DNA from: Terriglobus roseus
GTDB lineage: Bacteria > Acidobacteriota > Terriglobia > Terriglobales > Acidobacteriaceae
Direction of reading: 5' to 3'
NCBI RefSeq assembly: GCF_900102185.1
Contig: NZ_LT629690.1
Coordinates: 1,798,001 to 1,862,000 of the forward strand
Length of the DNA stretch: 64,000 bases
Shown: positions 1-64,000 of the stretch, piece after piece
How the letters are laid out: every line of letters begins with the position of its first letter
Position numbering within the stretch: the stretch's first letter is position 1
Position numbers and translations under genes: made by a program
The notes under the pieces: generated by a model
The model's input: the letters and a program-made list of their open reading frames with translations, nothing else
Databases searched by the model: none
Told to the model about the DNA's origin: nothing

Positions 1-980
1 GCGTTGCCGCTCTCATCCTGAATCGACGGAACAGCCTTCATCAACTCATCGATGCGCACAACCGAAGCAGTTCCACGCTGGAAGAGGTTGATGACGTAAC
101 CAAGAGCCAGCATGGGGAAGGTTAACTGCACCATGAAGACCATGTAACTGGTGAATTGACCCGCCGTAACGCGGCCGAGAACCACCTGATGTCCACCGAC
201 AAGCAGCGTCAGAACGATCGATAGTCCAAGAACAAACTCCAGCGTTGGCCACAACATGGCCATGATGCGTACAAGGAAAAGTGATCGACGGATGTATTCC
301 TGATTCGCTTCTTCAAACGAACGCACCTCCGCCTCTTCCTGCGCGAAAGCGCGCACCAGTCGCACACCCGAGAAGTTCTCCTGAGCCTTTGCGCTGATCT
401 CGGAGAACATGGCCTGAATACGCTCAAAACGCTGATGGATTCTGCGTCCCATCAACTGCACCACGACAGACGCAATCGGCAGCGGCAGGAACGCCAGCAA
501 CGTAAGCCGAGGCGAGATGCGAATCATGAAGGGAAGCGCCGCAGCCGTAAAGACCACAGTGTTTGCCGAGTACATGATCGCCGGTCCAAGCAGTTGGCGA
601 ACAGCATTCAGATCGTTGGTCGCACGCGCCATGATGTCGCCCGTGCGATGTTCATGAAAGAACGTGATGGATTGCTTTTCCAGCGATGCGAAGAGATCGT
701 TGCGCAGATCGTATTCAATCTCGCGTGATGCTCCAATCAGGATCCATCGCGTGGCATACAAACAGACAGCGGCGACGCAGGCAATCGCAACCAGCAAGAT
801 CACATTTCGTGCGACGATGCCTTGCACTCCGTGATGAACCACGTCGTCCACCGCATGGCCAATGAGCAGCGGCATCACGACCTTCGATGCGTTGTAAAAC
901 AGAACGGCCACCGCTCCACGGACAAGATGTCCGCGATAACGGTTCAGGTAAGGGAACAGTGGCCGCAGTTTATCCAGCAT
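1..980 (-). CDS. ABC exporter, membrane half (partial)
   Basis: This is the N-terminal ~326 residues of an ABC exporter; the 3' end lies beyond the left edge of the window. It begins MLDKLRPLFPYLNRYRGHLV and is made of long hydrophobic helices typical of the six-helix ABC_membrane domain of MdlB/MsbA-like half-transporters. The intracellular-loop pattern (REIEYDLRNDLFASLEKQS, then FFHEHRTGDIMARATND) is characteristic of that family. The nucleotide-binding domain with Walker motifs should follow outside the window, so the substrate (lipid, drug or peptide) cannot be inferred. The ATG lies 2 bp after the stop of the FKBP gene, so the two are probably co-transcribed. The family call is firm; the substrate is unknown. 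Confidence 0.88.
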   Translation of the reverse strand, partial: MLDKLRPLFPYLNRYRGHLVRGAVAVLFYNASKVVMPLLIGHAVDDVVHHGVQGIVARNVILLVAIACVAAVCLYATRWILIGASREIEYDLRNDLFASLEKQSITFFHEHRTGDIMARATNDLNAVRQLLGPAIMYSANTVVFTAAALPFMIRISPRLTLLAFLPLPIASVVVQLMGRRIHQRFERIQAMFSEISAKAQENFSGVRLVRAFAQEEAEVRSFEEANQEYIRRSLFLVRIMAMLWPTLEFVLGLSIVLTLLVGGHQVVLGRVTAGQFTSYMVFMVQLTFPMLALGYVINLFQRGTASVVRIDELMKAVPSIQDESGN

Positions 981-982
981 CG

Positions 983-1666
983 TTACTCGTGGCGCTCCTC
1001 AGGACGTTCGGCAGGCTTTGCAGCAGGTGTTTGGCTTGCCGCGGGTGGAATCGTGGGACCTGCAGCGGGCTCTTCAAAGTGCGTTCCCGTAACAGGCTGT
1101 GGTGTATTGCCCTGGCCCACAAGCTCAATGTCAAAGACAAGGTCAGCCTTCTCAGGAATGACCGGCGGATGGCCTGCAGCGCCGTACGCAAGCTGCCACG
1201 GAATAATCAGGCGACGCTTGCCGCCTACACGCATTCCCTCAAAACCTGTGTCCCATCCGGTGATGACACGCTTCAAACCAATCGGGAAAACGATGGGTTC
1301 ACCGCGATCAACAGAAGAATCGAACTTGGTGCCGTCAGTGGTCCAGCCGGTGTAATGCACGGTGTAGAAGACCACCTTGTCGGGTGGCATGGAGGGGCGA
1401 GCTTCTTCGCCATCACCAACCTTCAGGTCAATGAAACGCATGGAAAACAATTGAGCGGGTGTGCCGGTCGCGGCGGGCATGGTGCCCACGGCGGCGACGC
1501 CTTCGTTAGCTTTAGGATCTGCTGGCATAGGACGTGTCGGTGAAGTCGGTCTCAGTTTCTGTGGAGCCGTGGCGCTTTTCGCAGCCGTTGTTGCAGGCTT
1601 CTTTGTGGTGGTGGTTTGTGCCGCCAGCGTGGTGCTGACGATCAGTGCTGCTGCCAGTGCTCGCAT
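983..1666 (-). CDS. Exported FKBP-type peptidyl-prolyl isomerase
   Basis: Predicted periplasmic prolyl cis-trans isomerase. The chosen start (MRALAAALIVSTTLAAQ) gives a clean signal peptide and has GAGGAA about 5 bases upstream; an in-frame ATG six codons earlier is less likely because it only adds polar residues before the signal. After a Thr/Ala/Pro-rich linker (roughly residues 20-70) comes one FKBP domain with the family hallmarks VHYTGW, GTKFDSS, VITGWDTGFEGM and a C-terminal FDIELV strand. FKBPs accelerate proline isomerisation during folding of exported proteins. It lies 19 bp after the LptFG gene and 2 bp before the ABC exporter, so it may be part of an envelope-biogenesis operon. Confidence 0.9.
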   Translation of the reverse strand: MRALAAALIVSTTLAAQTTTTKKPATTAAKSATAPQKLRPTSPTRPMPADPKANEGVAAVGTMPAATGTPAQLFSMRFIDLKVGDGEEARPSMPPDKVVFYTVHYTGWTTDGTKFDSSVDRGEPIVFPIGLKRVITGWDTGFEGMRVGGKRRLIIPWQLAYGAAGHPPVIPEKADLVFDIELVGQGNTPQPVTGTHFEEPAAGPTIPPAASQTPAAKPAERPEERHE

Positions 1667-1685
1667 CGTGTTCCTCGAATCCATT

Positions 1686-4052
1686 CTACGTCTGCGCTTT
1701 CAGCAGCAGGTATCCACCAGCCATGCCAAAGAGCAGGTCCGGCGACCACGCGGCAATCACAGGCGGCAGCGCATTCACGTTGCCCATGGCTTCAAAGATG
1801 GACGCAACCACCTGGTACGCAATCGCCATACCGATGGCTGTTGCAAAACCTGCAAGCGAGCCACGTTTACCCATGGTGAGCGCAAACGGCACAGCAAAGA
1901 TTGCCATAACAAGCGTGATCAGCGGATACGCGAGTTTGCGATTCAACTGAACGCGCAAACGCATCGTGTCGAAACCGCTCTGCTGCAGATCGTTAATGTA
2001 GTTATTCAATTCGCCGAAGCTCATCTCCTGCGACTGGCGGTTGTCCTTCTTGAAGTACACAGGCTGCTCGCGTATCTCAGGGAACGATGCCACATCAAAT
2101 GGCTCGTAAGAAGCGACGCTGTCGCCGTGGAAATTTCTCTCCCAGCCGTTCTCAAGCACCCATCGCTGCGCATGATTATCCCAGTGGGCAGCGCCCGCAA
2201 AGATACGACGACTCAGGTGGAAACTGTTCGGCTCAAACTCAAAAACTGTCAGGTTGGCAAAAACGTCTTTGTCTGGATCGAAGAACTGGTAATAGAAAAT
2301 ACGCGTGGGTTCGCCTACGGAATCCTGTTGGCCGCTGATCCATTTGCGATCGGGTCGAAGGAAGGTCTGCGCAGGCTTGCCTTTGATCACAGAACGTAAT
2401 GCTTCCTGACGCCGATTTGCCTGTGGCAGGTAAAGCTCGTCAAACGTAAATAGCGACACAGCCAGGATGGCAGCAAGCGCCAGTAACGGAATGATCAGTC
2501 GATACAGGCTGACTCCACTGGCCTTCATCGCAGTCAGTTCACTGGAGCGGCTGAGCGCACCAACCGTAATCAATACCGCCAGCAGAGCGCAGAGCGGCGT
2601 CAGGTTGTACAGCATGTAGGGGATCAGATTCAGCAGGTAATCGCCCACGGTGATCAGTGGTGTGCGATTGCGGAAGATGTCCCCAATCAATTCGAAGAAG
2701 CTGAAGATCAGCGAGAGCATGATGAACGACGACAGCACCAACCCAAACGTGGTGAGGAACTGCCGCATCATGTAGTCGTCAAAGATAAGCGGGAAGCGGC
2801 TTTGCCGCGTGGGACGATGAACGGTCGTTGCGGCACGGTGTTCACCGCTCTCATCCGCTGGTGCGACGTGCACGCTCCGCATGCGTTTCGGTAGACGACG
2901 TTCAATCCAGACACCCACCGGAGCGAGTCCACGCGCCATGGTGGCGATCAGTCCCGTCTCTCCGCGCGACATCTGCCGCAGGAGAACTATGCCAACCGTG
3001 GCGAAGACCACATTCGCGGCCCACACGCCGACTACAGGTGCAATCTTCCCCTGCTTCGCCATGGCAACACCGATGGACGAAAAGAAGTAATAGACAAAGA
3101 CGAGAGCCACCGTAAGTACGAAGCCGGTACTCTTACCGCCGCGCCGTGACGACAAGCCTAGCGGCACACCAACCAACATGAGAACAATGCAAGCCACTGG
3201 ATACGACAGGCGCTTGTTCCACTCGATCATGTAGGTGCGGCCCTGTTCTTCATGACGACGCTGCCATAGCTCCGTAGCAGACATGGCAACCAGCGGAGTA
3301 TCCGCATGACCCAGCTTCAGGTCTTCTTGCGAGCCAATCTGGATGGGGGTATCTGTTTCAGTAAACGTCGAGATGTCGTATTGGTTTGGATCTTTCGGTG
3401 ATGTTTCGTGCTTGGTACCGTCACGGAAGTGCAGACGCAATTCGTTGCCGGGAGCAGGCAGCACAACCGCATCTTCCGCCGTGGTGATGCGCGGTGTTGC
3501 CGGATTCGTCAGATCGGCAAGAAACACATGCTGCCACAGCGACGCACCCTGACCTGGGCGCGTGTTCTGGACATAGAGCACGTAGTTTTTGAAGTCTTCG
3601 TAGAAGACGCGCGGCTGCACTTCAAAGCCGGCCTGCTGCGTCTTCAGGCTGTCTTCCAACCGCAGCAAAGCCGCAGCCGAACGAGGCGCCACATAAAGCG
3701 AATTGAACAGTCCGATCCCAAGGCCAATGCTGGCCGCGATAGACACAATCCCGACAAAGTGCAGTACACCGACGCCCGCCGCTCGCATGGCGGTGATTTC
3801 GCTATCCGCAGAAAGGCGCGACAGGCCAAGCAGGATACCGACCAACACCGTCATCGGAATCGTCAGGATAAGCGTGGTGGGCAGCGTGTAGAAGAAAACG
3901 TCCGCCACGGCTTGAAGCGATGCCGAACCGCGCACCAGCAGTTCAAGGATGTGCCCCAGGTCGCGCATGAACAGCACAAACGTGAAAAGCACGCCGCCCA
4001 GCAGGGCATGCGACAGCACCTCGCGCAGAATGTATTTCGTTAGAATCCGCAC
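1686..4052 (-). CDS. Fused LptF-LptG lipopolysaccharide export permease
   Basis: At 788 residues this is about twice the length of LptF or LptG (~360 each) and contains two YjgP/YjgQ permease units in one chain. The first covers about residues 1-370 and the second about 425-788, joined by a charged linker. The same segment is recognisable in both halves: SEITAMRAAGV in the first and SELTAMKASGV in the second. Each half has paired N-terminal helices, a periplasmic beta-rich domain and helices at its end. In other bacteria LptF and LptG form a heterodimer that, with LptB, extracts LPS from the inner membrane; here the pair would be covalent. LptB and LptC are not adjacent. Downstream genes on the strand are the FKBP isomerase and ABC exporter. 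Confidence 0.9.
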   Translation of the reverse strand: MRILTKYILREVLSHALLGGVLFTFVLFMRDLGHILELLVRGSASLQAVADVFFYTLPTTLILTIPMTVLVGILLGLSRLSADSEITAMRAAGVGVLHFVGIVSIAASIGLGIGLFNSLYVAPRSAAALLRLEDSLKTQQAGFEVQPRVFYEDFKNYVLYVQNTRPGQGASLWQHVFLADLTNPATPRITTAEDAVVLPAPGNELRLHFRDGTKHETSPKDPNQYDISTFTETDTPIQIGSQEDLKLGHADTPLVAMSATELWQRRHEEQGRTYMIEWNKRLSYPVACIVLMLVGVPLGLSSRRGGKSTGFVLTVALVFVYYFFSSIGVAMAKQGKIAPVVGVWAANVVFATVGIVLLRQMSRGETGLIATMARGLAPVGVWIERRLPKRMRSVHVAPADESGEHRAATTVHRPTRQSRFPLIFDDYMMRQFLTTFGLVLSSFIMLSLIFSFFELIGDIFRNRTPLITVGDYLLNLIPYMLYNLTPLCALLAVLITVGALSRSSELTAMKASGVSLYRLIIPLLALAAILAVSLFTFDELYLPQANRRQEALRSVIKGKPAQTFLRPDRKWISGQQDSVGEPTRIFYYQFFDPDKDVFANLTVFEFEPNSFHLSRRIFAGAAHWDNHAQRWVLENGWERNFHGDSVASYEPFDVASFPEIREQPVYFKKDNRQSQEMSFGELNNYINDLQQSGFDTMRLRVQLNRKLAYPLITLVMAIFAVPFALTMGKRGSLAGFATAIGMAIAYQVVASIFEAMGNVNALPPVIAAWSPDLLFGMAGGYLLLKAQT

Positions 4053-4145
4053 AATTTCAGCGCCGCCTCTAGCATCCGTACCAGTTTAGTAATTTGACGC
4101 TGTGGACATCGCCTGAGGTTCGCAAAATCTTCGATTTTCAGTCGA

Positions 4146-4892
4146 TTACGCCGCCCCATCGCCTACAACAAACCGGTAACCGACACCGCGCACCGTCAAC
4201 AGATGTTTCGGCTTAACGGGATCGTCTTCCAGATAGCGCCGCAGCCGGACAATGAAGTTATCAATGGCGCGGGTATCCGTGTCCTCGCGGACGCGCCAAA
4301 CCTCTTCCAGAATCTCCTTGCGCGACACCACGCGGCCCTCCCGTCCCAGCAAATACCGCAGCAGGTCTGCCTCCATCAGCGTAAGGCGGGTGACCTTGTC
4401 CCCAGCGCGGATTTCGAGCGTGTCAAAGTCGATGACCTTGCCCTCAAACTCATAGATATTTCGAATCGGTTCTGGCTCGACTTCGGCTGCGGGAGGAGCC
4501 GATCGTTCCTGCCACTGCATCCGTCGCAACAGGCTGTTCAGGCGCGCCAGCAGAATCGACAGGTCAAACGGCTTGTTCAGATAGTCATCCGCGCCAGCCG
4601 AAAAACCCTCCAGAACATCCTCCGGACGGTCACGGGCGGTCAACATCAGGATGGGGACGTAGTTGTCCGCAGCCCGCAGTTGCCGGGCAATCTCAAAGCC
4701 GTCCATGCCGGGCAGCATAACGTCCAGCAGCACCGCGGCGGGGCGTTCCGGCGCGTGCATCAGCCAGTTCAATGCAGCTTCACCATCGGCTTCGTGATGT
4801 GTGCGATAGCCTTCCAGCTTCAGGTTAAAGAGCAGGGCTTCAGCCAGATGCTCTTCGTCCTCCACCAGTGCAATCAGCGGAGCTTCACTCAT
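4146..4892 (-). CDS. OmpR-family response regulator
   Basis: A two-component DNA-binding regulator of 248 residues. The receiver domain (about 5-120) has acidic pocket residues E11-D12, phospho-acceptor D57 in LLDVMLPGMDG, T85 and K107 in NKPFD. The C-terminal winged helix (about 145-245) carries the LTLMEADLLRYLLGREGRVVSR pattern and ends in RGVGYRFV, typical of OmpR/PhoB proteins. Its ATG overlaps the stop of the histidine kinase by 4 bp, so it is translationally coupled as the last gene of a phosphatase-kinase-regulator operon. The target genes are not evident from sequence. Confidence 0.94.
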   Translation of the reverse strand: MSEAPLIALVEDEEHLAEALLFNLKLEGYRTHHEADGEAALNWLMHAPERPAAVLLDVMLPGMDGFEIARQLRAADNYVPILMLTARDRPEDVLEGFSAGADDYLNKPFDLSILLARLNSLLRRMQWQERSAPPAAEVEPEPIRNIYEFEGKVIDFDTLEIRAGDKVTRLTLMEADLLRYLLGREGRVVSRKEILEEVWRVREDTDTRAIDNFIVRLRRYLEDDPVKPKHLLTVRGVGYRFVVGDGAA

Positions 4893-5851
4893 GCAGTCGC
4901 TTCCTCCGGTGCAGGCTCGGTCTTCAGGCCCGCGGTTGTGATCAAGGGAAGCTGTAGCGTAATCGTCACACCGCGACCTTCACCGTGGCTTTGGGCCGTT
5001 GCATCACCGCCATGTTGCCGCGCAATGGAACGAACAATAAACAAACCCAGTCCCGTGCCTTTCACCTTGGAGAGCGACACGCCGCCCACCCGATAGAAGC
5101 GATGAAAGATACGCCCAATGTGCGCAGCCGCAATCCCTACACCCTGATCCGTAATGCGTAGTGTCGCGGTATTGAAGCGCGGCGTACCCAGTTCGGCTGT
5201 GATGTGAACGCCGTTGGGGGAGTACTTCACCGCGTTATCCAGGATGTTCAAGATGGCAGTGCGCAACGCGTCCGCATCGCCCAAAACCTGAATCTGTTTC
5301 CCCACGGCGCGATCCTCAAACTGCACCGCGTCCGGCGATAGGTGATGCCGCCGGACAGTCTCCTCAAGGCAGGTTTGCGCCAACGCTCTCAGATCTACCG
5401 GCAATCGAGCCCTCAGGTTGCGCTTTACGCCTTTGGCGCCAGCCTCGCCCGCACGCAGAATCTGCTCCACCGTAGCCAGCAGGCGATCATTATCCTCGCG
5501 GATGCGGCTATAGAACTCCTGCCGTTGTGACTCCTCCAGCGGACGCCGCTGCAACGTATCCAGATAAAGCCGGATGGAGGCAATCGGTGTCTTCAGCTCA
5601 TGAGTCACGGCGTTCAAAAAGCTGTCCTGGCGTTCATTGCGGCGGATTTCGCGCACCAGAAAGATCGTGTTCAGAACAAGGCCAGCAATGATGACGGCAA
5701 AGAACAGGATGCCTATCACCAGCAACGCAACCCGGCGTTCCGTCACGTTGAGGATGATCCAACCAACGTTGAGGGCAACCGCCAATCCCACCAGGCAGAT
5801 ACCCAGCGTGATGAAGAAGGCAATGGTGCCGCGTCTGCGGGTGATATTCAT
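4889..5851 (-). CDS. Membrane sensor histidine kinase
   Basis: A 320-residue HisKA-type kinase. Two hydrophobic segments (about 10-33 and 41-66) sit close together, leaving almost no periplasmic sensor domain and no obvious HAMP. The phospho-accepting H84 lies in THELKTPIASIRLYLDTLQ. The ATPase domain shows the N box (ILDNAVKYSPNG), a G1-type DQGVGIA and a G2-type GTGLGLF. With so small a sensor it probably reads the membrane itself or a partner. It overlaps the SpoIIE-type phosphatase upstream and the regulator downstream by 4 bp each, so the three are made together and the phosphatase is a candidate partner of the pathway. Confidence 0.93.
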   Translation of the reverse strand: MNITRRRGTIAFFITLGICLVGLAVALNVGWIILNVTERRVALLVIGILFFAVIIAGLVLNTIFLVREIRRNERQDSFLNAVTHELKTPIASIRLYLDTLQRRPLEESQRQEFYSRIREDNDRLLATVEQILRAGEAGAKGVKRNLRARLPVDLRALAQTCLEETVRRHHLSPDAVQFEDRAVGKQIQVLGDADALRTAILNILDNAVKYSPNGVHITAELGTPRFNTATLRITDQGVGIAAAHIGRIFHRFYRVGGVSLSKVKGTGLGLFIVRSIARQHGGDATAQSHGEGRGVTITLQLPLITTAGLKTEPAPEEATA

Positions 5852-7302
5852 GCAGCGGCTCCTGCAAACTCATTGCGGTAATCGCAGACCATCACCGTCA
5901 GATCATCGGATTGGGCAGCCGACCATTGCATCACCGTCTTCATCATGCTGCGAGCACACTCCTCCGCGGAGAGGTCACGATTATCTCTCAGGAGAGATGC
6001 CAGGCGCTCCACCCCGAACTCTTCCCCTGCGGTACTCTCTGCTTCCAGCATGCCATCCGTATACAACAGGATGCGGTCACCATGTCGCAGGGGAAGTGTC
6101 CTGGTTGTGTATTCAGCAAAGCCAAACGCACCCAGAAGGAGGCCATTTTCTTCGATGGGCAGTATCGTGTTTTCCCGCAGCCACAGCATGGGCGGATGAG
6201 CAGCAGCACTGTAACGCAGTTCGCCGGATTCGCTATTCAGATAGACATACGCAGCGGTGACGAACTGTCCCTGAACATTGCCACAGAGGCTTCCATTCAT
6301 CCGTCGCAACACTTCCGCAGGATCATCTGCAACTGCGCGCAGAGAGGCCGCAACCGCCTTCACCATGGATGCAATGAGAGCTGCTGGAACCCCATGACCT
6401 GAGACATCGGCGATGAATAGGGCAACCTCTTCGTTACGGAGTGAGATGTATTCGTAAAAGTCGCCCGCCACGGCAGTCATCGGCTGGTATTGCGCAGCCA
6501 CCTCGAAGAAGTCGGAAACTGGCGACGCTGTGGGAAGAATTGAGCGTTGAATACGCTGCGCAATATCGAGTTCATTCTCAATCGTGCGCAGCTGCTGTTC
6601 CCGTGCAAGTGTCCGACGGGCGGCGACTGTCCCAAGCACTACGAGCAGCACGAGGAATGCGAACGGCTCTACGTTGAAATACGGGATGGTATGGACGAAG
6701 TCCGCAAGGTTTTCATACAACGCGCCAACGATGAACAGGATCAGGCCCTGCTGAATCAGGCGCGTCTCTCGCGATACCGATCGATCCAGCGCCAGTTCCA
6801 CGGCAGCCACTATCAGCGAGATCGACACGACAAAGGTGTAGATGTTTGCTATCTGGTAGTGGGGGCCGGTAACCAGCGTGAGCAACGACAGCACGATGAG
6901 GATCGGTGCCACCGCATAGAGCAAGATCCGTCCAATTCGATGGAAGAGGTTCAACTCTTTGAAAAAGAGATACGCCGGAATCGGTACAAGATAGCCAAGG
7001 CCAATGGTCAGCCATAGAACAAGCCGAGATTGTGAGTGCAGTTGCCACGTCGGCTGGTGACGGACGACGAGTCGTACGCCATAGAGAATGGAAAACAGCG
7101 CAAACCACAACAACAGCGGGTCTGCCTTGCGGCGCAGGATGCACACTACTGCGGCGACCAGCCCTGCGAATGTGATGACCGTACCCAGGCTTAGAAATAC
7201 CTGGTCGTAATTGAAGAGGCGTAGGGCCTCTTCAACAGGGATCTGCACTCTGGGCACTGCAGCAATCAGCATTCGTTGTGCGGCCCCCGTCCCGATAGCC
7301 AT
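5848..7302 (-). CDS. Membrane SpoIIE/RsbU-type PP2C phosphatase
   Basis: A 484-residue protein with an N-terminal membrane part of about seven hydrophobic segments (residues ~35-228) followed by a helical linker with DIAQRIQRSILP, the usual entry to RsbU-type phosphatases. The catalytic SpoIIE/PP2C domain has AGDFYEY (279-285), DVSGHG (299-304), a later TDGM and the terminal SDDLTVMV; these aspartates bind the two metal ions. Such enzymes dephosphorylate an anti-sigma-factor antagonist; no such antagonist or anti-sigma kinase is nearby. It is the first gene of an operon with a histidine kinase and OmpR-type regulator. The seven-helix region resembles 7TMR-type sensors, but I could not confirm the family. 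An internal ATG at codon 11 is an alternative start. Confidence 0.9.
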   Translation of the reverse strand: MAIGTGAAQRMLIAAVPRVQIPVEEALRLFNYDQVFLSLGTVITFAGLVAAVVCILRRKADPLLLWFALFSILYGVRLVVRHQPTWQLHSQSRLVLWLTIGLGYLVPIPAYLFFKELNLFHRIGRILLYAVAPILIVLSLLTLVTGPHYQIANIYTFVVSISLIVAAVELALDRSVSRETRLIQQGLILFIVGALYENLADFVHTIPYFNVEPFAFLVLLVVLGTVAARRTLAREQQLRTIENELDIAQRIQRSILPTASPVSDFFEVAAQYQPMTAVAGDFYEYISLRNEEVALFIADVSGHGVPAALIASMVKAVAASLRAVADDPAEVLRRMNGSLCGNVQGQFVTAAYVYLNSESGELRYSAAAHPPMLWLRENTILPIEENGLLLGAFGFAEYTTRTLPLRHGDRILLYTDGMLEAESTAGEEFGVERLASLLRDNRDLSAEECARSMMKTVMQWSAAQSDDLTVMVCDYRNEFAGAAA

Positions 7303-7347
7303 TATCTACCGGAGCATCAGGCGACAGATACTCCCGTGTGCAAGAGA

Positions 7348-7377
7348 AAGGCGCGACGTTGAGCAACGTCGCGCCTT
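7348..7377 (-). terminator. Rho-independent terminator after desaturase gene
   Basis: A 13-bp perfect stem (AAGGCGCGACGTT pairing with AACGTCGCGCCTT) with a GAGC loop lies 22 bp beyond the stop of the desaturase gene. The T-run on the minus strand is only three bases, and four on the plus strand, so it is structurally strong but not classical. It separates the desaturase from the phosphatase operon. Confidence 0.7.
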
Positions 7378-7399
7378 TTGATGTTGTTTGTGGATAGGG

Positions 7400-8386
7400 T
7401 TATGCGCCAGCCGGTTTCGGGTTCTTCGGATCCCACTTGGCAACCTGGACCTTCTTCGCCAGGCCAATCTTCTCCAGGAGCCAGATGCCGTAGTAGTTGG
7501 GGTCGAACTCGTACCACACCAGGCCGTGACGAACGCTCACTGGATGCGCATGGTGGTTGTTGTGCCAGCCTTCGCCACCGGTCAGAATGGCAACCCACCA
7601 GCTATTGCGTGAGTCGTCCTTCGTCTCAAAGCGGCGACCACCAAACATGTGCGTCGCGGAGTTCACCAGCCAGGTGGCGTGAACGCCGATGCAAACGCGC
7701 AGGAAGGTACCCCACAGAACCATGCCCAGCATGTCGTGAACGCCACCCATCCAGTAGCCAATGCCCATCTGGATGAAACCAGCAACGGTCAGCGGCAGCC
7801 AGTGATACTTGCTCAGCCAGCGCTGCGCGGGGTCGCGGGTAAGGTCAGGAGCGTAGCGACCCAGCAGGGCGGTCTCGCTATGCAGGGCGCGGCCGGTGAT
7901 GATCCAGCCGATATGAGCCCAGAAGGTGCCATCGTTCGGCGTATGCGGATCGCCGTCGTGGTCGCTGTGCTGATGATGAACGCGGTGCGTGGCCACCCAG
8001 AAAATCGGTCCGCCTTCCAGCGCCATGGTGCCGCAGGTGGTCAGGGCAATCTCAAGCCAGCGGGGAACGCGGTAGCCGCGGTGCGTCAGCAGGCGATGGT
8101 AGGTCATACCGATGCCCACATTGATCGCAAGGAAGTACATGACCGCAGCGCAGATGACATACTTCCACGACCAGAAGAACAGGGCAGCAAAACCCAGCAC
8201 GTGGAAGATGCTGAACGCAATGGTCGTGATCCAGTTGATGCGTCCCTGCTGGTGCTCACGCCCCATGCGCAGGTCCTGCTTCACCTTTTCGCGCTGTGCA
8301 ACGGCGGCCGCAACGTGGCGCGCGGGCTGGTCGGCGGGTGTTGCTGTAGATGTGTTCTGCTCAACCTGGTCAACAACTGGTGACAT
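7400..8386 (-). CDS. Membrane fatty acid desaturase
   Basis: A 328-residue membrane-bound desaturase that introduces a double bond into a fatty acyl chain, most like the delta-9 acyl-CoA/acyl-lipid family. All three histidine clusters that bind the di-iron centre are present: HRLLTH (97-102), HRVHH (134-138) and HNNHH near residue 270. Hydrophobic segments before and between the clusters match the four-helix topology. The first ~45 residues are polar and probably cytoplasmic. It appears to be a single-gene unit with its own terminator and is divergent from ruvC. Acyl carrier (CoA, lipid or ACP) cannot be told from sequence. Confidence 0.92.
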   Translation of the reverse strand: MSPVVDQVEQNTSTATPADQPARHVAAAVAQREKVKQDLRMGREHQQGRINWITTIAFSIFHVLGFAALFFWSWKYVICAAVMYFLAINVGIGMTYHRLLTHRGYRVPRWLEIALTTCGTMALEGGPIFWVATHRVHHQHSDHDGDPHTPNDGTFWAHIGWIITGRALHSETALLGRYAPDLTRDPAQRWLSKYHWLPLTVAGFIQMGIGYWMGGVHDMLGMVLWGTFLRVCIGVHATWLVNSATHMFGGRRFETKDDSRNSWWVAILTGGEGWHNNHHAHPVSVRHGLVWYEFDPNYYGIWLLEKIGLAKKVQVAKWDPKNPKPAGA

Positions 8387-8578
8387 TCTGCTCTGCTTTC
8401 CGGCGGAAGGTTTCTGGTTCCGCTCTACACCATTGACCCTATCGCGAAGGGGACCCTCCCGTGTGTAAGAGTTCTGTCAGGGCCCTGGTACATGAAAACT
8501 CAGGGCTTTACGGGGCCGGTTATCGACTCGACCACCTCCCGTCGCCGTTCACGGCCTGCTAACGATACACTCGTCACC

Positions 8579-9085
8579 ATGCGGGTTTTCGGCATCGATT
8601 GCGGCACGGAATACACCGGCTGGGGGGTTGTCCAGGTGGAGGAAACACCGCGCGAACGCCGTCTTGTGCCAGTGGCCGCCGGGGCCATCCGCCTGAATAA
8701 AAAAGAGCGCACACCGCTGCGGCTGCAGCAGGTATACGTCGAGTTAACAGGCCTGCTGACGGCGTATCAGCCTGATTGTGTCGCCATTGAAGACGTCTTT
8801 TTCGCCGCAAATGCCAAAAGCGCGCTGAAACTGGGCCATGTGCGCGGCGTCGCCATGCTGGCGGCAGCATCCTGCGGACTTTCCGTCAGCGAATACGCAC
8901 CACTGTCCATCAAGTCCGCTGTTGTGGGCTACGGACTGGCCGCCAAGGAACAAGTACAGTTCATGGTGGCGCGCTTGCTGGACCTTGAAAAAGCGCCAGA
9001 ACCCGCCGATGCTGCGGACGCTCTGGCCATTGCTATCTGCCATGTTCATACTGCCCAGACACAGATGGGTGTCGGAGTCCGATGA
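8579..9085 (+). CDS. ruvC: Holliday junction resolvase RuvC
   Basis: A 168-residue crossover junction endonuclease that cuts four-way DNA junctions during recombinational repair. The start is MRVFGIDCGTEYTGWG; upstream in-frame codons from 8492 encode a polar stretch not found in the family. Catalytic acidic residues are visible as D7 in GIDCG, E71 in AIEDVFFAAN, and D144/D147 in EPADAADALAIA. The length is normal for RuvC. ruvA and ruvB are not adjacent. The stop overlaps the ATG of the next gene (ATGA), so an exported protein of unknown function is translationally coupled to it. Confidence 0.95.
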   Translation: MRVFGIDCGTEYTGWGVVQVEETPRERRLVPVAAGAIRLNKKERTPLRLQQVYVELTGLLTAYQPDCVAIEDVFFAANAKSALKLGHVRGVAMLAAASCGLSVSEYAPLSIKSAVVGYGLAAKEQVQFMVARLLDLEKAPEPADAADALAIAICHVHTAQTQMGVGVR

Positions 9086-9717
9086 AGCGATTGTTCCTTG
9101 CAACACTCTTGTTTGCCTTGCCGCTGCACGGACAGTCGACCTACAGCGTCACCATGACCTATGACCGTGACGGCCTGACCGTGCCGCATTGGAAGATCAT
9201 GATCCCCGAGCAGGGCGAAGCGCAGTACACCGGCAAGCCGATCAAAGGAGTAGACCCCGGACTCGTCAGTTTCCGTGTGTCAGCCTCAGGACGCGAAAAG
9301 CTCGGCTGGCTCCTTGGCCAGTCGAACAACATGCAACCCTGCGAAACCAAGAGCAAGGGAATTGCGAATATGGGCCAGAAAGACGTCACCTATTGGCCCA
9401 GCGGTGCCTCCGAAGTCCATTGCAGCTTCAATTTCACTGACAATAAGGCGCTCGGCCAGTCCACTGACTACATCATGGCCCTGGCCAACACGATCCAGAC
9501 CGGAGTCGAGCTAGATCGCCTGCATCGCTACGACCGCCTCGGCCTGGACGCAGTCATGCACCGCCTCGTAGCCGATGTAAAAGAGCATCGCGCAGTCGAA
9601 GTCATTGCGATCCAGCCAACGCTCCAACGACTGGTGGAAGATGACGCGCTAATGGATCGCGTACGCGCCAACGCACAGAGTCTTTTGACTCTGGCCACCC
9701 AGGAAGCTGCTAAGTAA
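9082..9717 (+). CDS. Exported protein of unknown function
   Basis: A 211-residue protein with a signal peptide (MKRLFLATLLFALPLHGQS). The mature part is mixed alpha/beta with no recognised catalytic motif; it contains a Cys pair (PCETKS and VHCSFNF) that could form a periplasmic disulfide. The C-terminal third looks helical, with a run about residues 135-210. I do not recognise the family. It overlaps ruvC by 4 bp and converges on rsmA, with the two stop codons one base apart, so it is most likely a real, co-transcribed gene rather than a chance ORF. Confidence 0.8.
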   Translation: MKRLFLATLLFALPLHGQSTYSVTMTYDRDGLTVPHWKIMIPEQGEAQYTGKPIKGVDPGLVSFRVSASGREKLGWLLGQSNNMQPCETKSKGIANMGQKDVTYWPSGASEVHCSFNFTDNKALGQSTDYIMALANTIQTGVELDRLHRYDRLGLDAVMHRLVADVKEHRAVEVIAIQPTLQRLVEDDALMDRVRANAQSLLTLATQEAAK

Positions 9718-9718
9718 G

Positions 9719-10507
9719 TCAGATGGCGCGATAAAGCGCGGCGAAGCGATCCAGCGGCAACGCCTCGGCCCTCGCAGAAGGCTCAATCTCCGCAGCACCA
9801 CATGCCTCTGCAATCTGCTCTGAGGTATATCCAGCGGCACGCAGATTGTTGTTCAGCGTCTTGCGCTTCTGCTGGAAGCAAAGCTTCAAAAAACGATCAA
9901 ACCCGGCGGCATCCGTAATGCCCAATTCCACAAAGCGCGGCGCAAAGCGCATCCGCAACACCGTGGAGTACACATCCGGCGGAGGATCAAACGCACCCGG
10001 CGGCAGCGTGAACACATTGGCCACCTCCGCATGCATCTGTACTGTGGCAGACAACAGCCCAAAGTCACGATTACCCGGCTCTGCGGCCACACGATCAGCC
10101 ACTTCGCGCTGCATCATCACCACGGCCAGTTCCATGGCAGCTTCATGCGCGCACAGATGCAGCAAAATGTCGCTGGTGATGTAGTACGGCAGATTGCCAA
10201 TGACCAACGCTTTTTCGCCTGCCGGAACCAGCGCGGTGATGTCCGTCTCCAGAATGTCCGCTTCAACAATCTCCACGTTCGGATGATTGCGAAACTTGAA
10301 GCGCAGTTCCGGGACCAGCGACCGATCCAGCTCAATGCAGGTCAGCTTTTTCGCTCGTTCAGCCAGAATCGTGGTGATGGCGCCGTGTCCTGGGCCAATC
10401 TCAATGACCGTGCGCGTGGACACATCACCCAGTGCATCCGCAATGCGATGCCGGGCGTTATCGTCCACCAGAAAGTTTTGTCCGAGCTTTGGTTTGCGTT
10501 GCTGCAT
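9719..10507 (-). CDS. rsmA: 16S rRNA dimethyladenosine transferase RsmA (KsgA)
   Basis: SAM-dependent enzyme that dimethylates two adjacent adenines near the 3' end of 16S rRNA during 30S assembly. From the chosen start (MQQRKPKLGQNFLVDD) it is 262 residues, the usual size. KLGQNFL is the classical N-terminal motif; EIGPGHGAIT is the SAM-binding motif I and NLPYYIT is the catalytic N-L-P-Y motif. A longer start at 10552 (MLHVTLTRG) is possible; longer extensions would overlap glgA, which begins on the other strand at 10569. No clear ribosome-binding site decides between the two. Confidence 0.93.
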   Translation of the reverse strand: MQQRKPKLGQNFLVDDNARHRIADALGDVSTRTVIEIGPGHGAITTILAERAKKLTCIELDRSLVPELRFKFRNHPNVEIVEADILETDITALVPAGEKALVIGNLPYYITSDILLHLCAHEAAMELAVVMMQREVADRVAAEPGNRDFGLLSATVQMHAEVANVFTLPPGAFDPPPDVYSTVLRMRFAPRFVELGITDAAGFDRFLKLCFQQKRKTLNNNLRAAGYTSEQIAEACGAAEIEPSARAEALPLDRFAALYRAI

Positions 10508-10568
10508 CTGATACGGTGTGCGTGCTCCTCTCGTTAGGGTAACGTGGAGCATGGAAGCAGGAGTGTAG

Positions 10569-12023
10569 ATGCACATCGTATTTGCAGCATCGGAGTGTGT
10601 ACCCTGGGCCAAGACCGGCGGCCTGGCGGACGTGGTGGGCGCATTGCCGCCCGTGCTGGTACGTATGGGACATCGTGTCACCACCTTCGTGCCGTATTAC
10701 CGGCAGGTGGCGAAAAAGCTGTCAGACCTGCCCGTAGTCATCCCCAGTCTCACCATGCCGTACACGTACTACCAGCGTTACGCGCGTGTACTGGATGGCG
10801 GTGTACATGAGGGCGTGCAGATTTATTTCATCGACTGCCCGGAGATGTTTGACCGCGAAAACTTTTACGCCACCCCCAGCGGCGACTATCCCGACAACTG
10901 GGAACGCTTCGGCCTCTTCAGCCGCGCCGTCATTGAAGCAAGCAAGATTCTCGGTGTGCCCGACGTCTTCCACGCACACGACTGGCAAGCCGCGCTCATC
11001 CCCATCTTCCTGCGGTCCATTTATTTCTTTGACCCCGTTCTGCGCCGCGTGCCATGCGTCTTCACCATTCACAACGCGGGATACCAGGGCTGGTTCCCAT
11101 CAAGCATCATGCCGCGCCTGTTGCTCCCATGGGACATGTTCACCATGGACAAGCTGGAAATGTACGACCAAGTAAACCTGCTCAAGGGCGGCTTGGTCTA
11201 TGCCGACGCACTCACAACCGTCAGCCGCCGCTACGCGGAAGAGATTCAGACCAGCGAATTTGGCAACGGGCTCGATGCGATCTTCCGCCGCCGCAGCGCA
11301 GATCTGTTCGGCATCCTGAATGGCGTGGATTACGAGGAGTGGGACCCCGCGCAGGACAAACACATTGCCGCACATTATTCGGCGGACAATCTCAAAGGCA
11401 AGAAAGAGTGCCGCCGCGACCTGCTTCATGCCTTTGGCATGGATGGAGTAGACGATAAGACCGCAGTGCTTGGCATCGTTTCTCGCTTCGCCACGCAGAA
11501 GGGCTTTGATCTTCTTGCAGCCATCATCCACGATCTGGTGCAGGACGACATTGTTCTTCTAGCACTCGGCACAGGCGAGGAGTACTACGAACGCCTGCTC
11601 GGCGAACTCGCACTCCGTTATCCAGACAAGGTGCGTGTGCAGGTCCGATATGACAACACCATGGCGCACAAGGTGGAGGCAGGCAGCGACATCTTCCTCA
11701 TGCCGTCACGCTATGAACCCAGCGGCCTGAATCAGATGTATTCCTTGCGCTACGGCACTGTCCCAGTTGTTCGCTCCACCGGCGGCCTGGAAGACACCGT
11801 CTATGAAGAGCACGACGGCGAAGGCAACGGGTTCAAGTTCCACGGTTACAACCCGCTGGACTTCCTGGATGCTATCCGTCGCGCACTAGCCACCTTCCAG
11901 AACAAGGAACAGTGGGAAGAGATCATGAAACGCGGCATGGAAGAAGACTTCTCCTGGGACAAGCCAGCCGAGGAATACGCCAAGATCTACGAGCGCGTCG
12001 TGGCAAACCGTACCTGGAGTTAA
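10569..12023 (+). CDS. glgA: Glycogen synthase (ADP-glucose)
   Basis: A 484-residue GT5 glycosyltransferase that extends alpha-1,4-glucan from ADP-glucose. The N-terminal ADP-glucose-binding loop KTGGLADV is at residues 15-22 after the usual MHIVFAASECVPWA opening. The GT-B C-terminal half has GIVSRFATQKGFDLL and the family-defining EPSGLNQMYSLRYGTVPVVRSTGGLEDTV, which includes the catalytic glutamate. glgB, glgC and glgP are not neighbours. It stands alone, divergent from rsmA, and ends at a strong terminator. Confidence 0.95.
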   Translation: MHIVFAASECVPWAKTGGLADVVGALPPVLVRMGHRVTTFVPYYRQVAKKLSDLPVVIPSLTMPYTYYQRYARVLDGGVHEGVQIYFIDCPEMFDRENFYATPSGDYPDNWERFGLFSRAVIEASKILGVPDVFHAHDWQAALIPIFLRSIYFFDPVLRRVPCVFTIHNAGYQGWFPSSIMPRLLLPWDMFTMDKLEMYDQVNLLKGGLVYADALTTVSRRYAEEIQTSEFGNGLDAIFRRRSADLFGILNGVDYEEWDPAQDKHIAAHYSADNLKGKKECRRDLLHAFGMDGVDDKTAVLGIVSRFATQKGFDLLAAIIHDLVQDDIVLLALGTGEEYYERLLGELALRYPDKVRVQVRYDNTMAHKVEAGSDIFLMPSRYEPSGLNQMYSLRYGTVPVVRSTGGLEDTVYEEHDGEGNGFKFHGYNPLDFLDAIRRALATFQNKEQWEEIMKRGMEEDFSWDKPAEEYAKIYERVVANRTWS

Positions 12024-12040
12024 CCCACATCACTTCATCA

Positions 12041-12073
12041 AGCCCACGTCTTGTTTTAGGACGTGGGCTTTTC
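12041..12073 (+). terminator. Terminator of glgA
   Basis: A 10-bp perfect stem (AGCCCACGTC / GACGTGGGCT), 9-base loop and TTTT tail, starting 18 bp after the glgA stop. It overlaps the end of the convergent DUF3037 gene, whose last codons and stop fall inside the hairpin. Confidence 0.85.
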
Positions 12074-12517
12074 TGTTGATGAGCGAAATATTGAGCGCTG
12101 CGAGGAAATGCCTCGAACCAATACGGTCGATGCGATCTCGAACAGACGTTGATCCAGCGCGTCGTGTGACATACCCTCACGCGAACAAATACCGGTACGA
12201 ATACTTGACGTCTGCAGCATGGTGCTTCGAGGTGCAGTTAACCAATGAAAGCGTTCGCGCTGCGAAAGCTTCGCCATCGGTCCGCCTTCCGGAGCACCCA
12301 AACATACCTGCACGACTGCGTTCAGGTGTTGCTTAATCGCTTCTGTATCCACGTCAGGGGCCAGGGCACGCAGACGCTCGAAATCCAGCCCGATGCAGCA
12401 TGCAAGATATCGCAACTCCTGGCTGTACAGGATCACGCCCGCATTCACAAACTCTTCGCGCTCCACGCGTGGCACCACGCGCAGCACGGCGTAATCAAAG
12501 CTGACGTTCACGTGCAC
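12056..12517 (-). CDS. DUF3037-type protein
   Basis: A 153-residue protein whose N-terminal section (VNVSFDYAVLRVVPRVEREEFVNAGVILY) matches my recollection of the DUF3037 family. The start is a GTG at 12517, chosen because GGAGG stands 6 bases upstream and the sequence before it belongs to the reading frame of the preceding gene. It overlaps the HipA-like kinase by 23 bp, and DUF3037 genes are often found directly after HipA-like kinases, so the two probably work together; what they do is not known to me. The last ~15 residues (ISSQRSIFRSSTEKPTS) are encoded across the glgA terminator, so the C-terminus is likely non-conserved. Confidence 0.8.
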   Translation of the reverse strand: MHVNVSFDYAVLRVVPRVEREEFVNAGVILYSQELRYLACCIGLDFERLRALAPDVDTEAIKQHLNAVVQVCLGAPEGGPMAKLSQRERFHWLTAPRSTMLQTSSIRTGICSREGMSHDALDQRLFEIASTVLVRGISSQRSIFRSSTEKPTS

Positions 12518-13259
12518 GGATGGCCTCCTGTTCAAAGATGTCTGCGTGTTCCAGTCGCTCCACGAAGAAGCGAAGATACGCTTCGCGAATACCCTCGGCA
12601 TCGCTACCCAGGAAATCATCCGGTACCAGCGCGAGAATATCGCGCAGTACGGATTCATTTAGCCGTTCACGAGCCACCACACCAGCCTCGACAATCTCAC
12701 TGGCAAACGGCAGCAGCACATGCTGATCAATCTGCGGAAACGGCGACCGCGCTTTGCCCGGCATCGTCTCCCAATGATGATGGAAATACATCGCCGCACC
12801 ATGGTCGATCAGGTACAACTCGCGATGCCACATCAACAGATTCGGATTGCGCGGAGTGCGATCGACATTCTGAACAAAGCTGTCGAACCACACGGCAAGG
12901 GAAGCGGTCTGGGCAGAAACCTTGTCGCCAGCGGCTGCAACAAAATCAGTAGATCCCGGCAGATAATCCAAACCCACATTCGTTCCTACGCTTGCCTTCA
13001 GCAGGTGACGAATCTCAGCATCCGGATCGCTGCGACCCAGCACAGGATCAACTTCCACCAGCACAATCTCCGGCACCTTTAAGCCAAGTGCGCGGCCAAT
13101 CTCTCCGGCGATAATCTCAGCGGTCAAGGCGAACAATCCCTGGCCCGCACCGCGAAACTTGGTGACGTACATGCCAAGATCGTCAGCCTCCACAATCGCA
13201 GGCAGTGAACCGCCTTCACGCAATGGAAGAACATACCGTGTTGCCAGAACAGACCGCAT
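12495..13259 (-). CDS. HipA-like family kinase
   Basis: A 254-residue protein related to the kinase half of HipA. It has a possible nucleotide-site lysine in YVTKFRGAG near residue 34, an SLAVWFDSFVQNVDRTPRNPNLLM segment corresponding to the HipA catalytic loop (D-x2-N-R-T-x2-N-P-N) and LYLIDHGAAMYF as the metal-binding D. It is much shorter than HipA (about 440) and lacks the N-terminal HipB-contacting domain; no HipB-like antitoxin is adjacent. It is followed by a DUF3037 protein with overlapping frames. Calling it a toxin would be unsupported; an HipA-fold kinase of unknown substrate is what the sequence shows. Confidence 0.85.
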   Translation of the reverse strand: MRSVLATRYVLPLREGGSLPAIVEADDLGMYVTKFRGAGQGLFALTAEIIAGEIGRALGLKVPEIVLVEVDPVLGRSDPDAEIRHLLKASVGTNVGLDYLPGSTDFVAAAGDKVSAQTASLAVWFDSFVQNVDRTPRNPNLLMWHRELYLIDHGAAMYFHHHWETMPGKARSPFPQIDQHVLLPFASEIVEAGVVARERLNESVLRDILALVPDDFLGSDAEGIREAYLRFFVERLEHADIFEQEAIRARERQL

Positions 13260-13264
13260 GTTTC

Positions 13265-14662
13265 TTAGTGTATCGAGAGCGCCGCTGCATTCTTCTTCCG
13301 CTCAAAGTAACGGAATAGGGGAATGCCAAGCAGAATGACGATGCAGCCAAGCAGAGTGTTCTTCGGATCGTCCACAAGTTGAAAGACGGTCAATGCAATC
13401 GCCGCAAGGATAAAGAGAATCGGCACCACCGGATATCCCGGCGTCGAGAACAAACGAGCGCGGCCTGAAATCGCATCACGTTTACGGAAGACAAACACCG
13501 TACTCACCGCAAGCCCATATGTAATCCACTCCGCAAAGATCGCCAGCGAAAACAGCGCCTGAAACTTGCCAATGGCAAAGATCAGCAACGAGCCAATGGC
13601 AGACTGCACCACCAGCGCAAACGCCGGTGTTTGATAGCGCGGATGCACATTCGCAATACGCGCAAAGAACAATCCATCACGCGATGCAGCAAACCCAATG
13701 CGCGCACCGGAAAGCGTTGTTCCAACAAGCGTCGCCGTGATGCTGATGGCCATACCAATGCTGACCAGCGCCGCGCCCCACGCAATGCCGTGCTGACCCA
13801 GCACCGTCCTGATCGCGTCCACTGCAGGCCTATCCGCAGCAGCCAGCGCAGATGCCGGCAACACATACTGAATTGCCGCATTGGTCAGCATGTACAGCGC
13901 ACCCACGATAAGGATGCCGCCGATGTAAGCCACCGGCAGATCGCGCTGCGGCTTCTTCACCTCGCCAGCCAGCGTCGCCACATCGCTCCATCCGTCGTAT
14001 GCCCACAGCGCCGCAATCAACGCCACCATAAAGCCAGCGAATCCGCCGCGCGCCCCGCCAAACACGGTTGCAAAGTTATGCAGCGTCCCCACAGGCCCGG
14101 AGAAGACAAAGCAACTCACTCCAATCACCAGAATGATCGCGACCTTCAACAGCGTAAGCGCCGCCTGCACATCCGCAGCCTTCCGAGTGCCAACAATATC
14201 CAGTCCGGTCACAAGCCAAAGAGCTACCAGCGCTGCAACCTGTCCCCAGTTCATGCCAAGGAAAGCTGGATTCGCAAAGAAAGAAAACATCGCAAACGTA
14301 GCCAGTGTTCGCGTAAGTCCACTCACGACTGTGGCAATCGAAGCAGGCTTCGCAATCGTCCACCAAGTCCACATGTGCAGGAAGCCAACCAGATCGCCAT
14401 AGGCTTCGCGCAGGAAGGCATACTCACCGCCATAAGCAGGACGCCCTGCGGAGATCTCCGCATAGGTCAGCGCACCAAATAAACTCAGAAGACCGCCCAC
14501 GATCCATACCGCATACAGCGTGCTGCTCTTGCCGACAGCAGCCACCATTTCGCGCGGCACCAGGAAGATGCCGCTGCCAATAATGATGCCCACCACCAGG
14601 GCCATTGCGTGGCGTGCGCCAAGTACGCGAGGAAGTTCGTGATCAGAGTTCATGCGGTGCAA
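13265..14662 (-). CDS. APC-family amino acid permease
   Basis: A 465-residue transporter of the amino acid-polyamine-organocation superfamily, closest in pattern to the LAT/serine-threonine exchanger type. The first helix has GIIIGSGIFLVP, the unwound substrate-binding segment of the family, followed by about eleven further hydrophobic segments; the FMVALIAALWAYDGWSDVATLAGEVKKPQRDLP stretch is the conserved helix 6-7 loop. It lies 5 bp upstream of the HipA-like gene on the same strand, but no functional tie is obvious. Substrate cannot be assigned. Confidence 0.9.
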   Translation of the reverse strand: MHRMNSDHELPRVLGARHAMALVVGIIIGSGIFLVPREMVAAVGKSSTLYAVWIVGGLLSLFGALTYAEISAGRPAYGGEYAFLREAYGDLVGFLHMWTWWTIAKPASIATVVSGLTRTLATFAMFSFFANPAFLGMNWGQVAALVALWLVTGLDIVGTRKAADVQAALTLLKVAIILVIGVSCFVFSGPVGTLHNFATVFGGARGGFAGFMVALIAALWAYDGWSDVATLAGEVKKPQRDLPVAYIGGILIVGALYMLTNAAIQYVLPASALAAADRPAVDAIRTVLGQHGIAWGAALVSIGMAISITATLVGTTLSGARIGFAASRDGLFFARIANVHPRYQTPAFALVVQSAIGSLLIFAIGKFQALFSLAIFAEWITYGLAVSTVFVFRKRDAISGRARLFSTPGYPVVPILFILAAIALTVFQLVDDPKNTLLGCIVILLGIPLFRYFERKKNAAALSIH

Positions 14663-14699
14663 TCGAGCCTAGCATCCACCGCGCTCCACACCAAATTCT

Positions 14700-16304
14700 T
14701 TAGTAGTAGAAGCGGCTCGCAGCCCAGTCCGGCGCCAGAGGCACCTTCCGGTGACGCACCAGGTAGATGTCATGTTGCTCGTACCACATAGACAACGGGT
14801 TATCGACATGCCCCACCACCTGCACGTCCTGGTAGTACTCCTGCAGCTTCGCCACGCTGGTCTTGCGATCAATGATCATCACTTCCGCGTCGAGTCCACG
14901 TGTACCCCACAGCCAGTAGTTGTTGTGTTCTGAAATCACAGTCGGCAACGCAATACCTTGCACGCTGCTTAACCATTCCAACGACGCTGCTTCGCCATAA
15001 TTACCACCGAAGATACCCACCTTCGCGCGATCCTCCGGCGAGAGGCTATTCACAATGCGCGTAACCTCCGCCAGATTCTCCTGCCACCCATAGCGATCCG
15101 CATAGAACTGCGGCAGAATCTGATGACCACCGGTGTTTTCAGACTCCGTACTGGGCAGATGCAAGGCACGCTGATACGCAACAAACGTATCCGGCGGCAA
15201 CACAAAGATCGCAGTCGGCAGCACCAGCGCCGTTAAAACAATCATCGTCACGAAAGCAACCGGAAACGCAACCACACGATCCTGCTGCACCGCCACACGC
15301 GAAGCAAAACGATTCGTCCAGGCAATCCCACCAGCAGCAAACAAAATGGGATAGATCGGCGCAAAGTAATAATCCTTCGCTCCCAGTGCAATCATCAGCA
15401 CCAGAAGGATCAGCCACGTAAGACCCAGCCAGCGGCGATCCGCACGTTTCAACAGATGCGCCAACCCAGGAATCCAAACGAAAGCCGTCCAGGGCCCAAG
15501 AACCATCAACTGGTTCAGCACCCAAGCCGCAGGATTCAAATGAACATTCTTGCCCTTCACACGCCCGTTATGTAGAAACTCCAGCGTGGGCCAATGATTG
15601 TGCATTTGCCACAAAAGGTTCGGCATAGCAATCACAGCCAACAGCACAATGCCAAACACAGCCTGACGCGTAAACAGCACGCGACGCTGCGGCGTAACAA
15701 GCAGCGCAATTCCAAGGCAGAAAAGAAAGAATGCCATGGACGGCTTATTCAACAAACCAATTCCGGCGGACACGCCAAAGACGCTCCACCACATCCAGCG
15801 CCGATCCACGCCCTCGCTTTCGTCGCGCAACAGAAGAATGACAGCCAGCAGGCAAGTCATCCAGAACAGGCTCTCAAACGAATTCATGCTCAGATAGCTG
15901 TCAATGCCGAGATAGATCGGTATGCAAATGCAACCAAGCATCGCCAACGCCTGCGCGCTCCGTTTGCCACCCAGCGACCAGCAAAGCAATCCCGTAAGAA
16001 AAATACGTCCCGCACCCGCCATCGCCGACAACATCCGGATGCCCACCATCGAGTGCCCAAAGAGCGTCTCGGCAATGCGCGCCTGCACGGCAACAATTGG
16101 CCCATGATCCACATAGCCCCACGCCAGGTGCCGTCCGCACATCAGGTAATAAAACTCGTCGCGGAAATAACCCACGCCAATGTGCCGTTGCCAAAGCGTG
16201 CCTGCAATGTGCAGTAACAGCTTGGCCAGCGCAAACCACAATGAGAGACGAATCGCCGAACGCAACGATGCGTCCACAGGACGGACAACCGTCGAGCTTG
16301 TCAT
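14700..16304 (-). CDS. GT39/ArnT-like membrane glycosyltransferase
   Basis: A polytopic protein of about 534 residues with ~11-12 hydrophobic segments and a soluble C-terminal domain. The first periplasmic loop carries YFRDEFYYLMCGRHLAWGYVDHGP, with the acidic D-E pair typical of GT-C enzymes of the PMT/ArnT class that transfer sugars from polyprenyl-phosphate donors to protein or lipid. The acceptor is unknown. The start MTSSTVVRPV at 16304 is chosen; an ATG eight codons upstream (16328) is possible. It is divergent from the YpfJ-type metallopeptidase gene. Confidence 0.87.
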   Translation of the reverse strand: MTSSTVVRPVDASLRSAIRLSLWFALAKLLLHIAGTLWQRHIGVGYFRDEFYYLMCGRHLAWGYVDHGPIVAVQARIAETLFGHSMVGIRMLSAMAGAGRIFLTGLLCWSLGGKRSAQALAMLGCICIPIYLGIDSYLSMNSFESLFWMTCLLAVILLLRDESEGVDRRWMWWSVFGVSAGIGLLNKPSMAFFLFCLGIALLVTPQRRVLFTRQAVFGIVLLAVIAMPNLLWQMHNHWPTLEFLHNGRVKGKNVHLNPAAWVLNQLMVLGPWTAFVWIPGLAHLLKRADRRWLGLTWLILLVLMIALGAKDYYFAPIYPILFAAGGIAWTNRFASRVAVQQDRVVAFPVAFVTMIVLTALVLPTAIFVLPPDTFVAYQRALHLPSTESENTGGHQILPQFYADRYGWQENLAEVTRIVNSLSPEDRAKVGIFGGNYGEAASLEWLSSVQGIALPTVISEHNNYWLWGTRGLDAEVMIIDRKTSVAKLQEYYQDVQVVGHVDNPLSMWYEQHDIYLVRHRKVPLAPDWAASRFYY

Positions 16305-16424
16305 GCAGGAAGCATACGTGCAACGCAAGCGATTGGTTCCGCGTTATGCTTCCCGTGAGGCATTCGGAAAAGCGCATCGCGCATCCAACCCGATGACTCC
16401 AACGAATCACAAGAGGGAACTGCA

Positions 16425-17357
16425 ATGGAATGGACGCCCGGAGGCACCAGCAGCGATATTGAAGACCGTCGTGGAGATTCAGGTGGCGGAGGCGGATTCA
16501 ATCTCGGTGGAGGCGGACTCGGCCTCGGCGGATTCATCCTCGTCGTCATCATCGGACTAATCTCTGGTCGAGGCTTCATCGGCAGCCTGCTCGGCGGCCT
16601 TGGCGCAGCGGCAGGCGGCGGAGGCGGACAACAGGTCCGTCACAGCGAACCCGGCCAACCTGTACAAGAAAGCGCCGCCGAACATCACGACGTACAGCTC
16701 GTCTCCTTCGTACTGGACGACGCGCAGAAAACCTGGACCGCGATTCTGCCAGAACAAACCGGTCGCAACTATCGCCACGCAAAGTTAGTGCTCTTCCGCA
16801 ACCGCACACAATCCGGCTGCGGCAACGCGCAGTCAGCCACCGGTCCGTTCTACTGCCCTGAAGATGAGCGCGTTTACATCGACCTCGGCTTCTGGGACGA
16901 ATTGAAACAACTAGGCGGCAACACCGGCGAGTTCGCACAGGCCTACGTCATCACGCACGAGATCGGCCACCACGTGCAGAACATCCTCGGCACGGAGCAG
17001 AAAGCTCAGCAAGCCATGCGCAATCCCGCCACACGCTCAAAGACCTCGGTCGAACTCGAACTCCAGGCCGATTGTTACGCCGGCATCTGGGCACATACAA
17101 CGCAGCAGCGCATGGTAAACGGCAAGCCAATCCTGGAGCCAGGCGACATCGATCAAGCCATGCAAAACGCCGCAGCCGTTGGCGACGACCACATCCAGAA
17201 AATGCAGCGCGGCACAGTAAGCCCGGAAAGCTTCACGCACGGCACCAGCGCAGAACGCCAGGGATGGTTCAAGCGCGGCTTTGAAACCGGTCAGGTAAAA
17301 GCCTGCAATACCTTCGATGTCGGCGCGGACGGCTATCAGTCGTCCACCGCAAACTAA
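16425..17357 (+). CDS. Neutral zinc metallopeptidase (YpfJ family)
   Basis: A 310-residue membrane-anchored predicted protease. The N-terminus is Gly-rich (residues 19-36), followed by one hydrophobic segment (36-48) and a second Gly-rich stretch. The soluble domain contains HEIGHH (178-183), the zinc-binding and catalytic motif, then ELEADCYAG-like (ELQADCYAGIW), whose glutamate and aspartate complete the site. SGCGNAQSATGPFYCPEDERVYIDLGF is the signature stretch of the YpfJ/KPN_02809 family. GAGGGA precedes the ATG. Its stop codon abuts the uvrC stop with no base between, so the genes converge without a spacer. Confidence 0.93.
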   Translation: MEWTPGGTSSDIEDRRGDSGGGGGFNLGGGGLGLGGFILVVIIGLISGRGFIGSLLGGLGAAAGGGGGQQVRHSEPGQPVQESAAEHHDVQLVSFVLDDAQKTWTAILPEQTGRNYRHAKLVLFRNRTQSGCGNAQSATGPFYCPEDERVYIDLGFWDELKQLGGNTGEFAQAYVITHEIGHHVQNILGTEQKAQQAMRNPATRSKTSVELELQADCYAGIWAHTTQQRMVNGKPILEPGDIDQAMQNAAAVGDDHIQKMQRGTVSPESFTHGTSAERQGWFKRGFETGQVKACNTFDVGADGYQSSTAN

Positions 17358-19304
17358 CTACTGCAAGATCCTGAACTCAGGCGGCGTTTCGGTCTCAACC
17401 GGAACGCCGTTTCCGTCGATAGCGGCCTCCCGCTCACCATCAAAGTAAGCGCGAATCTTCTTCGCCGTCGCAGCATTTACCACGGCAGTCAAGGCATCTG
17501 GTCCCGCGGCCTTAATGCCACGCAGACTTCCGAAGTGTTCAATCAATCGCTTGCGTGTCGTCGGTCCTACACCCGGAATCTGCAACAGTTCGCTGTCACG
17601 ATCACGCATCTCACGACGCTTCCGGTGATAGCTGATCGCAAACCGATGCGACTCATCGCGAATACGCTGCACCAGATGCAAAACAGGAGAACGACGATCC
17701 AGCACCACCGGATCATCCTCCTGCCCGTAGACGTAAATCACTTCCTCACGTTTCGCGATGGAAGCCAGCGGCTGCAGCGTCACACCAATACTCTCCAACG
17801 CCGCATACGCAGCATGAAGCTGCCCCAACCCACCATCAATCAGGATGAGTGAAGGGAAGGGCTCATTGTTCGCTTGCAGCTTTGAATAGCGGCGCACCAG
17901 AATCTCGTGCATCGAAGCAAAGTCATCCACGCCGGTCACGGTCTTCAGTTTGAACTTGCGATAGTCCGCCTTCTTCATATCGCCGTTCTCCCACACCACC
18001 ATGCTTGCCACGGTCTCCGCGCCCTGAATGTGCGAGATGTCGAAGCACTCAATGCGTGTCGGTACTTCCGGCAAGTTCAAAGCATCCTGCAACGCTTCCG
18101 CAATCGCTTTCTTCGAAGGCTGTAGCGTGCGGAATCGCTGGTCGTAACTCTGCTTCGCATTCGTGCCAGCAAGATCCAAAAGCGAACGCTTATCACCACG
18201 CTGCGGCGCAAGAATCTCCACCTTGCGCTTGCTCTGCTCACTTAGTGCGGAGGTCAGTGCAACACGATCCGGAAACTCCACCGGCACCAGAATCTGTCGC
18301 GGAACATAAGGCTGATCAAGATAAAGCTGCTTCAGAAATGCTGAGAAAAACAACGTAGGCGAAAAGCTCTGCTGCTGCGAAGTCACATCCGCGTCAGCCA
18401 AAGAAGCATCGTCTTCCTCCACACCCATTTCAAAGCTCACATCCTGCAGGTCTTCCCAGAAGAAGTCGCGCTTGTCCACGATCTTGCCTTCGCGCATATG
18501 GAACTGCGCCACGGCCAGCATCTCTTTGTCGAAGTGGAAACCGAACACATCGGCATCCTCGTTCTCGGTAGACGCAATGCGCTGCTTCGCCTGCAACTCT
18601 TGCAGCGTGATCAATTGATCGCGCATCTTGGCTGCAAGCTCAAACTGCTCATTCGCTGCAGCCTCGCCCATGCGCTGCTTCAGGCGGCCTTCCAGTTCGC
18701 CTTCCTTGCCTTCCAGAAACAACTGCACATCGCGAACCGCCTCGCGATACGCCTCCGGCGCAACCAGGTTCTCCACGCATGGCCCCAGGCACCGCTTGAT
18801 GTAGTACTCCAAACAAGGCCGCGGATGGTAGCGATTCAAATCCACCTTGCAGCTCGGAATAAGAAACGAGCGATGGATCAGATCCACAATGCGATAAGCC
18901 AGATTCCCCGGGAAATAGGGCCCAAAGTACTGGCCACCATCCTTGCGTAGTTTGCGCGTGACAAAGACCTTCGGATGACGATCACCCATGGTCAGCTTCA
19001 CATACGGATACGTTTTGTCATCGCGCAGCAGGATGTTGAAGCGCGGCTTACGCTGCTTGATCAGGTTGTTTTCCAGCGCCAGCGCTTCGTGGTTGTTCGC
19101 CACCTGGATGTAATCCACATCCACGGCCTCACGCATCAGCGTGCCGGTCTTCGCATTCGCCTGGTTCGCCTTCAGCAGATAGCTGCTTACGCGGCTCCGA
19201 AGGTTCTTCGCTTTGCCAACATAGATGACCTCACCCTCGGCGTTTTTGTACAGGTACACGCCGGGTTGCTGGGGCAACGTCCGAATTTTCTGATGGAGAT
19301 CCAT
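17358..19304 (-). CDS. uvrC: Excinuclease ABC subunit C
   Basis: A 648-residue nucleotide excision repair nuclease that makes both incisions around a DNA lesion after UvrAB recognition. Domains in order: GIY-YIG nuclease at the N-terminus (PGVYLYKNAEGEVIYVGKAKNLRSR), a cysteine-rich stretch (CLEYYIKRCLGPC), UVR motif near residues 205-240, the RNase H-like UvrC domain with FDISHIQG and LILIDGGLGQL, and the helix-hairpin-helix repeats (LLQIPGVGPTTRKRLIEHFGSLRGIKAA). Length is normal. uvrA and uvrB are not in the window. Confidence 0.96.
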   Translation of the reverse strand: MDLHQKIRTLPQQPGVYLYKNAEGEVIYVGKAKNLRSRVSSYLLKANQANAKTGTLMREAVDVDYIQVANNHEALALENNLIKQRKPRFNILLRDDKTYPYVKLTMGDRHPKVFVTRKLRKDGGQYFGPYFPGNLAYRIVDLIHRSFLIPSCKVDLNRYHPRPCLEYYIKRCLGPCVENLVAPEAYREAVRDVQLFLEGKEGELEGRLKQRMGEAAANEQFELAAKMRDQLITLQELQAKQRIASTENEDADVFGFHFDKEMLAVAQFHMREGKIVDKRDFFWEDLQDVSFEMGVEEDDASLADADVTSQQQSFSPTLFFSAFLKQLYLDQPYVPRQILVPVEFPDRVALTSALSEQSKRKVEILAPQRGDKRSLLDLAGTNAKQSYDQRFRTLQPSKKAIAEALQDALNLPEVPTRIECFDISHIQGAETVASMVVWENGDMKKADYRKFKLKTVTGVDDFASMHEILVRRYSKLQANNEPFPSLILIDGGLGQLHAAYAALESIGVTLQPLASIAKREEVIYVYGQEDDPVVLDRRSPVLHLVQRIRDESHRFAISYHRKRREMRDRDSELLQIPGVGPTTRKRLIEHFGSLRGIKAAGPDALTAVVNAATAKKIRAYFDGEREAAIDGNGVPVETETPPEFRILQ

Positions 19305-19469
19305 GTTTGGTTCGCGCAGGCGAAGATATCTTCGCGTCTGTGCAACAGTTTAGATGGAATCATGCGCTGGAAGATTCTGCCGGAAAGAAAGGGAATTTGT
19401 ACCTTAATCCGGCATTCATAAAGTCCGTCCAAAACGGTTTATCTGCAACAAATGGCACCACTTAATCGT

Positions 19470-19486
19470 TTGGCATGGGGCGTGCA
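19470..19486 (+). promoter_or_regulatory. Probable sigma-54 promoter of OmpA-like lipoprotein
   Basis: TTGGCATGGGGCGTGCA matches 15 of 17 positions of the sigma-54 consensus YTGGCACGRNNNTTGCW, with the invariant GG and GC dinucleotides exactly ten bases apart. It lies about 62 bp before the ATG of the OmpA-like lipoprotein. No enhancer-binding regulator gene is near, and I could not define an upstream activator site. Confidence 0.6.
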
Positions 19487-19548
19487 TTCATCTAGGCCGA
19501 ACAGGCATTCTCCCCAAGAGTGCCGATGTAAGACCGGAGGAAGCTGGA

Positions 19549-20286
19549 ATGACTATGAAAGCAGACAAGATGACTCGCGCTACTGTGGCGGCCGGATCGG
19601 CTGCCCTGATTCTATTTCTGACCACGGGTTGCAGCACCAAGAACTATGTACGTTCGCAGGCCGCTCCCATCATCCAGCAGACGAACGAACTGGATGCTCG
19701 TACCGCCACCGACCACCGCAACATCGTGGACACGGACCAGCGCGCACAGGCTGGCATCGCCCAGGCTCAGAGCGCTGCTGACGCAGCAGACCAGCATGCA
19801 GCGGTTGCCGGTCAGTCCGCTGACAAGGCACAGGCAAACGCGAAGGATGCTTACAACCGCGTAGACACCCTGACCGGTGTCGTTGCCAACCTCGACAACT
19901 ACAAGTCCATGCAGGACGTCAGCGTAACCTTCGGTTTCGACAAGTCGGCACTGACTGCATCGGACAAGAAGCAGCTCGACGAACTCGCAACCAACCTGCA
20001 GTCCAGCAAGCACTACATCCTGGAACTGACCGGCGGTACTGACTCCACGGGTGATGCGAACTACAACTACAGCTTGAGCCAGAAGCGTGCTGACGCCGTG
20101 GCTTACTACCTGCAGAGCAAGTACGACATCGCTCCGCACAAGTTCTACCTGGTAGGTATCGGCAAGGATCAGGCTGTTGCCTCCAACCAGACCGCAGACG
20201 GTCGTAAGCAGAACCGCCGCGTACAGGTTCGCGTGCTCTCCAACCTGCAGGACCAGAACAGCATGACCGCCAAGGCTGGTCAGTAG
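19549..20286 (+). CDS. OmpA-family lipoprotein (Pal-like)
   Basis: A 245-residue predicted lipoprotein. The start has AGGA seven bases upstream. The N-terminal signal ends in LTTGCS, an acceptable lipobox with the modified Cys at about residue 27. Residues ~40-110 are an Ala/Gln/Asp-rich helical region that looks like a coiled coil similar to that of Lpp-like proteins. The C-terminal OmpA domain (about 125-235) has VTFGFDKSALTASDKKQLDEL and NYSLSQKRADAVAYYL, with the D and R that bind diaminopimelate of peptidoglycan. It would tie the outer membrane to the wall. No Tol genes are adjacent. Confidence 0.9.
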   Translation: MTMKADKMTRATVAAGSAALILFLTTGCSTKNYVRSQAAPIIQQTNELDARTATDHRNIVDTDQRAQAGIAQAQSAADAADQHAAVAGQSADKAQANAKDAYNRVDTLTGVVANLDNYKSMQDVSVTFGFDKSALTASDKKQLDELATNLQSSKHYILELTGGTDSTGDANYNYSLSQKRADAVAYYLQSKYDIAPHKFYLVGIGKDQAVASNQTADGRKQNRRVQVRVLSNLQDQNSMTAKAGQ

Positions 20287-20311
20287 AGTCTGAATCTGCA
20301 GCTCAAATGAA

Positions 20312-20340
20312 AAGGCGGCCTTCGGGCCGCCTTCTTTTTT
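20312..20340 (+). terminator. Terminator of OmpA-like gene
   Basis: Nine-base-pair stem AAGGCGGCC / GGCCGCCTT closed by a TTCG tetraloop and followed by CTTTTTT, 26 bp after the stop. A textbook intrinsic terminator; it may also serve the convergent ribA. Confidence 0.92.
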
Positions 20341-20354
20341 CTGTGTTGAAGGAT

Positions 20355-20990
20355 TTAGAGCAGAGAACCGATCATGTGGCCCATCTTGTCCCGCTTCACT
20401 TCCAGGTACTTCTGGCTGGTCAGTTCAGCGGCCACTTCAGCGCTGATGCGCTCCGCCACCTGAATGCCATGACTCTCCATTGCCTGTACCTTCTCAGGAT
20501 TGTTCGTGATCAACCGGATTGAACGAATACCAAGCTGGTTCAGAATCTCCGCAGGCAAAGTGAAGTCGCGATGATCCGCGCGATAGCCCAGTTCCACGTT
20601 GGCTTGAATGGTGTCACGTCCAGCGTCCTGCAGTTCGTAAGCGCGTAGCTTGGCCATCAGACCAATGCCTCGGCCTTCCTGCGCCTCGTATAGCAGGATT
20701 CCCGAACCATGCGCCGTAATCGTATCCAGCGCCAGTTCCAACTGCTGACGGCAATCGCAGCGCAGCGAATGAAACACATCGCCCGTCAGGCACTGCGAAT
20801 GCACACGCACAATGGGCGACCCATTGCTGACATCGCCGTAGATCAGCACCACGGCCTCATCCACGGTATTACCCATGGGCCCCGGCGTTGCATCGGGGGC
20901 AAGATGCCCCTCAAAGCCAAGGATGCGAAAGCTTCCCCAGCGAGTGGGAAGTTCGGCTTCTGCGACTTTTTCAACCCGGCTGTACTGCAT
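20355..20990 (-). CDS. ribA: GTP cyclohydrolase II
   Basis: A 211-residue enzyme of riboflavin synthesis: it opens the imidazole ring of GTP, releasing formate and pyrophosphate. The zinc-binding cysteines are in SQCLTGDVFHSLRCDCRQQL, and the catalytic/GTP-binding stretch is YEAQEGRGIGLMAKLRAY, followed by RADHRDF and RLITNNPEKV. The start MQYSRVEKVAEAELPTRWG is chosen; the open frame extends upstream to 21212 but that part is low-complexity and would overlap the divergent kinase gene. It is a stand-alone enzyme, not fused to RibB, and no other rib gene is in the window. Confidence 0.94.
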   Translation of the reverse strand: MQYSRVEKVAEAELPTRWGSFRILGFEGHLAPDATPGPMGNTVDEAVVLIYGDVSNGSPIVRVHSQCLTGDVFHSLRCDCRQQLELALDTITAHGSGILLYEAQEGRGIGLMAKLRAYELQDAGRDTIQANVELGYRADHRDFTLPAEILNQLGIRSIRLITNNPEKVQAMESHGIQVAERISAEVAAELTSQKYLEVKRDKMGHMIGSLL

Positions 20991-21065
20991 AGTCTCGATT
21001 CTATAGATGCCGAAGCCTCCATGTGGATGCAGGGCTTTCCATCGCCGGCGGGGTAAGCTGAAGAC

Positions 21066-22412
21066 GTGAATCCACTTGAGCCCAAGCTCGTCCTCATCTC
21101 GTTGCTGATTCAGCTTGGCGTGGCTGCTGCTGTTTCCAGTTCGCTTGCGCGCTCCACGGTCTTTCGCAGACTCCTGCTCGCAACCGATCGCACCCCCATC
21201 GATCGCATGCAACTGATGTTGCTGATCGTCACCCCACTCACTCTGGGCGTGTGGATTCGTACCGTCGTACCGAACTTCTTAGCAGCCGACATTTCCTTCG
21301 CCACCACCATCCTGCTCGGAGCCATCCTCGGACCCTCCGCCGCCGCAGTGGGAGCGGTCATCCTGTCGTTCCCGGCGCTACTCCACCACGAATTCCTCGC
21401 GCTTCCGGTCAATCTCGTCGCCGCAACCGTCGCAGGAGGCTTCTATCGCTTCGCTGACGTGGAAGCGATCTGGACGTTTTCCCCCATGATCGACCTCAGC
21501 CTGTACCAGTGGGTGCGCCGCAATCTCCGCCGCCCGCACTTGGACCGGCAGGTTCTGTTGTTGCTCATCATCATGCTGCTGCAACTCGGCGCCAGCGAAG
21601 TGGCCATGTACCGCCCGCGCCGCTACTTCGCCCTGCGATCGAACCTCTGGCTCCTGCAACTCGCCATCGCCGCCGCCGCCCCTGTCATCGTCGGCATTCC
21701 ATTGAAGATCTGGAACGCCATCCGCATTGAAGACAAGCTGGAACAACAAGCGCGCCTACTACTGGAAGCCCGACTCGACGCACTGCAGCGCCAGATCAAC
21801 CCGCACTTCCTGTTCAACACGCTGAACTCCATCGGTTCGCTCATCCGCCTCGAACCCGAACTCGCCCGCGAGATGATCGTGCGCCTCGCGAACATCCTGC
21901 GCATCTTGCTCAAGAAGCGCGAAGCCTTCGTTCCATTCCGTGACGAATTAGCCTTCACCGACGACTACCTCGCCATCGAAGTCGTCCGCTTCGGCGAAAA
22001 GCTACGCGTCGTAAAGGAAATCGCACCAGACACCCTCGACCTAGTAGTTCCCAGCATGCTGCTGCAGCCACTCATTGAAAACAGCATCAAACACGGTCTG
22101 GAACCCCGCATCAGCGGCGGCACCGTCACCCTGCGAAGCCGCATCCGAGGCGAGCGCCTATTGCTGGAAGTTGAAGACGACGGCGTAGGCATCGCCCCCG
22201 AACGCGACGTCGCCATGCCCGTCAGCGGTCTGCGTCGCCCCGGCAACGGCATCGGCATGAAGAACGTCCGCGAGCGTATGGAAGTGCTCTACGGCAGCGA
22301 TGCTGTCCTCGAAATGGAAAGTCGCCCCGGCCGAGGCACCCGCATCACGCTCGAAATGCCAGTAGTCGCAACCACCGACCTGCAACAAACTCCGGCAGGC
22401 GCCCGAAACTAA
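21066..22412 (+). CDS. LytS/YehU-type sensor histidine kinase
   Basis: A 448-residue membrane kinase with a GTG start. The N-terminal ~210 residues form about six hydrophobic segments resembling the 5TM LYT sensor domain. The His_kinase domain then shows LQRQINPHFLFNTLNSIGSLI with H247 as phospho-acceptor, followed by LLQPLIENSIKHGLEPR (N box) and EDDGVGIAPE and GNGIGMKNVRERM (G boxes). Members usually pair with a LytTR-type regulator encoded next to them; here the next gene is a convergent deacetylase, so it is an orphan kinase within the window. Its role is not evident. Confidence 0.9.
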   Translation: MNPLEPKLVLISLLIQLGVAAAVSSSLARSTVFRRLLLATDRTPIDRMQLMLLIVTPLTLGVWIRTVVPNFLAADISFATTILLGAILGPSAAAVGAVILSFPALLHHEFLALPVNLVAATVAGGFYRFADVEAIWTFSPMIDLSLYQWVRRNLRRPHLDRQVLLLLIIMLLQLGASEVAMYRPRRYFALRSNLWLLQLAIAAAAPVIVGIPLKIWNAIRIEDKLEQQARLLLEARLDALQRQINPHFLFNTLNSIGSLIRLEPELAREMIVRLANILRILLKKREAFVPFRDELAFTDDYLAIEVVRFGEKLRVVKEIAPDTLDLVVPSMLLQPLIENSIKHGLEPRISGGTVTLRSRIRGERLLLEVEDDGVGIAPERDVAMPVSGLRRPGNGIGMKNVRERMEVLYGSDAVLEMESRPGRGTRITLEMPVVATTDLQQTPAGARN

Positions 22413-23278
22413 AGCTCGTCGAACCCAATCAACTCAAAGCGTCCATCGCGAACAGCCGCAGGGATCTGCGCCAACAACGCATTCCGTTCCACATCGCGCT
22501 CATTCCGCAGCCGAGTCCGAACCGCCCCCAGCGCCGCGTCGTTATATCCGGGATGACACACCAGCTCCCAGGTCCCTTCCGGCATCCCGTCCAGCAGCCG
22601 CTTCAGGTTCGCCTCATCCAGCGTCCCCGTAGCTGAAACGCCAATTGACCCCGCCGTCGTCTTCAATCCCGAAGCCCGCAGTAGCTTCTGAAACGTGTTG
22701 CTGAAATTACGAAGCGCCGCAACCTCCAGCTTCCGCAGCAGCGGGCCACGTGTCAGCCGCGCAGACCACGCCTGCTCAAACGGATTCCGAATCGCCGAAA
22801 CCCCACATTGCATAGCCGCCCGGATCAACGGACGAGCCACCCGCGGAAACAGGTGCGTATGTTTATGGGTGTCCACATGCGTGACGGTCACCCCCGCATC
22901 CTGCAGCCGGCGAATCTGCGCGACGGCCTCCGCTTCAATCTGCGCTTCCGGAATCTTCCCGCGCTGCAAATCAGCGATAAACCGAGGCAATGAGTTCCGT
23001 AGCTGCCCCTCGCCACCGTCAACAAGCGCCCGCACCGTCTCGGCTGGCGCCACGCAGAAACCATCCACCAGCACCACGTGGCAACCCACACGCAGATTTT
23101 TGTACTCCTTAGTAGTACGAACAGCGTCTTTAAAGGCGGCGCCCGCCGACATCAACGTGCAAGACCTCAGGGCACCAGCTTCAGAAAGCTCTCCAATGGC
23201 ACGATTGACCCCCTCGGTGAGGGCAAAATCGTCTGCATTTACGATCAGACGCCGTTGGGCATTTCTATGGGAGGACAT
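22409..23278 (-). CDS. ChbG/HpnK-type carbohydrate deacetylase
   Basis: A 289-residue YdjC-family protein, a metal-dependent deacetylase fold acting on amide-linked acetyl groups of sugars. The motif RRLIVNADDFALTEGVNRAI supplies the first metal-binding aspartates; THVDTHKHTH gives the histidines; WELVCHPGYND is the terminal conserved histidine region. HpnK, the hopanoid-associated version, has the same layout and hopanoids occur in acidobacteria, but no hpn gene is adjacent, so ChbG-like is the safer name. The start at 23278 (MSSHRNAQRRL) is preferred over an upstream extension to 23419. It overlaps the kinase gene end by 4 bp in convergent orientation. Confidence 0.86.
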   Translation of the reverse strand: MSSHRNAQRRLIVNADDFALTEGVNRAIGELSEAGALRSCTLMSAGAAFKDAVRTTKEYKNLRVGCHVVLVDGFCVAPAETVRALVDGGEGQLRNSLPRFIADLQRGKIPEAQIEAEAVAQIRRLQDAGVTVTHVDTHKHTHLFPRVARPLIRAAMQCGVSAIRNPFEQAWSARLTRGPLLRKLEVAALRNFSNTFQKLLRASGLKTTAGSIGVSATGTLDEANLKRLLDGMPEGTWELVCHPGYNDAALGAVRTRLRNERDVERNALLAQIPAAVRDGRFELIGFDEL

Positions 23279-23530
23279 CAGGGGCAGTGTAACGGCTGCC
23301 TTCCGGATTGCAAAAATTGGGAGAAAGGCAAACTCTGTCGGGAATCCGGCATTTACGCATGTAACAGATATGGTGCGGGTTGAACGAAATAGTCGGCTGG
23401 TTGGGGTATCCTCAAACAAAGGTCTGTTTAGCGATTTACCGTCCCGTCATCCTGTACTCGTAAATCAGGTTGAGGTACATCCACCCCCGGATGCCTGGAT
23501 CGCATCCAACGGCATACAAAAAGGTAGCGA

Positions 23531-25039
23531 ATGCCAGCACAAGAGTACGCGCAGGGAAGTGTCATGACCACAGAGGCACCGTCCTTTAGAGGCCGTGGCA
23601 TGTCTATGGCGGCGGGCGTACTCGAACAGCCAACCATTACAGGTGCAGCCTGGGCCGGGCTCGATGTCCTGACCGCGTATATCGGCAGCCTCATCGCCAT
23701 GCACTTCCGGCTGGATATCGTGCATGAGAGCGGTGGCCTTACGCAGACCAGCGTCCTGCACCTCATGTGGAGCCAGTACGGCGCGTACATGACGTTTTTC
23801 GCGCTCTGCCTCGCGTTTTTCTCGCGATCCTACGGTCTCTATGGTCCCATCCAGAACCGCAGCGGCCTGAACGAGCAGCGCCTCACCATCCAGGCCACGC
23901 TCGTCGCAGGCCTTCTTCTCTGCGGCAGTATCTACCTCCTCCGCGGCGAAACCGTCTCGCGCATCGTCGTTATGCTGTCCGTAACCCTGACGGGAACCAT
24001 GCTCTGCGCACGCCGTGCCCTCTGGCGCTCCATGGTCTATACGCGGTATCGCGACGGCGTCGATACCCGGAACGTCCTCATCATTGGTTCCGGTCGCGTG
24101 GGCCACGCCCTGCGAAATCACCTCGAATCGCTCCGCCATCTTGGCTTCCGTTTCCGTGGCTTCATCGCTCTCAACGAGAGCGAAGTTGAATCAGGCGACG
24201 CCGACACCGTCGGCGACATGACCAACTGCCTCACCATCGCGCGAGCGCTCTTCGTCGATGAAATCTTCTTCTCCACACCGGCAGACAAGAAGGTCGTGAT
24301 CGATCTCGTGCAGGAAGCGCGCGAACTCGGCATTGACGTCCGTGTAGTGCCTGACCTTTACGACGGTTTAGCCTGGAACGCGCCTGTCGAATACGTCGGC
24401 CAGTTCCCAACGATCCCTCTGCATCGCCGCGAATTCCCAATCGGGTCGTTCATGGTCAAGCGCACGCTCGACCTCGCCTTGTCATTCCTGGCGCTTGTCA
24501 TCCTCAGCCCCATATTGTTTCTGATCTCGCTTGCAGTTCTGTTGGATTCGCCGGGCCCCATCTTCTATCGTGCACGCCGTATCGGCCGTAAGGGACGCAC
24601 CTTCAACTGCTACAAGTTCCGCACCATGGTCCAGAACGCGGATCATCTGAAGGCGCAACTGGAGCACATGAACGAGCGCGACGGCATCCTCTTCAAGATG
24701 ACCAACGACCCGCGCATCACTCGCGTTGGCCGGTTCTTGCGTAAGTATTCGCTCGACGAGATTCCGCAGTTCTTCAACGTCCTCAAGGGCGACATGAGCC
24801 TGGTGGGGCCGCGTCCTCCCATCGCCTCAGAAGTAGAGCGTTACGATCTCTCCCATCTGCGCCGCCTCGACGTACTCCCGGGCATCACCGGCCTCTGGCA
24901 GGTTGAAGCGCGTCAGGACCCGTCGTTTGACAGCTATATCTCGCTCGATACGGCATACGTTGAGAACTGGAACCTCTGGCTCGATCTGAAGATTCTCATC
25001 CGCACCATTAGCGTCGTTATCAGCGGCACCGGCAGCTAA
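23531..25039 (+). CDS. Polyprenyl-phosphate sugar phosphotransferase (EPS priming)
   Basis: A 502-residue membrane enzyme of the WcaJ type that loads the first sugar-1-phosphate, commonly glucose, onto undecaprenyl phosphate to begin exopolysaccharide repeat synthesis. Four N-terminal hydrophobic segments precede a CoA-binding-like Rossmann domain (NVLIIGSGRVGHALRNHL). The catalytic bacterial sugar transferase domain starts at MVKRTLDLALSFLALVILSPI and contains YKFRTMVQNAD, RITRVGRFLRKYSLDEIPQFFNVLKGDMSLVGPRPP and the terminal PGITGLWQVEAR. No other capsule gene is next to it. An ATG at 23564 is an alternative start. Confidence 0.92.
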   Translation: MPAQEYAQGSVMTTEAPSFRGRGMSMAAGVLEQPTITGAAWAGLDVLTAYIGSLIAMHFRLDIVHESGGLTQTSVLHLMWSQYGAYMTFFALCLAFFSRSYGLYGPIQNRSGLNEQRLTIQATLVAGLLLCGSIYLLRGETVSRIVVMLSVTLTGTMLCARRALWRSMVYTRYRDGVDTRNVLIIGSGRVGHALRNHLESLRHLGFRFRGFIALNESEVESGDADTVGDMTNCLTIARALFVDEIFFSTPADKKVVIDLVQEARELGIDVRVVPDLYDGLAWNAPVEYVGQFPTIPLHRREFPIGSFMVKRTLDLALSFLALVILSPILFLISLAVLLDSPGPIFYRARRIGRKGRTFNCYKFRTMVQNADHLKAQLEHMNERDGILFKMTNDPRITRVGRFLRKYSLDEIPQFFNVLKGDMSLVGPRPPIASEVERYDLSHLRRLDVLPGITGLWQVEARQDPSFDSYISLDTAYVENWNLWLDLKILIRTISVVISGTGS

Positions 25040-25081
25040 GGGCACTCGCAGCAACGGCACTCACCGTTCCATAATGGTGAT

Positions 25082-26752
25082 GTGAAGATTGCACTGGCGC
25101 AGCTGAATCCCACCGTAGGCGATTTCAAAGGCAACACCGCACGCATCCTGGACTATGCGAAACGCGCTGGAGAACTCGGCGCGGATCTGGTCGTTTATCC
25201 GGAGCTTGCTATCCCCGGCTATCCGCCACAGGATCTGTTGGAAGACGAAAATTTCCTCGCCAACTGCCAGCATTCACTAGACACCATTGCAAAGGCCACA
25301 GCGCAGCCCGGAATGCCCGCCATCCTCTGCGGCACGGCGCTCGCGTCCGCAACAAATCCCGGCAAACACGCGCGCAACATAGCCGCTCTCTGCTACGACG
25401 GCAAGGTGCAGTTCATTCAGCAGAAGATGCTGTTGCCCTTTTACGACGTCTTTGACGAACAGCGTTACTTCCAGCCCGCAGAGTCGCAGTCGCTCATCGA
25501 GTTTGGTGGCGAAGTACTCGCCGTCACCATCTGCGAGGATGCGTGGAATGACAAGGACTTCTGGCCCGAGCGTTTTTACCCCAACGACCCCGTAGAGCGC
25601 CTGCTCACGTCTACTCTCAATGGACGCAAGGCTTCGCTACTGCTGAACATCTCCGCATCACCATACTGGGAAGGCAAGCAGCAGGTGCGCCGCAGCATGA
25701 TCGGTGCCATCGCTAAGCGCCACAGTGTTCCGGCGGCCATGTCTGCGCAGGTAGGCGGCAACGACAGCCTCCTCTTTGATGGCGCTTCGTTCGTTGTCAA
25801 CCGCGACGGCGAAACAATCGCAGCGGCAAAGAGCTTCCAAGAAGATCTGCTCCTCTTTGACACCGCACTTGCCGCATCGCCCATCGTTGCACCCGTCGTC
25901 GACGACGTAGAAGCCGCATGGAAGGCGCTCGCCATGGGCATCCGCGACTACGTGCGCAAGTGCGGCTTCTCCAAGGTTCTGATCGGCCTCAGTGGAGGAA
26001 TTGATTCCGCTGTCGTCGCGGCGCTGGCGGTCGACGCAGTCGGCAAAGAAAACGTCATGGGCATCGGCATGCCCAGCGAATATTCCTCCAGCGGCTCCGT
26101 CGATGACGCTCTCGCACTGGCGAAGAACCTGGGCATCCAGTGTGAAATCATCGCGATTCGAGAGACATTCAATGCAATGGATAAGGCTCTCGGGCCGTTG
26201 TTCGCAGAGACACCATTCGGTCTTGCGGAAGAGAACATGCAGGCCCGCATCCGCGGCACATTGCTGATGAGCGTCTCCAACAAGTTTGGCCACCTCGTAC
26301 TGACCACCGGCAACAAGAGCGAGATGTCCGTGGGCTACTGCACACTCTACGGCGACATGGTCGGCGCACTGGCGGTCATCGGCGATGTCTGGAAGACGAA
26401 GGTCTATCAGCTTGCGCACTACGCCAACCGCGAGCGCGAAGTGATCCCGCAGAACACCATCACCAAGCCGCCAAGCGCGGAGCTTCGCCCAGACCAAAAG
26501 GACACAGACTCACTCCCGCCGTACGAGATACTCGATCCGATCCTGCAGGCATACGTGGAACGCTACGAATCGGCAGACGAGATTGTGTCTTCGCAAGGCG
26601 TGGACCGCGAACGAGTTGAGCAGGTGTTACGGCTCGTGGAACGCAGCGAATACAAGCGTCAGCAGGCCGCCCCAGTCCTCAAAGTGACAGCGAAGAGCTT
26701 CGGTACGGGCCGCCGTTTCCCACTCGCCGCACGCACGCGCCAGCAACTCTAA
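25082..26752 (+). CDS. nadE: Glutamine-dependent NAD+ synthetase
   Basis: A 556-residue two-domain enzyme for the last step of NAD synthesis, amidating deamido-NAD with ammonia from glutamine. The N-terminal nitrilase-type glutaminase has catalytic E in PELAIPGYPPQDLL, K in QKMLLPFYDVFDEQRYF and C in TICEDAW. The C-terminal synthetase begins near residue 290 with the P-loop LIGLSGGIDSAVVAALA and contains GTLLMSVSNKFGHLVLTTGNKSE and TKPPSAELRPDQKD. The start is GTG; ATG codons just upstream are out of frame. nadA and nadC occur 4-6 kb downstream in a separate unit. Confidence 0.95.
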   Translation: MKIALAQLNPTVGDFKGNTARILDYAKRAGELGADLVVYPELAIPGYPPQDLLEDENFLANCQHSLDTIAKATAQPGMPAILCGTALASATNPGKHARNIAALCYDGKVQFIQQKMLLPFYDVFDEQRYFQPAESQSLIEFGGEVLAVTICEDAWNDKDFWPERFYPNDPVERLLTSTLNGRKASLLLNISASPYWEGKQQVRRSMIGAIAKRHSVPAAMSAQVGGNDSLLFDGASFVVNRDGETIAAAKSFQEDLLLFDTALAASPIVAPVVDDVEAAWKALAMGIRDYVRKCGFSKVLIGLSGGIDSAVVAALAVDAVGKENVMGIGMPSEYSSSGSVDDALALAKNLGIQCEIIAIRETFNAMDKALGPLFAETPFGLAEENMQARIRGTLLMSVSNKFGHLVLTTGNKSEMSVGYCTLYGDMVGALAVIGDVWKTKVYQLAHYANREREVIPQNTITKPPSAELRPDQKDTDSLPPYEILDPILQAYVERYESADEIVSSQGVDRERVEQVLRLVERSEYKRQQAAPVLKVTAKSFGTGRRFPLAARTRQQL

Positions 26753-26851
26753 ATGTTGTCAAGCCCTTGAGGCCTCAACCTCAAGAAAGTAAAGCAAATA
26801 GAGTTGGCATGCTATTTCGGCGAAACCTCTAAAATAGAAAACAGAGACAAA

Positions 26852-26874
26852 AGGGCTGCGCGTAGCGCGGCCCT
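26852..26874. repeat. GC-rich hairpin downstream of nadE
   Basis: AGGGCTGCGC and GCGCGGCCCT pair over ten positions (one T-G wobble) around a 3-base loop. There is no T-run after it on the plus strand, whereas four T follow on the minus strand, where no gene ends. It may help end nadE transcripts but is not a standard terminator. Confidence 0.5.
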
Positions 26875-26888
26875 AACTCGTTTAGAAA

Positions 26889-27021
26889 GACGATTTTGCC
26901 TCTAACCCTAATGGGCAGACGATTTTAGCGCCACCCCCGCCGTAACTCCAATGGGAAGACGATTTTAGAAAAACAGGGGAGGGGGAGGGGGTAGCGCAAC
27001 CCGGCGCAGTGAAAGACGATT
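26889..27021 (+). repeat. Four direct copies of AGACGATT motif
   Basis: AGACGATT occurs at 26889, 26918, 26957 and 27014. Copies two and three sit in longer imperfect repeats: TAACCCTAATGGGCAGACGA and TAACTCCAATGGGAAGACGA, each continuing TTTTAG. Copies one to three read AGACGATTTT. The distances between copies are 29, 39 and 57 bases, so this is not a CRISPR-like regular array. Confidence 0.65.
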
Positions 27022-27057
27022 GCGCCATCGCTCTCGGGTGAGAAGATAAACGTGATC

Positions 27058-27984
27058 ATGCGAACCCAGTCCTTGCTCTCCTTTGCTGCTGCCGTGGCAA
27101 TTGCGGTTGGTTCTGCCGCTGTTGCTCAGGCTCCCGCCGCTGACCCATTTCCGGCTATCAATCAGAAGTACTTCGACGCCGCGTCTCCCACCGCAGACGA
27201 CGTAAACGCGTTCCTCAAGGCAATCTGGGGCTACGACACGAACCGTTCATGGAAGGTGATGGCCATCCAGAAGACACCTGCTCCCGGCGTGAGCAAGGTG
27301 ACCATCTTCGTGGCAGACAAGAGCCAGGGCAACAAGGTCGACAGCGTACGCTTCTTCGTCACGCCCGATGGCAAATACGCCATCGCTGACACGGTCTTCC
27401 GCTTCGGAGCCCATCCCTTTGAGGACAACGCCAAGGTGCTAGCCGCCGAAGCCAACGGCCCCGCAACTGGAGCCGCCGACAAGAAGATCCTCTTCGTGGA
27501 GTTCGCCGATCTGCAGTGCCCGCACTGCAAGGAAGCGGAGCCAGTCATCGAGCAGCTCCAGAAGGACTTCCCACAGGCTCGCTTCGTGTACCAGAACTAT
27601 CCGCTGGTAGAGATTCATCCCTTTGCCTACAAGTCCGCGGCAACGGGCAACTGCATAGCGCAGACCAAGGGTGATGCAGCCTTCTTCACCTACATCAAGG
27701 ACGTCTTCGCCCACCAGGAAGGCCTCACCGACGCCATGGCAGACACCACCATTGCCAACGCCGTAAAGGCCGCCGGTGCAGACCCTGCCGCCATGGCCAC
27801 TTGCGCCGCCTCACCCGCCGCCAAGACCAAGCTGGACGGCCAGATAGACCTGGCAGGGAAGTTGGGTGTTGACCAAACCCCTATGCTGGCGGTCAACGGC
27901 CACCTGATGCCCCTGGGTGGCGTACCCTACGAGACCCTGAAGCAAGTCATCGACTGGGACTTGAAGCAGGAAGGTTTGAAGTAG
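27058..27984 (+). CDS. Periplasmic DsbA-like thiol oxidoreductase
   Basis: A 308-residue exported protein (signal MRTQSLLSFAAAVAIAVGSAAVAQA). Residues ~30-130 form an N-terminal alpha/beta domain I do not recognise; the thioredoxin-fold domain then begins with KKILFVEFADLQCPHC, whose CPHC redox motif at 154-157 is the DsbA type. The cis-proline appears in VDQTPMLAVNG. Two further cysteines (NCIAQTK and ATCAAS) lie in the inserted helical domain. Such proteins form or exchange disulfides in the periplasm; the N-terminal domain may dimerise. A GTG two codons upstream (27052) is an alternative start. Confidence 0.88.
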   Translation: MRTQSLLSFAAAVAIAVGSAAVAQAPAADPFPAINQKYFDAASPTADDVNAFLKAIWGYDTNRSWKVMAIQKTPAPGVSKVTIFVADKSQGNKVDSVRFFVTPDGKYAIADTVFRFGAHPFEDNAKVLAAEANGPATGAADKKILFVEFADLQCPHCKEAEPVIEQLQKDFPQARFVYQNYPLVEIHPFAYKSAATGNCIAQTKGDAAFFTYIKDVFAHQEGLTDAMADTTIANAVKAAGADPAAMATCAASPAAKTKLDGQIDLAGKLGVDQTPMLAVNGHLMPLGGVPYETLKQVIDWDLKQEGLK

Positions 27985-28008
27985 TTCTTCGCATCGACTG
28001 AATAGAAA

Positions 28009-28038
28009 AATGGCCGCAACGCAAACGTTGCGGCCATT
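28009..28038. terminator. Bidirectional terminator
   Basis: A 13-bp stem AATGGCCGCAACG / CGTTGCGGCCATT with a CAAA loop between two convergent genes. It is flanked by an A-run on the left and T-rich sequence on the right, so it can end transcripts of both the DsbA-like gene and the NCS2 permease. Confidence 0.85.
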
Positions 28039-28052
28039 CTTCGTGCACGTAT

Positions 28053-29366
28053 TTAGTGATGTGACAGGAAGAGGAAACGAGCAACAAACAGCGCAGCCAA
28101 CACAAACAGCAGCCAATCTTTGCGCGATGACTGTCCACTGAACAACCTCAACAACGCGAAGCTCGTAATGCCGATTCCAAGTCCATTCGCAATGGAATAT
28201 GTGAGCGGAATCATCACCAGCGTCAGGAACGCCGGAATTGCAACGGTCGGCTCGCTCCAGTTCACCTCGGCAATAGAGCCCAGCATCAACGCACCCACAA
28301 TGATCAGCGCAGGCGCAGTAGCCGAACTGGGAATCGCTCCCACGAGAGGCGCAACAAACATGGATACGAAGAAGCACAGCCCCGTCACGATGGCCGGAAT
28401 ACCAGTCCTTCCACCAGCAGCAACACCAGCAGAAGACTCAATATAAGAGCACACAGTACTTGTTCCAGCCAGTGATCCCGCAATCGTCGCGGTCGCATCG
28501 GCGAAGAAGATACGTGACAACCTCGGTATCTTCGCGTCGTCCGTAATCAGTCCAGCCTTCTTGGTCACGGCGACAAGTGTTCCCACGTTGTCGAACAGGT
28601 CCACGAAGAGGAAGACGAAGATGATCTCCAGCGCGCCCGTATGCAAAGCGCCCGGAATGTCCAAGTGGAACGCAGTCGACGTAATTGCCTTGAAGGAGAA
28701 CGGCTGAGAAGCCAGATGCACCTGACCAAAGACATATCCAGTAAGCAACGTCCCGGCAATGCCAATGAGAATGGAGGCGCGCACACGTAGGATCTGCAGC
28801 ACACCAATCAGCAGCAACCCGAACAACGCCAGCGCCGTTCCCGGAGCACGAAGGTTACCCAACGCAACCGTGGTATCCGGATCACGCACAATGATCCCCG
28901 ACTCCATCAACCCGATGAAGGCAATGAACAGTCCAACACCGCCCGCGACCGAAGCATGCAGCTCACGAGGAATCGCCTCCACCAGCAACTGCCGAATACC
29001 ACCAAAGGTAAGCAGCAGGAAGACCACACCGGAGAGGAACACAGCACCCAGCGCGGTCTGCCAGGGAATATGCATCTTCAGGCACACGGTGTAGGTGAAG
29101 TACGCATTCAGCCCCATACCCGGCGCCAGTGCCAACGGATAGCGCGCCAGAAACCCCATCAGGATGGAGCCGAACGCGGCGCAAAGACAGGTGGCCGCCG
29201 TCACCGCAGCAATGGGCATTCCGGTCTTCGACAGGATCGCGGGGTTGACGAAGATGATGTAAGCCATCGTCAGAAAGGTAGTTAGACCCGCAAGGATCTC
29301 CGTGCGCCAGTTGGCGTCGAGGCCTGGGAAGTCGAAATAGCGCTCTAATGCCTGGCGCAAAAGCAT
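28053..29366 (-). CDS. NCS2-family purine permease
   Basis: A 437-residue nucleobase transporter of the AzgA-like branch of the NCS2/NAT superfamily, likely for guanine, hypoxanthine or adenine by proton symport. The opening LRQALERYFDFPGLDANWRTEILAGLTTFLTMAYIIFVNP and PLALAPGMGLNAYFTYTVC are hallmark segments of this branch; FVDLFDNVGTLVAVTKKAGL and GTSTVCSYIESSAGVAAGGRTG correspond to the substrate-site regions. About 12-14 helices are visible. The start at 29366 has GGAAAGGAC directly upstream; an extension to 29423 is unlikely. It is divergent from topoisomerase IB. Confidence 0.92.
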   Translation of the reverse strand: MLLRQALERYFDFPGLDANWRTEILAGLTTFLTMAYIIFVNPAILSKTGMPIAAVTAATCLCAAFGSILMGFLARYPLALAPGMGLNAYFTYTVCLKMHIPWQTALGAVFLSGVVFLLLTFGGIRQLLVEAIPRELHASVAGGVGLFIAFIGLMESGIIVRDPDTTVALGNLRAPGTALALFGLLLIGVLQILRVRASILIGIAGTLLTGYVFGQVHLASQPFSFKAITSTAFHLDIPGALHTGALEIIFVFLFVDLFDNVGTLVAVTKKAGLITDDAKIPRLSRIFFADATATIAGSLAGTSTVCSYIESSAGVAAGGRTGIPAIVTGLCFFVSMFVAPLVGAIPSSATAPALIIVGALMLGSIAEVNWSEPTVAIPAFLTLVMIPLTYSIANGLGIGITSFALLRLFSGQSSRKDWLLFVLAALFVARFLFLSHH

Positions 29367-29463
29367 GTCCTTTCCACGGGAGGGGATATGGCAACTATAC
29401 GAGACATCCATCCCACAACACACCGGTCACCCCGGTTGCGGATTCTGCATCCCATTCGTTGCG

Positions 29464-30579
29464 ATGAAGAAGGCAGTCGGAGTCAAAGCGCCGGAAATCA
29501 TTCTGGATCCGGTGGAAGCGGCCAAGTCAGCAGGACTTCGCTACACAAGCGATCGTCAACCTGGATACCACCGGACGCCGCATGGCAAGACATTCCGTTA
29601 CACCACGCCAGATGGCAAGGTGCTGCGTGACAAGCAAGCCCTGTCACGTATTCGGTCGCTCGTGATCCCGCCTGCATGGACCGATGTCTGGATCACCACA
29701 CACGACAACGGCCACCTGCAATGTACCGGACGGGATGCCCGGGGGCGCAAGCAGAGCCGCTACCATCCGCGCTGGCGTGAAGTCCGCGATGAGACGAAGT
29801 ATGAGCGCATGGCACTTTTCGCGGAAGCATTGCCCATCATTCGTAAGCGTGTCTCAAACGATCTAGGGCATCCCGGATTGCCGCGTGAAAAGGTGTTAGC
29901 TACTGTTGTGCGCCTGATGGAGGAGACGCATATTCGTGTTGGCAATGAAGAATATGCGCGCACCAACAAGAGCTATGGATTGACCACGATGCGGACGAAA
30001 CATGTGGAGGTTCACGGAGCGCACGTTAAGTTCGACTTTCAAGGCAAGAGTCGGGTTCATCACACCATCAACCTTCAAGACCGCAGGCTTGCGAAGATCA
30101 TTCGCCAGATTAGCGAGCTTCCAGGCTATGAACTGTTTCAATATGTGGACGATGAGAGTAATCGCCACAGCATCGGTTCCACTGATGTGAATGACTACCT
30201 GAAAGACATTACGGGCGAACACTTCACAGCAAAGGACTTCCGTACGTGGGCAGGCAGCGTCCTGTGCTGCTCCTTGCTCAACGAGTCAGAACCGGCAACG
30301 TCCATGACGCAGGCGAAGAAGAACGTAGTGCAGGCCATCGCTCAGGTGGCGTCCAAGCTGGGAAATACTCCCAGCGTTTGCCGCAAGTGCTATGTCCATC
30401 CAGCAGTTCTGGAACGTTATCTCGGTGCCATTAGTGCCGAAGAAGCAGAGAAGCGCTTGGAGAGCGAGATCGCCAAAGAGCGCAAGAACGTAGCTAAACA
30501 TGCTGCGGCATTACGCGCTGAGGAACGCGAATTGGTCAATCTGCTACGCCAGCAAGCGCTTTTGAAAAAGGCGGCCTGA
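29464..30579 (+). CDS. DNA topoisomerase IB
   Basis: A 371-residue bacterial/poxvirus-type topoisomerase IB that relaxes supercoils through a 3'-phosphotyrosyl intermediate. The N-terminal domain has GLRYTSDRQPGYHR and GRDARGRKQSRYHPRWREVRDETKY; the catalytic domain has ETHIRVGNEEYARTNKSYGLTT (R158), KDFRTWAG (R260) and the nucleophile Y310 in RKCYVHPAVLE. The start at 29464 (MKKAVGVKAPEIILDP) is chosen over an extension to 29365, which would overlap the divergent permease start. The last ~40 residues are a charged helix. It is followed by nadA after a 107-bp leader. Confidence 0.94.
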   Translation: MKKAVGVKAPEIILDPVEAAKSAGLRYTSDRQPGYHRTPHGKTFRYTTPDGKVLRDKQALSRIRSLVIPPAWTDVWITTHDNGHLQCTGRDARGRKQSRYHPRWREVRDETKYERMALFAEALPIIRKRVSNDLGHPGLPREKVLATVVRLMEETHIRVGNEEYARTNKSYGLTTMRTKHVEVHGAHVKFDFQGKSRVHHTINLQDRRLAKIIRQISELPGYELFQYVDDESNRHSIGSTDVNDYLKDITGEHFTAKDFRTWAGSVLCCSLLNESEPATSMTQAKKNVVQAIAQVASKLGNTPSVCRKCYVHPAVLERYLGAISAEEAEKRLESEIAKERKNVAKHAAALRAEERELVNLLRQQALLKKAA

Positions 30580-30686
30580 CACGGAGCTTCACAGAACGTT
30601 TATCCTTGGTAGAAGCGCGTACACGCGGTGCATCGGAACATCGAGTGCCAGCGGAATCCCGGGACGCGTGGTTACGAGGATTTGGC
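30580..30686 (+). promoter_or_regulatory. Leader region of nadA
   Basis: This 107-bp stretch has short pairable segments: GCTTC (30586) with GAAGC (30613), CGCGT with ACGCG near 30616-30628, and AATCC (30655-30659) with GGATT (30678-30682). The last pairing would cover part of the GAGGA ribosome-binding site of nadA. The NAD+-I (nadA motif) riboswitch is known from acidobacterial nadA leaders, but I could not align its consensus here convincingly. Confidence 0.3.
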
Positions 30687-31964
30687 GTGGCTTCCGTTAA
30701 CAACACTCTCCGGCTGATTCGTATTGGCGAACAGCAAGGCTCCAGTTGCTCTTCCGCACTTGCAGATGATCCCTGGCAGTACGACGCCGTCACGGGTTAT
30801 GGCCCAGGTGCGTCACAGCGTGATGCTCTGCCTGAAGGCTCGCCTGCGCAGGGTGTGATTCCGCGTGAGTATCGCAATGCATCTGCTGCGGAGCTTGATC
30901 TGCGTATCCGTGCGGCAAAGCACGCGCTAGGCGATCGACTGGTAATCCTTGGACATTTCTACCAGCGCGATGAAGTCGTAAAGTACGCCGACTTTGTTGG
31001 TGACAGCTTCCAGCTTGCGAATGCAGCAAAGACTCGACCAGATGCGGAATACATTGTCTTCTGCGGTGTTCATTTCATGGCAGAAACGGCAGACATGCTT
31101 TCGAAGCCGGAACAGTCGGTAGTGCTGCCAAACCTTGCAGCCGGTTGCTCCATGGCTGACATGGCCGACTTGGATAGCGTGCAGGATTGCTGGGAAGAGT
31201 TGATGGACCTGTATGGCAACGAGCCGGATGCTGACGGCCGCGCACCTGTTATCCCTGTGACCTACATGAACTCCTCGGCTGCGCTCAAGGCGTTCTGCGG
31301 ACGCAATGGCGGCATTGTGTGTACTTCATCCAATGCCGCGCAGGTACTGGAATGGGCCTTCGCGCGTGGACAGCGCGTGCTGTTTTTTCCGGACCAGCAT
31401 CTTGGACGCAATACGGCAAAAGCCATGGGGATTCCGCTGGAGCAGATGCCGGTGTGGCAGCCGGAGCAGAAGCTTGGTGGCAATACGGAAGCAGCAATGC
31501 GTGATGCTAAGGTCATCCTGTGGCACGGCTACTGCTCAGTACACAAGCGCTTCACCGTGGAGCAGATTCGCCATGCACGACTCCGGCATCCTGGTGTTCG
31601 TGTGCTTGTGCATCCGGAATGCCCTATGGAAGTGGTCGACGCGGCGGACGAGTACGGTTCTACGGACTACATCAAGAGACGCATTGAAGGTGCGGAACCT
31701 GGTGGTGTATTTGCCATCGGTACTGAGATCAACCTGGTGCAGCGACTTGCAGATCAGCATCCGGAACACACCATCGTCTGCCTGGATTCGATCATCTGCC
31801 CGTGCTCTACGATGTATCGTATTCACCCCAGCTACCTGGCGTGGGTGCTGGAGTCGTTGGATCGCGGTGAGATTGTGAATCAGATCTCGGTTGCGGATGA
31901 CGTAGCGGAGCCCGCACGTGTTGCGCTGGAACGCATGCTTTCCGTGAAGCCCAAGGTTGCATAA
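30687..31964 (+). CDS. nadA: Quinolinate synthase
   Basis: A 425-residue iron-sulfur enzyme that condenses iminoaspartate with dihydroxyacetone phosphate to quinolinate. The GTG at 30687 is chosen because GAGGA stands at about -7; a TTG at 30606 would start an unsupported extension. Residues 1-60 are a poorly conserved N-terminal extension, followed by LGDRLVILGHFYQRDEVVKYADFVGDSF. Cluster-binding cysteines are C126 (FCGVHFMAETADML), C312 (HPECPMEV) and C371 (CPCSTMYRI). It overlaps nadC by one base. No L-aspartate oxidase gene (nadB) is in the window, so the iminoaspartate source is elsewhere. Confidence 0.95.
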   Translation: MASVNNTLRLIRIGEQQGSSCSSALADDPWQYDAVTGYGPGASQRDALPEGSPAQGVIPREYRNASAAELDLRIRAAKHALGDRLVILGHFYQRDEVVKYADFVGDSFQLANAAKTRPDAEYIVFCGVHFMAETADMLSKPEQSVVLPNLAAGCSMADMADLDSVQDCWEELMDLYGNEPDADGRAPVIPVTYMNSSAALKAFCGRNGGIVCTSSNAAQVLEWAFARGQRVLFFPDQHLGRNTAKAMGIPLEQMPVWQPEQKLGGNTEAAMRDAKVILWHGYCSVHKRFTVEQIRHARLRHPGVRVLVHPECPMEVVDAADEYGSTDYIKRRIEGAEPGGVFAIGTEINLVQRLADQHPEHTIVCLDSIICPCSTMYRIHPSYLAWVLESLDRGEIVNQISVADDVAEPARVALERMLSVKPKVA

Positions 31965-32821
31965 TGACACTCGCCGCAGACGCTATCGATCGCATTGTCC
32001 GCATTGCACTGGATGAGGACGCACCATGGGGTGACGTTACTTCCGAGCTTCTTATTCCCGAGGATGCGCAGGTGACAGCGATTCTCGCGGCCAGGGAAGA
32101 TGGCGTACTTGCGGGTGCGCAAGTCTTCGCTGCGACGATGCGTTTGGTAGATCCTGCAACGCTCGTCACGTTTTCAGTTCGGGACGCGGAACCGTTTACC
32201 TCCGGTCAGGTGTTGGCCACGGTGAGTGGCTTTGCCCGCAATGTGCTTCGCGGAGAGCGCGTTGCGCTGAACTTCGTCCAGCGAATGAGCGGCATTGCGA
32301 CTCTTACTGCGAAGTATGTTGCGGAGACAGTTGGTACGAAGGCGCACATCGTAGACACACGCAAGACCACTCCCGGATTGCGGCTATTGGAACGCTATGC
32401 GGTTCGCTGCGGCGGTGGGTTTAATCATCGCTACTCACTGTCAGATGCGGTGCTGGCGAAGGACAATCATCTTGCGATCGTTACCGACGGTGGCAAGAAG
32501 GATCTCACTGCTGCTTTGATCGAGGCACGCAACCGTCTTCCGCACACAACGCATTTTGAGGTGGAAGTGGATCGTCCCGATCAGATTGAACCTGTGTTGG
32601 CTGCGGGTGTCGATACGATCATGCTGGATAACTTCACAACCGAGCAGATGCGCGATGCGGTAAAGCAGATCAACGGCCGTGCACTCGTGGAAGCAAGCGG
32701 TGGTGTCCAGTTGCCACGCATCCACGAGATTGCGGAGACAGGCGTCGACATTATCTCCGTGGGTGCACTGACACACAGCGTCCGCGCACTCGATCTTGGT
32801 TTGGATATCGAAAACAACTAA
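31964..32821 (+). CDS. nadC: Nicotinate-nucleotide pyrophosphorylase (QPRTase)
   Basis: A 285-residue type II phosphoribosyltransferase converting quinolinate and PRPP to nicotinate mononucleotide. Family motifs in order: ALDEDAPWGDVTSELLI, GERVALNFVQRMSGIATLT, VDTRKTTPGLRLLERYAVRCGGGFNHRYSL, VLAKDNHL, FEVEVDRPDQ, DTIMLDNF and VEASGGV. The terminal VDIISVGALTHSV completes the barrel. The ATG uses the last base of the nadA stop, so the two are coupled. Confidence 0.96.
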   Translation: MTLAADAIDRIVRIALDEDAPWGDVTSELLIPEDAQVTAILAAREDGVLAGAQVFAATMRLVDPATLVTFSVRDAEPFTSGQVLATVSGFARNVLRGERVALNFVQRMSGIATLTAKYVAETVGTKAHIVDTRKTTPGLRLLERYAVRCGGGFNHRYSLSDAVLAKDNHLAIVTDGGKKDLTAALIEARNRLPHTTHFEVEVDRPDQIEPVLAAGVDTIMLDNFTTEQMRDAVKQINGRALVEASGGVQLPRIHEIAETGVDIISVGALTHSVRALDLGLDIENN

Positions 32822-32847
32822 ATTGAAGCCCGCTGGTTCGTGAGCGG

Positions 32848-32880
32848 ACCTCGTCTTAATTCAACAAATTAAGACGAGGT
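32848..32880. terminator. Long inverted repeat between nadC and kinase gene
   Basis: A perfect 14-bp stem (ACCTCGTCTTAATT / AATTAAGACGAGGT) with a CAACA loop lies between convergent genes and includes the last codons and stop of the PfkB kinase gene. It lacks a T-run on either side, so termination is likely from position but not proven by sequence. Confidence 0.55.
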
Positions 32881-33846
32881 TGTGGCTTCTCTGGCGATCG
32901 CATTTTGAATGGTGTATCGCTGATCCGCAAGCATGATGCGCGTGATCTCTTCCACTGTTCCAATGCGACCACGTGCGCCGGCGCGTGTGCAGTTCAATGC
33001 CGCGGCGGCACAGGCGTAATCAAGCTGACGCTCCAGCGGCCAGCCCTGCAGCAAGCCGTAGATAAAGCCTGCATGGAAGAGGTCGCCCGCACCTGTGGTG
33101 TCCACAGTGGAGACGCGATATGCGGGGCGCTGCAGAATCTGCTTTCCGTTGAAGGTGAGGACACCATCAAGGCCCAGGGTGATGCCGGCTAGATTGCAAT
33201 CTGCGCGTTCCTGAAGGAGCTTGAGAGCCTTCAATGGATCAGGCTCGCCGGTAAGGGCGGAAGGGAACTCGCGGCTGGCGAGAACATAATCAACCAGCGG
33301 CAGCAGGTCATCTACGCCGGGACGAATCACATCCAGATCAGCAATGACGGGGATTCCGGCCTCACGGGCCCAACCTGCTGCAGTGATAGCAGCAGTGGTG
33401 TGATATCCGTCTACGAGCAGCGCGCGGGCAGAGGTGATCCACTCTCGGTGAAGATCTTCCGGTTGCAACGTTAGGCGCGGATCGCGATGGCAGAGAACCG
33501 TGCGCTCGCCAGAGCCGTCAACAAGGATCAGCGACTGAGGGCTTGCCGCGTCTTCTACAGCTGTAATGTGTGTTTCGACACCGACGTCATCAAAGGCAGC
33601 GCGGTGCAGGCGTGCAGCGTAGTCGTCTCCAAGACGTCCGATGTAACGCGTACGAAGGCCCCAGCGGCGGCAGGCGATGACGGCGGTTGAGACTTCGCCA
33701 CCAAGAAGGATGCTGCGCTCAGAATATTCGGTCTTAGAACCGAGGGCGGGGAAGCTGGCAAGGGGAATGACAGTGTCGGTGGCGTTCAGACCCACGCCTA
33801 CCAGATCGACCTTTGTGCTCTTCGGTTTGTGCGACATCTCCTTCAT
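32869..33846 (-). CDS. PfkB/ribokinase-family sugar kinase
   Basis: A 325-residue ATP-dependent sugar kinase. The start at 33846 is supported by GGGGAG four bases upstream; the next ATG has its AGGAG too close. The N-terminal strand VDLVGVGLNATDTVIPL and GGEVSTAVIACRRWGLRTRYIGRLGDD are PfkB family features, and VDTTGAGDLFHAGFIYGL contains the catalytic aspartate and anion hole. It lies 99 bp after the myo-inositol oxygenase on the same strand, so a substrate from inositol, glucuronate or a related ketose is possible. KDG kinases belong to the same family, which would fit the pectin route, but the motif set is closer to ketohexokinase/ribokinase-type enzymes; substrate remains open. Confidence 0.86.
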   Translation of the reverse strand: MKEMSHKPKSTKVDLVGVGLNATDTVIPLASFPALGSKTEYSERSILLGGEVSTAVIACRRWGLRTRYIGRLGDDYAARLHRAAFDDVGVETHITAVEDAASPQSLILVDGSGERTVLCHRDPRLTLQPEDLHREWITSARALLVDGYHTTAAITAAGWAREAGIPVIADLDVIRPGVDDLLPLVDYVLASREFPSALTGEPDPLKALKLLQERADCNLAGITLGLDGVLTFNGKQILQRPAYRVSTVDTTGAGDLFHAGFIYGLLQGWPLERQLDYACAAAALNCTRAGARGRIGTVEEITRIMLADQRYTIQNAIAREATTSS

Positions 33847-33902
33847 CGTACTCCCCTGAAAAGCAAAAATAGAACGCCATATTGTTGGCCACACAAATGA
33901 AG

Positions 33903-33922
33903 GCCCCCGGATAACCGGGGGC
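33903..33922 (-). terminator. Hairpin after myo-inositol oxygenase
   Basis: GCCCCCGG and CCGGGGGC form an 8-bp stem around ATAA, 24 bp beyond the oxygenase stop. The minus-strand tail (CTTCATTTG) is only moderately T-rich, so it may lower rather than block read-through to the kinase gene. Confidence 0.5.
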
Positions 33923-33945
33923 GCTGGAGAGAAGAGGGTACTGGT

Positions 33946-34812
33946 TTACCAGTCGAGCTTTTCGGGGAAGAACTCCGCAAAGAGATCGTCGTAATAGGGC
34001 TTCAGCTGGGCCATATCTGGCTTAGTGTTGCCCTTCGAGTACAGGTCATAGGGGTTGAAGCGAAGTACGGAAGGCAGCATTGCGCGATCCTGTTCGTTGC
34101 ACAGGTGGTCATAAGCGCCGTGGCGGTGCCATGCGTAGAACGAGTGGTAACGAAGCATGTAGAGCGCCTCCATGGGGAGGTAATTCTTCATGACTTCGTA
34201 GATGTAGCCGTCGTGGCCAAAGCTCATCTTCACCTTGTCCAGTCCACAGTTTGGCTCGTAGATGCCGTACTTGGTCTGGTATAGGGGGTTATTGTAATCC
34301 GGATTTGCCTTGAAGTATTCGGGGAAGACTACCTGGTCGGAGTAGGCGCAGCCGGTGGGGAAGGTGTCGCCCACAACGCCCCACTGCGGTTCGCCGTACA
34401 GGCAGAGGCACTTGCCCAGATCATGAACGAAACCGGTTGCCACCATCCAGCGCGGCTCGTTGTTGGCGCGCATGGCTTCGGAGGTCTGCAACAGGTGCTC
34501 GATCTGGGTCAGATCGGTGTCGGGGTCGCTGTCGTCGACGAGGGTATTTAGATATTCGGCCGCTTCCCAGATGCTCTTCTTGCCGCGCGTGAGGCCGAAG
34601 TATTCCTTCTCTTTGCCCAACACGTATTCATGCGTCTGGTAGGTATGGTTCAGGCGGTAAAACTCTGCAACACCAGGGTTTGCCTCCGCGTCATAAACGC
34701 GGAATTCTTCCTGATTCTTGCCTTCTTTGTAACGGCCCTGAAGGAACTCTTCCCACTCGTGCTCGATCGGTAAACCGTTCTCACCCACAACATCAACAAC
34801 TGCAGAACCCAT
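33946..34812 (-). CDS. myo-Inositol oxygenase (MIOX)
   Basis: A 288-residue di-iron oxygenase that cleaves myo-inositol with O2 to D-glucuronate. Similarity to animal and plant MIOX is plain along the whole chain: FYRLNHTYQTHEYV, DPDTDLTQIEHLLQTSEAMR, VHDLGK, WGVVGDTFPTGC, MSFGHDGYIY, RYHSFYAWH and FNPYDLYSK, ending EKLDW. The six metal ligands of the human enzyme (H98, H123, D124, H194, H220, D253) align with H106, H130, D131, H200, H223 and D255. It is the first gene of a unit with a PfkB kinase, downstream of a LacI regulator and a sugar transporter. Bacterial members are uncommon. Product glucuronate would enter the same uronate pathways as the pectin cluster. Confidence 0.93.
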   Translation of the reverse strand: MGSAVVDVVGENGLPIEHEWEEFLQGRYKEGKNQEEFRVYDAEANPGVAEFYRLNHTYQTHEYVLGKEKEYFGLTRGKKSIWEAAEYLNTLVDDSDPDTDLTQIEHLLQTSEAMRANNEPRWMVATGFVHDLGKCLCLYGEPQWGVVGDTFPTGCAYSDQVVFPEYFKANPDYNNPLYQTKYGIYEPNCGLDKVKMSFGHDGYIYEVMKNYLPMEALYMLRYHSFYAWHRHGAYDHLCNEQDRAMLPSVLRFNPYDLYSKGNTKPDMAQLKPYYDDLFAEFFPEKLDW

Positions 34813-34851
34813 AACAACCCCTCCCAGCTACGCCTTTCCTACGGGCGTTTA

Positions 34852-34863
34852 GTTAGCGGTAAC
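34852..34863 (-). promoter_or_regulatory. Candidate LacI operator before MIOX gene
   Basis: GTTAGCGGTAAC has GTTA/TAAC arms around a central CG, the usual layout of a LacI-family operator, 40 bp before the MIOX start and next to a lacI-type gene. One arm position is mismatched, so this is only a candidate. Confidence 0.35.
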
Positions 34864-34903
34864 TATACCCAGTAACTGAGACGGTATGCAAGGAGAAAAG
34901 TTC

Positions 34904-35923
34904 TTATTTGGCAGAAGTTGTCAGAGATGATTCGCGGATTACCAAAGTGGGCTCCAGGAGGACCGAACGGGGTTCCAAATTGGGTTGTTCCGCGAGCTGA
35001 ATCGCGAGTCGACCGGCCTGCTGACCGAGGCGATCCGTACCGTGGTCAATGGATGTGAGCGGCGTGCGCAGGTAGCGGGCATACCGCATGTTGCCGCAGC
35101 CAACGAAGGCGATATCGCCGGGGATGGAACGGCCGGCGTCGCGAGCAGCTTCCATGGCGCCAATGGCGGCAAGGTCGTTGTAGCAGAAGACCGCGTCCAC
35201 GTCCGGGTGCTCCTGGAGCAGACGCTGCATGGCGGCGTAGCCTTCGCGGTCGCCGGCTTCGTCCATGTGATCGAAACGGACTACGAGCGATTCATCCACC
35301 GGGAGCTGATTTGCAGCAAGAGTTTCGCGATAACCGCGTGCACGCTCCAATGACGGGCTCAGCGGGCGTCCCGTGATGTGAGCGATACGTTTCCTGCCAG
35401 TGTCGATGAGGTGCTGCGTCGCCATGCGGCCTACACCAAAGTCATCACCGCCAACGAAGGGTGCATCCAGTTCCGGGTAGTTTCGGTCGATCAGCAGGTA
35501 CGGCGTACGCTCATCGCCGGACTGGTAGATGCTGGTCAGGTTCTGTTGGCACGAGGCCACGAGCAATACATCAACACCACGGCTGAGAATCGTGCGGATT
35601 TCTGATTGCTCAATCGCTGGGTTGTCTTCTGACGACGCAATGATGAGAGCGCGACCTGTCTCTCGCAGAACTTCGGAGAGGGACTTTGCAAACTCTGCAA
35701 AGTAGGTCTGAACAAGGTCCGGGACCACAAGGCCGACGGTGTAGGTGCGGCCACTGGCCAATCCGCGTGCCAGCATGTTCGGCTGATAGTTCAGCTCCTG
35801 CATGCGTTGCAGCACACGCGCACGGGTGGCTTCGCTGATGTCGGGGTTGCCGCGCAGCACTTTGGAAACGGTCACGGTGGACACGTTCAGATCACGCGCA
35901 ATGTCTTTCAGTCGTACGGCCAC
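34904..35923 (-). CDS. LacI-family transcriptional regulator
   Basis: A 339-residue repressor-type regulator. The N-terminal helix-turn-helix with hinge is VRLKDIARDLNVSTVTVSKVLRGNPDISEATRARVL followed by LARGLASGRTYTVGLVVPDL. The effector domain has the periplasmic-binding-protein fold with AVFCYNDLAAIGAMEAARDAGRSIPGDIAFVGCGN and ends with PRSVLLEPTLVIRESS. It lies between a GRP-type sugar transporter (29 bp upstream on the strand) and the MIOX-kinase pair, which makes them its probable targets. The effector could be inositol or a derived sugar; that is inference. Confidence 0.93.
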   Translation of the reverse strand: MAVRLKDIARDLNVSTVTVSKVLRGNPDISEATRARVLQRMQELNYQPNMLARGLASGRTYTVGLVVPDLVQTYFAEFAKSLSEVLRETGRALIIASSEDNPAIEQSEIRTILSRGVDVLLVASCQQNLTSIYQSGDERTPYLLIDRNYPELDAPFVGGDDFGVGRMATQHLIDTGRKRIAHITGRPLSPSLERARGYRETLAANQLPVDESLVVRFDHMDEAGDREGYAAMQRLLQEHPDVDAVFCYNDLAAIGAMEAARDAGRSIPGDIAFVGCGNMRYARYLRTPLTSIDHGTDRLGQQAGRLAIQLAEQPNLEPRSVLLEPTLVIRESSLTTSAK

Positions 35924-35952
35924 AGTGAATCCAGTTTACGGTGCGGTAGGCA

Positions 35953-37233
35953 TCAGGAAAAGCGAGTCTCGCGGCGAAGGCGCAACCCGGCGGCGATCAA
36001 ACTTACCACCAGAACGACACCCAACGCAGCCATCCAACGGAAGCTCATCTCCAGCGGCGGTACTACAGCACGAACTGCAAGGAAGATGAAGAACCCGGTG
36101 GCCACCGCGACGATGAGGTAATCCCACCACCGGCGCTTTTCCTCGCGTCCTGAAAACTCGTCGCCCGCCTGAGCAAGCAGCGTTTCGCGGTAGTCCAGGC
36201 CATAGCGGTCGCACTCGCGTTCCAGTGCTTTGTTGCGCGATGTGTGTTCACCAATCGAGGCCTTCGCTGTACTGATGAAGAGTGCGCCAAGGATCATGAT
36301 CAGCGATCCGGCGATGACCAATGCCTTATGTTGGCCGTCGGCATTACGAAGCTCACCAAAGACCAACGCGCCCCACGCCAATCCCCAAAGCTGGTTGGTG
36401 TTGGAGAGTGGAATGCCGCGGCCAATGCCGAGGTACTTCGTTGCGAATTGCTGGAACAGATCACCAATCACCCAGACAAAGCCGCCGAGAAAGAGCCAGA
36501 ACAGCAATGGCCCGCTTTGAGCGAGAGTGAATGCGGAAGAATGACGTCCGCCATCCAGCGTCCAGGTGAGAGCAAACATCGTGAACAGTTCGCCCACGGT
36601 GAAAGCCGTCACAAAGGACAGGGGATTCATACCGCTGAGATAGGCCTTGCGATACGGCACATACATGGTGCCCCACATGAGGCTGGCTCCAATGGCAGCA
36701 AGAACGCCGCCGAGTGCGTTATGGCCCGTGGAGGTGGCTCCATGAATGGTGCTGAAGCCAAGCATGATGGCTGCGATGATGATGCAGGTGGTGCCAAGAA
36801 TGACCTTCGTTGTGGTCTTGCCGTCAGCACCTTGCAGTTCACGAAAGAGAACTCGTCCCCAAAAGAGGCCAACGAGCGAATTTGTGTTCCACATGGGAAA
36901 GGCGATGGCCAGGCCCACATCACGAATGGCGAACACCGTCAGCGTATTCGCAACAGCCCATAGGGCGCCTGCAAGAATGGCCCAAACCAGCAAGTGCTTA
37001 CGAGCCATCAGATCGCGAAAGACGTAACCTGTGCCTTTGAGCAGCGTGGGGAAGGTCCAGCGTGCGGTGAAGACTCCCGCCACCATGCAGAGCGAGATGG
37101 CAAAGGGCGAAAAGCCTGCAGTGACGAGTTTGGTGGGCGCTTCCGCGGCTCCCAACCAGACACCTGCAGTCAAACCGCAGAGAACGCCCAGGGAATGCAG
37201 CGACGACGCATTGGATGAATGTTCTTGTGACAG
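35953..37233 (-). CDS. GRP-family sugar transporter (DMT superfamily)
   Basis: About 426 residues with ten helices in two repeats and an extra C-terminal charged domain followed by two more hydrophobic segments. LVWAILAGALWAVANTLTVFAIRDVGLAIAFPM and FLGGFVWVIGDLFQQFATKYLGIGRGIPLSNTNQLWGL resemble the glucose/ribose porter family. The only usual start in frame is TTG at 37173, but it would cut through the first helix; the frame stays open upstream with no ATG, GTG or TTG. CTG at 37233, with AGGA eight bases before it, restores the whole helix (SLHSLGVLCGLTAGVWLGAA), so I use it; ATT at 37242 is another option. It precedes the LacI regulator by 29 bp; the substrate may be inositol or a related sugar. 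Confidence 0.78.
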   Translation of the reverse strand: MSQEHSSNASSLHSLGVLCGLTAGVWLGAAEAPTKLVTAGFSPFAISLCMVAGVFTARWTFPTLLKGTGYVFRDLMARKHLLVWAILAGALWAVANTLTVFAIRDVGLAIAFPMWNTNSLVGLFWGRVLFRELQGADGKTTTKVILGTTCIIIAAIMLGFSTIHGATSTGHNALGGVLAAIGASLMWGTMYVPYRKAYLSGMNPLSFVTAFTVGELFTMFALTWTLDGGRHSSAFTLAQSGPLLFWLFLGGFVWVIGDLFQQFATKYLGIGRGIPLSNTNQLWGLAWGALVFGELRNADGQHKALVIAGSLIMILGALFISTAKASIGEHTSRNKALERECDRYGLDYRETLLAQAGDEFSGREEKRRWWDYLIVAVATGFFIFLAVRAVVPPLEMSFRWMAALGVVLVVSLIAAGLRLRRETRFS

Positions 37234-37262
37234 GGCAGTAATCCTGAAGAGAAGATGGCGCT

Positions 37263-37379
37263 TTAGTGAAGCGCGATAAGCAGCGCGAGGCCAAAGCCGA
37301 GAACGGCGACTGGCACCCAGAACTGAACGTCGGTGACAATGGCTCTAAGGGTGCGGCCTGTGGATGACGATGTGCTCAA
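37263..37379 (-). CDS. 38-residue single-helix membrane ORF
   Basis: A short ORF with a TTG start preceded by GAGGA, encoding a polar N-terminus (MSTSSSTGRTLRAIVTDV) and one clear hydrophobic helix (WVPVAVLGFGLALLIAL). It ends 29 bp before the presumed CTG start of the sugar transporter on the same strand. The ribosome-binding site, size and helix suggest a small membrane protein co-expressed with the transporter. I do not recognise a family, and so short an ORF could arise by chance. Confidence 0.45.
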   Translation of the reverse strand: MSTSSSTGRTLRAIVTDVQFWVPVAVLGFGLALLIALH

Positions 37380-37467
37380 ACGGTCCTCGCTACAATAAGT
37401 GCTTTGCGAATGTCACGTTAGGATGCCGTGCGGACGATGTCAAGTTCCGCCATGAAAAGGGTTCGGA

Positions 37468-37785
37468 ATGATTGCGAAACTATGCGATGCGAAAGACCTG
37501 CCAGACGCAGGGAAAATGAAGAGTTTCGCGGGTCGCAATGGACTGCAGATCTGCGTTACGGAGATCGAAGGGAAGCTGGTTGCATTCGACAACCACTGTC
37601 CGCATCAGGGAGCGCCTTTGTCCGCAGGACATCTGGACGGATGCATGGTGGTATGCCCGTATCACGCGTGGCGGTTCGATGTGACGAACGGCAAAAGTGA
37701 AAATATTGCCGACCCTGATCTGGAAACCTACGAGATTCGTCGCTATGACGATGAAGTGTTCGTTAGGCTTCCTAACTCCGTCTAG
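37468..37785 (+). CDS. Rieske-type [2Fe-2S] ferredoxin
   Basis: A 105-residue soluble Rieske protein. The cluster ligands are in [13 protein letters not shown] and CPYHAWRFD, that is C-x-H and C-x2-H, as in ferredoxin components of ring-hydroxylating dioxygenases and in NirD-like proteins. No oxygenase or reductase partner is adjacent, so its electron acceptor is unknown. Its TAG stop shares the CTAG tetranucleotide with the stop of the convergent FAD oxidoreductase, so the two coding regions overlap by 4 bp. Confidence 0.9.
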
Positions 37786-39425
37786 GTCGTCGGGGCGCGC
37801 ATGGAATCTTCTTCAGCGTCGGGTACTTCTTCGGCATCCTTCTCTTCGTGATAAACCATCTCCGAATTGATCTTCCAAAGATTGCGCTTGTCCGTGATGC
37901 CATGGATCACGTTGTCTACGGCACGCATCGCAGTCAGCATGGAATGATCCTGGTTGTTGTACTTGTGCATGCCATTGCGGCCAACAAGGAAGAGATTCTC
38001 AAACTGATCGGTGAAGGCACGGAGTTCGTCGAAGCGATCGTAGGTGCCGAAGTACGCAGGGTATGTCTTGGGAACGCGAACCACATGCGCATCTTCAAAC
38101 TGCGGCGAAGGCAGAATACCGATCTTATGCAGTTCTGCTGCGCCAAGCTGCTTTAGCTCGTCATCCGGCATGCGCCATAGAGGGTCTGTCTCATAGCAGA
38201 AGTACTCAAGACCAATCCAGACTTTGTCTGACGCGACGAGATACGGGCTCCAGTTATTGAAGATCTGCAAACGACCGATCAGGACATCGGGTTCCTGGAT
38301 ATAGATCCATGTGTCTTTCAGCAACGAGCCATCAGTTTCTGTAACTGCGAGGCGATCTACGAGAAGACCGATCGTAATGAAGTCGCGGTAAACAAGGCCT
38401 TCTGCGACTTGTTTCACGTTCGTAGGAATGGCCGTTCCGGTGCGTTCCATCGCTCGAATCAAATCACGCATCGGCATCGTGGAGAGAAAGACGTCCGCAG
38501 GGTAATTCGTAATGTTGCCTTGTGGATCTGTAGCGTCCACCGAGATGACGCGTTGGCCATCGGTGTGAATCCCCACTACGGTGCTTTCCATATGAATCTC
38601 GCCACCGTTAGACACGACGGTATCCGCGACATGTTCCCAGAGTTGACCGGGGCCGAACTTGGGGTACAAAAAACGCTCAATCAGAGATGTATCTGTCTTC
38701 TTCTGCTGAATATCTGTTGAATCAGCGCCCCTCTTGCTGAACGACTTCTTCAGGAAATGTTTCACCGCAGTGGTCAGCGACAATCCCTTGATACGCTGCG
38801 CGCCCCATTCCGCGCTTATTTCGTCGCATCGCGTGCCCCAAACCTTCTCTGTGTAGCTCTTGAAGAAGGTGAGGTAGAGCTGCCGGCCAAACCGATTAAT
38901 GAGAAAGTCTTCAAGCGACTTTTCATTTTCAATTGGCGCAAGCCGCGATTCGATATAGCTGATGCCGATGCGCACTGCTCGCAACAGACCAAGCTTTTCC
39001 AGCGTGTCGCGTGTAAGTGTGATGGGGTAATCGAAAAAGCGGCGCAGGTAGTAAATGCGGCTTTTACGCGGGCGGATGAGCATTAGCAGATCCGCTTCCT
39101 GCGCTGTCTTGTCAGAATTTTCTGCAAGACCGGCAATCGAGCGAGTGTCGTTTTGGTACGCGATGGCCGCCTTGCTGTCCGCTCCACGTTCGGTTGGCAT
39201 CTGGTCCAGCCACCACTTCATCACCTGATCATTCTTGGAGAAGAAGCGATGTCCGCCGATGTCCATGCGGTTGCCCTTGTATTGCACAGTGCGCGAGATG
39301 CCCCCGATTTCGCCGGATGCTTCCAGGACGACGGGGTGAATGGAGCTCTGCTTTTGGAACTCCAATGCTGCAGTGAGGCCGGCGGGGCCTGCGCCGATGA
39401 TGAGGGCGGTTTTGCGGGACGACAT
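37782..39425 (-). CDS. FAD/NAD(P)-dependent oxidoreductase (amine-oxidase-like)
   Basis: A 547-residue flavoprotein. The start [23 protein letters not shown] has GAAGGAA five bases upstream and contains the GxGxxG dinucleotide-binding motif; the TTG four codons earlier is less likely. [25 protein letters not shown] resembles protoporphyrinogen oxidase, UDP-galactopyranose mutase and related desaturase-like enzymes. C-terminally [29 protein letters not shown] closes the FAD site. A substrate cannot be named. It is divergent from an NAD-dependent epimerase, with only 117 bp between starts, so they may share control and act on a common sugar or lipid-linked compound. Confidence 0.85.
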
Positions 39426-39542
39426 TGCTTCCTTCAAGGCTTACTCACGCTAGTGTACGGATTGCATCGCGCGAGTGTCTTCTATTGTGACGGTTCGGCT
39501 CCGCAATGGTGTATTTCGGTACGATAGAAGGCAGGACTTTCT

Positions 39543-40589
39543 GTGGCTCACTATCTCGTAACCGGCGCATCAGGATTCTTTGGCGGAGTATTAAAGCGCA
39601 GACTTCTGCGCGAAGGCCATACCGTCGTCAACATTGATCTCGAGCGCGATGAAGATGCAGGGCTCGCCGGATTGACCAGCATTCAGGGCGATCTGCGTGA
39701 CCGTACGCTGATGGAACGCACCTTTGCCGAGCATCGCTTCGACGCTATCTTTCATGCGGCGGCGCAACTCGCCCACGGTATGAAGCTGGATGAGCACCTG
39801 ATGTGGACCAGCAATGTGGATGCAACGGCACTGCTGGCAGAGTTGGCGAAGAAGCACGACGTGAAGCCGTTTGTTTTTGTCTCCACGAACTGCCTGTGGG
39901 CGTCGAACCTGGGACATCCGGTTCACGAAGAAAACGACACACCTGCCCCCGTGGAGCTTTATGGCCGCTCCAAGCTTGAAGCAGAGCATCGACTAAAGCC
40001 GTTCATGGACGACTTGAACGTGGTGATCATTCGTTGCCCCACGATCATGGATAGCGGACGTTTGGGATTGCTCGCCATTCTCTACGAGTTCATCGACGAT
40101 CACAAGACGGTATGGGTCGTGGGCGACGGCAGCAATCGTTACCAGTTCATCTACGCTGAGGATCTGGCAACCGCCTGCATTCAGGGCGCGGCCTACCAGG
40201 GCAGCGGTATCTTCCACATCGGTTCAGACAATGTGAAGTCGATGCGCGAGGTGTATGAAACCGTTATCGCTGCCGGTGGTAGTCGCAGCAAGGTGCGCTC
40301 GCTACCCAAGACCCCGACGATTGCAGCAATGATGCTGGCGCACAAACTGAAGGTGTCGCCGTTGGGTCCGTATCACTACAAGATGATTGCGGAGAGTTTC
40401 ATCTTCGATACCACTAAGATCAAGCGCGAACTTGGCTGGCAGCCGACTCTGACCAACGAAGAGATGCTGCTGCGAGCGTATGACTACTATAAGCAGAATC
40501 GCCTCGAAATCGCCGCGCGCACCGATGTAAGCGCACACCGCAAACCAGCAGAGATGGGAATCATTCGTCTATTGAAATGGATTTCCTAG
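39543..40589 (+). CDS. NAD-dependent epimerase/dehydratase (extended SDR)
   Basis: A 348-residue extended short-chain dehydrogenase with a GTG start preceded by AGGA. The nucleotide motif is TGASGFFGGVLKRRLL, the D binding the ribose follows in VNIDLERD, and the catalytic YxxxK is ELYGRSKLEAEH. Such enzymes act on nucleotide-sugars or on sterol- and terpene-like alcohols. The C-terminal part (HKLKVSPLGPYHYKMIAESFIFDTTKIKRELGWQP) is typical of the family. It is divergent from an FAD oxidoreductase and followed by two tRNA genes on the other strand. Substrate unknown. Confidence 0.88.
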   Translation: MAHYLVTGASGFFGGVLKRRLLREGHTVVNIDLERDEDAGLAGLTSIQGDLRDRTLMERTFAEHRFDAIFHAAAQLAHGMKLDEHLMWTSNVDATALLAELAKKHDVKPFVFVSTNCLWASNLGHPVHEENDTPAPVELYGRSKLEAEHRLKPFMDDLNVVIIRCPTIMDSGRLGLLAILYEFIDDHKTVWVVGDGSNRYQFIYAEDLATACIQGAAYQGSGIFHIGSDNVKSMREVYETVIAAGGSRSKVRSLPKTPTIAAMMLAHKLKVSPLGPYHYKMIAESFIFDTTKIKRELGWQPTLTNEEMLLRAYDYYKQNRLEIAARTDVSAHRKPAEMGIIRLLKWIS

Positions 40590-40643
40590 CGAGATATCTG
40601 CTGCTGAATTCGTAGAAAAGGAAATTCGATACGCGGTAGGGAG

Positions 40644-40718
40644 TGGAGGCGCGGGTCGGGATCGAACCGACGCATAAAGGTTTTGCAGACCTCTCCCTTA
40701 CCACTTGGGTACCGCGCC
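40644..40718 (-). tRNA. tRNA-Cys (GCA)
   Basis: Folds as a full cloverleaf on the minus strand: acceptor GGCGCGG pairs with CCGCGCC, the anticodon loop is CTGCAAA with anticodon GCA, the T arm is GTCGGTTCGATCCCGAC, and U-CCA is encoded. It lies 98 bp after tRNA-Gly on the same strand, so the two may be processed from one transcript. Confidence 0.97.
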
Positions 40719-40816
40719 ATTCACACATTCAGGAGAAGAGGAATGTGCAATCTATCTTACGCTTGCTTCGATAGTCTGAAGCCGGTATCAGCACGCCGGA
40801 GAGGCAAGGCTGGAAA

Positions 40817-40891
<75 letters not shown>

Positions 40892-41005
40892 TCAACAAGA
40901 TTAACTATATCGAATGAGAAGGCTGAGGTCAACGTGCGCTGGCCCTTGGAATAACATCTGCTGTGGAAAGCAGTTACATGTTTTGATTCCTACCAAAGTA
41001 TGGCT

Positions 41006-41593
41006 TTACACCAGAGCGCGTGAAGATTCGATCTCTTCAAAGGTCATATTCTCTGCAAGTGACGCACTGCGTTGCTTCCAGTCCAGGAACATGCGGCCAT
41101 AGCTATCGGTGAAGCAAAGCTCGCGAGAGATATTCAGGCGTTCCAGAGCCTGGTCAATCCAATCCGGTGTACCTTCCAGTTCCGCAAAGATGCCGATGGG
41201 AGTCTCATCCAGCAAAAGCTCCCCTTGGCCATCGTGAAACTCGGTACGGAACTTCTCATAGCGAAACACGGGACCGTAGCCAAGCTCAACAAACACTGTG
41301 GCCAGCGCGTCCGGGTCGGCAACATCGGTCTCGGTTTCTACTCGTTTTTTGTAGAACGACGTGTCGTCGTTATCCGCTGGTGGCTTTTTATGGGTCAGCA
41401 GATTGCGGCCGTTGTATTCGCGAAGCCGTAGAATCTGCCGCTCCGAGAGCAGGCGGCGTTCCGGTGTGTCGAAGAGAGTATTGCGTTCAAGCGTGCGTTC
41501 AGTATGAATCTGGAAGCCGGCGTGCAGAGCGCGCGTATGGAACTCGCGCACATCGCCGACACGGAACTTGAGCTCAATCTCCGCATGCTGCAT
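41006..41593 (-). CDS. CYTH-domain protein (class IV cyclase/ThTPase type)
   Basis: A 195-residue CYTH protein. The defining EIELKF opens the chain (MQHAEIELKFRV), followed by RNTLFDTPERRLLSERQILRLREY and ELLLDETPIGIFAELEG; the alternating charged residues line the tunnel that binds triphosphates and metal. Proteins of this type are class IV adenylate cyclases, thiamine triphosphatases or inorganic triphosphatases, and sequence alone does not settle which. It is divergent from the Sua5-type gene, with about 58 bp between starts. Confidence 0.88.
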   Translation of the reverse strand: MQHAEIELKFRVGDVREFHTRALHAGFQIHTERTLERNTLFDTPERRLLSERQILRLREYNGRNLLTHKKPPADNDDTSFYKKRVETETDVADPDALATVFVELGYGPVFRYEKFRTEFHDGQGELLLDETPIGIFAELEGTPDWIDQALERLNISRELCFTDSYGRMFLDWKQRSASLAENMTFEEIESSRALV

Positions 41594-41651
41594 AACAAAG
41601 TATAGGCATGGGTACTTGCGAACGGTACGGGAAAGTGGGCAGTATAGTCCG

Positions 41652-42701
41652 GTGAAAATTGCGACATCTTCTTCCTCTGCACAACGAACGCTGCATCTTC
41701 AGGCAGATCAACCCTCCGACATTGATAAAGCGGCAAAGATCCTTCAGGATGGTGGCCTGGTCGCCATGCCAACTGAGACCGTGTATGGTCTGGCCGCTAA
41801 CGCTCTGGATGAAACGGCCGTAGCTGCGATCTTCGCCGCAAAGAAGCGCCCAAGCTGGGATCCGCTGATTGTCCATGTGAGTGACATGGCGATGCTCTCG
41901 CGCGTTGTGCGCGAAGTGCCTACCGCAGCGCTGATGCTGATGGAGAAATTCTGGCCCGGACCGCTGACCCTGCTTCTTCCACGCCATCCGAACCTGTCGC
42001 ATACGGTGACCGCAGGGCGAGAGTTGGTGGGCGTAAGGATGCCTGCTCACAAGACACCGCAGGAGCTGATTCGCCGCGCCGGGCTGCCCCTGGCCGCTCC
42101 CAGCGCCAACCTTTTCGGCCATGTCAGCCCTACGACCGTTGCACACGTGCTCGCTGATCTGAATGGCCGGATTGACGCTGTGCTGGACGCAGGCCCGTCG
42201 GAGATCGGCGTGGAGTCTACCGTTCTGGACCCCGTTGCGCGCGTGTTGTATCGCCAGGGAGGCGTGAGCCGAGGCCAGATTGAAGCGGTATTGGGCAAGC
42301 CCGTTACCGTCTATCACCGACGAGAGGACGTCACGAAGCCCGCGGCCAAGCCGGAGAGCCTCCCGTCACCGGGAGTAGGCATACGGCACTACGCACCGAA
42401 GGCAAACGTGATGTTGGTGCACACACAGGCGGATATGGACGATTTGCTGCTCCACGTTACGCCGGAACACACAGGCGTGATGTTGCCCAGAGGCTGGAAG
42501 GCAAGTGGATGGAGCGGCAAGGTATTTGGATGGGAATCCTGGAACGATCCTACTGCGCTTGCGCGGACACTTTACACGGGGCTGCGAACGTTGGATGAGA
42601 AGGGCGTGCGGACAATCGTCTGTCCGCTTCCTGCTTCCAGTGAAGAACCGCTCGTGGAGGCCATTCGCGACCGCCTGCTAAAGGCCGCGCGCGACGCGTA
42701 G
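41652..42701 (+). CDS. L-threonylcarbamoyladenylate synthase (Sua5/YwlC)
   Basis: A 349-residue long-form enzyme that makes threonylcarbamoyl-AMP from threonine, bicarbonate and ATP for the t6A modification of ANN-decoding tRNAs. The N-terminal YrdC domain has GGLVAMPTETVYGLAANA, AKKRPSWDPLIVHV, LWPGPLT-like FWPGPLTLLLP and PLAAPSANLFGHVSPT; the C-terminal Sua5 domain (about 230-349) follows a linker with SPGVGIRHYAPKA. The GTG at 41652 is used; an extension to 41568 would overlap the divergent CYTH gene. tsaB, tsaD and tsaE are not in the window. Confidence 0.93.
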   Translation: MKIATSSSSAQRTLHLQADQPSDIDKAAKILQDGGLVAMPTETVYGLAANALDETAVAAIFAAKKRPSWDPLIVHVSDMAMLSRVVREVPTAALMLMEKFWPGPLTLLLPRHPNLSHTVTAGRELVGVRMPAHKTPQELIRRAGLPLAAPSANLFGHVSPTTVAHVLADLNGRIDAVLDAGPSEIGVESTVLDPVARVLYRQGGVSRGQIEAVLGKPVTVYHRREDVTKPAAKPESLPSPGVGIRHYAPKANVMLVHTQADMDDLLLHVTPEHTGVMLPRGWKASGWSGKVFGWESWNDPTALARTLYTGLRTLDEKGVRTIVCPLPASSEEPLVEAIRDRLLKAARDA

Positions 42702-42719
42702 ATCAGCTGCTAAGGCTTA

Positions 42720-42986
42720 TTAAGCCTGTGCGACCGCGGGATCGTCGATCTCCAGTGGCTCTTCAGGCGACGGTGGATCGACCAGCATGACACCGGCACG
42801 ACGGACAAGCTGGCGCACCGCCGGCTCAGCCAGACGTGTTGCGTCGTACTCAAGCCCGATGGTCTTGGCACGTTCGTCTAGCGTGACGCGGCGGATGCCG
42901 TAAACCTCGCGAATGCGGGCAATTGCTAGAACGGAGCGTTCGCTCGGGGCGATCTCGAAGTGGTAGAGCACGTCAACGGTAGTCAT
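42720..42986 (-). CDS. Small HMA-like alpha/beta protein
   Basis: An 88-residue protein starting MTTVDVLYHFEIAPSE. The predicted beta-alpha-beta-beta-alpha-beta order with VLAIARIREVYGIRRVTLDERAKTIGLEYDATRLAEPAVRQLVRRAGV is like a heavy-metal-associated (ferredoxin-like) fold, but the metal-binding CxxC is missing, so it would not bind copper in the usual way. The C-terminal tail is acidic. The frame runs open upstream to 43109, but the part before 42986 does not fit the fold. Function unknown. Confidence 0.65.
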   Translation of the reverse strand: MTTVDVLYHFEIAPSERSVLAIARIREVYGIRRVTLDERAKTIGLEYDATRLAEPAVRQLVRRAGVMLVDPPSPEEPLEIDDPAVAQA

Positions 42987-43092
42987 CTCAAGGGGAAGAA
43001 TATCAGGCTGAGCTACCGCTTCGTAGCATATTGCGAAGTGACCGATCTGACGGACGTGTGTTTCTTGCCGTAGTATGTGGGCGTGGGATTCT

Positions 43093-43104
43093 AAAAACGT
43101 TTTT
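43093..43104 (+). promoter_or_regulatory. Candidate LacI-type operator before GH105
   Basis: AAAAACGTTTTT is a perfect 12-bp palindrome with central CG, 47 bp before the GH105 start. A second partial copy AAAAACGTT lies at 43125-43133. Its core AAACGTTT is the same as in the operator before the GH28 gene. Confidence 0.5.
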
Positions 43105-43150
43105 CTCACCGCAAGGTATAAGTGAAAAACGTTGGTCCAGAAGAGGTTTC

Positions 43151-44398
43151 ATGCTGCTTCGAGTCTTCGGTATTCGCTCGGCTTTGGCTGTAGTTGTTCT
43201 ATCGGCGGTTGCGTCGGTACACGGGCAGGCTGTTGATCCTGTTGTGAAACGGGCCGCTGCTCAAGGCGCAGCGATGGCAAGAACGGTAGAGCAGGAGTGG
43301 CCAGCGGGCGTCATCACCACGCAAGCCAGGCCGGGCGCTTGGGCATATGAGGTGGGCACACTCCTGGACGGTATGACCGCGCAGTCGCTGGCAAGCGGCG
43401 ATGCGAATGCATTTGCTTATGTGCGAGCAACAGTCGATCGTTGGGTAGACAAAGATGGCAATGTAACGACGGAGCCGGGTAAGCCTTTTAATCCTGAGTT
43501 GCATACATTGGACAATCTCGAGCCCGGCCGCGCCGTACTAGCGGTGTACGAAAAGACTGGAGATCTACGCTATTCGAAAGCAGCAAAGCTCATCTTCAAT
43601 CAGTTCCAGACCATGCCACGCAATGCAGTAGGTGGTTACTGGCACAAGCAGATCTATCCCAACCAGATGTGGCTCGATGGCGCTTATATGGGCGAACCGT
43701 TTCGCGCGGGTTATGCGAAGACCTTTCACGTCACGGGAGAGTTTGACGATATCGCGAAGCAGCTTTTGCTGATGGATGAACACATGCGCGATCCAAAGAG
43801 CGGATTGTTGCGCCACGGCTGGGACGCCAGCAAAGAACAACAGTGGGCTGATAAGACCACAGGGCTTTCGCAGGAAGTGTGGGCACGTGCGCTGGGTTGG
43901 TACGCAATGGCATTGGTCGATACCATCCCGTCATTTCCTGCGAACCATCCGCAACGAGAAAAGCTGATTGCGGTGTTGCAGCACGTTGCTGATGGCGCCG
44001 CGAAGTATCAAGACGGAGAGAACGGCACCTGGTGGGACGTGATGGACAAGGGCGGTCAGGCCGGCAACTTCCGTGAGGCATCGGCGAGTGCGATGTTCAC
44101 CTATGCACTCGCAAAGGGAGTGCGCCTAGGCTATCTGCCGGAGAAGTATCGCGCGAATGCTGTGAAGGGCTGGCTCGGTATCGAGAAGGAGTTCATCACC
44201 ACGGATAGCAACGGTAAGGTCACATTGCACGGAACAGTAAAAGTCAGCGGTCTTGGCGGCAAGCCTTATCGGGCTGGTGATTACAACTACTATGTACACG
44301 AAGCTGTAGGCGATAACGACGCAAAGGGCGTAGGTGCCTACCTTCTTGCAACAAGTGAAATTCAACAGATCGGAAAGAAAACGGCCCGCACGAAGTAA
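43151..44398 (+). CDS. GH88/GH105 unsaturated rhamnogalacturonyl hydrolase
   Basis: A 415-residue exported protein (signal ending ASVHGQ) of the GH105 family. These enzymes hydrate the 4,5-unsaturated uronic acid left by polysaccharide lyases and so release it from the oligomer. The alpha/alpha-barrel motifs are visible: HTLDNLEPGRAVLAVYEKTGD, YWHKQIYPNQMWLDGAYMGEPFRAGYA with the catalytic Asp, GWDASKEQQWADKTTGLSQEVWARALGWYAMALVD and FREASASAMFTYALAKGVRLGYL. The start follows AGAGG at -4. It is the first gene of the pectin region, behind candidate LacI operators. The signal peptide suggests a periplasmic site; many homologues are cytoplasmic. Confidence 0.92.
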   Translation: MLLRVFGIRSALAVVVLSAVASVHGQAVDPVVKRAAAQGAAMARTVEQEWPAGVITTQARPGAWAYEVGTLLDGMTAQSLASGDANAFAYVRATVDRWVDKDGNVTTEPGKPFNPELHTLDNLEPGRAVLAVYEKTGDLRYSKAAKLIFNQFQTMPRNAVGGYWHKQIYPNQMWLDGAYMGEPFRAGYAKTFHVTGEFDDIAKQLLLMDEHMRDPKSGLLRHGWDASKEQQWADKTTGLSQEVWARALGWYAMALVDTIPSFPANHPQREKLIAVLQHVADGAAKYQDGENGTWWDVMDKGGQAGNFREASASAMFTYALAKGVRLGYLPEKYRANAVKGWLGIEKEFITTDSNGKVTLHGTVKVSGLGGKPYRAGDYNYYVHEAVGDNDAKGVGAYLLATSEIQQIGKKTARTK

Positions 44399-44414
44399 GT
44401 GCGGGGCCGTTTTC
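44380..44414. terminator. Bidirectional terminator between GH105 and kduI
   Basis: AACGGCCCGCAC pairs with GTGCGGGGCCGTT with one bulged G. AAAA flanks it on the left and TTTT on the right, so it can end both convergent genes; its left arm encodes the last residues of the GH105 protein. Confidence 0.8.
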
Positions 44415-44430
44415 GAATCGTTAGTTCTGC

Positions 44431-45261
44431 TTACTTGAGATCGGCAATACTGACGCCGTCCATGTCGTCGTATGCCTGATTCTCGCCGCCCATGCTCCAG
44501 CAGAAGCCGTAAGCGCTGGTGCCCGCGCCTGCATGAATGCTCCATCCCGGTGAGACAGCTACTTCGCGATTGGCAACAACAAGATGCCGAGTTTCCTGTG
44601 GTGGTCCCATCAGGTGCAACACGCGGTGCGCTGGATCAACGTCGAAGTACATGTACACCTCAGAACGACGCATGTGCGTATGCGGTGGCATGGTGTTCAG
44701 GTTTGATCCTGCATCGAGCAACGTGAAGCCCATCACAAGCTCGCAGGAACGAATGCCGTCGCGATATATGGCCTTGTAGATGGTTCGTTTGTTGCACGTC
44801 TCGACCGTGCCAAGCTGCAATCCTTGCAGGTCTTTAAAGGCGACTGACTTCGTGGGATAGTCCGCGTGTGCGGGATAACTGAGTAGATAAAACGCAGCAG
44901 GAGCATCTGATTTTTCGCTCTCAAAAGAAACATTCTTGCTGCCGCGACCAACGTAGAGACAGCTTAGTTTCTCCATGGAATAACGCTCGCCATCAACGGT
45001 GATGAAACCAGCACCGCCGACATTGAGTACGCCAAGTTCTCTGCGTTCACAGAAGAAATCGGCACGTAATTCCGGCTGTGTTTCCAGCTGAAGAGGAGTT
45101 GCCATTGGGACGGCAGAGCCAATCACAGTACGGTCCAGATCGACATAGACCAGATCGATTGCGCCTGCGGTGAAGAGGTTTTCAAGCAGGAAGGTCTCGC
45201 GCAATTCTGCAGTGGTCATGCGGGGAAAGCGCACCGGATCGGACATTTGAAGCAGCTTCAT
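44431..45261 (-). CDS. kduI: 5-Keto-4-deoxyuronate isomerase
   Basis: A 276-residue cupin-fold isomerase that converts 5-keto-4-deoxyuronate to 2,5-diketo-3-deoxygluconate (DKII), the step before KduD. The start MKLLQMSDPVRFPRMTTAELRETFLLENLF gives the usual family length. The zinc site is in MPPHTHMRRSEVYMYF, with a further histidine in WSIHAGAGT; the end MGGENQAYDDMDGV is family-typical. An extension to 45345 is unlikely. It is transcribed toward GH105 and divergent from the Tat-exported cupin gene. Confidence 0.96.
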   Translation of the reverse strand: MKLLQMSDPVRFPRMTTAELRETFLLENLFTAGAIDLVYVDLDRTVIGSAVPMATPLQLETQPELRADFFCERRELGVLNVGGAGFITVDGERYSMEKLSCLYVGRGSKNVSFESEKSDAPAAFYLLSYPAHADYPTKSVAFKDLQGLQLGTVETCNKRTIYKAIYRDGIRSCELVMGFTLLDAGSNLNTMPPHTHMRRSEVYMYFDVDPAHRVLHLMGPPQETRHLVVANREVAVSPGWSIHAGAGTSAYGFCWSMGGENQAYDDMDGVSIADLK

Positions 45262-45328
45262 GTGTGCAGTATAGCGAGCCGTAATGATGTAGCCGCAAGT
45301 GCAAACGCGCATGTATGCTTCACACACC

Positions 45329-45829
45329 ATGGCTATGACATCCACTCGCCGCAGCTTTCTTTCCTCTGCATCGCTTACCGCACTGGCGCTTCCATTGCTG
45401 GAGACGCAGGCACAAGCGGTCCCGCATCCAGAGCCTTTTCAAGTGTTCTCTGACCAAAAGCTTGAAGCTTCTAAAAAGAATCTGAACGCTGCTCCGGGCA
45501 ACGACAACCTGTTTAAGGGAGCAGCAGGTCTGACCATGGTGATGACCGTGGAAGAGAAGAAGGCGGCAAAGGAATTTGAATGGCATGAAGGCCGCGACCA
45601 CATCCTCCAGGTGTTGGAAGGCTCTACGGTCTACGAACTTGGCGGTACTCCAAAAGAGGGTCGCAATGTGAAGCCAGGAGAATGGCTCGCTCCATCGGCA
45701 GACGGTGCAAGCCGTGTGGAGTTGAAGAAAGGCGATGTTCTGGTCATCCCGCGAGGGACTCTGCACAAGCGCACCACGGCTGACAAAGTGACGTTTTACC
45801 TGATCTCATCTGAGGGAACTGCCCACTAA
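45329..45829 (+). CDS. Tat-exported cupin protein
   Basis: A 166-residue protein with a twin-arginine signal (MAMTSTRRSFLSSASLTALALPLLETQAQA). The mature part is a single cupin barrel: EFEWHEGRDHILQVLEGSTVYEL with two histidines as metal ligands and KKGDVLVIPRGTLHKRTT with a third. Cupins of the KdgF type linearise unsaturated galacturonate in the pectin route, and this gene stands between kduI and kduD. The metal-site spacing differs from KdgF and the export signal is unusual, so a KdgF-like role is only suggested by place. An ATG two codons later is an alternative start. Confidence 0.85.
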   Translation: MAMTSTRRSFLSSASLTALALPLLETQAQAVPHPEPFQVFSDQKLEASKKNLNAAPGNDNLFKGAAGLTMVMTVEEKKAAKEFEWHEGRDHILQVLEGSTVYELGGTPKEGRNVKPGEWLAPSADGASRVELKKGDVLVIPRGTLHKRTTADKVTFYLISSEGTAH

Positions 45830-45845
45830 TTTCGCCGCGCTTTAT

Positions 45846-45857
45846 CGAAACGTATTT
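45846..45857 (+). promoter_or_regulatory. Possible LacI half-operator before kduD
   Basis: CGAAACGTATTT has one perfect arm (CGAAAC) and a degraded second arm relative to CGAAACGTTTCG, 39 bp before the kduD start. It is listed because of its agreement with stronger sites in the same cluster. Confidence 0.35.
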
Positions 45858-45896
45858 GCAGAGCGTGGCTTTGGACGCATAGAGTGACATCCAGCT

Positions 45897-46667
45897 ATGT
45901 CTACCTCTGTTTCTTCGCTCGATCTGTTTCGTTTGGATGGAAAGGTGGCACTGGTGACAGGCGCCGCCAGCGGCCTTGGTGCGGCCATTGCCATGGGGCT
46001 CGCTCAGGCTGGCGCAACCGTTGCAGTACATGGAAACCGTCGTCCAGCCGACGAAACTGCATCCGGTATCGGCGATAACGCTGCGTCATTTCAGGCTGAT
46101 TTATCCGAAACGGACGGTGCGCGCACGCTCTTTGACCAGGTGAAGGCAAGGTTCGGTCATGTCGACATCCTGATCAACAACGCGGGGACGATTCATCGGA
46201 ACGAAGCGGAGAACGTGCTGCTGGAGGACTGGCAACGCGTGCTGCAGGTGAATCTGACGAGCGTTTTTCAGCTGTCGCAACTCGTGGGGCGTGACCTGAT
46301 CAACCGTAGTGCACGCGGCAAGATCGTGAACATTGCGTCGCTGCTTAGTTTTCAGGGTGGGATTCGCGTGCCTGCCTATGCAGCGTCGAAGGGCGGCGTG
46401 GCGCAACTGACAAAGGCGCTTGCGAACGAGTGGGCTGCCAAGCAGATTCAGGTGAATGCCGTTGCTCCGGGGTATTTCGCAACGACGAACACGGAAGCGT
46501 TGCAAGCTGACGAAACACGCAACCGGCAGATTCTGGAGCGTATTCCGGCAGGCCGTTGGGGGCAGCCTTCGGATCTGGTGGGTGCAACGCTCTTTTTATC
46601 GTCTGCGGCAAGCGACTATGTGACCGGAACCGTCCTGACCGTGGACGGGGGATGGATGGCACGATGA
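45897..46667 (+). CDS. kduD: 2-Dehydro-3-deoxygluconate dehydrogenase (KduD, SDR)
   Basis: A 256-residue classical short-chain dehydrogenase that reduces DKII to 2-keto-3-deoxygluconate. The NAD(P) motif is TGAASGLGAAIAMGLAQAG, followed by INNAGTIHRNEAENV, the catalytic Ser in NIASLLSFQGG and YAASKGG for YxxxK. The length, the IHR motif after NNAG and the terminal LTVDGGWMAR fit KduD-type 2-deoxy-D-gluconate dehydrogenases. The assignment rests also on proximity to kduI and pectin enzymes. It overlaps the VOC gene by 4 bp. Confidence 0.9.
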   Translation: MSTSVSSLDLFRLDGKVALVTGAASGLGAAIAMGLAQAGATVAVHGNRRPADETASGIGDNAASFQADLSETDGARTLFDQVKARFGHVDILINNAGTIHRNEAENVLLEDWQRVLQVNLTSVFQLSQLVGRDLINRSARGKIVNIASLLSFQGGIRVPAYAASKGGVAQLTKALANEWAAKQIQVNAVAPGYFATTNTEALQADETRNRQILERIPAGRWGQPSDLVGATLFLSSAASDYVTGTVLTVDGGWMAR

Positions 46668-47485
46668 AAAATAATCTTGCTCGTTTGGCGCTTTTGTCTG
46701 CACTCACGCTATCGGCATTACATGCCCAAGTGGAGTCACCGAGTGCCGCACAGAAGCCCGCGATTGTTGGCATTGCCCATGTGGCGATGCGTGTGGCCGA
46801 CTTGCGGGCATCTCGGGCGTTTTATGAAAAGCTCGGATTCGCGCAGCCGTTCGAAATCACGAAGGATGGCAAGGTGACGGAGGCATTCATCAAGCTGAAT
46901 GATCGCCAGTATCTTGAGCTATATCCAGCGGATACCGGGCAGACGGCGGCGTTTTTGCATGTTTGCTTCGAGGCGGTGAACCTGCCAGGTTTGTATCCCA
47001 TTTACACAGCGAATGGCATTGTTGCGCCGCCAGTGCGCAAGGCCGGAGCAGGGAACATGCTGCTGGCATGGAAGGGGCCTGAGGGGCAGACCGAAGAGAT
47101 CACCGAATACCTCCCGGGTTCCAAGCACAGCAACGATTTCGGCCAACATCTGGGCACTGACCGCATCGCAACGCATCTCGCGGCCGCTGTCGTTCCCATG
47201 AAAGATCCGGCGGTAACCGCTGAGTATTTCATCCAGAAGATGAACTTCGTGGACGGTGGAATACGGGAAGGCGCCCGCGTGACATCTCCTGCTGGTGAGA
47301 AGGACAGTTCATTCGCGTTTCTTCCAGAGGCTTCGCCGGAGAAGCTCGTGCTGGTTTTTACCGGTGTGAGAGAAAACGAAACGTTGCGAAAACTAAAAGA
47401 ACGTGGACTCACTGCCGTCGTGCAACAGCACCGAGTTCTCGTTCGCGATCCGGACGGAAATCTAATCGTGTTCACTTTGCGTTAG
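46664..47485 (+). CDS. Exported VOC-family (glyoxalase-like) protein
   Basis: A 273-residue protein with a signal peptide (MKNNLARLALLSALTLSALHAQ) and two vicinal-oxygen-chelate modules, about residues 36-155 and 165-270. The first begins VGIAHVAMRVADLRASRAFYEKLGF, with H as a probable metal ligand and YLELYP as another; the second begins HLAAAVVPMKDPAVTAEYFIQKMNF and ends VRDPDGNLIVFTLR. Its substrate is unknown. It is translationally coupled to kduD by ATGA overlap, which ties it to uronate metabolism, although one product is cytoplasmic and this one exported. Confidence 0.85.
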   Translation: MKNNLARLALLSALTLSALHAQVESPSAAQKPAIVGIAHVAMRVADLRASRAFYEKLGFAQPFEITKDGKVTEAFIKLNDRQYLELYPADTGQTAAFLHVCFEAVNLPGLYPIYTANGIVAPPVRKAGAGNMLLAWKGPEGQTEEITEYLPGSKHSNDFGQHLGTDRIATHLAAAVVPMKDPAVTAEYFIQKMNFVDGGIREGARVTSPAGEKDSSFAFLPEASPEKLVLVFTGVRENETLRKLKERGLTAVVQQHRVLVRDPDGNLIVFTLR

Positions 47486-47504
47486 ACGGCGGTACGTCAG
47501 AATA

Positions 47505-47516
47505 CGAAACGTTTCG
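47505..47516 (+). promoter_or_regulatory. LacI-type operator before GH28 gene
   Basis: CGAAACGTTTCG is a perfect 12-bp palindrome with central CG, 79 bp before the GH28 start and just after the VOC stop. This is the best example in the window of the motif found upstream of the pectin genes. Confidence 0.65.
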
Positions 47517-47594
47517 ATAATCATTGACGACAGTTAATGCGGCCTCCTATAGTTGCGGTGCATCGATCGAATCCGCATCCAGACTGGAATCCTT

Positions 47595-48977
47595 GTGAAA
47601 CGTTACGCAACCGCGGCGGTTTTGTTGTTTGGCTCGCCTCTTTTCCTCTCCGCGCAGGACACGCGGCATGTCACAGAGCCGACGATTCCTCCCGCCTGTA
47701 CGATTCTCAAAGCGCAGCTTAAGGCTACGAACAATGCGTTGCGCGACGAAGACGAGAAGAAACTCGACTCTGGCCGCATTCAAGATGCGATGGATCATTG
47801 CGGTGAAGGCAAGGCCGTGGTGCTCAGAGCGGACGGCGCGTCCAACGCGTTTCTCAGTGGGCCACTGGACCTGCGAAGCGGTGTGATACTGCTGATTGAA
47901 AAGGGCGTGACGCTGTACGCATCACGCGATCCGCGGCTCTTTGATTCGACGCCTGAGACTTGCGGCGTCACGGGGCCACAGGCAAAGAACTGCCTTGCAC
48001 TAATCAACGTCCGGGATGTGAAGAACGCCGCCGTAATGGGCGATGGCGTCATTGATGGGCGCGGCGACAAACAGATCCTCAGTAAGTCGTTTACGTGGTG
48101 GCAGCAGTCACGCGCCATGGAACCGACGAACACCAAATATTCAGCACCGAGACTGATCGTTGCGAATCATGCAGACGGATTGATCCTGTATCGCATTCGT
48201 CTACATAACTCGCCGAACTTCCATGTGACCGTGAGCAATACAAATGGCTTTACTGCGTGGGGTGTGCACCTGCTGACACCTACGGTGCGAGGCACGGATG
48301 CGCGCAACACTGATGGCATCGATCCAGGTTCCTCAGAGAACGTAACCGTCGCCAAAAGCTGGATTGATAACGGTGATGACAACATTGCAATTAAAGCCAG
48401 CGTGCACCACATGAGCGTGCTGGATAACCACTTCTATAGCGGTCATGGGATGTCCATGGGGTCCGAGGCACGCGATGAGTCGGACATTTACGTGGACACA
48501 TTGACGCTTGACCACACCACCAGCGGTATTCGCATTAAGAGCAACGTGCAGCGCGGTGGCATGGTGCGCGGTGTGGCCTATCGCAATGTGTGTATGCGTG
48601 ATGTGGCTATGCCCATTTCCATTTCGCCGTTCTACACCGGACAGACAACCGATGGCATTGAAGACACCGGTCTGAAGGGTGATATGACGCCGGATTACAA
48701 GGGGATTCGCATCGAAGATGTTTTGAGCGTTACTCCCGGCATTGTGCAGGTTGCGGGCTTGAACAAAGACCACGTCAGCGAAGTGACGCTGAATGGTGTG
48801 GAAGTACGCGGCATTCAACCTGCTCAAATGCGTGCGCGATTCGCTGCATTCACTTATGGGACGAAGGGTGCGAATATGAGCTTCTCTGGCGAGGGGGTAA
48901 CGAGCAATCCAGCGACGACGCCTGCAGTGAAATCGGTAATTTCTTGCGATGGCAAGTTTGTTCCTTATGAGGATTAA
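47595..48977 (+). CDS. GH28 polygalacturonase-type glycosidase
   Basis: A 460-residue exported pectinase. The GTG at 47595 gives a signal peptide (MKRYATAAVLLFGSPLFLSAQ); a TTG at 47553 would hide it behind an extension. The right-handed beta-helix core carries all GH28 motifs: NTDGIDPGSSENVTV, the catalytic aspartates in DNGDDNIAIKAS, GHGMSMGSEA and GIRIKS. Family members hydrolyse polygalacturonan, rhamnogalacturonan or their oligomers. It is the first of three genes (GH28, CE12, CE8) closely spaced on the strand, with a LacI operator upstream. Confidence 0.94.
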   Translation: MKRYATAAVLLFGSPLFLSAQDTRHVTEPTIPPACTILKAQLKATNNALRDEDEKKLDSGRIQDAMDHCGEGKAVVLRADGASNAFLSGPLDLRSGVILLIEKGVTLYASRDPRLFDSTPETCGVTGPQAKNCLALINVRDVKNAAVMGDGVIDGRGDKQILSKSFTWWQQSRAMEPTNTKYSAPRLIVANHADGLILYRIRLHNSPNFHVTVSNTNGFTAWGVHLLTPTVRGTDARNTDGIDPGSSENVTVAKSWIDNGDDNIAIKASVHHMSVLDNHFYSGHGMSMGSEARDESDIYVDTLTLDHTTSGIRIKSNVQRGGMVRGVAYRNVCMRDVAMPISISPFYTGQTTDGIEDTGLKGDMTPDYKGIRIEDVLSVTPGIVQVAGLNKDHVSEVTLNGVEVRGIQPAQMRARFAAFTYGTKGANMSFSGEGVTSNPATTPAVKSVISCDGKFVPYED

Positions 48978-48984
48978 CGCGATC

Positions 48985-50493
48985 ATGTCGTTGCATAAGC
49001 ATTCCCTCTCTGTAGCGCTTCTGGTTGCAGGCACGATGAGTGCATTCGGACAAGATGCGTATGTTGGCAACAATCCCGCGCAGCGTAAGCCTGGTACTTC
49101 TATACGTGTCGAGCTGATCGGCGACTCTACGCAAACCGACAATGCTGGATATGGTCGCGGCTTCTGCGCGAACCTGATGCCGCAGATCGACTGCCTGAAC
49201 ATGGCAAAAGGCGGTGCAAGCACCAAGACGTACCGTGAGCTTGGATTGTGGGATCGCGCTCTCGCTACCAAGCCGGATTACATGTTGATTCAGTTTGGCC
49301 ACAATGACATGGAATCGGCCGAGCACAATGATCGCCAGGTTCCTATCGACGTTTATGAGCAGAATCTGCGGAATTTTGTCACCGAAGCTCGAAGCCACAG
49401 CATCAAGCCGGTGTTAGTGACTCCTTTAACGCGCCGTTACTTTCAGGCGGATGGAAAGATTCATAGTGATCTGCTGAATCACGCCGCAGTGATGAAGCGT
49501 GTCGCTACAGATATGCATGTATCGTTGATCGATCTGCAGAGCGAAAGCATAGCGTATCTGGATAGCATCGGCGAGACCGCGGGTAGCAAGCTTGGTATTG
49601 CGAAGAAGGACGCGCAAGGAAAGACTGTTCCTGACAAGACACACTTGAACTGGCAGGGGAGCTACGTCTTTGGGCGGATGGTCGCAGTAGATCTTGGAGA
49701 TGTAGTTCCTGCGTTGAAGAAGTTTGTTCGGCCGCAAGCCGCAACTCTTCCTGCGGAAGGGCAGCTTGCCATGCGTGTCATCCAGCAGCAGCCATTCAAG
49801 ATAGTCCTCACAGGAGACTCCACTGTTGCCACAGAAGGTGGCTGGGGACCAGGCTTCTGCGCCACGCTGACTTCTAACGTCGCGTGCGTGGATGTAGCCA
49901 TGAACGGCCGCAGCACGAAGAGCTACATCGACGAAGGCTTGTGGCAAAAGGCATTGAACGAGAAAGGGAATTACTACTTCATCCAGTTTGGCCATAACGA
50001 TCAGAAGCCAGATCCCAAACGCCATGCGGATGCCGATGGGCTCTATGCGGAGAATCTGCGACGTTTCATTCACGATGTCCGTGCCATTGGTGCGATTCCC
50101 ATTCTGGTGACTCCTCTGTCTCGCCGCAACTACAAGGACGGGGTGTTAGTGAAGGATGGCCTGGAAGAGTACGCGGCCTCCGTTCGCAAAGTAGCAGCCG
50201 AAGAGAAGGTGACTGTTGTTGATTTGTTTAGTGTGTCGCAGAAGTATCTCAGCGGCATCTCGCAGGAACAGGCAGACACTTATGACATGGTTGGCCATCC
50301 GGACGAGAAGGCAGAAAATGCCAGCGCAGCTAAGCCGGACCGCACGCATTTGAACGACAAAGGCAAAGCTCTCTTTGGTCGCATGGTTGCCGACAACGTG
50401 ATCCGCATACAGGTGGAGCTGGGACCGAATGTGAACGGGCTTCCGGACGGTGCGATGGCCGTATTGCAGGCTTCTCCCACCGATGGGCACTAA
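48985..50493 (+). CDS. Double-domain CE12 rhamnogalacturonan acetylesterase
   Basis: A 502-residue exported protein (signal MSLHKHSLSVALLVAGTMSAFGQ) made of two SGNH-hydrolase domains in tandem, about 40-245 and 270-480. Each has a complete set of CE12 motifs: GDST with nucleophile Ser48 and Ser279, GGAST/NGRST, FGHND (104-108 and 335-339), VTPLTRR/VTPLSRR, and D-x-x-H (DKTH 217-220, DRTH 452-455). Such esterases remove acetyl groups from rhamnogalacturonan and open the chain for GH28 and lyases. Most relatives have one domain. The start overlaps nothing and lies 7 bp after the GH28 stop; an ATG at 48967 is possible. Confidence 0.92.
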   Translation: MSLHKHSLSVALLVAGTMSAFGQDAYVGNNPAQRKPGTSIRVELIGDSTQTDNAGYGRGFCANLMPQIDCLNMAKGGASTKTYRELGLWDRALATKPDYMLIQFGHNDMESAEHNDRQVPIDVYEQNLRNFVTEARSHSIKPVLVTPLTRRYFQADGKIHSDLLNHAAVMKRVATDMHVSLIDLQSESIAYLDSIGETAGSKLGIAKKDAQGKTVPDKTHLNWQGSYVFGRMVAVDLGDVVPALKKFVRPQAATLPAEGQLAMRVIQQQPFKIVLTGDSTVATEGGWGPGFCATLTSNVACVDVAMNGRSTKSYIDEGLWQKALNEKGNYYFIQFGHNDQKPDPKRHADADGLYAENLRRFIHDVRAIGAIPILVTPLSRRNYKDGVLVKDGLEEYAASVRKVAAEEKVTVVDLFSVSQKYLSGISQEQADTYDMVGHPDEKAENASAAKPDRTHLNDKGKALFGRMVADNVIRIQVELGPNVNGLPDGAMAVLQASPTDGH

Positions 50494-50527
50494 GACTTAC
50501 TGACTGATCTTCGAAAAAGGATTTGCC

Positions 50528-51583
50528 GTGCGCCGAGTTCCTCTTGCATTGCTTGCTGCTCTAACTTGCGTGACGACCTGCCATGCGCAGGTATTGAAGC
50601 GTGTCACCGTATCTCATGAAGGGAAGTCCGACTTCCATACGCTGCAGGAGGCGGTTGATCATGCGCCTGCCGATGGAGAAGAGATCCGCGTTGCACCGGG
50701 GACGTACCGGGAAAAGATTCACATTAGTACTCCAAACATCCATCTGATTGGCACCGGAAAGAAGCCGCAGGATGTGGTGCTGAGCTGGAATGATTCCGCG
50801 AAGAGCGCTGGCGGCACCGGCAAGAGTGGCAGCGTGAGCGTTGATGCCGATGGCTTCATGGCGGAGAATCTGACCATCGAAAACACCTGGGAGCTGGAAC
50901 ACACCCGCACCGAAGAGGGTTCGCAGGCGGTGGCGCTATTGATGAGCAGCGACCGCGCAGTGCTAGACAATGTGCGTCTGATCGCAGCGCAGGATACGCT
51001 GTACGCCAACAGCCGCACCTGTCACGAGAATCTGCCGAAGGATGGCAGTCCGCCTCCTCCGGGACGCGCGGCATGTCAGGCGTCAAGACAGTACTTTCGC
51101 AACTGTTACATCGAAGGCCACGTGGACTTCATCTTTGGTGACGCTAAGGCTGTCTTCGATCACTGTGAACTGCACGCGCGACACAACAACAACGTGATGT
51201 TCACGGCGCAAAGTCGCCAGTTTCCGGAAGAGGATTCGGGCTATTACTTTCTTCACTCTCGTATCACCGGAAACCCGCAGCCCGGCGACAAGCTGGTTCT
51301 CGGAAGACCCTGGCGCACGTACGCGACGGTGTTGTTTTATGACACGGATATCCAGCCGAAGCTTTCGGCTGATGGCTGGTCAGAGTGGGGCGGCCGGCTG
51401 AAGACCAGCACCTATCGCGAATACCGATCGCATGGGCCCGGGGTGAACGGCGGACAGCGCATCGTGACGTATCCGCCGCTGTCCCGAGAAGAAGAAAAAC
51501 GGCTTACGCCCCGAGCGCTTCTTGCGGGAAGCGATGGATGGGATCCCATCCATGCGGCCGATGGGCTTCGATCCAGGCGGTGA
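50528..51583 (+). CDS. CE8 pectin methylesterase
   Basis: A 351-residue exported esterase that removes methyl groups from homogalacturonan. The GTG start has AAGGA upstream and gives a signal peptide (MRRVPLALLAALTCVTTCHAQ). Beta-helix motifs of the family: VAPGTYREKIHI, GSQAVALLMSSDRAVLDNVRLIAAQDTLYANSRTCH with the transition-state Gln and first catalytic Asp region, CYIEGHVDFIFGDAKAVFDHC with the catalytic Asp, and LGRPWRTYATVLFYDTDI with the Arg/Trp pair. It lies 34 bp after the CE12 gene, so GH28-CE12-CE8 is one operon. Confidence 0.95.
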   Translation: MRRVPLALLAALTCVTTCHAQVLKRVTVSHEGKSDFHTLQEAVDHAPADGEEIRVAPGTYREKIHISTPNIHLIGTGKKPQDVVLSWNDSAKSAGGTGKSGSVSVDADGFMAENLTIENTWELEHTRTEEGSQAVALLMSSDRAVLDNVRLIAAQDTLYANSRTCHENLPKDGSPPPPGRAACQASRQYFRNCYIEGHVDFIFGDAKAVFDHCELHARHNNNVMFTAQSRQFPEEDSGYYFLHSRITGNPQPGDKLVLGRPWRTYATVLFYDTDIQPKLSADGWSEWGGRLKTSTYREYRSHGPGVNGGQRIVTYPPLSREEEKRLTPRALLAGSDGWDPIHAADGLRSRR

Positions 51584-51674
51584 TCAAAACCGCCACCTTC
51601 TAACGCTCCAGTCCCTGACCTTCAGGGTGCTTCGTCGCGTATGGCGAGAAGCTAGCGCAGTTGTTGAGAGAAAT

Positions 51675-51699
51675 CGAAACGGTTCGGTGAAACGTCTCA
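51675..51699 (+). promoter_or_regulatory. Paired LacI-type operators upstream of TonB receptor promoter
   Basis: CGAAACGGTTCG (51675-51686) and TGAAACGTCTCA (51688-51699) are two imperfect palindromes one base apart. Each has one or two mismatches from the CGAAACGTTTCG and TGAAACGTTTCA forms. Confidence 0.55.
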
Positions 51700-51785
51700 A
51701 ACGCGCAAATGCCCAAAAAAACGGCGAAATATAAGGGCCATATTGTGTTGTTTTCCTCTGATTTTCACGGCCTCGTAAAAAGGGT

Positions 51786-51815
51786 TTGACGAAAGTATTT
51801 CTTACCGACTAGTAT
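51786..51815 (+). promoter_or_regulatory. Sigma-70-like promoter of TonB receptor
   Basis: TTGACG, an 18-base spacer and TAGTAT, about 104 bp before the start codon. The fit to -35 and -10 boxes is good, and its position between operators supports it. Confidence 0.5.
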
Positions 51816-51887
51816 TCGCCCGTTCTCGCTAAAAACCGAGATGCACCGTACAGGTATGGCAAAGGGAGCCTTCCCGGCGGTAGAAAT

Positions 51888-51899
51888 CGAAACCTTTCG
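51888..51899 (+). promoter_or_regulatory. LacI-type operator in TonB receptor leader
   Basis: CGAAACCTTTCG has perfect five-base arms (CGAAA/TTTCG) with CC at the centre instead of CG. It is 20 bp before the start codon, downstream of the predicted promoter, where a repressor would block elongation. Confidence 0.55.
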
Positions 51900-51918
51900 A
51901 AACTCTTGAGGAGTGACC

Positions 51919-54900
51919 ATGACGTTCCGTAACCCACTTTCCCGCATGACCCTAGGGGCAGGTCTACTTCACCCCATGCGCATTGCGGCGCCACTTGCCC
52001 TGGTGGCAACTATGACGCTTTCCGCAGGCGCGCAGCTTGCAGGAAAGGGCGCCATCAATGGCCGCGTCGTGGACAACACCGGCGCCGCCGTCCCTGATGC
52101 AACGGTGACCATCAAGGACAACGCGACCAATAAGCAGCAGAGCCTCAAGTCCAGTGGGTCGGGCGAGTACAGCTTCTCCCTTGATCCGGGCAAGTACACC
52201 ATCACGGTCTCCCACGATGGCTTCAAGTCCGTGACGCAGGAGAATGTAAACGTCAATGCGTTGCAGACGTTCTCTGTCGATCTGACGTTGCCCACCGGCG
52301 AAACGACGGAATCAGTTACGGTCGTCGACACACCGCCGACCCTCGAGACTTCCAATGCGGCCCTGGGCGTCACCATTGAACAGGAGCAGTACTCGGCCCT
52401 GCCGCTGATCCAGGACGGCGGCGGTCAGCGCCGCGCGACCGACTTCGCCGCGTTGCTGCCGGGTGTTAACTCGCAGACAACGAACGGAAACCAGACCACG
52501 AATGCAGGTTCGGTCAACGGCTCTGGTAGCCGTGGTGCGGTATCGGCGATCTACATCAATGGTGTGCCCATCACTTCAGTAGCAGGTGAAGGCGATCCAC
52601 GCTTCGTTTGGACGTCCATGGCCGTCGACGCAATTGAGCAGTTCCAGGTGCAGACTGTTGGCTATTCGGCAATCTACGAAGGCCAGGGCGTTCAGAACTA
52701 CGTGGTGAAGCGTGGTACGAACAACATCCATGGCGCCGCGTATGACTACTTCCGCGATACCGGGCTGGATACCTGGGGCTTCCAGCAGACGATCAATCCA
52801 GTGACGGGTCGCGCGCAGAAGCCGACCGAACATCAGCACGAGTATGGCCTGTTTGCCGGTCTTCCCATCATCAAAGACAAGCTCTTCGTCTTTGGCGGTT
52901 ACGAAGGCTACCGCTTCTCCCGGCAGGTGCCGTATCAGCTTGAAACCATCCCCACGCTTCGTATGCGTCAGGGTGATTTCGGTGAGTTTGTGTCCAACCC
53001 GGCGAGCTGCGGCACCGCGGCCACCACACAAGCAGTCGCTGGCTGCATCTACGATCCGGACAGCACAAAGCTGGTGACGATCAACGTAAACGGTAAGGCG
53101 ACGCAGGCCTATCAGCGTACGCCGTTTGCCAACAACATCATTCCTATGTCGCGTCTGTCTCCTGTGGCGCAGCGCATGCAGTCCTATCTGCCCGCACCCA
53201 CCAACGGCAACGTGAACAATAACTACCTGGTCAACTACAAGACCGGCTTGAACAACTGGACCACCACGAATCGCTTCGATTGGACGATCAATCAGAAGCA
53301 GGCAGCATCGGTAGTGCTGGCGTGGGGACGCCAGGCAACGACCGCTCCTGCGGCTGTAACTGTCTCCTCCACATCGAACGGTTTGCCGGCACCGTATATC
53401 TCGTCGCAACAGTTTTCGCCAAAGACGAAGGTCTTCCTGTTTGAGCATACGTATGCCATCACCCCGCACATCACAAACCAGTTGAAGTACGGTTATGGTC
53501 GCTATGATGGCCCCGGCTACAACCAGGATATCGGTGGTAACTATGGCGCGGCCGCGAACGGTATCCAGGGTCTGCCTGCGGGCCAGGCACAGGATTCGTT
53601 CCCGACCGTCACCTTCAGCGGCAACACCAACATCAACCGTTGGGCTGGTTACTCCAGCAATCGCCCAGTTGCGAATGGTTATGTGTTGCTCGACAACCTG
53701 CAGTGGGTGAAGGGAAGCCACACGTTCACTTTCGGCTTCCAGATCGCCTGGATGCAGTACAACTTCTTGAACAATGCAACGGGTGTTAATCCGCTGCAGC
53801 TGACGTTCACCAATGCACTGACAGCTGGCTATAGCAACAACACCACGGCGCTTTCAACCTCAGGTCAGGGCTACGCCAGCTACATGTTGGGCGCGGCCAA
53901 TTCCGGTGGCTTTACGTTGTCTTCCGTGCCCGAGACGGGTGGTCGCTTCCGTCCGCAGTCGCCCTATTTCCAGGACAATTGGAAGGTCACCTCGAAGCTG
54001 ACGCTCGATTACGGCTTGCGTTGGGATTATTTCCCAACGTATCGCGAAGTGAAGAACCGCTTCGCCTACTTTGATCCGAATGCAACGAATCCGCTTACGG
54101 GATCGAAGGGTGCACTTGCCTTCGGTGGTTACGGTAACGGTCTCTGCAACTGCAGCAGCCCGGTTCATGACTACATGAAGAACTTCGGACCCCGTGTTGG
54201 ATTTGCCTACCAGGCTGATCCAAAGACGGTATTCCGTGGAAGCTTCAGCGTGATCTACACCCACGGCAACGCGAATGGCGGTTCAGCGACCAGCCGTCAG
54301 GGCTCCGGTCTGCAGGGCTACAGCGTGAGCCCAAGTACCACGGTGGTTCAACCGACGGCCAGCCAGACGGGAACACAGTACTGGAAGATCGACAACCCGT
54401 ATCCGGCCTACACCTTGCCGCCAACGCTTGATCCAGGCCTGGGTACGTCCTACACAACAGCAACGACTGCCTCGTCGCAGACACCCACGTACGCCGATCC
54501 CTACTACGGTGGACGTGCGCCCCAGTTCCTAAACTGGAACTTTGGCCTGCAGCGTGAGATCAGCCCAAGCACCACGTTGACAATCAGCTACGTCGGATCG
54601 CAGGGACACTTCCTGCAACCTGACAGCTTGAATGGTCGCGGCATTGCCAGCAATCAGCTCGATCCCAAATACCTGGGGCTGGGCACGCAGTTGTCGAACA
54701 CCGCCACCGCGGCGAATCTGGCAGCGGCAGGCGTAACGGTGCCGTATGCAAGCTTTGGCGGATCGCAGAATCCCTCCATTGCTCAGGCTCTGAAGCCATA
54801 CGCGCAGTACGGCAGCATCAGCGACGCATATGGATTTGTTGGCAACACCCGCTTCCACGCGTTGCAGCTGTACATGACGAAGCGTCTGACGCACGGCCTC

Positions 54901-55671
54901 ACCTTCATGACGAACTATCAGTGGGCGAAGTCGATCGACAACAATGGAACGTTCCGTTCCGGTTACGACATTCCGGCAGCGTATGCGTCTGATGGACACT
55001 TCCATGCGGCGCGTTCACTGGACAAGAGCCTGTCGCTCGGTGATCAGCGCCACAAGTTCGTTGTAACCGGCGCTTACAATCTGCCTTTCGGCACCGGCGT
55101 TTTAGGTGGCGGCAATGCGTTCACACGAACTGCGTTCGGTGGCTTTAAGCTGTCTGGCATCTTTACGGCGTTCTCTGGCGCACCCCTGTCCATCACGATG
55201 AACTCGTGCAACACGAACCCGTCGCAGAACGTTTGCTACCCGTTCCTGAACCCGAACTATTCGGGTAACGGACAGATTCAGGGCAGCACACGTCCAAAGA
55301 CCTCGGCCGATCTGGGAACCACGCAGTACTTGGATTCCAACGCCTTCCTAAGCACCGCGAACACGCCAAACTACATGTTCAGCACCACGGCGCGTTCGGC
55401 TGCTCTGCCGGGATTGTTCCAGCCGGGCAACTACAACCTGGACATGAGCCTTCGCCGGTCGATTGACATCCCCACCGGTGGGCTGCATGAAGGTACCAAG
55501 CTGGTACTTGAGGCGGACTACTTCAACGTGACGAACCATACTCGGTTTGTCTACAGCCAGTCGAATGCCGTTATCAGCACGTTTGGAACCTCCAGCTATG
55601 GCACCAAGGTTCGCGACACAACCGTTCCGTATATCCGCGCGTTGCAGCTTGCTGCTCGTATCGAGTTCTAA
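51919..55671 (+). CDS. TonB-dependent receptor (Oar-like, carboxypeptidase-regulatory domain)
   Basis: A 1250-residue outer-membrane receptor. GAGGAG lies five bases before the ATG; the GTG two codons upstream is less likely. A signal region (ending about ATMTLSAGAQ) is followed by a carboxypeptidase-regulatory-like beta-sandwich (about residues 47-130, INGRVVDNTGAAVPDATVTIKD), then a plug (DFAALLPGVN ... GSVNGSGSRGAVSAIYINGVPI) and a long barrel ending in an aromatic C-terminus (RALQLAARIEF). Such large receptors import oligosaccharides with TonB energy. No SusD-type partner is adjacent. Position after CE8 and shared operator motifs suggest pectin oligomers as the cargo. The gene ends at a strong terminator. 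Confidence 0.92.
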   Translation: MTFRNPLSRMTLGAGLLHPMRIAAPLALVATMTLSAGAQLAGKGAINGRVVDNTGAAVPDATVTIKDNATNKQQSLKSSGSGEYSFSLDPGKYTITVSHDGFKSVTQENVNVNALQTFSVDLTLPTGETTESVTVVDTPPTLETSNAALGVTIEQEQYSALPLIQDGGGQRRATDFAALLPGVNSQTTNGNQTTNAGSVNGSGSRGAVSAIYINGVPITSVAGEGDPRFVWTSMAVDAIEQFQVQTVGYSAIYEGQGVQNYVVKRGTNNIHGAAYDYFRDTGLDTWGFQQTINPVTGRAQKPTEHQHEYGLFAGLPIIKDKLFVFGGYEGYRFSRQVPYQLETIPTLRMRQGDFGEFVSNPASCGTAATTQAVAGCIYDPDSTKLVTINVNGKATQAYQRTPFANNIIPMSRLSPVAQRMQSYLPAPTNGNVNNNYLVNYKTGLNNWTTTNRFDWTINQKQAASVVLAWGRQATTAPAAVTVSSTSNGLPAPYISSQQFSPKTKVFLFEHTYAITPHITNQLKYGYGRYDGPGYNQDIGGNYGAAANGIQGLPAGQAQDSFPTVTFSGNTNINRWAGYSSNRPVANGYVLLDNLQWVKGSHTFTFGFQIAWMQYNFLNNATGVNPLQLTFTNALTAGYSNNTTALSTSGQGYASYMLGAANSGGFTLSSVPETGGRFRPQSPYFQDNWKVTSKLTLDYGLRWDYFPTYREVKNRFAYFDPNATNPLTGSKGALAFGGYGNGLCNCSSPVHDYMKNFGPRVGFAYQADPKTVFRGSFSVIYTHGNANGGSATSRQGSGLQGYSVSPSTTVVQPTASQTGTQYWKIDNPYPAYTLPPTLDPGLGTSYTTATTASSQTPTYADPYYGGRAPQFLNWNFGLQREISPSTTLTISYVGSQGHFLQPDSLNGRGIASNQLDPKYLGLGTQLSNTATAANLAAAGVTVPYASFGGSQNPSIAQALKPYAQYGSISDAYGFVGNTRFHALQLYMTKRLTHGLTFMTNYQWAKSIDNNGTFRSGYDIPAAYASDGHFHAARSLDKSLSLGDQRHKFVVTGAYNLPFGTGVLGGGNAFTRTAFGGFKLSGIFTAFSGAPLSITMNSCNTNPSQNVCYPFLNPNYSGNGQIQGSTRPKTSADLGTTQYLDSNAFLSTANTPNYMFSTTARSAALPGLFQPGNYNLDMSLRRSIDIPTGGLHEGTKLVLEADYFNVTNHTRFVYSQSNAVISTFGTSSYGTKVRDTTVPYIRALQLAARIEF

Positions 55672-55685
55672 CTCTTAACCTCACA

Positions 55686-55730
55686 AAGACAAGACCACCG
55701 ATTAATATGATCGGTGGTCTTGTCTTCTTC
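55686..55730 (+). terminator. Strong terminator of TonB receptor
   Basis: A 17-bp perfect stem (55686-55702 with 55710-55726; arms AAGACAAGACCACCGAT and ATCGGTGGTCTTGTCTT), 7-base loop and T-rich tail, 14 bp after the stop. Its right arm ends 10 bp before the start codon of the next gene. Confidence 0.9.
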
Positions 55731-55736
55731 CTTCTT

Positions 55737-57116
55737 ATGCGAATCTCATCTTGTCTCTCCGTTGCCGTATTGATTGCCGTTTCCACCTCCACAAACCTGC
55801 AAGCGCAGGTGGCAGCAGGTGGTGGTGGCGTGCCGCGCCCTGACCAGTTCTTTTCTGTGCAGGCGCCGTTCAACAGCGGAATCTTTGTTAAACCGGGCAA
55901 AGAACTTTCTGCCGCACAGATCAAGAAGCGCGATGAAGCGTGGCGTGCTGAGATACGCAAACAGCTTTTCGTGCCAGATCCTCTACCTGCTTTGCAGGCG
56001 AAGGTGTGGTCGACGTTCTCACCCACGCCCGGCGTTTTGGCGGACCGTGTCACATACTCCACGGCCAACGGCATGCGTGTGCCGGCCATCGTCTATCGGC
56101 CTGATCCCCGGACCACGCACTGGAAGGGCAAGCTGCCCGGCGTCGTCGTTGTGAATGGACACGGCAATGACAAGTTCGGCTGGTATGCCTTTTACAGCGG
56201 CATCCTGTTTGCCAAGGCTGGAGCCGTTGCCGTCACGTACGACCAGATTGGCGAAGGCGAACGCAATGCGCACAAAGCCAGCCGCCAGTCTCCGGCAGAG
56301 CATGATAAGGTCGTCGATTTGCCGCATTGGGGGCAGCGTCTCGCAGGATTAATGCAGGTGGATGCGATGCAGGGAGTCAGCTACCTGCGTTCGCTTCCAC
56401 AAGTAGACCCGCAGCGTATCGGCATGGTGGGATACTCGCTGGGGTCCTTGATCGCGGGTATTACAGGCGCCATTGATCTTCGCATTCATGCGATTGTGCT
56501 GAGTGGAGGCGGGGTCTATGACGGACCTCACGAGTATTACGACAGCAATAAGCTGCCATGCCAAACGCCGCCATATCTGTCGTTGGGTGTTCTTGGGGAT
56601 CGCGGAGCCATCCTGTATGCGCTCAACGCCGCTCGTGGACCGTTGTACGTGATGAACGGCGAGAGCGACACTGTGATGAAGATGGCGGATCATCCGCAGC
56701 CGTGGTTCGATGCTGTGCGTGCGCGAGCAATTGCGCTGAACGGCAATGATCGGAACATGTTTACAAACATCATGTACCCCGGCATTAGTCATCGGACAAG
56801 CTGGGTGAATCTGGACGGAATGCTCTGGCTGAACCAGCAACTTCACTTCGCGCTTTGGGATGAAGCAGCGATCCGGGCCGCAGGGACAACCCATATCTCC
56901 AAATGGATCAGCGCCAATAACGTCGATATTTCGCCCACGTACTTCCGCGAAGACCGCGAAGGTGGCCTGGACGCCGTGGGACAGGGTTTCCCCGCGATTC
57001 CTCGTAAAGATTTAATGGTGCTTCCTGATGCCGAGTGGGAGCAGCAGAAGAATACGCTGATTTACGATGCCTGGGCTGCTAAGGCCCGCGCGCTGGAGGA
57101 AGGAAAGGCTCAGTGA
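55737..57116 (+). CDS. Exported alpha/beta-hydrolase (esterase/peptidase-like)
   Basis: A 459-residue protein with a signal peptide (MRISSCLSVAVLIAVSTSTNLQAQ). The alpha/beta-hydrolase core starts near residue 105 with KLPGVVVVNGHGNDKFGW; the nucleophile is Ser in GMVGYSLGSLIAG, and NGESDTVMK probably supplies the acid and MYPGISHRTSW the histidine. The YDQIGEGERNAHKA stretch is common in dienelactone-hydrolase/acetyl-xylan-esterase-like proteins. A role in removing acetyl, feruloyl or methyl esters from pectin fits the context but is inference. An ATG at 55707 lies inside the preceding hairpin and is not used. Confidence 0.85.
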   Translation: MRISSCLSVAVLIAVSTSTNLQAQVAAGGGGVPRPDQFFSVQAPFNSGIFVKPGKELSAAQIKKRDEAWRAEIRKQLFVPDPLPALQAKVWSTFSPTPGVLADRVTYSTANGMRVPAIVYRPDPRTTHWKGKLPGVVVVNGHGNDKFGWYAFYSGILFAKAGAVAVTYDQIGEGERNAHKASRQSPAEHDKVVDLPHWGQRLAGLMQVDAMQGVSYLRSLPQVDPQRIGMVGYSLGSLIAGITGAIDLRIHAIVLSGGGVYDGPHEYYDSNKLPCQTPPYLSLGVLGDRGAILYALNAARGPLYVMNGESDTVMKMADHPQPWFDAVRARAIALNGNDRNMFTNIMYPGISHRTSWVNLDGMLWLNQQLHFALWDEAAIRAAGTTHISKWISANNVDISPTYFREDREGGLDAVGQGFPAIPRKDLMVLPDAEWEQQKNTLIYDAWAAKARALEEGKAQ

Positions 57117-57246
57117 TGCCGATGCGCGTAAGCGTTACTTTTATGCGAGTCCGCAGCCCCTTTCAGGGCTGAAGAATGTATAAGTTTTACAACGCAATTG
57201 TTGGTTTCAACGTGTCACCTGCTTTGCCTTCTCAGGAGATCTAAAC

Positions 57247-58317
57247 TTGTCCGTTACTCGAAAACCGGATGCACGTAAGAAGAACCGCTCCGGCCGAATC
57301 AAAATTCAGGACGTCGCCCGGCTGGCGCAGGTATCGCTCAGCACCGTTTCTGGCGTGCTGAACGAAAAGGACAATATCCGTCCGGAGACACGGCAGCGCG
57401 TGCTGGACGTGATTGCACAGCTTGGCTATACGCCGAACATGTTTGCCAGCAATCTGGCGCGTCGTCGGACCAAACTGATCGGCATTATCGTTTCGGATCT
57501 ATTGAATCCGTTCTTTGCAGAGATTGCGCGTGCGCTCGACATCGAAGCTCGGAAGCATGGCTACGAGACATTTCTGGCCTCTACGAACTTCAACATGGAG
57601 CAACAGGGAGAAGCCGTTCGCCAGATGCTATCCCTTCGTGTGGCTGGCATTGCCATGATGACCTCTGAAAACGACCCGGAGGCATTCTTTCAGCTCAAAG
57701 CCAGCGGCACGCCTGCGGTCTATCTGGACAACAATCACTCTGCACCAACCATCGGTACGGTACGCGTGGACAAGCGCCACGGAATGTACGTGGCTGTAAA
57801 GCATCTGCTGGAGCTTGGACACAGGCGCATTCTGCTGATCAAGAATTCGCAGCGTGATTCCAACGCTCCGCCGATGTTCTCGCATATGGAGCGACAAATC
57901 GGCTTTGAAGAAGCCCTGCACCAGTACAACGCCGCTGATATGGATGTTCACATCATCGATGAACCAGGCGAGCCAGCGGCAGCCGGGCTGAGTGCCGTTG
58001 AACGGGCGTTGAAGCATTATCGTTTTACTGCTGTGGTGGCCATCAACGACCTTGTGGCGTTGGGTGCATTCCGGGCACTGCAAGCTGCCGGTCGAACGAT
58101 TCCCAATGATGTTTCAGTTGTGGGATTCGATGACACGTATCTGTGCCGCTTCCTGCATCCTCCATTAACGACGGTGGCAACCCCTCGCAACGAACTGGCG
58201 CACAGCGTTTTGGATATGCTGTTCCGCTACGTCGATGGCGAAGAGCACGTGAACGAACCGACGCTGTCGGCGAACATCGTCTTGCGTGAATCGACGGCTC
58301 CCCCCGCCAAAGAATAG
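57247..58317 (+). CDS. LacI-family transcriptional regulator of pectin locus
   Basis: A 356-residue regulator with a TTG start after AGGAG at eight bases. The DNA-binding domain (about 18-75) is IKIQDVARLAQVSLSTVSGVLNEKDNIRPETRQRVL with the hinge ASNLARRRTKLIG; the effector domain has AVVAINDLVALGAFRALQAAGRTIPNDVSVVGFDD and the terminal ANIVLRES. It lies between the esterase and GH95 genes inside the pectin region and is the most likely protein for the GAAACGTTTC palindromes upstream. The effector may be KDG or a galacturonate oligomer; that is inference. Confidence 0.93.
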   Translation: MSVTRKPDARKKNRSGRIKIQDVARLAQVSLSTVSGVLNEKDNIRPETRQRVLDVIAQLGYTPNMFASNLARRRTKLIGIIVSDLLNPFFAEIARALDIEARKHGYETFLASTNFNMEQQGEAVRQMLSLRVAGIAMMTSENDPEAFFQLKASGTPAVYLDNNHSAPTIGTVRVDKRHGMYVAVKHLLELGHRRILLIKNSQRDSNAPPMFSHMERQIGFEEALHQYNAADMDVHIIDEPGEPAAAGLSAVERALKHYRFTAVVAINDLVALGAFRALQAAGRTIPNDVSVVGFDDTYLCRFLHPPLTTVATPRNELAHSVLDMLFRYVDGEEHVNEPTLSANIVLRESTAPPAKE

Positions 58318-58338
58318 ACCGCACCACAGAGGAACGTT

Positions 58339-60828
58339 ATGCGCCGCATCCTTGTCCTTTCATGTGTATTCATGGGGGGCGTTTGCCTTCCAGCGCAAAC
58401 TCACACTCCCGCCTCGAGCGAGAGCGTGCTTTGGTACCGACAGCCTGCTCCAATATGGGACCATGCTTTGCCCATCGGCAACGGACGACTTGGTGCCATG
58501 GTCTTCGGAGGTGCAAACACCGGCGCGAACAATGGCGATCTGCAGGACGCTAAGGAAAACGCTGCGTTGATGGATGGTAGCCAGACCTCGGCTGCTGACG
58601 AACATCTGCAACTGAACGAAACCAGCGTGTGGCAGGGAAGTCGTGCAGATCGATTGAATCCCAAAGGGCGAGAATCGTTTCTTGAGGCACGCAAGCTACT
58701 GCTGGAATCGAAAGGCACTGACGGCGAAAAGATAGCCGCAGCGGAGAAGATCGCTCAGGAAGGCATGCTTGGCGTGCCCATCAAAATGCCTGGCTACAGC
58801 ACACTAGGCGATCTCTATCTGCGCGCAACCAACGCCCAGCCAGTCAGCGACTATCGCCGCGAACTTGATCTGCAGACAGGCGTAGTCCGTGTCACCTACA
58901 CGATGAATGGTGTGCACTACGCACGCGAAGTGTTCGCGTCGATTCCTCAGCAACTCATCGTTATGCGGATTTCGGCAGATAAGAAAGGCGCGATCAGTTT
59001 CCACGCCAGCATGGATAGGCCTGATGACTTTGCGACCCGCACGCAAGGCAATGACACGCTGGTGTTGCGGGAAGGCGCAAAACACGAAGGGCAGATTCAC
59101 TTTGCTGGTGAGACAAAGTTCATTGCCTTTGGAGGCACTGTGAACGCGGACGGCAAAGAGATTGTCGTAGCGGGTGCAGACACTGTCACGGTGCTGATTG
59201 CTGCAGCGACGGACTTTAAGGGCGGCCCGTTTGCAGGTGGCGATCCGGAGCAGCAATGCCAGCAAGTATTCCGTAGAGCAGCCGACCTGACATTCCTTGC
59301 CATGTTTGGGGCTCAGCAAGCGGTGTATCAACCCGTTTACCGGCGTATGTCGCTTCAGTTGGGTTCGAGTGATGCCGCAATCGCATCGATACCTACGGAT
59401 GAGCGAGTGAAGCGCGTTAGTGCTGGGGCCGACGATCTTGGATTGCAGCAGCTTTACTTTCAGTTCGGTCGTTATCTGTTGATCAGTTCCTCGCGCCCGG
59501 ACGGCCTGCCTGCAAACCTGCAAGGACTTTGGGCGGCAGGCGTTAACAATCCGTGGGGATCGAAGTACACCATCAACGTGAACACGGAGATGAATTACTG
59601 GCTTGCCGAACCTGCCGGACTCTCAGACACGACCGTACCGTTGATCAACCTCATCGACATGGTGCGTACGCCATCGAGTGGAAGCGGAACCCAGGTTGCG
59701 CAGAAGTACTACAGCGCGCGTGGCTTTGTGGTTCATCACAATACTGATCTATGGGGCGATGCAGAACCCATCGATGGGTATCAATACGGCATCTGGCCGA
59801 TGGGCGGCGCGTGGCTGGCGTTGCATGCTTGGGAGCACTACGCCTTCACGTTGGACAACGCATTTCTGAAGCAGCGTGCATGGCCCATCTTGCATGATGC
59901 GTCGCAGTTCTATCTGGACTACCTGACTAACGATGGCTCAGGACACCTGGTTACAGGGCCATCGTTATCGCCAGAGAACAAGTACAAACTGCCGGATGGT
60001 AAGTCGCATTCGTTGACCATGGGGCCAACCATGGACATGGAAATTGTTCGTGAACTCTTCACACGCACGTTAGATAGCGGACGTGTGCTGCATGAAGACC
60101 CTGCATTCCTGAAGCAGGTTGAAGATGCTCGAGCGAAACTACTGCCATTCCAGGTGGGCAAGTTGGGCCAGTTGCAGGAGTGGCCGTTGGACTACACAGA
60201 AGATGCTCCGGGGCATCGCCACATTTCGCATCTGTGGGCTTTGTTTCCGGGCACGCAGATTTCGTTAGCGCACACACCGGAACTTGCGAAAGCAGCGCGC
60301 GTCACGCTGGAACGTCGGCTTGCGAATGGCGGTGGGCAGACAGGATGGTCGCGCGCCTGGGTAGTCAATTACTGGGACCACCTGCACGAAGGTGAGAAGG
60401 CATACGAGAGCCTGCAGGTGCTGTTCCGGCAATCGACCTTCCCCAATCTGATGGACACGCATCCGCCAGGAGTCTTCCAGATTGACGGCAATCTTGGGGC
60501 AGCTAATGGAATGCTTGAAGCAATTCTGCAATCGCGCTGGATAGAGGATGGCGCAGAGTTGGAGTTGCTTCCTGCATTGCCGCGACAGTGGAGCTCCGGT
60601 TCAGTCAGCGGTCTGCGTGTACGGGGCGGTGCAAGCGTAGACATGCGTTGGGTCAACGGCAAGATCATCGCTTTGCGAATCCATGCAGACGGAGATACGA
60701 AGCTGCAACTGTTATTACCGACAGGAAGTACTGTTGCGGAAGTTATAAGTCAGGGTAGAAAAGTTGCTCTAACAGCAGGTGCACTGTCAGTGAAGAGAAA
60801 TCAATCGTACGAAGTGAAAATTCAATAA
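58339..60828 (+). CDS. GH95 alpha-L-fucosidase-type glycosidase
   Basis: An 829-residue exported enzyme (signal MRRILVLSCVFMGGVCLPAQ). The N-terminal beta-rich domain starts LWYRQPAPIWDHALPIGNGRLGAMVFGG with LQLNETSVWQGS, as in GH95; the catalytic alpha/alpha-barrel has YTINVNTEMNYWLAEPAGL with two key Asn, GPSLSPENKYKL with the general-acid Glu, and QIDGNLGAANGM with the base-activating Asp. GH95 members cleave alpha-1,2-linked L-fucose or L-galactose, which occur on xyloglucan and rhamnogalacturonan side chains. It lies 21 bp after the LacI regulator and probably shares its transcript. Confidence 0.93.
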   Translation: MRRILVLSCVFMGGVCLPAQTHTPASSESVLWYRQPAPIWDHALPIGNGRLGAMVFGGANTGANNGDLQDAKENAALMDGSQTSAADEHLQLNETSVWQGSRADRLNPKGRESFLEARKLLLESKGTDGEKIAAAEKIAQEGMLGVPIKMPGYSTLGDLYLRATNAQPVSDYRRELDLQTGVVRVTYTMNGVHYAREVFASIPQQLIVMRISADKKGAISFHASMDRPDDFATRTQGNDTLVLREGAKHEGQIHFAGETKFIAFGGTVNADGKEIVVAGADTVTVLIAAATDFKGGPFAGGDPEQQCQQVFRRAADLTFLAMFGAQQAVYQPVYRRMSLQLGSSDAAIASIPTDERVKRVSAGADDLGLQQLYFQFGRYLLISSSRPDGLPANLQGLWAAGVNNPWGSKYTINVNTEMNYWLAEPAGLSDTTVPLINLIDMVRTPSSGSGTQVAQKYYSARGFVVHHNTDLWGDAEPIDGYQYGIWPMGGAWLALHAWEHYAFTLDNAFLKQRAWPILHDASQFYLDYLTNDGSGHLVTGPSLSPENKYKLPDGKSHSLTMGPTMDMEIVRELFTRTLDSGRVLHEDPAFLKQVEDARAKLLPFQVGKLGQLQEWPLDYTEDAPGHRHISHLWALFPGTQISLAHTPELAKAARVTLERRLANGGGQTGWSRAWVVNYWDHLHEGEKAYESLQVLFRQSTFPNLMDTHPPGVFQIDGNLGAANGMLEAILQSRWIEDGAELELLPALPRQWSSGSVSGLRVRGGASVDMRWVNGKIIALRIHADGDTKLQLLLPTGSTVAEVISQGRKVALTAGALSVKRNQSYEVKIQ

Positions 60829-60836
60829 ACATAGAC

Positions 60837-60863
60837 GAAGCCCCGCAAGGGGCTTCACTCTTT
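60837..60863 (+). terminator. Terminator of GH95 gene
   Basis: GAAGCCCC / GGGGCTTC, 8-bp stem with GCAA loop, then ACTCTTT. The T-run is short. It closes the pectin region. Confidence 0.75.
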
Positions 60864-61021
60864 CGCATCTAACGAGACTTGCCGGTCGCGTACCGCTTGC
60901 TGCGCAATCGCACAAGGGAACGTATGCTGTTAGCAACGGATCGGCTGGTCCGTGTATGGTTCTGGCGGCGAACTATCTCCGCCCTTCGTAAACGGTCCCT
61001 TTTTCTGTGAAGGAGTTTCGA

Positions 61022-63403
61022 ATGTCCGGTACCACCCCCAGCACTCCCCTTGAACAAGATGAACTGAGCAAGATTCATGCTTATTGGCTGGCCTGCAACT
61101 ATCTTTCCGCAGGCATGATTTATTTGCGCGACAATCCATTGCTGCGCGAACCACTCAAGCCAGAACACATTAAGAACAGGTTGCTGGGACACTGGGGTTC
61201 TGATCCTGGTCAGTCATTCGTATGGGTTCATCTGAACCGGCTGATTCGCAAGTATGACCTGGATGTGATGTATGTTTCGGGCCCTGGGCATGGTGCTCCC
61301 GCAACACTGGCCAACAGCTATCTGGAAGGACATTACAGCGAGATCTATCCCGATCGCACGCTGGATGATGCGGGCATGAAGCGGTTCTTCTGCCAGTTCT
61401 CTTTTCCGGGAGGCATTGGTAGCCATTGCACGCCAGAAACACCGGGGTCAATTCATGAAGGCGGAGAACTGGGATACAGCTTGTCGCACGCTTATGGAGC
61501 GGCTTTCGATAATCCCGAGTTGATCGTTACGTGTGTTGTTGGCGACGGGGAAGCAGAGACAGGCCCGCTGGCAACGTCATGGCATTCGAACAAGTTCTTA
61601 AATCCCATTCGTGATGGCGCGGTACTTCCGATTCTTCATCTCAACGGATACAAGATTGCGAACCCCACGATCCTCGCGCGTATTCCGCACGAAGAGTTGG
61701 AGTGGCTCTTCCTCGGCTTGGGATACAAGCCTTACTTTGTCGAAGGTTCTGATCCCCTGGTGATGCATCAGGAGATGGCCGCAACACTTGAAAGGTGCGT
61801 GCTGGAGATCCGTGAGATTCAGGATGCCGCTCGTGCTGCAGGAACATTTGAACGTCCTCGTTGGCCTATGATCGTGCTGCGTTCCCCCAAAGGATGGACA
61901 GGCCCGAAGGAAGTAAATGGCCACAAGGTGGAGGACTTCTGGCGCGCACATCAAGTGCCGATTCTTGATCCGGTCACTAATCCGAAGAGCCTTGCGATGG
62001 TGGAAGAATGGCTGCGTAGCTATAAGCCGGAAGAGCTATTTGATGAAACAGGTCGACTGCGTGCGGAGCTACGTGCCACAGCGCCGGAAGGGTCTCGCCG
62101 CATCAGCGCAAACCCTCATGCCAATGGTGGCGTGCTTCGCCAGCCGTTGAGTCTTCCGGACTTCCGTGCCTACACGGTGGAAGTGAAAAAGCCTGGTGCG
62201 GAGTACATCTCACCAACTGCAACATTGGCATCGTTTCTGCGCGATGTCATGAAGCAGAACATGAAGACATTCCGCGTCTTTGGTCCGGACGAAACTGCAT
62301 CCAACAAGCTTGATGGCATCTATGCCGCATCCGAAAAGACGTGGATAGCAGAGTACAAGCCAGAGGATGCCGACGGTACTGAGATCGCGCTCGATGGCCG
62401 CGTGATGGAAATGCTTAGCGAACACACGTTGGAAGGATGGTTTGAAGGATATGTCCTAACCGGACGACATGGATTCTTCTCAACTTACGAGGCCTTCGTT
62501 CATGTCATCGATTCCATGTTTAACCAACATGCGAAGTGGTTGGAGAAATCAAAGAACGAACTAAGCTGGCGTGCGCCCATCTCTTCTATCAACCTGCTGA
62601 TTACATCGCTAGTGTGGAGACAGGACCACAACGGGTTCACGCATCAAGACCCCGGTTTCCTGGACATTGTTACGAACAAGAGCCCGGATGTTGTTCGCAT
62701 CTACATGCCACCAGATGCGAACTGCTTGCTGAGTGTTGCGAACCATTGCCTCAAGTCGGTCGACTACTTCAATGTGATCGTCGCAGACAAGCAGCCTCAT
62801 CTCACCTACCTCAGCATGGACGATGCCATAAAGCATTGCACGAAGGGCATCGGCATATGGGATTGGGCAAGCACTGATAACGGAGAAGAGCCGGATGCTG
62901 TTTTGGCCTGCGCGGGCGACGTTCCAACGATGGAAGCTCTTGCTGCTGCTGCCATTCTGAAAGAAAAGTTGCCAGATCTAAAACTGCGCTTTGTAAATGT
63001 GGTCGATCTGTTCCGCCTTACACCCAATGCAGAGCATCCGCATGGTTTGTCAGATCGTGATTTCGATTCCTTGTTCACTAAGAACAAGCCAGTTATCTTC
63101 GCGTTTCATAGCTACGCATCGCTGATACACAAACTCGCGTATCGCCGCGAGAATCATGAGAATATCCACGTTCGCGGTTACAAAGAAAAGGGCAACATCA
63201 ACACGCCGCTGGAACTGGCCATCATCAACCAGATTGATCGTTTCAACCTTGCGATTGACGTCATTGATAGAGTGCCGCGTTTCCGCGACACGGCTGCGCA
63301 CCTGAAAGACTGGCTTAAGAACGAAATTATCGAACACCTGAACTATGCCTATGCCGAAGGCATCGACAGCGAAGAGATTCGCAACTGGACATGGCCGGGC
63401 TAA
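61022..63403 (+). CDS. xfp: Phosphoketolase
   Basis: A 793-residue thiamine-diphosphate enzyme that splits xylulose-5-phosphate (and often fructose-6-phosphate) with phosphate to acetyl phosphate and glyceraldehyde-3-phosphate or erythrose-4-phosphate. AAGGAG is six bases before the ATG. Motifs: [62 protein letters not shown] for ThDP binding, [14 protein letters not shown] and NWTWPG at the end. The length is typical. Acetate kinase follows after 4 bp, so acetyl phosphate is turned into acetate and ATP. Confidence 0.96.
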
Positions 63404-63407
63404 TGCG

Positions 63408-64000
63408 ATGAGTGTGACGCATAAGACCATCCTCACGTTGAACAGTGGTTCCTCGTCGTTGAAGTTCGGAGTCTTTGCAAACTCAGACGACGATGAGGAA
63501 CTGTTGTTGTCCGGCAGCGCGCAGGGAATCGGTCGTGACGACGGAACTCTTCAGATCCAGTCTGCGGATGGAACTGCGCTACTGCACCGCGAGGCGGTCC
63601 ATGAATCGCAGTCTGAAGCACTCCAAGCGATCGCAGCTTCTTTGCAGGCGTATTTGCACACGACTCCCATCGCCGTTGGTCATCGCATTGTTCACGGTGG
63701 ACCACACCTGCAAGAGCATCAGCGCATAACGCCGCAGTTATTACAAACGTTGGATGAGGCAGTTCATTTTGCGCCACTGCATATTCCATCGGCTTTGCAG
63801 CTTGTTCGTCAGGCGCAGGAGATATTTGCTGACGCAACCCATATCGCATGTTTCGATACGGCGTTCCATCGCACCATGCCACCAGTGGCAGCACAGCTTC
63901 CTCTGCCATCGCATTATTTTGAAGAAGGTGTGATGCGTTACGGCTTTCATGGCCTTTCGTACGAGTCCATCGTGCATCGCCTTGGCAGTAGTCTTCCGGA
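63408..64000 (+). CDS. ackA: Acetate kinase (partial)
   Basis: The first 197 codons of an acetate kinase that runs past the right edge. The N-terminal LTLNSGSSSLKFGVF is the family phosphate-binding signature; IAVGHRIVHGGPH, ATHIACFDTAFHRTMP and RYGFHGLSYESI follow in the expected order. The ATG lies 4 bp after the phosphoketolase stop, so the pair is coupled. The enzyme transfers phosphate from acetyl phosphate to ADP. Confidence 0.94.
   Translation, partial: MSVTHKTILTLNSGSSSLKFGVFANSDDDEELLLSGSAQGIGRDDGTLQIQSADGTALLHREAVHESQSEALQAIAASLQAYLHTTPIAVGHRIVHGGPHLQEHQRITPQLLQTLDEAVHFAPLHIPSALQLVRQAQEIFADATHIACFDTAFHRTMPPVAAQLPLPSHYFEEGVMRYGFHGLSYESIVHRLGSSLP

Follow-up and report, generated by a model that had tools for sequence, protein, structure and literature searches.

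Gene content of the locus

The 64-kb stretch of Terriglobus roseus DNA analyzed here (the window) carries, at 43093-60863, a set of 12 genes that is best read as a pectin utilization locus (Table 1). All 12 genes of the original prediction, from GH105 to GH95, were found in place by Pfam or NCBIfam profile matches, bearing out its gene list. Signal peptides and a Tat-like RR motif were judged by eye rather than with a prediction tool. Among solved structures, the best relatives of GH105 are of the YteR group (4wu0, E 7.1e-85) and that of GH28 is the polygalacturonase 1bhe (E 7.4e-79). The CE12 protein consists of tandem halves with 38% identity over 209 residues and matches the PaeY model NF041897 at E 8.7e-18 (64 bits, cut-off 1000). 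KduD scores slightly below the TIGR01832 cut-off of 338.85 bits. The start of the VOC gene overlaps the kduD stop codon; its product reached no NCBIfam model at E 0.001 and only weak PDB matches (3huh, E 0.00041). The TonB-dependent receptor additionally matches a Plug domain and has no SusD partner. The true start of the alpha/beta-hydrolase may be the ATG at 55737. An inverted repeat 3' of GH95 probably marks the end of the locus.

Table 1. Genes and sequence elements of the T. roseus pectin locus (positions within the window)
Feature	Position	Strand	Evidence or remark
Palindrome AAAAACGTTTTT, candidate LacI operator variant, upstream of GH105	43093..43104	.	Identical in G031 and G066
GH105 unsaturated uronyl hydrolase, YteR group, predicted exported (signal by eye)	43151..44398	+	PF07470, E 8.5e-91
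kduI, 5-dehydro-4-deoxyuronate isomerase, no signal seen	44431..45261	-	NF002091, 377.5 bits (cut-off 250)
Cupin, predicted exported, Tat-like N-terminus (STRRSFL)	45329..45829	+	Metal motif E-x-H-x4-H plus later His
Operator-like site CGAAACGTATTT before kduD	45846..45857	+	3 mismatches; identical in G031 and G066
kduD, 2-keto-3-deoxygluconate 5-dehydrogenase	45897..46667	+	TIGR01832, 337.5 bits
VOC-family protein, predicted exported	46664..47485	+	PF00903, E 1e-8
Operator-like site CGAAACGTTGCG, within 3' part of VOC gene	47377..47388	+	Palindrome scan
Perfect palindrome CGAAACGTTTCG, candidate LacI operator, upstream of GH28	47505..47516	.	Identical in G031 and G066
GH28 polygalacturonase, predicted exported (signal by eye)	47595..48977	+	PF00295, E 7e-49
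CE12/GDSL acetylesterase, two-domain, predicted exported (signal by eye)	48949..50493	+	PF13472, two stretches
CE8 pectin methylesterase, predicted exported (signal by eye)	50528..51583	+	PF01095, E 3.1e-56
Operator-like site CGAAACGGTTCG, upstream of receptor	51675..51686	.	CGAAACG kept, right half variable in G031 and G066
Operator-like site CGAAACCTTTCG, immediately 5' of receptor start codon	51888..51899	.	Palindrome scan
TonB-dependent receptor, CarboxypepD_reg and OMP_b-brl_4 barrel	51919..55671	+	PF25183, E 2.8e-165; PF13620, E 6.2e-21
Alpha/beta-hydrolase, esterase-like, predicted exported	55707..57116	+	PF05448 (AXE1), 27.4 bits (cut-off 21); weak assignment
LacI-family regulator	57247..58317	+	PF00356, PF13377, above Pfam cut-offs
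GH95, alpha-L-fucosidase/galactosidase family, predicted exported (signal by eye)	58339..60828	+	PF22124, E 1.5e-158, above Pfam cut-off
Inverted repeat GAAGCCCCGCAAGGGGCTTC 3' of GH95	60837..60856	.	Read in sequence

Candidate operators, conservation and steps encoded elsewhere

The palindromes said to be shared across the locus held up to counting. With at most one mismatch, the LacI-like palindrome CGAAACGTTTCG occurs five times in the 64 kb against 0.25 expected, a count reached in 0 of 100 shuffles, and all five sites fall in 43693-51899, inside the locus. The site at 47505 lies between genes ahead of GH28, and those at 51675 and 51888 lie between genes ahead of the receptor. The remaining two are intragenic, at 43693 in GH105 and 47377 in VOC, which weighs against the preferred reading of the locus given below. 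The sites at 43093, 45846 and 47505 are identical in both near relatives, G031 and G066, which also keep AAACCTTTCG of site CGAAACCTTTCG, though not its first two bases. Elsewhere in the genome, related sites precede uxaC (C1:4424518, two mismatches) and the receptor gene adjoining it (C1:4425934, one mismatch). Also on the opposing side, at up to two mismatches the palindrome is not enriched genome-wide (249 sites versus 327 for a reversed control); only the totals of this count are used, its site list leaving out 47505, 51675 and 51888. Sites at 1.23 and 1.43 Mb have, by eye, no pectin genes nearby. Predicted LacI control of the locus is well supported by gene content and the candidate operator sites. 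The regulator is 97-98% identical in G031 and G066.

G031 and G066 keep the same gene order throughout, from one flanking gene across the 12 locus genes to the other, at 85-98% identity; these two relatives are very close, so this conservation is modest evidence. The comparison of gene order around kduI and kduD suggested in the original prediction found the complete arrangement in 2 of 20 related kduI regions, both belonging to these near relatives, and the full arrangement is thus rejected as a family standard. In G008, a member of another genus, a TonB receptor lies beside GH28, CE8, GH105 and kduI. SusD (PF07980) was detected in a Bacteroides control genome and in none of 60 sampled family genomes, that of T. 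roseus included. Lack of SusD is therefore ordinary, the norm of the family and not a speciality of this locus. The perceived strangeness of the arrangement is mostly explained by this norm and by the similar genes of G008. Of the two exported proteins regarded as helpers, an exported cupin is a repeated neighbor of kduI in the family, whereas the VOC gene was seen, among the kduI regions of 20 relatives (regions rather than whole genomes being compared), only in G031 and G066. Among the matches listed from open-licence PMC literature (titles and abstract starts), none describes such a locus or reports kduI with an exported cupin as its neighbor.

The locus had been credited with the whole route from de-esterification to 2-keto-3-deoxygluconate (KDG). 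Gene content supports pectin use and outer-membrane import well, but the locus alone does not cover the route to KDG, since no inner-membrane transporter is found among its 12 genes and galacturonate released by GH28 would need uxaC, at 4.42 Mb. MFS genes lie at 1.51 and 4.42 Mb. The former is part of a kdgK-eda-MFS cluster, adjoined by araBAD (by eye), in which the best NCBIfam matches of the MFS protein and the kinase fall below cut-offs. The genome search therefore disposed of the idea that the organism lacks KDG kinase and aldolase. As for their absence from the window, the eda-adjacent kdgK does lie outside it, but a PfkB-family kinase is encoded inside at 32971-33723.

Absence of a pectate lyase extends beyond the window. 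The genome, a single contig that is 99.98% complete, has no match to the Pfam models of PL1, PL10, PL11 and PL22, the families covered by the search. Among these families the genome thus offers no source of substrate for GH105 and KduI, a point against the preferred reading of the locus given below. GH105, KduI, KduD and the cupin might use oligomers liberated by the lyases of neighboring microbes, the organism's own products being of the hydrolase type only. We rate this possibility at a little under even odds. It accords with retention of GH105, KduI and KduD in all three near genomes despite the missing lyases, and has a precedent on alginate, where excerpted text describes Bacteroides eggerthii as growing only with an added lyase that supplied oligomers (PMC11381880). 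Against it, PL10 occurs in 5 of 12 kduI-bearing genomes of the genus, and the T. roseus genome may hold a lyase of PL2, PL3, PL4, PL9 or another family outside the search.

The exported cupin beside kduI

The cupin gene is divergent from kduI and co-directional with kduD. Its product matches general cupin models only (PF00190 at 22.7, cut-off 22; PF07883 below cut-off). The RR pair is invariant in all 23 rows of one alignment (A1), as are the E, H and motif-2 His of E-x-H-x4-(H/D)...H in a second (A2). A cupin of one of two divergent subfamilies sits at kduI in 16 of 20 kduI genomes, the window type being 24-27% identical to the Sec-type L120. Elsewhere, nine representatives of the window type show no common theme in their neighbors (UbiD, TPR, alpha/beta-hydrolase, PfkB, decarboxylase). 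In all 12 kduI-bearing genomes of the genus, the best-scoring copy lies no more than about 1.2 kb from kduI, a result biased in favor of kduI-linked copies from which the profile was partly built.

In the excerpted description of BeKdgF, the metal ligands are His50, His52, Glu56/Gln and His90, and the catalytic Asp102 lies 12 residues past the motif-2 His90 (PMC11381880). By spacing rather than structure, no acidic residue is found at +10 to +14 in any of the 17 A2 rows. Among solved structures, the A2 profile scores best with cupins other than KdgF, quercetin dioxygenases (1y3t, E 4.6e-6) among them, and KdgF (5fq0) comes well behind at E 1.9; the window cupin alone retrieved three PDB matches up to E 10, KdgF not among them. 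Identification of the cupin as KdgF was rejected for want of both a sequence relation to solved KdgF and the catalytic Asp.

We propose that the exported cupin may instead open unsaturated galacturonate outside the cytoplasm. Spontaneous opening of an alginate-derived uronate is suppressed at pH 3, according to excerpted text (PMC11381880). An acid periplasm would slow the hydroxide-driven opening of unsaturated galacturonate, and soil acidobacteria with an exported GH105 would then need a catalyst there. That kduI-linked exported cupins make up a new class of enzymes that open uronate rings outside the cytoplasm is a further step that we consider rather unlikely. Lacking the catalytic aspartate, such cupins would be analogues of KdgF without belonging to it, and the YhcH (DUF386) anomerases would be the nearer comparison.

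A competing account, to which we assign almost an even chance, is that the cupin plays no part in handling unsaturated uronate and is a copy of a general exported family placed at kduI by chance. Two more copies are encoded in the T. roseus genome, neither of them near kduI. The window subfamily has 23 loci in named genomes, and KduI was found in the fetched DNA, which includes several short contigs, only at L040 and L041. The missing aspartate and the dioxygenase-like best matches point the same way, as does a survey whose excerpted text has kdu-type strains mostly without KdgF and ring opening considered spontaneous (PMC12838403). Chance placement is countered by the proximity to kduI in 12 of 12 genus genomes, subject to the profile bias noted above, and by the two subfamilies that fill the same place in different genomes.

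Relation to known systems and a proposed model of pectin use

Pectin PULs of Bacteroides carry CE8, CE12, GH28 and GH105 beside an outer-membrane receptor and are under hybrid two-component control. The same four families adjoin the receptor in T. roseus, but there is no SusC/SusD pair and the regulator is of the LacI family rather than a hybrid two-component system. Other parallels are the SusD-free CUT loci of Xanthomonas campestris, one of which, putatively for pectin, includes a pectin methylesterase and a pectate lyase, as excerpted from Blanvillain et al. 2007 (PMC1790865). As in those loci, a TonB receptor is combined with degradative enzymes and a sugar regulator. Unlike them, the T. 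roseus locus has neither inner-membrane transporter nor pectate lyase among its 12 genes, includes kduI, kduD and the exported cupin, and encodes a PF25183 barrel. With the receptor, GH28, CE8, CE12, GH105, GH95 and LacI present and the inner-membrane transporter absent, it is at most a partial CUT locus by the excerpted wording of that paper.

Union of kduI and kduD resembles the kdu/dhu clusters with kdgF, where the survey, as excerpted, finds the cupin gene for KdgF flanked by kduD and dhuI in 12 of 41 type H strains (PMC12838403; its text contains no occurrence of "acidobacteri"). The T. roseus cupin differs from that KdgF in its signal sequence and missing catalytic Asp, and from the characterized BeKdgF, which has no signal peptide. 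Among relatives, ten eda-kdgK-kduI plus cupin-kduD clusters also unite kduI, kduD and an exported cupin, and that of Granulicella paludicola (L040) has the same divergent kduI/cupin-kduD core and cupin subfamily. The window clade differs in having no kdgK-eda on site and an extracellular pectinase and receptor block instead. The locus is mostly ordinary, its odd part being the exported cupin.

Our preferred reading, with a probability of about 0.8, is a locus under LacI control, with a TonB receptor and no SusD, that serves homogalacturonan together with neighboring polymers bearing acetyl or fucosyl groups. The gene families, operator enrichment and conservation, and genome positions are observed, and we infer the substrate, induction, order of steps, protein locations and cupin reaction. 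CE8 would take off methyl groups and CE12 acetyl groups, GH28 would cut the backbone, and oligomers would cross the outer membrane via the TonB receptor. GH95 would trim side chains and exported GH105 would remove unsaturated ends; the lyases that supply its substrate may belong to other microbes or to a family outside our search. The exported cupin would act, still outside the cytoplasm, on the freed unsaturated galacturonate. MFS carriers encoded elsewhere would bring monomers through the inner membrane, to be converted to KDG by KduI and KduD and then processed by the KDG kinase and KDPG aldolase from 1.51 Mb, with saturated galacturonate handled via uxaC at 4.42 Mb. A target other than homogalacturonan, namely rhamnogalacturonan I or II, with GH28 possibly a rhamnogalacturonan hydrolase, would suit the YteR-type GH105, CE12 and GH95 as enzymes of branched pectin and a GH28 match to NF049899, a rhamnogalacturonidase model (E 1.3e-20; 73.5 bits, cut-off 650), but is improbable given that GH28 is much closer to polygalacturonase 1bhe, that CE8 acts on methyl-esterified homogalacturonan, and that PF18370 (PL11) is absent from 19 of 19 genus genomes.

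Pectin hydrolysis is recorded for Terriglobus saanensis in excerpted text (PMC3570800). The locus read here as serving homogalacturonan is a concrete acidobacterial example, and it comes with candidate operators. In the acidobacterial family sampled, TonB receptors normally go without SusD, and the T. roseus genome retains a route for unsaturated uronate while matching none of the four lyase families in the search. Finally, the small cupin family found at kduI in 16 of 20 kduI genomes has a role that is directly assayable.

Gene content and completion of the pathway

The source genome (G000), a single contig (C1) of 4.85 Mb that is 99.98% complete and contains the window at C1:1798001-1862000, carries between sua5 and phosphoketolase genes all 12 members of the pectin block that the original prediction had listed. 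Several assignments are weak: the alpha/beta-hydrolase matched AXE1 at 27.4 bits against a cut-off of 21, the VOC protein and cupin were matched by general fold models only, and KduD fell 1.35 bits below its equivalog cut-off. Signal peptides of the locus proteins were called by eye. The two GDSL domains of the CE12 protein share 38% identity, indicating internal duplication. Separating the receptor and alpha/beta-hydrolase genes is a terminator- or attenuator-like inverted repeat, perfect over 17 bases, which overlaps the earliest candidate start codon of the hydrolase gene. The window also holds a second sugar cluster.

Positions of features in the window and elsewhere in the source genome
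Feature	Position	Strand	Content
Pectin block	window 43.1-60.9 kb		GH105, kduI (opposite strand), cupin, kduD, VOC, GH28, two-domain CE12, CE8, TonB-dependent receptor, alpha/beta-hydrolase, LacI, GH95
CE12 gene	window 48949-50493		two GDSL domains
Inverted repeat	window 55686-55726		17 bases
Second sugar cluster	window 32869-37173		PfkB kinase, LacI-like regulator (partly by eye), neighbours
Kinase/aldolase pair	C1:1509-1511 kb		PfkB kinase, KDPG aldolase
Fetched locus L085	519-12378		araBAD, TonB receptor, FadR-type regulator, KDG kinase, KDPG aldolase, MFS carrier
uxaC	4.42 Mb		PF02614, above cut-off
Operator-like site upstream of uxaC	C1:4424518 (L133 16518)		2 mismatches
Operator-like site before TonB receptor gene (PF25183) beside uxaC	C1:4425934 (L133 17934)		1 mismatch
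BNR-like/cupin fusion	L162 (G000:C1:4461378 region), 1477-3033	-	518 residues, signal-like start

The genome search proposed with the original prediction located an adjoining kinase/aldolase pair and, in this genome, none of the four pectin-lyase Pfam families covered. The aldolase exceeded the TIGR01182 cut-off; the best NCBIfam matches of the kinase were KDG-kinase and aldolase/kinase-fusion models, all below cut-off. Around the pair lie a FadR-type regulator, an MFS carrier nearest TIGR00893 (below cut-off) and, both read by eye, a TonB receptor and araBAD; arabinose and uronate use are thus joined in L085. Near uxaC are an SDR, a second MFS carrier nearest TIGR00893 (below cut-off) and a GntR-type regulator. 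PF00544 and PF14583 were absent from the source genome (0/1 each), as was PF09492, which was present in 6 of 19 genus genomes, five of them with kduI; PF18370 was found in 0/19.

Comparison of kduI regions

Orthologues of kduI occur in 12/19 genus genomes. The family sample gave matches in 23/60, strong (E < 1e-100) in 10, including our genome and the near relative G031; the other 13 showed 23-30% identity. We counted 20 kduI genomes, the 12 of the genus plus 8 from elsewhere in the family, and compared 20 regions, from 18 relatives (with near relatives G031 and G066, without G073) and fetched loci L040 (Granulicella paludicola) and L041. The complete locus was confined to G031 and G066. The kduI/cupin-kduD core extends to L040, where eda-kdgK-kduI faces cupin-kduD in the same divergent arrangement. 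Both eda and kdgK lie within about 5 kb of kduI in L040, L041 and 10 of 16 other genome regions (G060, 61, 62, 65, 67, 68, 69, 76, 34, 17), and not in our genome, G031 or G066; therefore the window clade would most simply have retained the core, with kdgK-eda relocated or lost and the extracellular block joined to it. G008, of another genus, groups kduI, GH28, CE8, GH105 and a TonB receptor without a cupin match.

The original prediction called the SusD-free arrangement unfamiliar. SusD is indeed missing, but this is expected, because PF07980 was found in 0/60 sampled family genomes (Bacteroides control positive) and Xanthomonas CUT loci, one a putative pectin locus, lack SusD in the part of PMC1790865 consulted.

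Candidate operator sites

The predicted shared palindromes were borne out by five sites resembling CGAAACGTTTCG (≤1 mismatch) in 64 kb, against 0.25 expected, all within the locus and two in coding sequence; 0/100 shuffled sequences reached five. Genome-wide, at ≤2 mismatches, the pattern was not enriched (249 versus 327 for the reversed control). Three sites are unchanged in G031 and G066: the exact CGAAACGTTTCG match ahead of GH28, AAAAACGTTTTT ahead of GH105 and CGAAACGTATTT ahead of kduD. The two at the receptor promoter are partly kept; this conservation alone is modest evidence, since the proteins of these relatives are 85-98% identical to ours. Related sites at the galacturonate (uxaC) locus suggest that the regulon of the window's LacI would span both places.

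Distribution and proposed role of the exported cupin

Two cupin subfamilies occur at kduI, together in 16/20 kduI genomes. The window type, with a Tat-like RR invariant in 23/23 aligned rows, is found there in our genome, G031 and G066; the Sec type, its Sec-like signals read by eye and the start of the G067 copy not cleanly read, in G060, 61, 62, 65, 67, 68, 69, 73, 76, 17, 39, 40 and 20. No copy was found at kduI in G034 or G008, nor in G052 and G014, whose contigs are short (6.3 and 6.8 kb). Within the genus, the best-scoring copy lay no more than about 1.2 kb from kduI in 12/12 kduI genomes, by a profile built with, and so biased toward, kduI-linked copies; genomes lacking kduI had weaker copies only (5/7) or none at E 1e-6 (2/7). 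Against a tight link, KduI was present in the fetched DNA of only 2/23 window-subfamily loci in named genomes, and our genome has two further cupin copies, one of them in a fusion with a BNR-like domain (PF13088, below Pfam cut-off). This fusion hints that the family acts on carbohydrates. Among the 23 named loci that encode a related cupin, 22 are acidobacterial by title and one is a Rhodanobacteraceae bin.

KdgF is the known cupin of the unsaturated-galacturonate ring-opening step. The two subfamilies have in common E-x-H-x4-(H/D), the His of motif 2 and a GG pair. Searched against solved structures, the cupin profile best matched quercetin dioxygenases (1y3t, E 4.6e-6) and did not recover KdgF (5fq0, E 1.9), and 17/17 aligned cupins have no acid at the KdgF catalytic Asp position. 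One Sec-type copy weakly matched DUF386 (E 5.9e-5, below cut-off), recalling YhcH, described in the part of PMC8141875 consulted as a sugar-acid anomerase. From position, signal and chemistry, we propose that the exported cupin would open the ring of unsaturated galacturonate in the periplasm. A strict need for such an enzyme is disfavoured, because, according to the portion of a survey consulted, strains with kdu-type clusters mostly lack KdgF and open the ring non-enzymatically (PMC12838403). Collectively, the gene block is real, makes sense and is for the most part ordinary: a partial-CUT-type pectin locus, apparently acidobacterial, in which one protein family, the exported cupin, merits an assay.
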